Shown one piece after another: positions 1 through 31,559 of a stretch of 31,559 bases of DNA (position 1 is its first letter; every line of letters begins with the position of its first letter). The translations under genes were made by a program, and so were the position numbers. This DNA comes from Deltaproteobacteria bacterium. Its GTDB lineage: Bacteria; Desulfobacterota; Desulfobacteria; Desulfobacterales; B30-G6. The stretch spans positions 1 through 31,559 of the forward strand of contig QMMS01000014.1 in assembly GCA_003647375.1 (NCBI GenBank), written 5' to 3'. Under the pieces are notes generated by a model. It did not search any database and was not told the DNA's origin. It was given only the letters and a program-made list of their open reading frames with translations.

Positions 1-154
1 GTAAACCCGTGGTCCCATTAAAATACCCGTCTTCGCCTTCGGCTACGCCGCGGTTATCCGCCTTGCCTTAGGGGTGACATCGCGCCGTAGCAATTAACCT
101 TTGCTTTTGCATTCATCCACGGGCAAGCCCGTGGTATTCTGCGAAGGCGGATAA
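1..154. repeat. Intergenic inverted-repeat block at the window edge
   Basis: No gene is visible here. An 11-base arm at 54-64 (TTATCCGCCTT) is repeated inverted at 144-154. Between them a tight hairpin, CCACGGG-CAAG-CCCGTGG, lies at 117-134. The string ACCCGTGGT near base 5 resembles the right arm of that hairpin. The block looks like part of a small palindromic repeat element whose left side may run off the window. Mobility is inference only. Confidence 0.4.
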
Positions 155-219
155 ATTCTAAATTCGAATATCCAAATACGAAACAAATCAAAATATCGAA
201 TGCTCAAATGATCAAAACA
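153..219. repeat. Dispersed AT-rich word repeat, family AAATTCGAA
   Basis: An AT-rich stretch built from words such as AAATTCTAAATTCGAA, AAACAAATC and ATCGAATGCTCAAATGATC. The same words occur inverted at about 17040-17100, upstream of the cysS stop. It ends two bases before the stop codon of the TPR lipoprotein gene. There is no sign of coding. Confidence 0.6.
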
Positions 220-221
220 GC

Positions 222-710
222 CTAAGATTTGATCTGCTTTTTCAAGTACTCTAAATGTTTCCTGATACCCTTGTCGGTATTCGGTTCATTGCTAAAAAGA
301 CGGTTGATGAAACTCGGAGGGTTATCTATTTTAGGGTCCAGCTCCAGAGCCTTTTCATAATCCTCGATGGCCTCTTTGTACTGGCCTATATGACTGTACG
401 CAATGCCACGGTTCGCGTAAGCCTGTGCAAAACCGGGATTGATCTCAAGGGCCCGGTGATAATCCACAAGGGCCTCGTCATACTGTTTCATGGCATTGAA
501 GACATCGGCTCGACCCAGATATCCATCCGCACGACTGGGATCCAGTTTGATCGCCCGGTTGAAATCCACCATTGCTTTATCCAGTTTGTTGCGGCTCAAC
601 GCAGCAACGCCGTCCAGGATCGCATCCTTATACGCTGGCACCCCCACCCCACACCCCAAAACAGCAATAACTGCCCCTATGATGAATAGTTGTTGAATTC
701 GAATTTTCAT
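222..710 (-). CDS. Small TPR-repeat lipoprotein
   Basis: A predicted 162-residue protein. The N-terminus (from MKIRIQQ) is a short hydrophobic signal ending in VLGC, a plausible though not ideal lipobox that would anchor it to an envelope membrane. The rest is about three tandem TPR motifs (roughly residues 30-131), with repeated features such as A..DF.RAI.LDP, A..DYHRALEINP and AIEDYEKALELDP, followed by a charged tail. TPR proteins are protein-interaction scaffolds, and no specific partner can be read. The frame stays open 26 codons further upstream, but that extension would cross the terminator hairpin at 751-780, so the ATG at 708-710 is preferred. No strong Shine-Dalgarno sequence is visible. 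It lies downstream of the acetate operon, beyond that terminator. Confidence 0.75.
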   Translation of the reverse strand: MKIRIQQLFIIGAVIAVLGCGVGVPAYKDAILDGVAALSRNKLDKAMVDFNRAIKLDPSRADGYLGRADVFNAMKQYDEALVDYHRALEINPGFAQAYANRGIAYSHIGQYKEAIEDYEKALELDPKIDNPPSFINRLFSNEPNTDKGIRKHLEYLKKQIKS

Positions 711-750
711 GTGGCTACTATACGGTACATTCATCAAAAAATAAACCAAA

Positions 751-780
751 AATAGAGGGGGCAGCAACGCCCCCTCTATT
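751..780 (-). terminator. Rho-independent terminator of the acetate-use operon
   Basis: A perfect 12-bp stem (AATAGAGGGGGC pairing with GCCCCCTCTATT) encloses a 6-base loop. Read on the minus strand the stem runs into a T-rich tract (TTTTTGGTTTATTTTTTG). It lies 56 bases beyond the symporter stop codon and before the TPR gene, so it should end the tetR-acs-symporter transcript. The plus-strand side is also somewhat T-rich, so weak two-way action is possible. Confidence 0.85.
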
Positions 781-836
781 ATTTTCAATCCATCACCGCA
801 AAACCTATGGGCCTGCGGAAAATACTTACCAGGGTG

Positions 837-2810
837 CTATTCCTCGTAAATATCGTGCTTCAGGACCTCGACATCACCTTTGATGTTGGTCGACATTTCC
901 AGCTTGTAAGCCAGAAACCACATCATAGCGACACCCAGTATCCACCAGATGATCTGCCAGATCCAGATGGACGGCATGCCGTTGAACCAGGTTGCAGGCT
1001 TCAGCGGATCACCAAAGATAGAGTTGCCCATCACGCAGAAAGGTCCGATGGCAAACAAGAACCAGCCGAGGGTGACTATCCAGCCGATTTTAATCAGAGG
1101 CCGCTTGTCTTCCGGCAGACTGGCATGTTGCCTGATGAAAGTGTGGTATTCCATGCGGCGATCGGCTTCCTGTTTGTCCGGTTGGGTAAAAAAGCTTACC
1201 AGTATGGCCACCGGCAGGTTGAATATGATGCCCCACCCTGCGCAGTGAATCGTCAGCGGATAAGCCCCCCAGGGAAGGCCAAATTTAAATTTAAAGGTCA
1301 GCGTTACCGCAATGATTCCGCAGATCAGGCCGGCAACAACCCCCTGGCGTGTAAGCCACGGCCAGTAAAGGGTGCCGATCAGGGCCGGGTACATCATAAA
1401 CCCGTAAGACACGGCCAGCCCACCCAGCATGACGATGGCGCCCGGTACGATGGAAGCAAAGACCAGGGCCGATCCGACCACAACCAGCACGTTAATGCGG
1501 CCCCACTGGGTTTGCCCGGTTTCGGTCATGTCTTTTTTGAAAAAGCGTTTGACAATGTCCCGGGTCAGCATGCCGCTGGCGGTGGAAATGTAGGCCGCAC
1601 CGGTGGACTGCATTGCTGCCAGGGCGCAAATGGCCAACAAGCCGACGGCAAATGGGGCTGTTTTCGACAACAGATGAATCAAATAAGGCACCAAGTTGGC
1701 CTGTTTACCGCCCACAAGATTAGCAAGAATCAGTACGGTTTCCCCATTACCATCTGGACTATACAGACTCATTACCCAAGTGCCCATAGCCTGCATGGTA
1801 GTAAAAATAAACAGGGCGAGCCCAATACCCAGGCTGGATGCCCACACCTGCTGCAGCGGAAACGGTTTTGGATTCTTGTTGGCAAAAGCCCACATGGAAA
1901 ATGCCGGTGAGGCATGGATTCCCATCAGAGCAAACATGTAGGTCAGAACCATAACACCGGTCCAAACACCACCGACAGTCTTGCCTGCTGAAGGCACCCA
2001 TTGAATCACACCGGGAACCGCCACAAGATGACTGTGGCCAGCGGGTGTAATTTTAAAAATGGCCGCCTTGTTGGCCATAAACACTTTGACCGCCTCCGGA
2101 TCTGCCCAGGTGGGTACACTGGCACCTCCGCTGTTGATCCAGACGACAATGTCTCCGAACTTGGATGTCATGGAATCCCAACCGCCGGCAAAACTGACCG
2201 AGATAAATCCCAAAGCCACAATCCCCGACCACAACAAAATACATTGGGCCGTGTCAACATAAGCAACCGAACGCAAACCACCTAAACCAACGTATAGCGC
2301 CACCACCGTGGCCAACATCCACATGCCCACGTTGACCGAAAACATGCCGTCGGTTAAAATGTTAAACAAAACCCCCGATGCCCGCAGTTGGATTCCCAGG
2401 TAGGGAATACTGAAAAACAGTGCTACGACAACGGTCAGGATACGCATGGCCTCGGAGTTAAAATATTGATGATACATCTCCCCCGGGGTAACGAAACCGT
2501 AGCGTTTGCCCATCAACCATTGCCGTTTCAGGAAAAGGACGCCCGTAAACGGAATGGTGATAACATAAAACGATGCATATCCATACGGAAGTCCGTCCCT
2601 CCATATCAGGGCTGGATGGCCGACAAAGGTCCAGCCGCTGAACGATGTGGCCGTGGCCGCCAGAACAAATACCCAGATGTTGAGTTCGCGACCGGCAATA
2701 AAGTAGTCGGTACCTTTCTTGGCCTTCAAGTAGCCGGTGACACCGATGGTAATGCAGTATCCCCAGTAGAGCAGGACGAAAAAGAATAGCCAGTAAACAT
2801 GTGATCCCAT
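837..2810 (-). CDS. Sodium:solute symporter, probable acetate or monocarboxylate permease
   Basis: A 657-residue polytopic membrane protein of the SSS family (sodium:solute symporter). It starts with a hydrophobic helix (GSHVYWLFFFVLLYWGYCI), followed by the family-like stretch TDYFIAGRELN and the helix containing ATATSFSGWTFVGHPALIW, then about a dozen more hydrophobic segments. It is longer than classical ActP-type permeases (about 550), with a roughly 100-residue cytoplasmic/C-terminal extension. The start is set by a good Shine-Dalgarno sequence, AAGGAGAAGG, 4 bases before the ATG. It follows acs by 124 bases on the same strand, and this pairing is classic for uptake and activation of acetate or propionate. 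The substrate is inferred from context. A terminator lies just beyond its stop. Confidence 0.88.
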   Translation of the reverse strand: MGSHVYWLFFFVLLYWGYCITIGVTGYLKAKKGTDYFIAGRELNIWVFVLAATATSFSGWTFVGHPALIWRDGLPYGYASFYVITIPFTGVLFLKRQWLMGKRYGFVTPGEMYHQYFNSEAMRILTVVVALFFSIPYLGIQLRASGVLFNILTDGMFSVNVGMWMLATVVALYVGLGGLRSVAYVDTAQCILLWSGIVALGFISVSFAGGWDSMTSKFGDIVVWINSGGASVPTWADPEAVKVFMANKAAIFKITPAGHSHLVAVPGVIQWVPSAGKTVGGVWTGVMVLTYMFALMGIHASPAFSMWAFANKNPKPFPLQQVWASSLGIGLALFIFTTMQAMGTWVMSLYSPDGNGETVLILANLVGGKQANLVPYLIHLLSKTAPFAVGLLAICALAAMQSTGAAYISTASGMLTRDIVKRFFKKDMTETGQTQWGRINVLVVVGSALVFASIVPGAIVMLGGLAVSYGFMMYPALIGTLYWPWLTRQGVVAGLICGIIAVTLTFKFKFGLPWGAYPLTIHCAGWGIIFNLPVAILVSFFTQPDKQEADRRMEYHTFIRQHASLPEDKRPLIKIGWIVTLGWFLFAIGPFCVMGNSIFGDPLKPATWFNGMPSIWIWQIIWWILGVAMMWFLAYKLEMSTNIKGDVEVLKHDIYEE

Positions 2811-2850
2811 TGACCTTCTCCTTTGCTGAATAAGGTTATTGGTTAAACCC

Positions 2851-2874
2851 TTTCCTGCAGTGCACTGCAGGAAA
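2851..2874. promoter_or_regulatory. Perfect 24-bp palindrome between acs and the symporter
   Basis: Two 12-base arms (TTTCCTGCAGTG and its exact complement) meet with no loop, with CTGCAG nested twice. No T-run follows on either strand, so it is not an ordinary terminator. It sits in the only sizeable gap of the operon, about 40 bases before the symporter start. It may be a regulator-binding site or an RNA processing hairpin that sets symporter expression relative to acs. The function is inference. Confidence 0.5.
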
Positions 2875-2934
2875 TATGGATTCTATGGATGAAACTCACA
2901 AGCAACGCCGGTTCTCCTTACAAATCTGCGATGC

Positions 2935-4968
2935 TCATGATTGAACCATTTTCTTGATCGATTCGACGATCTCGGGGTTGGCGAGGGTGGAGACATCGCC
3001 CTCATCAATATTGTTTGAGATGGCACCCAGAACACGTCGCATGATCTTGCCGGATCGTGTCTTCGGCATGTCGGCAACAATCCAGACCTTCCTCGGTTTG
3101 GCAATCTTGCCGATCTCCGTACTCACGGCATCTGATATTTTTTTGGCCAGCTCTTCAGTGGCCTCGACACCCGGCTTTAACGCGACATAAAGATCCGGCT
3201 CCTTGCCCTTGATTTCATGATTCACCGGAACAACCGCCGCCTCTGCCACCTCTGGACAAACCATGGAGGCCGATTCGATTTCCTTGGTGCCAAGACGGTG
3301 GCCGGACACATTGATGACGTCGTCAATTCGGCCCAGGATACGGTAATAGCCATCCTCGGATTCAACAGCTGCATCACCGGTCAGATAGGGCCAATCCTGC
3401 CAGCGCTTGCTTTCCGGGTCCTTGCAGTATCTGGCATAATAGGTATCCACAAAACGATCCCGGTCACCCCAGATAGTCTGAAAACCGCCCGGCCAGGGGT
3501 TCTGGATACAGATATTACCCGCTTTTCCGGCGCCCTGGGGCAGCACTTCACCCTCGTCATCCAAAATAATAGGATGGATGCCAGGCATACCCGGCCCGGC
3601 ACTCCCAGGTTTCATAGGTGTGATGCCCGGGAGCGTGCTGCACAGAAATCCACCCGTTTCAGTCTGCCACCAGGTATCCACAATGATGGCTTCTCCCTTA
3701 CCCACGACCTCATGATACCACTTCCACACCTCCGGCTCGATGGGTTCACCCACGGTCGTCATGTGTTTGAAGTGATAGTTGTATTTGGCCGGCTCTTCGG
3801 GTCCTAATTTTCTCAAGGCCCGAATGGCCGTTGGTGCTGTGTGAAATATATTCACATCCAGATCCTGGGCAATTCGCCAGGCCCTGCCTGCATCCGGAAA
3901 CGTGGGAACACCTTCATAAACGACAGTGGAAGCACAAACAGCCAGGGGACCGTAAACAATGTAGGAATGCCCGGTAATCCACCCGATGTCGGCCATGCAC
4001 CAGTAGACATCTTCAGGATGGATATCCTGAACGTATTTACACGTGCCGGCAACGTAGGCCATGTAACCGCCGGTTCCGTGCTGACATCCCTTGGGTTTAC
4101 CCGTGGTACCACTGGTGTACATGAGGAAAAGAGGTGCTTCCGCCGGCATGGGAACCGGATCGACCCGTGCCCCGTAGAAGTCTTTTAAAAGATCGTTGAC
4201 AAAATAATCCCTCCCCTCCTTCATGGGTGTCGGAGCGGACGCCTTGCCCGGATAGCGTTGCCAGACCAGGACCTTGTCAACCTTCTGGCCGTCTTTTTCG
4301 GCCAGGTCACAGGCAATATCCGCATTCTGTTTATGATCCAGGAGGGTGCCGCTTCTGTAATAAGTATCGGCAGTGATCAGTACCCTGCTGTTGGAGTCTA
4401 CGATGCGATCGGCGCATGCGCGCCCGCTGAACCCGCCGAAAACCTGTGAATGGATAACACCCAGCCGGGCACATGCCAGCATGGTAATGGGAAGTTCTGC
4501 GAGCATGGGCATATGCAACGTGACGCGGTCGCCGGCTTTTAACCCGGCAAACTCCCGCAGGAGAGCTGCAAATTCATTTACCCGGACATAAAGTTCCTGA
4601 TAGGTCACGTGCTCATATTTCTCATCCATGGGTTCAGGAACGAAGTGAATAGCTGTCTTGTTCTTGTTTTTGGCGAGGTGTCTGTCAACACAGTTGTAAC
4701 TCGCATTGATCTTTCCCCCCACAAACCATTTCCAGCATGGTGCATCGCTGGTGTCCAATGTGGTGTCCCAGTATTCATACCAGTCCAGCAGGTCAGCATA
4801 CTCCTTAAAACAATTAGGAAAATTGTCCAAAGCGAACCGATCGTAAACGGCAGGATCGCTCATGTTGGCCTGGGCCACAAACTGGTAAGAGGGATAATAA
4901 TAATCCTCTTCACCCCAGTGAACCGCAATCTGCGCTTCTGATGTTTCAACAACTTCTTTTTCTGCCAT
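2935..4968 (-). CDS. acs: Acetyl-CoA synthetase (acetate--CoA ligase, AMP-forming)
   Basis: Converts acetate, ATP and CoA to acetyl-CoA, AMP and pyrophosphate in the cytoplasm. At 677 residues it is close to the usual ~650. The N-terminal ACAS domain is followed by the CoA/acetate region with VFGGFSG (about 176-182), the AMP-binding P-loop YTSGTTGKPKG (about 284-294), the core motif DTWWQTETGG, the hinge region YLTGDAA...GRIDDVINVSGHRLGT, and the C-terminal PKTRSGKIMRR whose lysine (about 641) is the one acetylated in the family. The Shine-Dalgarno sequence AAGGAGGG lies upstream of the ATG. It is preceded by a TetR regulator (51-base gap) and followed by an SSS symporter, consistent with an acetate or propionate assimilation operon. 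Propionyl-CoA synthetase activity cannot be excluded from sequence alone. Confidence 0.96.
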   Translation of the reverse strand: MAEKEVVETSEAQIAVHWGEEDYYYPSYQFVAQANMSDPAVYDRFALDNFPNCFKEYADLLDWYEYWDTTLDTSDAPCWKWFVGGKINASYNCVDRHLAKNKNKTAIHFVPEPMDEKYEHVTYQELYVRVNEFAALLREFAGLKAGDRVTLHMPMLAELPITMLACARLGVIHSQVFGGFSGRACADRIVDSNSRVLITADTYYRSGTLLDHKQNADIACDLAEKDGQKVDKVLVWQRYPGKASAPTPMKEGRDYFVNDLLKDFYGARVDPVPMPAEAPLFLMYTSGTTGKPKGCQHGTGGYMAYVAGTCKYVQDIHPEDVYWCMADIGWITGHSYIVYGPLAVCASTVVYEGVPTFPDAGRAWRIAQDLDVNIFHTAPTAIRALRKLGPEEPAKYNYHFKHMTTVGEPIEPEVWKWYHEVVGKGEAIIVDTWWQTETGGFLCSTLPGITPMKPGSAGPGMPGIHPIILDDEGEVLPQGAGKAGNICIQNPWPGGFQTIWGDRDRFVDTYYARYCKDPESKRWQDWPYLTGDAAVESEDGYYRILGRIDDVINVSGHRLGTKEIESASMVCPEVAEAAVVPVNHEIKGKEPDLYVALKPGVEATEELAKKISDAVSTEIGKIAKPRKVWIVADMPKTRSGKIMRRVLGAISNNIDEGDVSTLANPEIVESIKKMVQS

Positions 4969-4993
4969 TTACAGCCCTCCTTCTTGGTAAGAC

Positions 4994-5026
4994 CTCGTAA
5001 AAAGTAAAAAACAGTTTTTTTACGGG
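4994..5026. repeat. CGTAAAAAGT-family hairpin between tetR and acs
   Basis: CTCGTAAAAAGT followed, after a short A-rich loop, by an inverted TTTTTTACGGG arm. The same arms occur at 12521-12554, and the core is in the loop of the hairpin at 12651-12682. The right arm contains the TAA stop codon of the TetR gene. On the minus strand it lies in the tetR-acs leader and could modulate read-through into acs. Confidence 0.55.
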
Positions 5027-5679
5027 TGTTTTGGGTTTGAAGTGTGGGAGTGTTTCTTGATCCCACTGTCAAATATTTCAAAGGCTATCTCGAGAGTTTC
5101 CCTGAGATAATCCTTGTCTTCGTTGATGATGCTTTTGCTTGTTTCCCAGAGAACCACGCCGGAAAACAGAGCCCAGAAAGTATCGGCAATGGCCATAGGG
5201 TGCTTGTCGATAAAAATACCTTTCTGAACCCCTTCCTCGAACAGTTTAGCCATTTCAGAAAGTGATTGTTTGGATAATCTTTTGATCTCTGACAGTAACT
5301 CAGGTGTTAAATTCTTTAAGGTGTCGCTGGATTGCAGATGAAACATGTTAATAAGGATCATCGGGTCGAACTCGTACACGTCATACATGGCTTCTTTAAG
5401 GCCCGATATCCGCGCTTCAATGTCTAAATGGTTGTCACTGTTGAGATGTTCCAGACGTATCAGTAAGTAATGCAGGATTCTGAGAGACAGGGATGCGTAC
5501 AACTCGTCTTTATTCTTGAAATAGAGATACAAAGTGCCCGGGCTTAACTCTGCTTCATGGGCGATGTCTTCCATGGTAGCTCTGGTGAAGCCTTTCTTAG
5601 AAAATACACGTTTAGCGGCCACAATAATCTGCTGTCGCCTTCTCTCGCGTTCTCTTTCTTTGCGTTCATGTATTCCCAT
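5020..5679 (-). CDS. TetR/AcrR-family transcriptional regulator
   Basis: A 219-residue regulator. After a very basic N-terminal tail (HERKERERERRRQ), the TetR DNA-binding domain spans about residues 15-62, with helix-turn-helix features TMEDIAHEAELSPGTLYLYF and KNKDEL. The remaining all-helical C-terminal domain is the usual ligand-binding/dimer part and gives no ligand clue. It is first in the operon ahead of acs and the symporter, so it probably controls itself and acetate or fatty-acid use; acyl-CoA or a related metabolite is a guess. The ATG has only a weak Shine-Dalgarno sequence (AAGG, 9 bases upstream). The last residues and the stop codon run into a repeat hairpin, so the C-terminus may have been trimmed or altered. 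Confidence 0.9.
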   Translation of the reverse strand: MGIHERKERERERRRQQIIVAAKRVFSKKGFTRATMEDIAHEAELSPGTLYLYFKNKDELYASLSLRILHYLLIRLEHLNSDNHLDIEARISGLKEAMYDVYEFDPMILINMFHLQSSDTLKNLTPELLSEIKRLSKQSLSEMAKLFEEGVQKGIFIDKHPMAIADTFWALFSGVVLWETSKSIINEDKDYLRETLEIAFEIFDSGIKKHSHTSNPKHP

Positions 5680-5711
5680 ATTTAATGAACCTTATTTATT
5701 TCTTATATGGA

Positions 5712-5739
5712 CCTATAATCTTTGCATTGTATTTGTCAA
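5712..5739 (-). promoter_or_regulatory. Candidate sigma-70 promoter of the tetR-acs operon
   Basis: Read on the minus strand there is a perfect TTGACA (5734-5739), a 16-base spacer and TATAGG (5712-5717), about 33 bases before the tetR start codon. The -35 box is consensus; the -10 box matches at four of six positions. Confidence 0.5.
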
Positions 5740-5756
5740 GTAAAATATGTTCAATA

Positions 5757-5800
5757 ATAAAATCGTTGCACGATTTTATGTGACGCGACGGTGTCGCTAT
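5757..5800 (+). repeat. Double-hairpin repeat element, copy 1
   Basis: Hairpin A is ATAAAATCGT-TGC-ACGATTTTAT (5757-5779), a perfect 10-bp stem with a 3-base loop. Hairpin B follows at once: GCGAC-GGT-GTCGC (5785-5797), inside GACGCGAC...GTCGCTATT. The same compound occurs at 23072-23121 (same orientation) and 30216-30266 (inverted). Here it lies between the ParB-like gene and tetR, where hairpin A could also serve as a terminator on the minus strand. Confidence 0.75.
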
Positions 5801-5824
5801 TCGGGGGGATGGATTTTCCAGAAG

Positions 5825-6784
5825 TCAGCGGGATTGGAAAATCTTTGTGAGGTGCGGGTTGGTGAGAGTTTTGTTGAGAATATCAATCTGTTCTTTCAAT
5901 TCAGTCTCGTTCTTAAAAGACATACTGAGTTTCAGGGATGTCCCCTCAAAATACTCAGGAGGGAGCAGGCTGATCCTGCTGCCCAGGTTAAGCTTTCTCA
6001 GGTTACGTTGGAATGATTCTTCAGATAGTGAAAGATTCGGGAAACGCCGCCTGCGTAAATTCAACCTCACTGCCCTGGTTTTCTGGAGATTATCCAGGTC
6101 CTTGTCCGCCAGCACCTCCGGGATATCTTCGGACAACAGTATCTCCTGGGTACTACGCTTTTCACGATGGGCGATTTCTTTGAGATGGGAGCAGATTTCC
6201 CTCTGCTTGTTCTGGTTTAGCTTTAGTTCCATGAAAACCCTGGTCAACAGGTTCCCTGTAAAAGAATCAAATCCTTGGAGTTCGACAGCCATATTCAAGG
6301 ATATTCTGTTCTGGTAAATCCCCGCCTGAGTCAGGTGGGGGAGCCGACAGATCCCAATGATTTTTTCAATGAGATGATGGTTTCCGGGTAATCCGAGATT
6401 TTGTGCCTCTGCATACAAGCGTTCCCGGTCTTTCATGCACTTATCCAGCAGTGCCAGCGCACGGGAGATCTCCAGGAGATCAAGTTTCCTTTGTGAAATG
6501 TTGTCGGTGATGGCGATCCGAATGCATTCGAGGGATAAACTTTCTGCCGGCATCACCTTGACTGGAATCTGCCGATAATCCAGTTTCTGCATGGCCGCAA
6601 TACGACGAAACCCTGCAACAATGATATATCGGTCCTGTTTTCGGAGAAGGACAGGCGGGTTGATCAGGCCGACGTGTTGTATGGATTTAATGAGGTCTTC
6701 AACGGCTGCCGACGTGGTAATTCTGTAGGTGTCATCTTCTAAAGCAATGACGGTCAGATCCAGAGCCGTCATCCTATAGGACAT
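5825..6784 (-). CDS. Orphan ParB/Spo0J-like protein
   Basis: A 319-residue protein with a ParB N-terminal fold. It has [10 protein letters not shown] then [13 protein letters not shown] (GFRR at about 58-61, matching the GERR/C-motif region that binds CTP in ParB), and [18 protein letters not shown] (about 93-110), matching the ENxQR-type motif. A helix-turn-helix-like region follows at about 138-175. There is no ParA partner and no obvious parS-like 16-bp palindrome nearby, so classical chromosome partitioning is unlikely to be its role here. It overlaps the end of purC by 11 bases, implying translational coupling. The substitution of Phe for Glu in GERR may affect nucleotide handling. It could be a DNA-binding regulator or a CTP switch of the Noc type. 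Its role is unknown. Confidence 0.8.
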
Positions 6785-7670
6785 CGTCTCTACCCGTCAG
6801 CTGGGTTAAAGCCTCCTTGTATTTCTGGTAGGTTTTCCGGACAACGGTATCCGGAAGCGGTGGAGGGGGCGGCTCCTTGTTCCACTCGATGGCACTCAGG
6901 TAGTCTCTCAAGTATTGTTTATCAAAGCTTTTCTGTGGGCCCCCTGGGGCATAGGTCCCCTTGGGCCAGAATCTGGAAGAATCCGGCGTGAGAACTTCAT
7001 CGATGAGGATGATTTCATTCTCTATTATCCCGAATTCAAATTTCGTGTCGGCGATGATAATCTCTTTCTGATCAGATATTTCAGCACCCTTGTTATATAT
7101 TGACAGGCTTAGACGCTTGACTTCCTCGGCAACCTCTTTTCCGACCATCCGAGCAGCTTCATCAAAATCGATATTCATATCATGGAGACCAATTTCTGCT
7201 TTGGTGGATGGTGTAAATATGGGTTCGGGAAGCTTGTCTGATTCCTTGAGTCCGTCCGGCAGACCTATACCGCAGACACTTCGGGTTTCCTGATAAGATT
7301 TCCAGCCGGAGCCGGAAATATAGCCCCTGACAACACATTCGATGGACAGGGGTTCTGTTTTCCGAACCAGCATGCTTCTGCCGTGCAGTTTTTCGGCATA
7401 GGGCCTGCAGACAGCAGGGTACTCAGCGACATCACTTGAGATAACATGATTGGGCACCAGAGACTTCATGGCATCAAACCAGAACAGAGATATCTGGGTA
7501 AGAATAATGCCTTTTCCAGGAACCGGGTCGTTCATGATAACATCAAATGCGGATATCCTGTCTGTTGCAACCATCAATAAGGCATCATCCAGATCATATA
7601 CATCACGCACTTTACCCCTTTTCAGCAATTTCAAATCTTTAAAGTCGGTTTCCAGAACGGGTTGATTCAT
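6774..7670 (-). CDS. purC: Phosphoribosylaminoimidazole-succinocarboxamide synthase (SAICAR synthetase)
   Basis: Catalyses the ATP-dependent joining of aspartate to CAIR in de novo purine synthesis. At 298 residues it is of the long (yeast/deltaproteobacterial-like) type. Recognisable features are [13 protein letters not shown] with the phosphate-binding lysine, [51 protein letters not shown] and [23 protein letters not shown] stretch lies near the C-terminus. The ATG at 7668-7670 is preferred, with GAAAGG 10 bases upstream; a TTG six codons earlier is possible. It sits alone among signalling genes with no other pur gene nearby, and the next gene starts inside its 3' end. Confidence 0.95.
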
Positions 7671-7684
7671 ACTTGCAATGCCTT

Positions 7685-8026
7685 TCAATTATTGAATGCT
7701 TCGATAAATTTGAGCAGAATCATCCGCTCCTTATCATCGATTTGTGAAAACTGAATACCAGCCTCATAAATATCTTTGGCGCTTTCCTTCAGGAAAACGA
7801 CCTTCCCTTCAATATCGACGAGTTCTTCTTCGATGCCGATAGTTATTGAAATACGCGTCCGGGGTTCAATGGGTTTGTGGGTCTCGAGCAATATGCCGGA
7901 TTCAGACACATTGAGCGTTCTACCCATACCCTGCTGACATGGCTCACCGTCTTCACCCATGCCGACAAAATTCAGAAGATTCGTCGATTCTACCCGTATG
8001 TGCCTTCGTTTATCACTGCCATTCAT
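7685..8026 (-). CDS. PilZ-domain protein, candidate c-di-GMP receptor
   Basis: A 113-residue single-domain protein. The two c-di-GMP-binding signatures of PilZ are present: RRHIR (RxxxR, residues 7-11) and NVSESG (D/NxSxxG, residues 39-44), followed by the beta-barrel and a C-terminal helix with [19 protein letters not shown]. It should bind cyclic di-GMP and pass the signal to a partner. The ATG at 8024-8026 has AGGTGG 5 bases upstream and is preferred over the in-frame GTG nine bases earlier. It lies 30 bases after the cyclic-nucleotide-binding gene and 14 bases before purC. The co-transcribed GTPase and the distant pilus ATPase are possible partners (inference). Confidence 0.88.
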
Positions 8027-8056
8027 CCTGTCCACCTGTCGTTGGGATGATTCTGC

Positions 8057-9226
8057 CTATGTCATCAATTCTTTCTGCCGATTGTTCAGTACCTTTGTTG
8101 AATAATGGGTGCATGTCGCGATATTATCGATAAAGTTCTTGAACGTGGTGGAAATATTGTCGTATTCTTGTTGAAGGATATCCGGGTTCAGTGTCTGAAT
8201 TTTCAGGTCTTTCGAGGCCAGTACAGAGGCAAATTCAGGTTCATGACCAAGGTCTAAAAATGGAATATAACCAAAAAAATCGTCACGTTCCAGGTGTGCC
8301 AAGGGCACAAAACCATCATCGGTTTTCTGAACCAGAGATGCCTTGCCATGTTGGACCCGGAATAAGCGTTTCTCATCATCGCCCTGCTCGATCACCTTCT
8401 GGCTATACCTTAGATAGTCGTCAAGATCTATCTGCTTTGTTGAATACTCCACCACACGATCTGTGACGTGACGCAATCTCCTGTCCAGGCTCATGACAAA
8501 GGCCTTGAACTCGTATGACATTTTCGAATATTCCTGGGCAAGCCGTTGCGAATCGAGAACACCCAGCTGAACATCTCCCACAGCCTTGGCGGAATACATC
8601 CGCGAATGATTTCGGACCAGGAAAGAGGATATACTGCCGACAAAAGAGCCGTTCCCTATCTGAAAAAGTGTCAAGGGTTCTGAAGTGGTTTCCCTGATGA
8701 TATCAATGACTCCTTCGAGAACCACCCATACCCAGTTGCCGTGTCTGCCCTCTTGCAGTATGGTGTCACCGTCGTGAAATTCTTCTTCATCTACAACATA
8801 CATATAATCGACCAAAGGGCCCCAAATAACCGGAAGTGCTGCACCAGCATCAGAATACTTGGCAGTTCGGCTATCCATGGAGACCGGCCCCAGTCTTTCG
8901 GTCCGGCCTTCGTCCAGCATCTTCAGACCATCCAGAATAATCCCCATGCGCCCCTTGGTGATGACCCTTTCACTCGTGACGCTTGTCGTTGTAAACTCAA
9001 AGTCACCATCTGTCCAGCCAAACAGCGAATAAAGAGCATCCAGCCCCGAAAGCATGCCGCAGGAAGCATTGATTGGATTGCCGTTGTCAAAATAGATAAT
9101 GCCGGGTTCGGGCGCATATGGACTCATGATCCGCAAGATACCTGAACTGCCATTGCCCCCCAGAAGTTGCATGAGGTCGCCAAGATTGAGAAATTTAATG
9201 TTTCCCTGTAGTATGTCTTCTTTCAT
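8057..9226 (-). CDS. PATAN (DUF4388)-like protein with two cyclic-nucleotide-binding folds
   Basis: A 389-residue soluble protein. Residues 1-100 look like a PATAN/DUF4388 domain (QGNIKFLNLGDLMQLLG, GIIYFDNGNPINA, GLDALYSLFGW.DGDFEF), a module tied to small GTPases and response regulators. Residues about 145-250 form a cyclic-nucleotide-binding fold (DGDTILQEGRHGNWVWVVLEG) and about 270-360 a second, more divergent one (RLFRVQHGKASLVQ, FFGYIPFL). Neither carries the canonical FGE...R.A cassette (here FVGS and FFGY), so binding of cAMP or cGMP is uncertain. There is no C-terminal helix-turn-helix, so it is not a CRP-type transcription factor. It starts 7 bases after the MglA-like GTPase gene, with its Shine-Dalgarno region in that gene's stop, so it is probably a partner or regulator of the GTPase. 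Confidence 0.8.
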   Translation of the reverse strand: MKEDILQGNIKFLNLGDLMQLLGGNGSSGILRIMSPYAPEPGIIYFDNGNPINASCGMLSGLDALYSLFGWTDGDFEFTTTSVTSERVITKGRMGIILDGLKMLDEGRTERLGPVSMDSRTAKYSDAGAALPVIWGPLVDYMYVVDEEEFHDGDTILQEGRHGNWVWVVLEGVIDIIRETTSEPLTLFQIGNGSFVGSISSFLVRNHSRMYSAKAVGDVQLGVLDSQRLAQEYSKMSYEFKAFVMSLDRRLRHVTDRVVEYSTKQIDLDDYLRYSQKVIEQGDDEKRLFRVQHGKASLVQKTDDGFVPLAHLERDDFFGYIPFLDLGHEPEFASVLASKDLKIQTLNPDILQQEYDNISTTFKNFIDNIATCTHYSTKVLNNRQKELMT

Positions 9227-9233
9227 CCGATGC

Positions 9234-9848
9234 CTACTCAGCCCATTGTAATTCTCGTTGCAAAGCCTTTAATGTCAGTTGGACGCACTCCTTCAGCGCA
9301 TCACCGACCCCGGTACCCTTGGTGGCGCTACCCGGAAAAGCGGGCGCCTTTAACTGGCGATTGAGGTCTTTCTCCATTTTCTCAACAGACATCAATGGAA
9401 TGCCTTCATCAGCCAGATCCCTTTTATTGTATTGAAGCACCAGCGGTATCTTGAAGATATTCAGGCCGTACTCCTTTAAATTCTTCTGAAGGTCTTTCAG
9501 GGACAGCATATTTTTTTCTCGCCTCACCTCAAGAGAATCAGCCACAAAAACAATGCCATCGACACCCCTGAGAACAAGTTTACGGGTCGCACTGTATTGC
9601 ACCTGCCCCGGCACCGTGTACAGCTGCACCTTGATATCACAACCCCTGATCTTTCCTAACCCCATGGGAAGGAAATCAAAAAAGAGCGTTCGGTCACCTT
9701 CCGTGTTTATGGAAACCATCTCACCGGTTATCTGTTTTGAATAACTCTTGAATATATATTCCAGATTTGTGGTTTTCCCACCACGGCCCGGGCCGTAATA
9801 GACAATCTTACATTCGATCTCTCGTTTTTTCAGGTTAAATATTGCCAT
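9234..9848 (-). CDS. mglA: MglA-like small Ras-family GTPase
   Basis: A 204-residue GTPase closely resembling Myxococcus MglA in length and motifs: REIECKIVYYGPGRGGKTTN with the P-loop GPGRGGKT (19-26), GDRTLFFDFLPMGLG (51-65), LYTVPGQVQYSATRKLVLRGVDGIVFVADS with the G3 motif TVPGQ (78-82), NKRDL (G4, 141-145) and SATKG (G5, 174-178). In the family the GTP-bound form marks the leading cell pole and controls gliding or type IV pilus placement. No MglB (Roadblock) GAP gene is adjacent; a PATAN/cyclic-nucleotide protein occupies the partner position. CTGGAG lies about 11 bases before the ATG. Assignment to the family is firm, but the exact role is inferred. Confidence 0.92.
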   Translation of the reverse strand: MAIFNLKKREIECKIVYYGPGRGGKTTNLEYIFKSYSKQITGEMVSINTEGDRTLFFDFLPMGLGKIRGCDIKVQLYTVPGQVQYSATRKLVLRGVDGIVFVADSLEVRREKNMLSLKDLQKNLKEYGLNIFKIPLVLQYNKRDLADEGIPLMSVEKMEKDLNRQLKAPAFPGSATKGTGVGDALKECVQLTLKALQRELQWAE

Positions 9849-9871
9849 GCGGCACGACTCCAGGTGAAGAA

Positions 9872-9894
9872 ATAAAATCGCATAACGATTTTAT
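9872..9894. repeat. Degenerate hairpin A of the double-hairpin family
   Basis: ATAAAATCG-CATAA-CGATTTTAT, a 9-bp stem, followed by a decayed remnant of hairpin B (GAAACACGAC). It lies in the 110-base gap between the TPR gene and the GTPase gene. A run of nine T residues on the plus strand at 9952-9960 overlaps the TPR gene stop codon. Confidence 0.55.
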
Positions 9895-9958
9895 GAAACA
9901 CGACAGAAATTCTAATTCAACATATCATAATCAACTGTTACCCAAAAGCTCTTTTTTT

Positions 9959-10867
9959 TTATTTGCTTGTGATCTTTATATCAAGACAAAAATCTCCCTG
10001 CTTGGGCCCGGATTTAATTTGTGATTTAGCGGATACAATACCGGATCCGTTGAACATGGCTATGGGAGAATAAAACTGAAGATCTTTTAATGCATCACCC
10101 TCTTGCATCGGTTCAATGGTTTTGGCGTCATTTTTGGAGATTATCAGACTGAGCATATTGCCTGATTGAAAGTTTACGTCAAATTCAACAACCTTGCCTT
10201 TTGCCGGCCCGAAATTAAAATAGATGCCAATAGAACTGATGTCGATAAAGTCTTCCTCTTCCTCAGGTTCCTGAACCGGTTCTTCTTTTATCGAAACGGA
10301 GGTGAGATCTCTCTGGATTCCTTTACTTTTCAGTATTTCCACAAGGAAAAGTCGGACTTTTTCTAACTGAACGGGCAGAAAGTCTCCTTTGCTTACCCAG
10401 TCTTCATATTGATCTGCGGCCGCATCTTCAGAGTTGAGCTGGATGTGGCATCGCAATACATTCTTAGCAGCCACCACCCGGTGTGATTCTTTGTCGATAA
10501 GCTTGTTAAATTCACCCAAGGCTCGTTCAAACTGCCCGAATTTTGCAAGAGCGATGGCCCCTTCCAAAACCGCTTCCTCTTTGCTGTCCGACTTTGAGAA
10601 TGAAAACAGATTCTGGATAAGGTCCTGAGCTTTTTCTGAAAGTTCGGGTGACAACGGTCCTTTTTCTACGCGTTGAGTGTCTGAATCCAATAGACGGATC
10701 TTCTTCGCGATGCCTTTAAGAACCTTTTCCTTGTTCTGAATTCTGTCATTCTCTCGAATCTTTTGCTCAGCTTCAGTGTATTTACCTCTTGCTTCGTCAA
10801 GCAGGCCATGCTTTTTGTAAAGATCAGCCTCCCGCAGCAGCTCCTTGATGGATTCCTTTATTCCCAT
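9959..10867 (-). CDS. TPR-like protein with acidic linker and beta-rich C-terminal domain
   Basis: A 302-residue soluble protein that I do not recognise by name. The N-terminal ~190 residues are helical and TPR-like (ADLYKKHGLLDEARGKYTEAE, GAIALAKFGQFERALGEFNKL, AKNVLRCHIQLN). An acidic linker follows (EPVQEPEEEEDFIDISS), then a ~95-residue beta-rich C-terminal domain (KGKVVEFDVNFQSGNMLSLII...FCLDIKITSK) that is reminiscent of PilZ/YcgR-N-like barrels but lacks clear c-di-GMP motifs. The ATG at 10865-10867 has GAGGGA 5 bases upstream; an ATG four codons earlier has none. It heads the GTPase cluster, so a scaffold role in that module is plausible. Confidence 0.7.
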   Translation of the reverse strand: MGIKESIKELLREADLYKKHGLLDEARGKYTEAEQKIRENDRIQNKEKVLKGIAKKIRLLDSDTQRVEKGPLSPELSEKAQDLIQNLFSFSKSDSKEEAVLEGAIALAKFGQFERALGEFNKLIDKESHRVVAAKNVLRCHIQLNSEDAAADQYEDWVSKGDFLPVQLEKVRLFLVEILKSKGIQRDLTSVSIKEEPVQEPEEEEDFIDISSIGIYFNFGPAKGKVVEFDVNFQSGNMLSLIISKNDAKTIEPMQEGDALKDLQFYSPIAMFNGSGIVSAKSQIKSGPKQGDFCLDIKITSK

Positions 10868-11176
10868 TACTTCCCTCATTGCAGTCTGGAGACGTATAGG
10901 CTGTAGGCTATTAGACTGTTAGGTCGCTAACGGCCCAATAGTCTACAGTTTAACATTCTTCTGTATTCTGATTTCTGTCTCCTGTATTTCCTGATTCATA
11001 TACTTTATGATAAAATATAGTGCAACCCAGAGCCGGTACCGCTGAATCTGGGTATCTCTGCCCGTTCCTGGCAGGATCTTTCTGTTTCTCTAACTCGCAA
11101 TCTAACTCTTTATCCTGTTTTCATATAAAATGTCAATAATTGAACTATATATAAATATATTGACCCTAAAGTGAGC

Positions 11177-11253
11177 GTTTCAAATTTTAAGAATATGGAT
11201 TTTAGAAATAATTTCAAAGGATTTGATTCATTTAAATTCTTAAACTTTGAAAC
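11177..11253. repeat. Long inverted repeat upstream of mdh
   Basis: The arm GTTTCAAATTTTAAGAAT (11177-11194) pairs with ATTCTTAAACTTTGAAAC (11236-11253) at 17 of 18 positions, with a 41-base AT-rich interior. It lies in untranslated DNA between the divergently transcribed TPR gene and mdh. The function is unknown. Confidence 0.5.
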
Positions 11254-11406
11254 CCGTTGGGATTGCCGATCTTACCACATCTACGGCGTCAGATGCCATC
11301 CCGCATAGTTCACTATTCGGTCTTCGCTCTTCGAGCTACGCCCAGACAAGAGCGGAACAGCATCTTCCTTGTAGCTACGGCAACCTCGACAATTGCTCAA
11401 TTTAGG

Positions 11407-11434
11407 TTGACATCAATATCGTGTGTGCTATCAA
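11407..11434 (+). promoter_or_regulatory. Candidate sigma-70 promoter of mdh
   Basis: A perfect TTGACA (11407-11412), a 16-base spacer, and TATCAA (11429-11434) preceded by TGC, giving an extended -10 element. It lies about 60 bases before the mdh start, so the transcript would begin near the hairpin at 11433-11459. Confidence 0.5.
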
Positions 11435-11459
11435 ATAAATTTGCTTAGCAAATTTATTT
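11433..11459 (+). repeat. Hairpin in the mdh leader, related to hairpin A
   Basis: A perfect 12-bp stem, AAATAAATTTGC-TTA-GCAAATTTATTT. The flanking TATCAAATAAATTTGC resembles GTCAAATAAAATTGC at 30239-30253, so it is probably a diverged copy of hairpin A. It overlaps the predicted -10 region and would form at the 5' end of the mdh mRNA. Confidence 0.5.
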
Positions 11460-11469
11460 TCAGGTTTGA

Positions 11470-12426
<957 letters not shown>

Positions 12427-12441
12427 GCATAGCAAAGCCCC

Positions 12442-12470
12442 GTCATGCCGGACTTGATCCGGCATCCAGT
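12442..12470. repeat. Palindromic repeat GTCATGCCGGA...TCCGGCATCCAG
   Basis: ATGCCGGA-CTTGA-TCCGGCAT within GTCATGCCGGACTTGATCC and GGCATCCAG, a short REP-like palindrome known from many proteobacterial intergenic regions. It lies 15 bases after the mdh stop and is followed by CTCTTTTCT, so it may act as the mdh terminator. Its six-frame translation gives the common spurious GCRIKSGMT peptide. Confidence 0.65.
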
Positions 12471-12520
12471 CTCTTTTCTAGATAAGATCGCTTGAACATC
12501 GAACATTGAATGTTAATGGT

Positions 12521-12554
12521 CTCGCAAAAAGTCAGAAAAGCTACTTTTTACGAG
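12521..12554. repeat. CGTAAAAAGT-family hairpin
   Basis: CTCGCAAAAAGT pairs with ACTTTTTACGAG across a 10-base loop. The right arm is the exact complement of the left arm at 4994-5005. Confidence 0.6.
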
Positions 12555-12565
12555 AGTATTTTGTA

Positions 12566-12647
12566 TTTGGTGTTTAGTGTTTTGGGGTCTAATAGCTTGG
12601 TATATCAGCATTTTTTCCATACTAAATCCAAAATACTAAACACCAAA
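12566..12647. repeat. Word-repeat hairpin TTTGGTGTTTAGT
   Basis: The 20-base arm at 12566-12585 (TTTGGTGTTTAGTG...) pairs with 12628-12647 (...ACTAAACACCAAA) at 19 of 20 positions, with 42 bases between. Confidence 0.6.
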
Positions 12648-12650
12648 CAC

Positions 12651-12682
12651 TTGATGAATTCGACTTTTTACGAATTCATCAA
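12651..12682. repeat. Perfect 12-bp hairpin TTGATGAATTCG
   Basis: TTGATGAATTCG-ACTTTTTA-CGAATTCATCAA. The loop with its flanking bases reads CGACTTTTTACG, which shares its core with the CGTAAAAAGT family. Confidence 0.6.
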
Positions 12683-12839
12683 TGTTAAATGGAAGAGATG
12701 AAGAAACAGACGTAGAACCTGGAAGAAAAGGTTGATCGAGTATTCGGTATTCATTTTATTTCTTTTCATTCATCATTGGACGTTCGATGTTGGATGTTCG
12801 ATGTTCATCTTTGCTCGACCCTCCTACCCTATGCGTTCT

Positions 12840-14669
12840 TCACCCCAATCCCTCTTTCACTGCTTGCGCCACCCGGCGATTCATCCCCGGCAACACTGTC
12901 AGTGCTTCCAAATCCGCCGCTCTGACCAACTCGACACTGCCGAAATGCTTCAACAGCATAGCTTTTCTTTTTGGGCCCACCCCATAAATGTCATCCAGAA
13001 TCGAATGCATGGCCTGTTTGCCGCGTAGCTTTCTATGGTATTGAATGGCAAACCGATGCGCCTCATCCCGGATTTTCTGCAACAAGAGCAGACCATCCAG
13101 ATCTCTCCCAAACGAAACCGGATTAGCCCTTCCCATCTGGTAGATCTTGTCCCTGACTTCGCCTTTTTTTTCATCTTTCTTTGCAATGCCGACAATCTCA
13201 AAACTTTTGTTCAGCCCCAGCATATTGATGATGTCAACGGCAATATTCAGCTGCCCTTTGCCGCCATCCACCACCAGAAGATCGGGCAAAGGGTCAAGAC
13301 TCCCGGTCCGGCCATACCGCCGCCCCAACACCTCCGCCATTGCTGCGTAGTCGTCATGCATACCGGCTGTCTTGAGTCGGTATGTGCGATAGGCTGCTCT
13401 TTTCGGCCGACTCTTTTCAAATACCACCATGCCGGAGACCGATGCCCGCCCAAATATATGGGAGTTGTCGAAGCACTCTATCCTACGCGGCAGGCGCTCC
13501 ATGTTCAGTCGCTTCTTGAGCCGTATCAATAACGCCATATCGGCAGCGTTAGATGCCAGTGATTCACGCAGTCCATTTTCCGCATTCTCCAGTGCCATCA
13601 AAACAAGACGTCTTTTCTCTCCTCTCTGAGGACGGTGAATTTTAACCTTACCCTTCCTAAATTCTTTCAGTATGCCCTCGATAATTTCAACATCTTCAAG
13701 ACAATGAGACACGAGAATCTCCGGGGGAATCATATACGCCTGTTCATAAAACTGCCGCAAAAAACCGGTCAGAATATTCTCTTCCGTAGCCAAAATCTTT
13801 TCAAATACAAATTGACGCTTCCCCAGGAGAAAACCATTTCGAACATACAACATGACGATCATGGCATGGTCCGAAGATGTCACCAGTGCAATGACGTCCC
13901 GATCCTTTAAATCGGTGGATACCGAAAGCTGCTTTTCAAGTATCTTTTCAAGGGAAAAAAGTTTATCTCTCAACTCGGCGGCCTTTTCATATTGCTCCAA
14001 TTCCGCCTGTTGATTCATCTCTTTCTTGATTTTCATGATCAGGTCGGGTGTTCGGCCATTCAAAAACAATACGACTTCCTGTATCAATGCCCCATAGGTT
14101 TCTTTATCGACATCCATGCAACAGGGAGCCAGACATCGCCGCATCTGGTAATGCAGACAGGGTCTTGTCCTCTGGCTGAACTCCCTGTCCGAACACTTGC
14201 GAAGTTTGAAAGTCCGGTTCACGATCTTAAGGGATTGCCTCACCGCACCCGCCGATGTAAATGGGCCGAAAAAGAGGGTGCCGTCTTTTCTGATTTTTCG
14301 GACAATGGATATTTTGGGATAAGGATGTCGTGTATTGATACGCAAACAGGGATAGCGCTTGTCGTCTTTCAGGATAACATTGTATCTGGGCTTGTATTTC
14401 TTGATCAGGTTTGACTCGAGGATGAGGGCTTCTTTTTCAGATCCTACCAGAATAATATCAAAAGCGGCCACCCTGCTCACCAATACGCTTATCTTGGTAT
14501 CCGTATGTTTTGATTTTGAAAAATAGGATGCCAGTCGCTTCTTCAACTGCGCTGCCTTCCCGACATAAATAACCTTACCTTCGATGTCCTTGAGCAGGTA
14601 GACGCCCGGTCTTGAAGGGGTTCGGGAAAGCTGTTTTCGTATATCTGCTGCTGATTCCTGATAGGTCAT
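12840..14669 (-). CDS. uvrC: Excinuclease ABC subunit C
   Basis: The dual-incision nuclease of nucleotide excision repair. It has 609 residues, as is usual. The N-terminal GIY-YIG domain (about 15-95) has RPGVYLLKD, GKVIYVGKA and the conserved KYKPRYNVILKDDKRYP. A Cys cluster (RPCLHYQMRRCLAPC) follows, then the UVR motif (about 205-240), then the RNase H-like 5'-incision domain with ECFDNSHIFG, VSGMVVFE, DLLVVDGGKGQLN and DEAHRFAIQYHR, and C-terminal helix-hairpin-helix motifs (IYGVGPKRKAMLLKHFGS). It starts 121 bases after the uvrB stop. The pairing uvrB-uvrC makes functional sense, but the gap is filled by a repeat hairpin. The Shine-Dalgarno sequence is weak. Confidence 0.96.
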   Translation of the reverse strand: MTYQESAADIRKQLSRTPSRPGVYLLKDIEGKVIYVGKAAQLKKRLASYFSKSKHTDTKISVLVSRVAAFDIILVGSEKEALILESNLIKKYKPRYNVILKDDKRYPCLRINTRHPYPKISIVRKIRKDGTLFFGPFTSAGAVRQSLKIVNRTFKLRKCSDREFSQRTRPCLHYQMRRCLAPCCMDVDKETYGALIQEVVLFLNGRTPDLIMKIKKEMNQQAELEQYEKAAELRDKLFSLEKILEKQLSVSTDLKDRDVIALVTSSDHAMIVMLYVRNGFLLGKRQFVFEKILATEENILTGFLRQFYEQAYMIPPEILVSHCLEDVEIIEGILKEFRKGKVKIHRPQRGEKRRLVLMALENAENGLRESLASNAADMALLIRLKKRLNMERLPRRIECFDNSHIFGRASVSGMVVFEKSRPKRAAYRTYRLKTAGMHDDYAAMAEVLGRRYGRTGSLDPLPDLLVVDGGKGQLNIAVDIINMLGLNKSFEIVGIAKKDEKKGEVRDKIYQMGRANPVSFGRDLDGLLLLQKIRDEAHRFAIQYHRKLRGKQAMHSILDDIYGVGPKRKAMLLKHFGSVELVRAADLEALTVLPGMNRRVAQAVKEGLG

Positions 14670-14696
14670 GACTCATTGCCTATAAACAGTACCTAA

Positions 14697-14799
14697 AACT
14701 TTAAAACAGCTCGTTTTAAGTGTTAAGTTTTAGGTTTTAAGATAACACTTTTCTTTATTAATCAGATAGTTAAAACTTAACACCTAAAACCTAAAACTC
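14697..14799. repeat. Word repeat AAGTTTTAGGTTTTA between uvrB and uvrC
   Basis: The words GTGTTAAGTTTTA (14720-14732) and TAAAACTTAACAC (14771-14783) are exact complements, extended by further CCTAAAAC units up to 14798. The block runs into the 3' end of uvrB, and the uvrB stop codon TAG (14791-14793) lies within a CCTAAAAC unit. Confidence 0.65.
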
Positions 14800-16785
14800 A
14801 AACAAAATAGCCTTTTTTAATTCCGCAATCCGGTCACGAAGAATCGCGGCTCTTTCAAATGCGAGTTCTTTTGCGGCCACTCTCATTTCCGTCTCCATTT
14901 GTTCCAGGGCAATTTCGAGGCTCTCTTCGCTGTCATAGCCTTGAAGTCGCTCCGACACTTTGTCCAATGGGGCATAGTCGGCATCAACTGCGGCTGAAAA
15001 TGAGCCGGCAATCTCCTTTTTGATGGATTTAGGTGTAATACCATGCGTATCGTTATAGGTTTTCTGAATCGTTTGTCTTCTGTTGGTCTCGTCGATCGCT
15101 CTCTGCATGGAGCCGGTTATGACATCTGCATACATGATGACACATCCGTTGACATTTCGGGCAGCACGGCCACATGTCTGGATCAAAGATCGCGTAGAAC
15201 GCAGAAATCCTTCCTTGTCAGCGTCGAGAATGGCCACCAGGGACACCTCGGGAATGTCCAGGCCCTCGCGGAGAAGGTTGATGCCGATGAGAACATCGAA
15301 TTTGCCCATACGCAGGTCTCTGATAATATCCATCCGTTCCAGCGTGTTGATATCCGCATGCAGGTATCTGACCTTTACTTCCAGATCCGAATAATATTCA
15401 CTCAAATCCTCAGCCATCCGTTTCGTCAGTGTGGTGACAAGCACCCTTTCATTTTTTTGGGTCCGGCCGCGAATTTCCATGAGAAGATCGTCTACCTGGT
15501 TTTCCGCACCGCGAACGACTATTTCGGGATCCAGCAAACCGGTTGGCCGAACAATCTGTTCGACGATTGCGCGGGATCCTTTTTCCAGTTCATATTCGGC
15601 AGGTGTCGCCGACACATAGACCGCCTGTTTTATTCTGGAGGCTGTCTCCTCAAATTTCAGCGGCCGGTTGTCAAGTGCGGAAGGAAGGCGGAAACCGTAT
15701 TCCACAAGTGTCATTTTTCGGGACCGATCCCCTTTGTACATGGCCCGTAGCTGCGGAACAGCGATATGACTTTCATCGATGAACAGAAGGTAGTCATCCG
15801 GAAAATAATCGAGAAGCGTGGGCGGCGGGGCCCCCACCGCCCGCCCGGTAAAATGACGGGAGTAATTTTCGATTCCATTACAATATCCGATTTCCTGGAT
15901 CATCTCCATATCAAACTGGGTCCGTTCTTCGATCCGTTGTTCCTCGATGTATTTTTTCATCTCCCTGAAGCCTTGTACGCGCTCCTTCAACTCATCCTGA
16001 ATTGTCTGAACCGCCTTTCTTCTTTTTCCAGCCGACTTGACGTAGTGGCTAGCCGGGAAAATGGCGGTTCGCCGAAGGCTTCGATGGACAGTTCCTTTCA
16101 GGGCGTCGATCTCTGAGATGGCTTCAATCTGATCGCCAAAAAAATCAATTCGTACGGCAAGGCTGTCTTCATAGGCAGGAAACACTTCCAGGCGGTCTCC
16201 GCGCACCCTGAAAACCCCCCGGTGAAAATCAATGTCATTTCTTTCATACTGCATGGCAACAAGCTGCGCCAGAACAGTATCCCTTCCCATGTCCAGGCCC
16301 TCTTCGATTTCGACCTTCATGGACAGATATTCTTCAGGTTCTCCCAGTCCAAAAATACAAGAAACGCTGGCCACCACAATGACGTCTTGACGTGTCAAAA
16401 CAGATCGGGTGGCCGAATGTCGCATTTTATCGATCATTTCATTGATGGAGGAATCTTTTTGAATATAGGTATCACTCGATGGAATGTAGGCTTCCGGCTG
16501 GTAGTAATCATAATAGGACACAAAGTACTCGACAGCATTTTCCGGGAAAAGTGAACGGAATTCATTGTAAAGTTGAGCGGCAAGTGTCTTGTTGGGAGCC
16601 AGCACCAGTGTAGGCTTGCCTGCCCTTGCAATCGCATGCGCCATTGTGAATGTTTTTCCGGAACCGGTCACACCCAGCAGAACCTGATGCTGCTCGCCGC
16701 GTATCAGGTTTTCACTCAAGGTTTTGATGGCATTTGGCTGGTCACCCGTGGGTGTGAAGTCGGAAACTAGTTTGAAAGGAGGCAT
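14791..16785 (-). CDS. uvrB: Excinuclease ABC subunit B
   Basis: The damage-verifying helicase of nucleotide excision repair. It has 664 residues, of normal length. The start [20 protein letters not shown] matches the family N-terminus. Walker A GVTGSGKT lies at about 39-46, the beta-hairpin [12 protein letters not shown] follows, then Walker B LLFIDESH, the helicase motif [27 protein letters not shown] with QTCGRAAR, and the C-terminal UVR motif ([19 protein letters not shown]). The final residues FEF and the stop codon fall in a repeat. There is no Shine-Dalgarno sequence: a 9-base tandem array begins 6 bases upstream of the ATG. Confidence 0.97.
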
Positions 16786-16791
16786 ATTTTT

Positions 16792-16872
16792 TTGAGTTCG
16801 TTGAGTTCGTTGAGTTCGTTGAGTTCATTGGGTTCGTTGAGTTCATTGGGTTTGTTGTGTTTGTTGGGATAC
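16792..16872. repeat. 9-base tandem repeat TTGAGTTCG upstream of uvrB
   Basis: Nine 9-base units in register: three exact TTGAGTTCG, then TTGAGTTCA, TTGGGTTCG, TTGAGTTCA, TTGGGTTTG, TTGTGTTTG and a decayed TTGGGATAC. The same unit recurs at 28804-28839 with inverted units at 28863-28898. Read on the minus strand it lies just before the uvrB ATG and displaces any Shine-Dalgarno sequence. It translates to Asn-Ser-Thr repeats but is not a gene. Confidence 0.85.
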
Positions 16873-16922
16873 TGGATAGCTGGAACAACGTAAACCCGAA
16901 GCACGAAATTCGAAATCCTAAA

Positions 16923-16961
16923 CGGTTCGACAGGCTCACCGCCCTGAGCAAGGTCGAAGGG
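16923..16961. repeat. Palindromic repeat nested inside a word repeat
   Basis: GGTTCGACAGGCTCACC...CTGAGCAAGGTCGAAGGG forms an imperfect hairpin (TTCGAC and GCTCA arms) of a kind common in bacterial intergenic DNA. It interrupts the AAATTCGAA word text, which resumes immediately after it, as expected for insertion of one repeat into another. Confidence 0.55.
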
Positions 16962-17039
16962 CAATCCCAAATGACACAAATTCGAATGATCAAAACACCT
17001 CCCACGGTTAACGTTTTAATCCATTGGCTATGTTTTGGA

Positions 17040-17100
17040 CATTTGAGCATTCGATATTCGGATTTGTTTCGAATTTCGATATTAGAATTTAGAATTTACT
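17040..17100. repeat. Dispersed AAATTCGAA word repeat, inverted copy
   Basis: TTTGAGCATTCGATATTC, GATTTGTTTCGAA and TAGAATTTAGAATTTA match the complement of 153-219 word for word. It lies between cysS and the nested repeat. Confidence 0.6.
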
Positions 17101-17117
17101 ACATTGGACCAGAAATT

Positions 17118-18566
17118 TTATTTTTCTACGTTCCAGTGGGTCCCATCCGGTCGGTCCTTGAGAACAATACTCATGGATGCCAGCTGTTCTCTGATCTGAT
17201 CGGCTCTTTCCCAGTTTTTCTCCTGTCTTGCAACCTCACGGTCAGCGATCAATGCTTCGATGAATTTAACATCTGTGGTCCCCTGAGCCAAAACTGATTC
17301 GCGTTGGACATGGAAATATGCATCCGGTACATCACTGCCGATTCCTAGCACAGCACCCATTCGCAGTATTTCTAACTTGATGGCAGACAGCGATGTCACC
17401 ACATTCCTTGAAGTCGTATCGTTTTCATTCTCATCCATGATACGATTGGCATGCCGCACGGCATTGAAGATGACGGCAATACCGTTGGCAGTGTTGAAAT
17501 CATCATCCATGGCTTGACAAAACATCTTCCAGAATGGCATGTCTTCCGGCGCCGTAGCAGATGTCTCTGCCCCAGCGATGGTCTCATCTATTCTAAGGAG
17601 CAGGGCATAGATCCGGTCCAGGGCCGTTCGTGACGCTTCCATGGAGGCCTGGCTAAAGTCAATAGGCTTTCGATACTGTTTTGAGAGGAGAAAAAGCCTG
17701 ATGACCTCTGGATGGTATTGCTGAATCACATCCTTTATCATCCGGAAATTGCCCAGAGACTTGGACATTTTTTCCTTGTCGATGTTCACAAACCCGTTAT
17801 GGATCCAATATCGAACGAATTCCCGGCCATGAGCCGCCTCTGACTGGGCAATTTCGTTTTCGTGGTGAGGAAATATCAAATCCCTGCCGCCGCCATGAAT
17901 GTCGAAAGTTTCACCCAGGTATCTGGCGCTCATGGCAGAGCACTCGATGTGCCAACCCGGCCGCCCTTTTCCCCATGGGCTATCCCATGACGGCTCACCT
18001 GGTTTTGCAGCTTTCCAGAGGATAAAATCGAATGGATTCCGCTTGCGGGGATCGATTTCGACACGGGCACCCGGATCCATGTCTTCCAGACGGCGGTTCG
18101 ATAATTTGCCATAGGCATCAAAAGCTTCAACGGCATAAAAGACATCCCCATCCACAGTGTAAGCGAATTTCTTTGCTATCAGCTTTTCGACTAGTTGGAC
18201 CACATCGTCGATATGTTCCGTCACTCTTGGCTCGAAACTAGCTCTTTCCACATGCAGAGCATCCATGTCCCGGTAGAACTCATCGATATATTTGTCTGCC
18301 AGCACCTTGGGATCCATGCCGATCTCCGCTGCGCGGCGTATGATCTTGTCATCGATGTCCGTAAAGTTTCTCACGTACACGACGTCATAACCATGGGTCT
18401 TCAAATAACGAAAGATCACGTCGAATACCACGACTGACCGGGCATGCCCGATGTGACAGGAATCATAAACCGTGGGCCCGCAAACGTACATGAGCACCTT
18501 TTCAGGCTCAATGGTTTGGAACAATTCTTTCTTTTTGGTTAACGTGTTATAGATGGAGATGGGCAT
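17118..18566 (-). CDS. cysS: Cysteinyl-tRNA synthetase
   Basis: Charges tRNA-Cys with cysteine. It has 482 residues, typical for class Ia CysRS. The Zn/active-site start CGPTVYDSCHIGHARS holds the HIGH motif; downstream are VRNFTDIDDKII, the second Zn region WHIECSAMS with FDIHGGGRDLIFPHHENEIAQSEA, and the KMSKS loop KEKMSKSLGNF. The DALR and C-terminal anticodon domains follow to ...RADQIREQL. The ATG at 18564-18566 has only a weak AAAGG about 12 bases upstream. The order ispF then cysS on the same strand suggests an old housekeeping operon now separated by repeat-filled gaps. Confidence 0.96.
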   Translation of the reverse strand: MPISIYNTLTKKKELFQTIEPEKVLMYVCGPTVYDSCHIGHARSVVVFDVIFRYLKTHGYDVVYVRNFTDIDDKIIRRAAEIGMDPKVLADKYIDEFYRDMDALHVERASFEPRVTEHIDDVVQLVEKLIAKKFAYTVDGDVFYAVEAFDAYGKLSNRRLEDMDPGARVEIDPRKRNPFDFILWKAAKPGEPSWDSPWGKGRPGWHIECSAMSARYLGETFDIHGGGRDLIFPHHENEIAQSEAAHGREFVRYWIHNGFVNIDKEKMSKSLGNFRMIKDVIQQYHPEVIRLFLLSKQYRKPIDFSQASMEASRTALDRIYALLLRIDETIAGAETSATAPEDMPFWKMFCQAMDDDFNTANGIAVIFNAVRHANRIMDENENDTTSRNVVTSLSAIKLEILRMGAVLGIGSDVPDAYFHVQRESVLAQGTTDVKFIEALIADREVARQEKNWERADQIREQLASMSIVLKDRPDGTHWNVEK

Positions 18567-18600
18567 ATTTCAATATTTACCTTTTGTTATACAATTTATA

Positions 18601-18736
<136 letters not shown>

Positions 18737-18740
18737 TTAG

Positions 18741-19235
18741 TTATTCATCTTTCCCCTCCAACCCTTGATTAAGCAGCGCCACACACATGGCACCGATTCC
18801 CTCGCCTTTTCCAAAGCAACCAATCCCCTCGTGTGTCGTGGCCTTTACGTGCATACAGGTCGCGGGAACTTGTAATGCATGAGCCATATTCGACTGCATC
18901 CTATCCAAGTAAGGTGCAAGCCTTGGCGACTCTGCTATGATGACGGCATCGGCATTCATGAGTGAATAGCCGTTCTTTTCCACAAGACGTCCTGTTTTTT
19001 CCAACAGGCGAAGGCTGGATACGTCTTTGTACTGCGGGTCTGAATCCGGATAAAGCCGGCCGATATCTCCGAGATGCGCGGCTCCCAGCAGTGCATCGAT
19101 GACCGCATGAACCAGCACATCCGCATCTGAATGCCCCAGCAATCCTTTTTCATACAATACCCTGACACCGCCCAGGACCAGCTTTCTTCCCCGAATCAAT
19201 TGGTGTACATCATAACCCATGCCGATTTTTATCAC
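18741..19235 (-). CDS. ispF: 2-C-methyl-D-erythritol 2,4-cyclodiphosphate synthase
   Basis: Cyclises CDP-methylerythritol phosphate in the MEP isoprenoid pathway. It has 164 residues, the usual size. The metal site is visible as D9 and H11 (GYDVHQL) with H43 (GHSDADVLVHAVIDALLGA); LGDIGRLYPDSD and the C-terminal HEGIGCFGKGEGIGAMCVALL are also conserved. The start is GTG at 19233-19235, 8 bases after GGAGGG. The open frame runs 30 codons further up, but that part is only translated repeat DNA. It lies downstream of an adenylate cyclase and upstream of cysS. No ispD is adjacent or fused. Confidence 0.95.
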   Translation of the reverse strand: MIKIGMGYDVHQLIRGRKLVLGGVRVLYEKGLLGHSDADVLVHAVIDALLGAAHLGDIGRLYPDSDPQYKDVSSLRLLEKTGRLVEKNGYSLMNADAVIIAESPRLAPYLDRMQSNMAHALQVPATCMHVKATTHEGIGCFGKGEGIGAMCVALLNQGLEGKDE

Positions 19236-19254
19236 AGACAATACCCTCCGTCGG

Positions 19255-19434
19255 AAGAAGCAGTAGGGAGTAGGAAGTAGCAAGTATGCAGTAGGAAGTA
19301 AGCAGTAAAGAGCAGCGAACCGCATTCTGTATGCTGTTTACTGATCACTGCCTTCTACATTCTCCCTACTACCTACTCACTGCCTTCTACATACTACCTA
19401 CTACTTACTGCTTACTGCCTACTACTTACTGCCG
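19255..19434. repeat. Word repeat CTACTTACTGC, both orientations
   Basis: Units such as GCAGTAGGAAGTAAGCAG (19255-19320) face inverted units such as CCTACTACTTACTGC (19345-19434), giving a large potential hairpin. It fills almost the whole gap between the adenylate cyclase and ispF and reaches the cyclase stop codon. Confidence 0.75.
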
Positions 19435-20343
19435 TTACCGCCTGATCCCGGTAATATTGAAAACCTTTACAGGTTGGAATTTTCCTTTTGCGCTAATGGG
19501 GTTGAGTGCATCCATGTTAAATTGCGCGTGCACTTCCTGGCGGGTATTTTCTGATATAATGATCTGCCCAGCTTTTGCAGCAGAACAAATCCTTGAAGCT
19601 GTGTTTACCGTGTCGCCAATAACAGAGTAACTCATGGTTTGGGTAGAACCGATATACCCGGCCACCAGGGTCCCCGTATTGATCCCGATGCCGATCTTTA
19701 TTTCCTTTTGCCCTCTATCCCTCAAAGAGGCGTTGAATTTGACGAGTTCCCGTTGAATATCGATGGCTGCAAAGCAGGCTCTTGCGGCATCGTCTTCATG
19801 GGTAACCGGGGCACCCCATATAACCATCATCGCATCGCCAATAAACTTATCGACCGTTCCCTCGTGCCGGAAGACAATATCCACAATAATCTCGTAGTGC
19901 TCGTTCAGCATTTGCAGTACTTCTGCTGCAGGTATGTTTTCGCTCATGGCCGTGAAGTCGCGTATATCCACAAACATCACTGTGGCTGTACGATTTTCAC
20001 CACCCTTTTCTACAGTCAAGCTGCCGGAGACAACCATTTCAGCTAGATCCGGGGAAAGTAATCGCTGAAACCTCTCCCGGGTAGCTATCTCCTTGAGGCT
20101 CCTTTCTTCGGCTTTCTTTCTCAGATTGATGGCATATTGGGCATGGGATCCAAAAATGACGAAAAGGCAGATGACGATCAGACGCGGCCAGATATCATCA
20201 TATCCGGCACCGAAAAGATGGCTGCCAAAACTGTATTCGTATGACCCAAACAGCGACAGGATGGTGTCCAGGATCCAGTATACGCCGGCTATACCCAACC
20301 CGATCAGCACCATTTTGTCTGTCAATCCGACGCGCATTTTCAT
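19435..20343 (-). CDS. Membrane-anchored class III adenylate cyclase
   Basis: Predicted 302 residues. Two N-terminal transmembrane helices (about 11-33 and 52-68) are followed by a basic, coiled linker (RKKAEERSLKEIATRERFQRLLSP) and a class III nucleotide cyclase domain (about 118-270). Both metal aspartates are present (D126 in MFVDIRDFT and D170 in KFIGDAMMV), as are the adenine-selecting Lys166 and Asp244 (VIGDTVNTASRI) and transition-state N247 and R251. It should therefore make cAMP from ATP at the membrane. The ATG at 20341-20343 has GGAG 6 bases upstream; the longer open frame crosses the promoter region. It is divergent from the pilus operon, with 214 bases between. Confidence 0.9.
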   Translation of the reverse strand: MKMRVGLTDKMVLIGLGIAGVYWILDTILSLFGSYEYSFGSHLFGAGYDDIWPRLIVICLFVIFGSHAQYAINLRKKAEERSLKEIATRERFQRLLSPDLAEMVVSGSLTVEKGGENRTATVMFVDIRDFTAMSENIPAAEVLQMLNEHYEIIVDIVFRHEGTVDKFIGDAMMVIWGAPVTHEDDAARACFAAIDIQRELVKFNASLRDRGQKEIKIGIGINTGTLVAGYIGSTQTMSYSVIGDTVNTASRICSAAKAGQIIISENTRQEVHAQFNMDALNPISAKGKFQPVKVFNITGIRR

Positions 20344-20376
20344 GCTATCTCCAAATATAGTATGATGAATTTCTCG

Positions 20377-20405
20377 TTTAAAGCAGATCTGATTTCTTTT
20401 TTCAA
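20377..20405 (-). promoter_or_regulatory. Candidate sigma-70 promoter of the adenylate cyclase
   Basis: On the minus strand: TTGAAA (20400-20405), a 17-base spacer and TTTAAA (20377-20382), 33 bases before the start codon. It is a moderate match only. On the plus side an isolated TTGACA (20443-20448) and a very AT-rich tract (20480-20545) probably hold the pilus operon promoter, but I cannot assign its -10 box. Confidence 0.35.
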
Positions 20406-20557
20406 GCATGTTGCGCCTTTTGCCCTGTATGTGTTTTATTTCTTGACAAATATGCCTGTTTATGAGAAACATACTTTGTATATATTTATAGGTAATAGTT
20501 GTATACTTATCGTATATATATATAAAGTTATAACATATCATTAAACGGAGCCCCCCC

Positions 20558-22441
20558 TTGGCCAAGAAAGACGAAATTTCCTCCACAGAAAAGCTGCTGG
20601 GTCTAATTCGCCAAAAGGAAAACAGAGCAGAACCCCCTGGGTCACCGGAACCTTCAGAAACCTTTCAGAAACCACCGCAGCAGACAATTCTTTCAAATGT
20701 CGTTCCCATGAGAAAGGGGACCGCTGTCGGTATCGATATTGGCTATCATGAACTCAAATTGGCAAGGATCAATCGGGTATCTGATAAACGTCAGGAATTG
20801 ATCGACTTTATCAGCATCCCCTATGAAGAAGACATCACGCCCAGCAGCACGAAATTTCCTCATTTTTTACGCGATACATTAAAAAATTTCTGTGGCAGAA
20901 ACAAAAAGATTGCCCTGTGGAATGCCATATCGTCAGCCAAGGTCGAAACCAGAAATCTTAAAATTCCCAAAGTCTCCAAGAAACAGATCGACAATGCAAC
21001 CTATTGGACGTTGAAAAAAGACTTGTCTTTTAACGAAGATGAGATGCTTTTCGACTATGAAGTTATAGGTGATGTCGTTGAGGACGGCATCAATAAAATT
21101 GAAGTGATGGCCTATATAGCTCCCCGGCAGGAAATCGCCCAGCAGAAAAATCTTTTTGAGAAGATCGGATTTCCGCTGACAGGTATTTCCATTATTCCTT
21201 TTGCACTTCAAAATCTGTTTCGAACCGATGTGGTCGACACCCTCGGGAAAGATATTTGCAGCCTGTTCATTGGGAGAGACTGGTCCAGGATCGTTATATA
21301 CTCCAACGGGAATCTCGTCCTTTCGAGAGGTATCAAGGCCGGCATTCGAAGCATGATCGAGGCAGTTGCCCAGGAAATCAGTAAAAGCAAAATGGATATG
21401 GCCCAGGAATCGGTTCAACCATCCGAAAGCAGCATTTTCGGAATCGAAGAGGAAAGCTACATTCTCGATATCGACGAAGCTCGGAAGATTTTCTTTGACC
21501 ACATTTGTAATGCTGAACCGATTTTACTGGAAGAAACCGGTCACATACTCAGAGAGCATGACGTATTCGGCATGATTCAACCGGCCCTCGAGCGCCTGGT
21601 CAAACAGGTTGAGAGAACCTTGTCGCACTACTATCTCCATTTCAACAAAGACCGTGTGAGCAAGGTCTATGTGTCCGGCCAGATGAGCGTTTACGAACGA
21701 CTATTCGTCTTCATGAAAGAACAGCTCGACATCCCCATCGATACGATGAATCCTTTTTCGGCAAGATTGAATTATATGGGCATTGCTACCATACCTGAAA
21801 CCCTGTCAGAGAAAGAAGCCTTTGCTCCAGCCATCGGCATGGCGCTTTCCAATAATTCCCTGACGCCTAATTTCATCTACACCTTCAAAGACAAACAAAT
21901 AGCAGACAACGCACGCAAGGTTAACCAGAGCATTGTTGCCGGCATTCTTTTTTTTCTCGCCATATGTTTCGGACTGTTTCTATGGGGTAACAATCTGATA
22001 GATGAAAAAAGGCTGGAACTTGCGAAACTACAGGCAGAGGTTGAAACTTTCAAACCTCTCGTCAATAAAAACCTCATCATCGATCTGGCATCCAAAACCC
22101 GGAATAAGCGAAAAGCCATTAAAGAACTTGGGGAAAAGTACAAAGGCCTAGCGGTTATTAATGAGATATCATCCATAACCCCGCCGGAAATACGATTACT
22201 CAGCATATCGGCCACAATGGATAAAAAACCGCAATCGAATGGAAAACAATCCAAGCAACAACTTGAGTTGGAGGGGGTTATCCTGGGTGACCGCCTTACA
22301 TTTGAATCAACGCTGGCCGGCTATATCGTCAAACTGAAGGGATCTCCCCTGTTTCAGACGCCCAGCGTTGAAAACAAATCCTTTAAATATCTCGACAAAA
22401 AAGAAGTGTTGATCTTTACAGCTAAACTTGACCTGGTTTAA
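20558..22441 (+). CDS. pilM: PilM-PilN fusion, type IV pilus inner-membrane platform protein
   Basis: A 627-residue protein that joins two subunits usually made separately. Residues about 50-440 are PilM/MshI-like: an actin-fold ATPase with VGIDIGYHELKLARI, NLKIPKV, RGIKAG.RSMIEAVAQEI and VYVSGQMS. Residues about 455-627 are PilN-like: a cytoplasmic linker, one transmembrane helix (SIVAGILFFLAICFGLFLWG), a coiled segment and a periplasmic ferredoxin-like domain. The first 50 residues are a low-complexity leader. The start is TTG at 20558, with GGAG 7 bases upstream separated by a run of seven C. The next ATG, at 20708, lacks a Shine-Dalgarno sequence. It heads an operon in the MSHA order and should form the alignment complex with the next two proteins. 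Confidence 0.88.
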   Translation: MAKKDEISSTEKLLGLIRQKENRAEPPGSPEPSETFQKPPQQTILSNVVPMRKGTAVGIDIGYHELKLARINRVSDKRQELIDFISIPYEEDITPSSTKFPHFLRDTLKNFCGRNKKIALWNAISSAKVETRNLKIPKVSKKQIDNATYWTLKKDLSFNEDEMLFDYEVIGDVVEDGINKIEVMAYIAPRQEIAQQKNLFEKIGFPLTGISIIPFALQNLFRTDVVDTLGKDICSLFIGRDWSRIVIYSNGNLVLSRGIKAGIRSMIEAVAQEISKSKMDMAQESVQPSESSIFGIEEESYILDIDEARKIFFDHICNAEPILLEETGHILREHDVFGMIQPALERLVKQVERTLSHYYLHFNKDRVSKVYVSGQMSVYERLFVFMKEQLDIPIDTMNPFSARLNYMGIATIPETLSEKEAFAPAIGMALSNNSLTPNFIYTFKDKQIADNARKVNQSIVAGILFFLAICFGLFLWGNNLIDEKRLELAKLQAEVETFKPLVNKNLIIDLASKTRNKRKAIKELGEKYKGLAVINEISSITPPEIRLLSISATMDKKPQSNGKQSKQQLELEGVILGDRLTFESTLAGYIVKLKGSPLFQTPSVENKSFKYLDKKEVLIFTAKLDLV

Positions 22442-22544
22442 AATTATTCTTTCGACCTAAAACCGGGTTTACAGACAAAGTGCCCTTTGAAAATCGCTCA
22501 GTGCTGGTGTAGTTCAAGGGTCTCTATGGATATTGGACAAATCA

Positions 22545-23075
22545 ATGGATAGAAGTAAGCTGCCGACGAAAAATATCTTGTTCATCATTTTATTCGGCGG
22601 AGGAATTCTCCTTTTTGTGCTCCTGTCTATATTTCCCAATTATATTGCTTACAGCAACATTGAAAATGAAATCAATGCGGTCAGGCAACAGATCGAGGAA
22701 CAGAAAATTCTTTCTCCTATTTTTACCGACCTGTCTGATAAAACTAAATTCGAAAACCCTGAAAATCTTCCTTTTCCCAAAAAAGAAAAACTGTCTAAAA
22801 ACGAGACCGGCAACATATCGGCCATCATCCAAGACATCATTCGGCAAAACGATTTTAAGCTCGACAGCATCTTAACCGATGTTGGTGGATTGATGAATGG
22901 TTCCGGGATGCTCGAGATAAGTCTTGAAATGACGGGAGATTTCATTAATCTCCGAAATATGATACTTCAATTCGGGACGCTACCCTATCTTGAGCACATT
23001 GAAACTATCCGAATCGAGAACACCAACAAAAAACAGAAGGTCTCGATGAAACTCTGGATCGCTCAAGAACAATAA
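22545..23075 (+). CDS. pilO: PilO/MshJ-like pilus assembly protein
   Basis: A 176-residue protein: short cytoplasmic tail, one transmembrane helix (ILFIILFGGGILLFVLLSIF), a coiled coil (SNIENEINAVRQQIEEQK) and a periplasmic domain ending in QKVSMKLWIAQEQ. This is the standard PilO architecture, and it pairs with the PilN half of the upstream gene. The ATG at 22545 is preferred; an in-frame TTG four codons earlier is possible, and neither has a strong Shine-Dalgarno sequence. The 103-base gap upstream holds no repeat. The stop codon TAA (23073-23075) lies inside hairpin A of a double-hairpin repeat. Confidence 0.82.
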   Translation: MDRSKLPTKNILFIILFGGGILLFVLLSIFPNYIAYSNIENEINAVRQQIEEQKILSPIFTDLSDKTKFENPENLPFPKKEKLSKNETGNISAIIQDIIRQNDFKLDSILTDVGGLMNGSGMLEISLEMTGDFINLRNMILQFGTLPYLEHIETIRIENTNKKQKVSMKLWIAQEQ

Positions 23076-23121
23076 AATCGTTTCACGATTTTATAGGACG
23101 CGACCTTGTCGCTATTTTGAC
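23072..23121 (+). repeat. Double-hairpin repeat element, copy 2
   Basis: Hairpin A is ATAAAATCGT-TTC-ACGATTTTAT (23072-23094). Hairpin B is GCGAC-CTT-GTCGC (23100-23112), followed by TATTTTGAC. It has the same layout as 5757-5800, with different loops. It begins at the last sense base of pilO and supplies that gene's stop codon. It lies within the pilus operon between pilO and pilP, so it could affect mRNA stability or differential expression. Confidence 0.8.
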
Positions 23122-23155
23122 AAAAATTATAAATATTAGTTTTAACGTTTAAATA

Positions 23156-23187
23156 CAAACACTTGGATTCTTAGATCCTCGGACCTC
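23156..23187. repeat. Short word repeat CACTTGGATTCTTAGATCC
   Basis: ACACTTGGATTCTTAGATCC followed by TCGGACCT closely matches 26991-27017 (ACACTTGAATCCTTGAATCC then TCGACCCCT). Both copies lie in gaps of the pilus operon. Confidence 0.5.
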
Positions 23188-23193
23188 AATATT

Positions 23194-23715
23194 ATGGCGA
23201 ATAGAGAGAAAATCATACTACTGGTGATGATCATCGTTGTCGCTTATGCTGGCTACGCCTATTTTTCTGATTCCGGCGACAACCCTATCGTGGAAGGTTC
23301 TAATCAGAAACTATCGGAAATGAAAAAGTTCGTTGTAGACGCTGCCACGAATTTGTCCAATGAATACATCTCAGCCGCTGATAAATACATCATTGATCAG
23401 GCTGAAAAAGACTGGCCGCAGGACCCTTTCCTGCAATCCGGCGCACGCCTCACATCCGAGCCGTTTGAGGCCCGTGCCGAGGTAACGGTTCAAACCGTTC
23501 AAATATCCTATACCGGATTTTTGCAGACATCCGATACGCTCATCGCCATTGTCAATGGTTCCGAGTATGAAACCGGCGATCAACTGAACGAGACAGGGTA
23601 TTACGTTAAAAAGATATTGCCGACCAAGATAGTCCTGGGGCTTGAGAATAATTCTGACACCACTATCCTTCCCTTAGATGAACCCGTTAACATATCATTG
23701 GAAGAAAAGGAATAA
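23194..23715 (+). CDS. pilP: PilP/MshK-like pilus assembly protein
   Basis: A 173-residue protein with one N-terminal hydrophobic helix (IILLVMIIVVAYAGYAYF), a helical linker and a C-terminal beta domain (ISYTGFLQTSDTLIAIVNGSEYETGD, then YYVKKILPTKIVL), as in PilP, GspC and MshK proteins that connect the inner-membrane complex to the secretin. It lacks the lipobox of classical PilP and is membrane-anchored instead, as in MshK or GspC. The Shine-Dalgarno sequence is poor. It starts 118 bases after pilO and ends 9 bases before the secretin gene. Confidence 0.75.
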   Translation: MANREKIILLVMIIVVAYAGYAYFSDSGDNPIVEGSNQKLSEMKKFVVDAATNLSNEYISAADKYIIDQAEKDWPQDPFLQSGARLTSEPFEARAEVTVQTVQISYTGFLQTSDTLIAIVNGSEYETGDQLNETGYYVKKILPTKIVLGLENNSDTTILPLDEPVNISLEEKE

Positions 23716-23724
23716 GCTGTCAAA

Positions 23725-25323
23725 ATGAAAAGACAAATCACATATTCGCGTATCGTCCGATGGATGCTTTCCGTCTTTTTCCTGCTTTCTCTACTTTCCG
23801 GTTGTGCGAACAAGCAGGATGAAGTAGAAGCCGATCAGTTTTTCAAACAATGGAAAACGACTGCTGAAAAATCCAAAGGCTATTCCCCCCAGTCAAGAAG
23901 GCGCACCATCAAGCTGCCACCGCGTGTATTGACCGTCAAAGAAGCGGAAAAGCAGAAAAGCGACAAACCGCTTCCAACCAAAAAAATTACCATGCGCATG
24001 CACGAAACCGATGTAACGGTACTTCTCAGAGCTTTGACACGCGCAGTCGGTTTGAATTTAATCCTCAATGAAAATGTAAAAGGAACCGTCAACATCGATA
24101 TAAAAGATGCTTCATGGGACCAGGTTTTTGTGAGCATCCTCAATACCCAGGGCCTCTCTTATGCCTGGGATGGGGATATCATCCGTATTGTGACGCATGA
24201 AGATATCAACAGGGACCTGGAACGGTTGACCACCGAACAAAAAATCAAGACCCAGAAAAAAGATGTGGAACTGGTGGAACCATTGATTACCCAGGTTGTT
24301 GCAGTTGAATTTTCCGATGCCAAGAAACTCCAGGAAAACCTTTCCATGTTCCTGTCCCAAAACGAGAAAGACCAACCCATCGGTTCCGTCATGGTGGATG
24401 AACATACCAATTCTCTCATCATTCAGGCAATTTATAGTGATCTGGAAAGAATGCTCCCACTGATCCTCAAGCTCGATAAACCAACGCCTCAAATCCTGAT
24501 TGAAGCGCATATTGTCGAGGCGTCAAAAAAAGTCGCCATGGAACTGGGGGTACAGTGGGGCGGTCTCTATAACAGCGGTGATCTTTGGATCACACCCGGT
24601 GCGAATTCATCGGGTGTTCTTGACAATACGCTCTCAGCCGGTGGAATAGACCCCACCTCCGGCAATGTCTTCAATTCGGGTGGATCAGGCGATATACTCG
24701 ACAAAACCAGCGCAACCGGTCTGACACTCGGTTTTGCCCTTGAAGACATAGGCGGCAGCATTCTCGCGGCACAACTCTCGGCACTGCAGGCAGAGGGCAA
24801 ACTCAACATTCTCTCGAGCCCATCCATTACCACCCTGGACAACCAGGAAGCCACCATCGAAAGCGGTACAGAGGTTCCCTACCAGACGGTAGAGGATGAT
24901 GAAGTCAATGTCGAATACAAAGATGCCGTTCTCAGTCTGGTGGTAACCCCCCACGTCATTGGGGGCAATATCCTCAAACTCAATATCAAGACCAAGAAGG
25001 ATGAGCTTGATTTTGCCAATGCAGTCCGTGGGCAACCCGCCATTAACACCAAAAGGGCCAACACCAATGTACTCCTATACGATGGGCAGACCACCGTCAT
25101 CGCCGGCCTCAGCAAGGAAAATTCCAGCAAAGTAAATACCGGTGTGCCATGGCTCAAAGACATCCCGATTCTCGGTTACCTCTTTAAGGGGACGGAAGAC
25201 GAAGACACCTTGGAAGAGCTGCTGATTTTCATTACACCCCATATCCTGGGTGAGCGGTTTGGTGACGATATGGATGAATCTTTAATGGATGATTCGTCAT
25301 CTGAAAGCACGCCCGAATCCTGA
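23725..25323 (+). CDS. mshL: MSHA-type secretin (outer-membrane pilus pore), lipoprotein
   Basis: A 532-residue secretin that should form the outer-membrane channel for the pilus. A signal peptide ends in the lipobox LLSGC (Cys27). An STN/N0 domain follows (about 85-165; MRMHETDVTVLLRALTRAVGLNLIL), then one N1-type domain (VVAVEFSDAKKLQENL, VDEHTNSLIIQA), then the secretin core with VEASKKVAMELGVQWGG, LSSPSITTLDNQEATIESG, TVIAGL and the signature VPWLKDIPILGYLFKG...EELLIFITPHI. The short N-region and the pre-secretin layout match MshL more than long PilQ with AMIN domains. AAGGAATAAG lies upstream of the ATG. Confidence 0.92.
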   Translation: MKRQITYSRIVRWMLSVFFLLSLLSGCANKQDEVEADQFFKQWKTTAEKSKGYSPQSRRRTIKLPPRVLTVKEAEKQKSDKPLPTKKITMRMHETDVTVLLRALTRAVGLNLILNENVKGTVNIDIKDASWDQVFVSILNTQGLSYAWDGDIIRIVTHEDINRDLERLTTEQKIKTQKKDVELVEPLITQVVAVEFSDAKKLQENLSMFLSQNEKDQPIGSVMVDEHTNSLIIQAIYSDLERMLPLILKLDKPTPQILIEAHIVEASKKVAMELGVQWGGLYNSGDLWITPGANSSGVLDNTLSAGGIDPTSGNVFNSGGSGDILDKTSATGLTLGFALEDIGGSILAAQLSALQAEGKLNILSSPSITTLDNQEATIESGTEVPYQTVEDDEVNVEYKDAVLSLVVTPHVIGGNILKLNIKTKKDELDFANAVRGQPAINTKRANTNVLLYDGQTTVIAGLSKENSSKVNTGVPWLKDIPILGYLFKGTEDEDTLEELLIFITPHILGERFGDDMDESLMDDSSSESTPES

Positions 25324-25330
25324 TAAGAAA

Positions 25331-26998
25331 ATGGATTATTTCAGTATTCTGAATCTAAATAAAGAACCCTTTTCCAATTCTCCGGATCCGGATTACTTTT
25401 TCAAATCCCAGCAACATGTCAGCTGCCTTCAGAAATTAGAATTGTCCTTGCGGCTCAGACGGGGGTTGAATGTGGTCGTCGGTGAAGTTGGGACGGGGAA
25501 AACGACGCTCTGCCGCCAGCTGCTGCGACGATTTTCCGATGACACCGATATCGAGTCGCACCTTATCCTGGATCCCTATTTCAGTACGCCCCACGAGTTC
25601 CTGCTTGCTGTGACGGAAATGCTCACCAATGAAAAGTACCCCGAAAATATCGATGACTACAAACTGAAAGAGCACATCAAACATGCGCTTTTCACAAAAG
25701 GTGTTGATGAAAACAAGACCGTTATCCTCATCATCGATGAAGGCCAGAAAATTCCGGTTTTCTGTCTCGAGTTACTGAGAGAGTTTCTCAATTTTGAAAC
25801 AAACGATTATAAGCTACTTCAAATCGCAATATTTGCCCAGAGAGAATTCGACAACATACTCAAGCAGCATGCCAATTTTGCCGACCGGATAAACCTGTAC
25901 CACCTGTTGAAACCCATGAATTTTCGCGATACGCGCTCCATGATCCAGTATCGTCTGAACCAGTCGAGCGCGGCTGCAAAACGACTGGCATTGTTCACCT
26001 ACCCTGCCCTCTGGGCTATTTACCGGTCCACAAACGGCTATCCACGTAAAATCGTCAACGTCTGCCACCGCAGCATTCTGACGATGATCATACAGAACAA
26101 AAGCAAGGCCAACTGGTTTTTGGTGCAATCATGTATCCGAAGGGTCTTTTCTTCAGGGAAAAAGCGGCCATGGCAATTTGCAGCCATTCTCCTGATCGTT
26201 TTTGTCGGTATCGTTTTCGCCATTCCGAAATGGCTTCCGGACCAAACCACAATACCCGTAGCCAAAAAAACCGATGCAGCAAAAGAGAAGCATACCACGA
26301 CCATCGGCCCCATACCAATCGCACCCGTGACAAGCGATGACGCAGAGACTATCGTAACGACCAAAGGCAACACATCCCCGGAAACGAAAGCGCCCATCCC
26401 GACAGACAAGACAGGCCTTTCAGTGGACACCCCCGATTCTCCGGACAAAGCCCAGCTACAGTCTTCTGCAATCGCCCAGGCAGCAACAAGTCCCGGGATG
26501 CACGAAGTTCCTGACGTACTAGGACAAATGAAAGTCAAACGAAATGAAACCCTCGGCGGACTTATCCAGACAATTTATGGTGTTTTCAACAAAACCCATC
26601 TTCAATCAGTGCTCCGGATCAACCCGCACATAACGGATCCGAACACCATCAGCGTCGGTGAAGTTATACTTTTCCCGGCAATTGCATCCCGTGCGAAACT
26701 TCAGTCATTGAAACGATGGTGGGTTCAAATTGCCGAAGAAGATAACCTGGAAGCCGCATTCCGATTTCTACGACCAGGGACCGCCACCGCTCTTCCCGCA
26801 CACCTGATTCCATATTGGAGCCCCTCATCCGGTCTTCATTTTTCAGTGCTTCTGGGACAACCTTTTTATGATGAGGCTTCGGCTGTCAATAAACTTGAAC
26901 TTCTTCAGTTGAGGGACGGTGCAAAAGGTAAAGTTGTTTCTGAATGGGATGCACATACGGTTTTTTACGCAAATCCTTACCAATACACTAACACTTGA
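25331..26998 (+). CDS. ExeA/MshM-like AAA ATPase with transmembrane helix and LysM-like tail
   Basis: A 555-residue inner-membrane protein. Residues 1-270 are an ExeA/GspA/MshM-type AAA ATPase: DYFSILNLNKEPFSNSPDP, Walker A GEVGTGKTT (51-59), Walker B VILIIDEGQ (about 131-139) and a C-terminal lid helix bundle. A transmembrane helix follows (FAAILLIVFVGIVFAI, about 281-300), then a Thr/Pro-rich periplasmic linker (about 305-395), a LysM-like peptidoglycan-binding domain (VKRNETLGGLIQTIYG...PNTISVGEVILFP, about 405-455), and a ~80-residue C-terminal domain that could be SPOR-like. In the family it opens or binds peptidoglycan for secretin assembly. The ATG lies 7 bases after the secretin stop. 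The stop codon TGA falls within a word repeat. Confidence 0.85.
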   Translation: MDYFSILNLNKEPFSNSPDPDYFFKSQQHVSCLQKLELSLRLRRGLNVVVGEVGTGKTTLCRQLLRRFSDDTDIESHLILDPYFSTPHEFLLAVTEMLTNEKYPENIDDYKLKEHIKHALFTKGVDENKTVILIIDEGQKIPVFCLELLREFLNFETNDYKLLQIAIFAQREFDNILKQHANFADRINLYHLLKPMNFRDTRSMIQYRLNQSSAAAKRLALFTYPALWAIYRSTNGYPRKIVNVCHRSILTMIIQNKSKANWFLVQSCIRRVFSSGKKRPWQFAAILLIVFVGIVFAIPKWLPDQTTIPVAKKTDAAKEKHTTTIGPIPIAPVTSDDAETIVTTKGNTSPETKAPIPTDKTGLSVDTPDSPDKAQLQSSAIAQAATSPGMHEVPDVLGQMKVKRNETLGGLIQTIYGVFNKTHLQSVLRINPHITDPNTISVGEVILFPAIASRAKLQSLKRWWVQIAEEDNLEAAFRFLRPGTATALPAHLIPYWSPSSGLHFSVLLGQPFYDEASAVNKLELLQLRDGAKGKVVSEWDAHTVFYANPYQYTNT

Positions 26999-27022
26999 AT
27001 CCTTGAATCCTCGACCCCTGGA
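26990..27022. repeat. Short word repeat ACACTTGAATCCTTGAATCC
   Basis: Second copy of the family seen at 23156-23187. It contains the TGA stop codon of the AAA ATPase gene (26996-26998). Confidence 0.5.
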
Positions 27023-27027
27023 ACCCT

Positions 27028-27049
27028 TTCTCCCAACGAATTGGGAGAA
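27028..27049 (+). repeat. Small hairpin before the mshE-like gene
   Basis: TTCTCCCAA-CGAA-TTGGGAGAA, a 9-bp stem with a tetraloop, 32 bases before the GTG start. No T-run follows, so it is more likely an mRNA processing or stability hairpin than a terminator. Confidence 0.5.
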
Positions 27050-27081
27050 GAGCCAAAAATATAAAACAGGCGAGACAAACA

Positions 27082-28794
27082 GTGAAAACTAAAAAGAAAT
27101 TTGGAGAAATGCTCATCGAGGCCGGGTTATTGAGCGAGGAACAGCTGAAACAGGCCATCATCGACCACAAGCGGACCAACATGAAACTAGGACAATATCT
27201 TGTTCGTGAGGGAATCGTCAGTGGATCTCAGGTGACCGATATTATATCACAACAGCTGAAAATCAAGAAGTACAACCCCGATGACTACCCCATCGACATC
27301 GAACTCTCCAAGGTGATACCCCTGGAGCTTGCCCAGAAGTATCAATCTGCGCCATTGAGAAAGACCAAATTCCTCCTGACCCTCGCAATGACCGATCCCA
27401 TGGATATTACAGCGCTCGACTCCATCGAGGTCTACACCAACACAGAAGTGGAATCGGTCATCTGCACCTACCAGGAGCTCAACCATTTGATCGGCAGCCT
27501 GTATGGCACTTATTCCGGTATCGATGGAGTTCTCGAAGGCATGCAGGAAATGCAGATTGAAAGAGACGATGATGAAGACAGTTCACGATCAGCTATCGAG
27601 GATATCGAAGTCAGCTCCTTGCAGGACATGGCGGAAGAGGCACCGGTTATCCGTCTTGTCAATTCTATTCTTTCCCAGGCAGTTCGTGAAGGTGCCAGCG
27701 ATGTTCATATCAGTCCGGAAAAAGATTATGTCCAGGTGAGATTTCGTGTTGACGGCAAACTGCATGAACTTCCAGCTCCGCCCAAGACCATGATACTGCT
27801 CATCATCTCACGATTGAAGATTCTTTCCAACATGGACATATCGGTTTCAAGAATTCCCCAGGATGGGCGTTTCACCATCAAAATGGATGATAAAGAGATC
27901 AACATCCGGTCTTCCACCATTCCCACGATCTATGGGGAGAATATGGTCTTGCGACTCCTTGACACAAGCGGCGGCGTTCAATCTCTGGAAGAACTGGGTA
28001 TGTCTAAGGCCGACATCCGCAAACTCGAGCCCATGATCCACAAACCTTATGGCATGATCCTCAGCACCGGACCCACCGGCAGCGGCAAAAGTACAACGCT
28101 CTATTCAATCCTCAAAAGGATTAATCAGCCGGACATCAATATCATCACCATAGAAGACCCGGTTGAATACCGGCTTAACAAGATCAGACAAATCCAGCTC
28201 AACAGGAAAGCCGGAATGACATTTGCGGGAGGGCTTCGCTCAATCATGCGGCAGGATCCTGATGTCATCATGGTCGGCGAAATTCGAGATCCGGAAACCG
28301 CCTCGATTGCCGTTCAGTCTGCGCTTACCGGCCACCGAGTACTTAGCACGGTTCATACAAACGATGCAGCCGGTGCCATCACACGTTTTATTGACATGGG
28401 CATCGAGCCATTTCTCGTTTCATCAGTAATGCTCGTATCCATCGCTCAACGACTCGTCAGAAAGGCTTGCCCTTACTGCAAAAAACCCTATACTCCCCCG
28501 GAGCCTGCATTGGAGTACTGGGGTCTCAACCATGCTGATAATCCGAATTTCATGCAAGGCAACGGATGTTTCAATTGCATGGACAAGGGGTACAAGGGAA
28601 GAACCGGTGTCTATGAAATCCTCTTAATCGACGAAATGGTCCAGGATATGATTCTCAACAGAAAGTCATCGCAGGAAATAGCCCGGGCTGCCGTTCAGAA
28701 AGGAAAGCTGACAACACTCAAAGAGGATGCCGCCAAAAAAATCCTCCAGGGTATTACAACCATCGAGGAAGCAGCATCGGCAGTCATCGTATAA
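27082..28794 (+). CDS. mshE: Pilus extension ATPase of the MshE/PilB/GspE family
   Basis: A 570-residue hexameric ATPase that powers pilus polymerisation. The N-terminal MshEN domain has two 24-residue c-di-GMP-binding motifs in tandem (KFGEMLIEAGLLSEEQLKQA and KLGQYLVREGIVSGSQVTDI); the usual leading Arg of RLG is Lys in both. The catalytic domain has Walker A GPTGSGKST (about 330-338), the Asp box, Walker B VIMVGEIRDPETA and the His box LTGHRVLSTVHTNDAAGAI. Four Cys (CPYC and CFNC, about 461 and 495) form the usual zinc site. The start is GTG with AGGCGAG upstream. It is preceded by a repeat-filled 83-base gap. It should be c-di-GMP responsive if the Lys residues substitute. Confidence 0.94.
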   Translation: MKTKKKFGEMLIEAGLLSEEQLKQAIIDHKRTNMKLGQYLVREGIVSGSQVTDIISQQLKIKKYNPDDYPIDIELSKVIPLELAQKYQSAPLRKTKFLLTLAMTDPMDITALDSIEVYTNTEVESVICTYQELNHLIGSLYGTYSGIDGVLEGMQEMQIERDDDEDSSRSAIEDIEVSSLQDMAEEAPVIRLVNSILSQAVREGASDVHISPEKDYVQVRFRVDGKLHELPAPPKTMILLIISRLKILSNMDISVSRIPQDGRFTIKMDDKEINIRSSTIPTIYGENMVLRLLDTSGGVQSLEELGMSKADIRKLEPMIHKPYGMILSTGPTGSGKSTTLYSILKRINQPDINIITIEDPVEYRLNKIRQIQLNRKAGMTFAGGLRSIMRQDPDVIMVGEIRDPETASIAVQSALTGHRVLSTVHTNDAAGAITRFIDMGIEPFLVSSVMLVSIAQRLVRKACPYCKKPYTPPEPALEYWGLNHADNPNFMQGNGCFNCMDKGYKGRTGVYEILLIDEMVQDMILNRKSSQEIARAAVQKGKLTTLKEDAAKKILQGITTIEEAASAVIV

Positions 28795-28803
28795 CAATGT
28801 TCT

Positions 28804-28898
28804 TTGAGTTTGTTGGGTTCGTTGAGTTCGTTGAGTTTCGGTCTAACGGAATAACGACTCACTGAACACAACAAACACAATAAACGCAACGAACCCAC
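28804..28898. repeat. TTGAGTTCG word repeat between mshE and mshG genes
   Basis: Units TTGAGTTTG, TTGGGTTCG, TTGAGTTCG and TTGAGTTTC (28804-28839) face inverted units with CAACGAACCCA (28863-28898). It belongs to the same family as the array at 16792-16872 but is arranged as an inverted pair that can fold. Confidence 0.7.
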
Positions 28899-28911
28899 TA
28901 CACAGGTTATT

Positions 28912-30132
28912 ATGCCGACATATTCTTACCAGGCCATCAACGAGTCCGGATCCATGGTCACCGGTGAAATCGAAGCCGACTCTACCGACATGGCCAACAA
29001 TATTCTTTCCGCCAGGGGATACCTGCCATCACAGGTAGTTGTAAAGGGCCAGGTGGTATCTAGCGCGTTTGTCAAACGCCTGAAGGAACGTTTTGCGACC
29101 ATCAAACCACCGGAACTGATACTCTTTACCAAGCAGTTCAAGACACTCATTAGAGCGGGTGTGCCAATTTTGAAAATTTTTAAAGTCATCGAAAATCAGA
29201 CCGAGAATATTGCCTTGAAAGATATTATCCTGTCTGTTTCCCAGGATGTGGAGGAAGGCGCCAGTCTGCATGATGCGTTTCGAAAACACCCCAAGGCCTT
29301 TTCACCTCTCTACTGCAGCATGTTGCGCGCTGGAGAAGCCAGTGGCGCATTGCCTGCGATACTGGAAAGGCTGATCTATATCCTCGAACATGAACACAAG
29401 ATAAAGTCCGAGATTCGGGCCGCACTTTCCTATCCTATTATTGTTCTGGCCTTTTTAGGGCTCGCATTTTTTGTTCTTCTGACCTTCGTTATTCCAAAGT
29501 TTGTGGGAATCTTCGAAAGGTCCAACATTGCCCTCCCGATTCCAACGCAAATCTGCATGCTCATGTACCAGTTCCTCGCCAATTACTGGCTGCTCCTGAT
29601 CGCTGTTATCGTTGGCGGCATCATATTCCTTAACTATTATTTAAAAACCGAACAGGGGCTGCTGACAAAAGACACCTTTCTGATGCGCCTTCCCCTGCTG
29701 GGACCGCTTTTCGTAAAAGCGGCCATGGCAAGATTTGCCAGTATTTTCTCTATCCTGCAAGCCAGTGGTGTCCCCGTCCTCGACTGCATCCGTATTTTGA
29801 CGGAAACCATTGGAAATGCAGCTATTTCAAAAGAGTTCGACCTCGTTACGGAACGGCTGGAAGAAGGCCGGGGTCTGGCGGAGCCATTGAAATCCGCCAA
29901 ATATTTTCCACCCATTGTCATTAATATGATTGCCATCGGAGAAGAATCAGACAGTCTCGAAGACATGCTTTCCGAAATTGCGCTTCATTACGATTCTGAA
30001 CTCGAATATGCCATGAAAAAGCTTTCCGAGGCTATCGGGCCCCTACTGACACTCGGCCTTGCCGTTGTTGTAGGCTTTTTTGCCCTCGCCATCTATTTGC
30101 CCATGTGGGATATGACCAAGATGGCGGGCTGA
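28912..30132 (+). CDS. mshG: Pilus inner-membrane platform protein (MshG/PilC/GspF family)
   Basis: A 406-residue polytopic protein on which pilins are assembled. The N-terminal cytoplasmic part starts PTYSYQAINESGSMVTGEIEA, as in the family. Two GspF domains each carry the FTKQF.TL..AGVPIL / MARFASIFSILQASGVPVLDCIR signature, with three hydrophobic segments (about 172-195, 222-243 and 373-395). It ends with the typical PMWDMTKMAG. The start ATG has only a weak AGG (CACAGGTTATT) upstream. It lies 117 bases after the ATPase gene across a repeat. The ATPase-then-platform order matches mshE-mshG. Confidence 0.93.
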   Translation: MPTYSYQAINESGSMVTGEIEADSTDMANNILSARGYLPSQVVVKGQVVSSAFVKRLKERFATIKPPELILFTKQFKTLIRAGVPILKIFKVIENQTENIALKDIILSVSQDVEEGASLHDAFRKHPKAFSPLYCSMLRAGEASGALPAILERLIYILEHEHKIKSEIRAALSYPIIVLAFLGLAFFVLLTFVIPKFVGIFERSNIALPIPTQICMLMYQFLANYWLLLIAVIVGGIIFLNYYLKTEQGLLTKDTFLMRLPLLGPLFVKAAMARFASIFSILQASGVPVLDCIRILTETIGNAAISKEFDLVTERLEEGRGLAEPLKSAKYFPPIVINMIAIGEESDSLEDMLSEIALHYDSELEYAMKKLSEAIGPLLTLGLAVVVGFFALAIYLPMWDMTKMAG

Positions 30133-30215
30133 CGCGGCTCTTAGCTCTTCGCCCTTAGCTATTAGCGTTAAGTACATCGACATTGGGTATTATTTGAGTG
30201 ATTAATATTTTATAA

Positions 30216-30266
30216 GTCAAAATAGCGACGGTAGTCGCGTCAAATAAAATTGCGGAGCAATTTTAT
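30216..30266 (-). repeat. Double-hairpin repeat element, copy 3, inverted
   Basis: GTCAAAATAGCGAC (30216-30229) is the exact complement of GTCGCTATTTTGAC at 23108-23121. Hairpin B here is GCGAC-GGTA-GTCGC (30225-30238). Hairpin A is ATAAAATTGC-GGA-GCAATTTTAT (30244-30266). The loop holds GGAG and the last two stem bases are the AT of the next gene's ATG. Confidence 0.8.
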
Positions 30267-31559
30267 GAAAGATATCCGATTCAATATCAGTCTGTACGTT
30301 ATCGTTCCCGTCATCATTGCGGGCATCTCCGTACTGGCTACCATTGCCTCTTTCAACATCACCACCTATTATTCCAAGCGCGGCCTTGACCCCACCTGGC
30401 CGGTGGCCTTCTGGGGTACGATCATGGTCATCGTGACGGCTGTCTTCGGTATTTTAATTGTCAAATTCATAATCGGCCCCATGAAGCGATTTGCACAAAA
30501 CACCGAAAATCTAGGTGTACTCGGACGGGCGCCCAAAACAGAAACCAGAACAGACAAACCCGACGACATGCAACGATTTTCACAACTCTTCGATCAGGTA
30601 ACCGATATTTTGAGCCAGGTGGAAGCCCGGGAGTTGTTCCCGGATATTGTTGGCCAGAGCAAAGCCATGCGGGGAGTATTGAAACAGATTCTACAGGTTG
30701 CCAAAACAGACTCGACGGTCCTCATTCTTGGTGAAACCGGCACCGGAAAGGAGTTGATAGCCCAGAGTATCCATCAACACAGCAAGCGTAAGGGAAAAGA
30801 TTTCATCGCCCTGAATTGCGCGGCAATCCCCGAAAGTCTTTTGGAAAGCGAGCTCTTCGGCCATGAAAGAGGTGCCTTTACCGGTGCTGTTTCCCGAAAG
30901 CTTGGTAAATTTGAAACTGCCCACAACAGTACCCTTTTCATGGATGAAATCGGCGATATGCCCATGGAAACCCAGACAAAAGTATTGCGGGCTATTCAGG
31001 AAAGTCAATTTGAACGTGTGGGAGGCATCAAACCCATCAAGGTCAATGTCCGTTTCATTACCGCTACGCATCAGGACCTTACTTTCCTGGTGGACCAGGG
31101 AATATTCCGCCAGGACCTCTTTTACCGTCTGAATGTTTTTGCCATCCATTTGCCACCTTTGCGCGAAAGGCGGGAAGATATTCCACTGCTCGTCGATAGG
31201 TTTCTCCGGCAACATGATCAACTGCTTACGGTAACGCCGGAAACCATGCAGCTTTTAATTGCCTATAACTGGCCGGGGAATGTGCGTGAGCTTAAAAATG
31301 CCGTGGAGGCCGCTACAATCACCGCCGAGTCCGTCATCAAACCCAAGCACCTGCCGTCGGCCCTCATCAACGTTTTTGGCAAATCGATACCCAAAAAGAT
31401 AGACACCCTGCCAAAGGCCATGGATCTGGATCACCGTATCCATGAGCTTGAAAAAGGAATTATCATCGAGGCATTGACCCAGACGGGGGGGGTCCAGAAG
31501 AAGGCAGCCGTCCTTCTAAGCATTAAGGAGCGCAGTCTGTGGCATCGAATTAAAAAATA
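30265..31559 (+). CDS. Membrane-anchored sigma-54-dependent transcriptional activator (3' end outside window)
   Basis: Incomplete: 431 codons are visible before the window ends. Two N-terminal transmembrane helices (about 9-30 and 48-70) enclose a short periplasmic loop and are followed by a HAMP-like or coiled linker (about 72-120). The AAA+ sigma-54 interaction domain (about 127-350) has Walker A GETGTGKE (156-163), the sigma-54-contacting GAFTGA loop (203-208), Walker B LFMDEIGD (224-231) and the arginine-finger region FRQDLFYRLN. The start of a Fis-type helix-turn-helix is seen (GGVQKKAAVLLSIKERSLWHRIKK). There is no receiver domain. The ATG at 30265 has GGAG 8 bases upstream, both from a repeat hairpin. 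It probably controls pilin or pilus genes downstream (inference from position). Confidence 0.9.
   Translation, partial: MKDIRFNISLYVIVPVIIAGISVLATIASFNITTYYSKRGLDPTWPVAFWGTIMVIVTAVFGILIVKFIIGPMKRFAQNTENLGVLGRAPKTETRTDKPDDMQRFSQLFDQVTDILSQVEARELFPDIVGQSKAMRGVLKQILQVAKTDSTVLILGETGTGKELIAQSIHQHSKRKGKDFIALNCAAIPESLLESELFGHERGAFTGAVSRKLGKFETAHNSTLFMDEIGDMPMETQTKVLRAIQESQFERVGGIKPIKVNVRFITATHQDLTFLVDQGIFRQDLFYRLNVFAIHLPPLRERREDIPLLVDRFLRQHDQLLTVTPETMQLLIAYNWPGNVRELKNAVEAATITAESVIKPKHLPSALINVFGKSIPKKIDTLPKAMDLDHRIHELEKGIIIEALTQTGGVQKKAAVLLSIKERSLWHRIKK

Follow-up and report, generated by a model that had tools for sequence, protein, structure and literature searches.

The REP sequences of Escherichia coli are reported to hinder exonucleases or to slow termination, and REPs near stop codons reportedly affect translation (a finding of Liang, Rudd and Deutscher in 2015). 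The closest described systems fall into several groups. GTAG REPs, and the BIME and REPIN dimers, are high-copy and mostly intergenic stem-loops near the 3' ends of genes (PMC3733652, PMC3116915). The GTAG class spans all divisions of the Proteobacteria, alpha to epsilon, in a survey whose main text holds no word beginning with Desulf (PMC3733652). GTAG REP termini often give a flanking ORF its TAG stop, according to the same text (PMC3733652), so the supply of a stop codon by a repeat has a precedent. CGTC REPs are described there as lacking a link to dedicated transposase genes and as having stems of 8-9 bp with loops of 4-5 (PMC3733652). The MITE-like ERIC (127 bp) and YPAL (167 bp; PMC2847712) are, as these sources describe them, interspersed intergenic repeats able to fold (PMC2847712, PMC2759123, PMC2267715), and the end hairpins of IS200/IS605 elements are described as pairing with a short flanking target through an internal guide, which lies 5' of the hairpin foot (PMC6006769).

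Here we analyse a folded element found in a 31,559-nucleotide contig of a Deltaproteobacteria bacterium (QMMS01000014.1; the whole stretch is called the window). It shows the general REP trait of many intergenic palindromic copies per genome, and is like GTAG REPs and BIME/REPIN dimers in abundance, intergenic placing and nearness to gene 3' ends. Two of its traits are unusual and set it apart from GTAG REPs: each unit has two unlike hairpins, and the stop codon of the host gene lies inside the paired stem, where the partner arm changes with the stop. In addition, GTAG or GTGG falls within a 6-nt hairpin foot, on either strand, in just 7 of 197 copies, and a linked RAYT gene, a REP-associated tyrosine transposase, is lacking. 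In this last respect the element is like CGTC REPs, as it is in the GTC or GTT that follows hairpin 2 on the reverse strand, but the 5-bp stem and mostly 3-base loop of hairpin 2 are shorter than theirs. It shares interspersed intergenic copies and the ability to fold with ERIC and YPAL, and is shorter than both. A pairing of the IS200/IS605 kind may also exist; the possible target would then be the 5' arm of the hairpin itself, unlike the arrangement in those elements. A search by titles and the opening lines of abstracts, with most subscription papers outside its reach, found no description of such repeats in the Desulfobacterales.

Our best explanation, which we hold at roughly even odds, is that the unit belongs to a high-copy, non-coding family of REP-like repeats from one Desulfobacterota order and acts as folded RNA or DNA at gene borders or mRNA ends. 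The family itself is real and keeps its structure; it adds REP-like repeats in the Desulfobacterota, in genomes related to those of sulfate reducers.

The unit in the window

A sequence-only reading of the window had proposed three two-hairpin copies, and all three hold up by position (Table 1) and by folding far better than shuffled sequence. As single-stranded DNA, copies 1, 2 and 3 fold at -11.8, -11.8 and -11.9 kcal/mol, respectively, and none of 200 shuffles per copy folded equally well (z = -3.97, -4.90 and -4.83). Finer details of that reading apply to two copies of the three. The TATTTTGAC tail is present in two, the copy at 5757 having TATTCGGGG instead, and the tip of hairpin 1 is CG, as proposed, in two copies and GC in the remaining one. 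Likewise, every copy was said to touch a gene boundary, which is true of the copies at 23072 and 30266 but not of the one at 5757. The foot of copy 2 contains the stop codon (23073-23075) of a PilO-like ORF (22533-23075), and in copy 3 the foot shares bases with the ATG (30265-30267) that starts a sigma-54 regulator ORF, with a GGAG on the plus strand overlapping the hairpin loop. Copy 1 is intergenic: its neighbours are two minus-strand genes, a TetR-type gene whose start is 77 nt away and a ParB-like gene whose ORF ends at a distance of about 21 nt. Rfam gave no match within the window at the gathering score, and on ten element loci a single match, to a c-di-GMP-I riboswitch that lies elsewhere in its locus.

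Table 1. Two-hairpin copies and single hairpins in the window. The R1 scores of the copies are not independent values, R1 having been built with those copies.
Feature	Positions	Strand	Two-hairpin unit	Hairpin 1	Hairpin 2	Context	Score (bits)
Copy 1	5756..5804	+	5757-5797	5757-5779	5785-5797		R1 70.1
Copy 2	23071..23119	+	23072-23112	23072-23094	23100-23112		R1 70.7
Copy 3	30218..30267	-	30225-30266	30244-30266	30225-30238		R1 63.6
Single hairpin, likely hairpin-1 relative	9872..9894					before MglA-like GTPase gene 9234-9848	31.4
Single hairpin, likely hairpin-1 relative	11433..11459					before malate dehydrogenase gene 11494-12426	31.2

The single hairpins had been taken for diverged relatives of the unit. 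Both do match the covariance model R1, but through hairpin 1 alone, and their kinship with the two-hairpin family is for that reason likely rather than certain. At the orthologous place in a second genome, G002 (below), the same hairpin as at 9872 is present and that of 11433 was not found.

Copy number, range and covariation

A pattern scan of genome contigs matched the unit in two Desulfobacterota MAGs, Desulfobacterales bacterium isolate MAG8 (contig L001, genome G001) and Deltaproteobacteria bacterium isolate Ww484 (L002, G002). Covariance models place tens of copies in each. At E <=1, R1, built from eight copies, gives 66 matches in G001 and 106 in G002, counts to which weak matches and hairpin 1 read in reverse contribute. 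In a survey of the same order, with 31 candidates scored per genome under stricter filters, a second model, R2, matched 24 of 194 sampled genomes at E <=1e-4, 13 of them with at least 15 matches and 11 with 1 to 6, leaving 170 match-free. A draw across the phylum, with 15 candidates scored per genome, gave matches in 3 of 395 genomes, one being G002. G186, which consists of one main contig, has 38 matches at E <=0.01, some of them reverse readings. In a UvrB comparison, where 177 of the 194 genomes had a match (G177 had none), the four best-scoring genomes were G002 (90% identity), G136 (76%), G101 (75%) and G052 (75%), all of them element-rich, while the remaining carriers are scattered among match-free genomes of similar UvrB identity. 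This patchy range reflects loss, transfer or both. Viral contigs were considered as carriers and rejected: the 10 hits are due to chance, none having a hairpin 1 by eye and seven being one coding sequence.

For the analyses of copies we took the best-scoring matches of each genome, rather than a random sample: 102 of 104 R1 matches (leaving out L062 1409 minus and window 11412 minus) and, from a second match set, 56 of 94, with L242 added. In alignment A4, of 76 copies (6 of 82 sources, L052, L058, L059, L095, L099 and L121, were left out), 95.9% of cells pair, a figure biased toward pairing since the model used to make A4 already contains the structure; versions of the structure slid along the alignment pair in 35-46% of cells. 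Both sides have changed in 13 of the 15 pairs (5.9 in shuffles) and in 132 cells (46.4 in shuffles), and the covariation score is 0.344 against 0.165; none of 500 shuffles reached the pairing and covariation values of A4. In each copy hairpin 1 is A/T-rich and hairpin 2 G/C-rich. The latter alternates between GCGAC/GTCGC and GCGGC/GCCGC, and the former is more variable, with a few copies in which its stem is longer or has been replaced. Pairing is kept while the letters change, both between copies and at orthologous sites.

These results agree with the earlier prediction of many copies per genome with compensatory stem change, and neither a family of few copies nor stem changes that break pairing as often as they repair it was found. 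The sequence-only reading had offered selection on folding, or spread in the manner of REP/BIME units, as the cause; copy number, patchy range and covariation are consistent with it, whereas the RAYT link that it predicted was not found (below). Selection on folding is itself not proven, because repair of palindromes by template switching may also yield compensatory change. Under that alternative, switching of the template during replication corrects imperfect palindromes and pairing is kept by mutation, with covariation but no function. A mechanism of this type has been described for RNA hairpins (PMC8794818), and the exchange or lengthening of whole hairpin-1 stems in a few copies would fit it; however, hairpin 2 retains not just its fold but a large part of its sequence, and the register with stop codons described below is left unexplained. 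We consider this explanation improbable. An operator bound by a protein also seems unlikely, because the stem letters vary with pairing kept.

An intrinsic terminator, in which hairpin 2 would be followed by a U-tract, is suggested by the many copies that come after stop codons and by the T that follows hairpin 2 in 166 of the 170 copies (of 197) that have it in the form searched for. However, the 12 nt that follow hairpin 2 contain TTTT in just 24 of these 170, and copies also lie antisense to genes and before start codons, which together make a terminator very improbable.

Stop codons in the foot of hairpin 1

Copies lie at gene borders. Judged by simple ORF calls, and with two further copies dropped (window 9835 and L104 8420), 144 of 157 lie outside called genes; of the 144, 55 run in the same direction as both neighbours (sense) and 37 against both (antisense), 25 are convergent and 14 divergent, and 13 have no called gene on one side. 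Where a sense gene lies on the hairpin-1 side (84 copies), its stop codon occupies element positions 3-5 in 41. We then counted open frames of at least 100 codons, leaving aside 3 of 197 copies for their closeness to the end of a contig. Of the other 194, 57 (about three in ten of those sampled) have the in-frame stop codon of the upstream gene as the 5' foot of hairpin 1, and in 11 another frame is open. This exact register is a trait beyond the earlier reader's account.

Positions 3-5 spell TAA, TAG or TGA in 149 of 156 copies, including copies that lie away from genes, and this triplet is a real stop in 10 of 15 TAG or TGA copies and in 46 of 134 TAA copies. We compared the register with what the gaps themselves would give, using the 163 of 197 copies that have called genes on both sides. 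If a copy could fall on any stop-like triplet of its gap, 15.4 would be expected at the stop, and 44 of 163 are seen there; if only identical triplets of the same gap are admitted, 44 of 161 are seen and 22.8 expected. Most of the excess comes from G001 (20 against 6.2 expected) and G002 (14 against 3.2). There is no excess in G186 (1 seen, 0.8 expected) or in G177 (1 seen, 1.1 expected), and each genome beyond these four has too few copies to judge. The stricter null lowered our confidence in the best explanation and raised that in a selfish origin.

A purely selfish element of this type would be a miniature mobile element that inserts beside stop-like triplets, its target (ATAA, ATAG or ATGA) being recognised by the inner arm of hairpin 1 (TTAT, CTAT or TCAT) in a manner like the IS200/IS605 guide; the stop register would then follow from the choice of target combined with the loss of harmful insertions. 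We consider this possible, if on balance doubtful. It would account for the near-constant stop-like triplet even away from genes, for the frequency with which TAG and TGA copies sit at real stops (7 of 10 of these having the exact inner-arm complement by eye), for the patchy range and for the mosaic long forms and inverted dimer of G186 described below. Against it stand the excess at true stops that remains with identical triplets of the same gap, the lack of a linked transposase, the absence of any clean empty site among those seen, and the retention of some copies at orthologous sites.

Truncation of genes by insertion was also considered as a source of the register, and is countered by normal C-termini: of 10 proteins ending in the element, 6 stop no more than 3 residues from where a family match ends, the match itself extending to the end of its profile or almost so, 2 (both LivF-like) have an identical 20-residue extension and 2 are uninformative. 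Among 10 further proteins compared with Pfam, 2 finish where the match does or next to that point, and the others are of little help.

Returning to the REP-like family acting in folded form, a role at mRNA ends is our best guess as to its function. At a stop codon hairpin 1 would form only with its foot free of the terminating ribosome; since the ribosome must leave this foot, hairpin formation would be tied to the termination of translation. A hairpin so placed could hinder exonucleases or slow termination, and at start codons, of which copy 3 is an example, the effect would be on initiation. The mixed orientation of copies relative to their neighbours (above) counts against this explanation, as do the lack of a stop-codon excess in G186 and G177, the decay or absence of some copies in relatives and the weak regulator-start copy of G101 (both below). 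A more specific proposal, which we regard as rather unlikely, is that hairpin 1 is built on the stop codon of the host, with its inner arm pairing with such codons and arm variants matching TAA, TAG or TGA, and that the element thereby enters or survives there. If true, the family would recognise stop codons through base pairing and place a translation-gated hairpin at the ends of genes. The stop register, taken with the compensating partner arm, allows selection for an effect on termination or mRNA ends to be told from its mere appearance, and copies kept at orthologous sites make part of that selection test possible from sequence alone.

Mobility and orthologous sites

The predicted link to a RAYT gene was not borne out. 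Genes for Y1 transposases (PF01797, a match that does not tell IS200/IS605 from RAYT types) occur in all 13 element-bearing genomes examined. However, of 44 such loci (all 14 of a first set and the 30 of a second for which loci were available, with flanks of about 1.5 kb or less at contig ends), two held an element match, which in L242 (G101) is full and in L236 (G084) covers hairpin 1, and by our estimate both are chance neighbours. Spread would rather have depended on a factor acting in trans than on a linked Y1 transposase, with some copies then being retained for long periods.

Longer forms of the element are seen in G186, where the left edge is sharp and the homology between copies (pieces of at least 120 nt were reported) mostly starts at element position 1-2 and runs for about 120 to 350 bp, with right-hand parts that are exchangeable. 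In this genome the two hairpins are the left end of a larger mosaic. Several of its copies adjoin gaps of 100 N, and an inverted dimer occurs at one place, seen in L199 and L217. In G177, many copies have a tail of about 30 nt in common.

Comparison with G002, G136, G101 and G052 indicates that some copies predate the split of these genomes and that others decay. In G002 both copy 1 and copy 2 have a decayed look, and no copy 1 was found in the loci from G136, G052 and G101 (L300-L302), which gave background scores only; decay or absence of these copies in relatives means that most copies need not be under constraint. The copy at the pilO stop (copy 2) is also present in G052 (28.2 bits), is apparently decayed by eye in G002 and is not seen in G101.

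At the regulator start beside pilC, the site of copy 3, the element is also present in G136 (45.8 bits), G052 (31.7) and G101 (18.4). There, with arms picked by eye, hairpin 1 is fully paired in the window (10 of 10 positions) and in G052 (11 of 11), and pairs at 10 of 11 positions in G136 and 9 of 11 in G101; hairpin 2 is partly broken in G101. The start codon of the regulator is ATG in the window and GTG in G101 and G052, and the partner of its first letter changes from T to C. The GGAG overlaps the loop in all three. The pilC stop has another copy in G136 (33.1 bits) and G101 (22.9 bits) and a remnant in G052, and by alignment has none in the window. Between the G136 and G101 copies, hairpin 2 differs by an exact compensating change, with GTGGC/GCCAC in one and GTGAC/GTCAC in the other.

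Hairpin before the MglA-like GTPase gene

The hairpin that precedes the MglA-like GTPase gene is identical, together with its near flank, in G002, the Desulfobacterota genome with 90% UvrB identity. Because identity is complete here, as against a mean of ~84% between the window and G002 for the surrounding region, the aligned sequences suggest local constraint on this hairpin.

Further repeats in the window

Another multi-copy repeat precedes the malate dehydrogenase gene, and the element-carrying genomes G001, G002, G136, G101 and G052 contain many matches to it. These matches form two blocks separated by a variable middle. When the orthologous place was compared, the repeat was absent from the corresponding site in G002.

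At the window start lies a repeat with ~12 or more additional matches in G002, mostly at 83-98% identity. The inverted pair has additional matches in G002, which also has matches to stretches resembling the 9-base tandem units.

Positions of repeats, hairpins and the riboswitch
Feature	Position	Detail
Repeat at window start	window 1-155	
Inverted pair, 68 nt	window 152-219 and 17031-17098	90% complementarity
Hairpin and near flank	window 9855-9906	
Repeat before malate dehydrogenase gene	window 11164-11416	blocks ~11243-11307 and ~11345-11408
54-nt repeat	window 12759-12812, 18600-18653, 18677-18730	both orientations
9-base tandem units	window 16788-16861, 28800-28846	TTCGTTGAG and variants, in two gaps
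G/C-rich hairpin	L018 near 1440; L163; G186 loci	type CCCCGCAGC-AA-GCTGCGGGG
c-di-GMP-I riboswitch	L209 271-359	RF01051, 50.9 bits

Features of element-bearing loci in relatives

Several elements in G002 and in G186, a further element-carrying genome, are adjoined by a G/C-rich hairpin that may represent a second repeat family (L018 and L163 are single loci from relatives' genomes). The riboswitch, on a G186 locus, lies more than 1 kb from the element.
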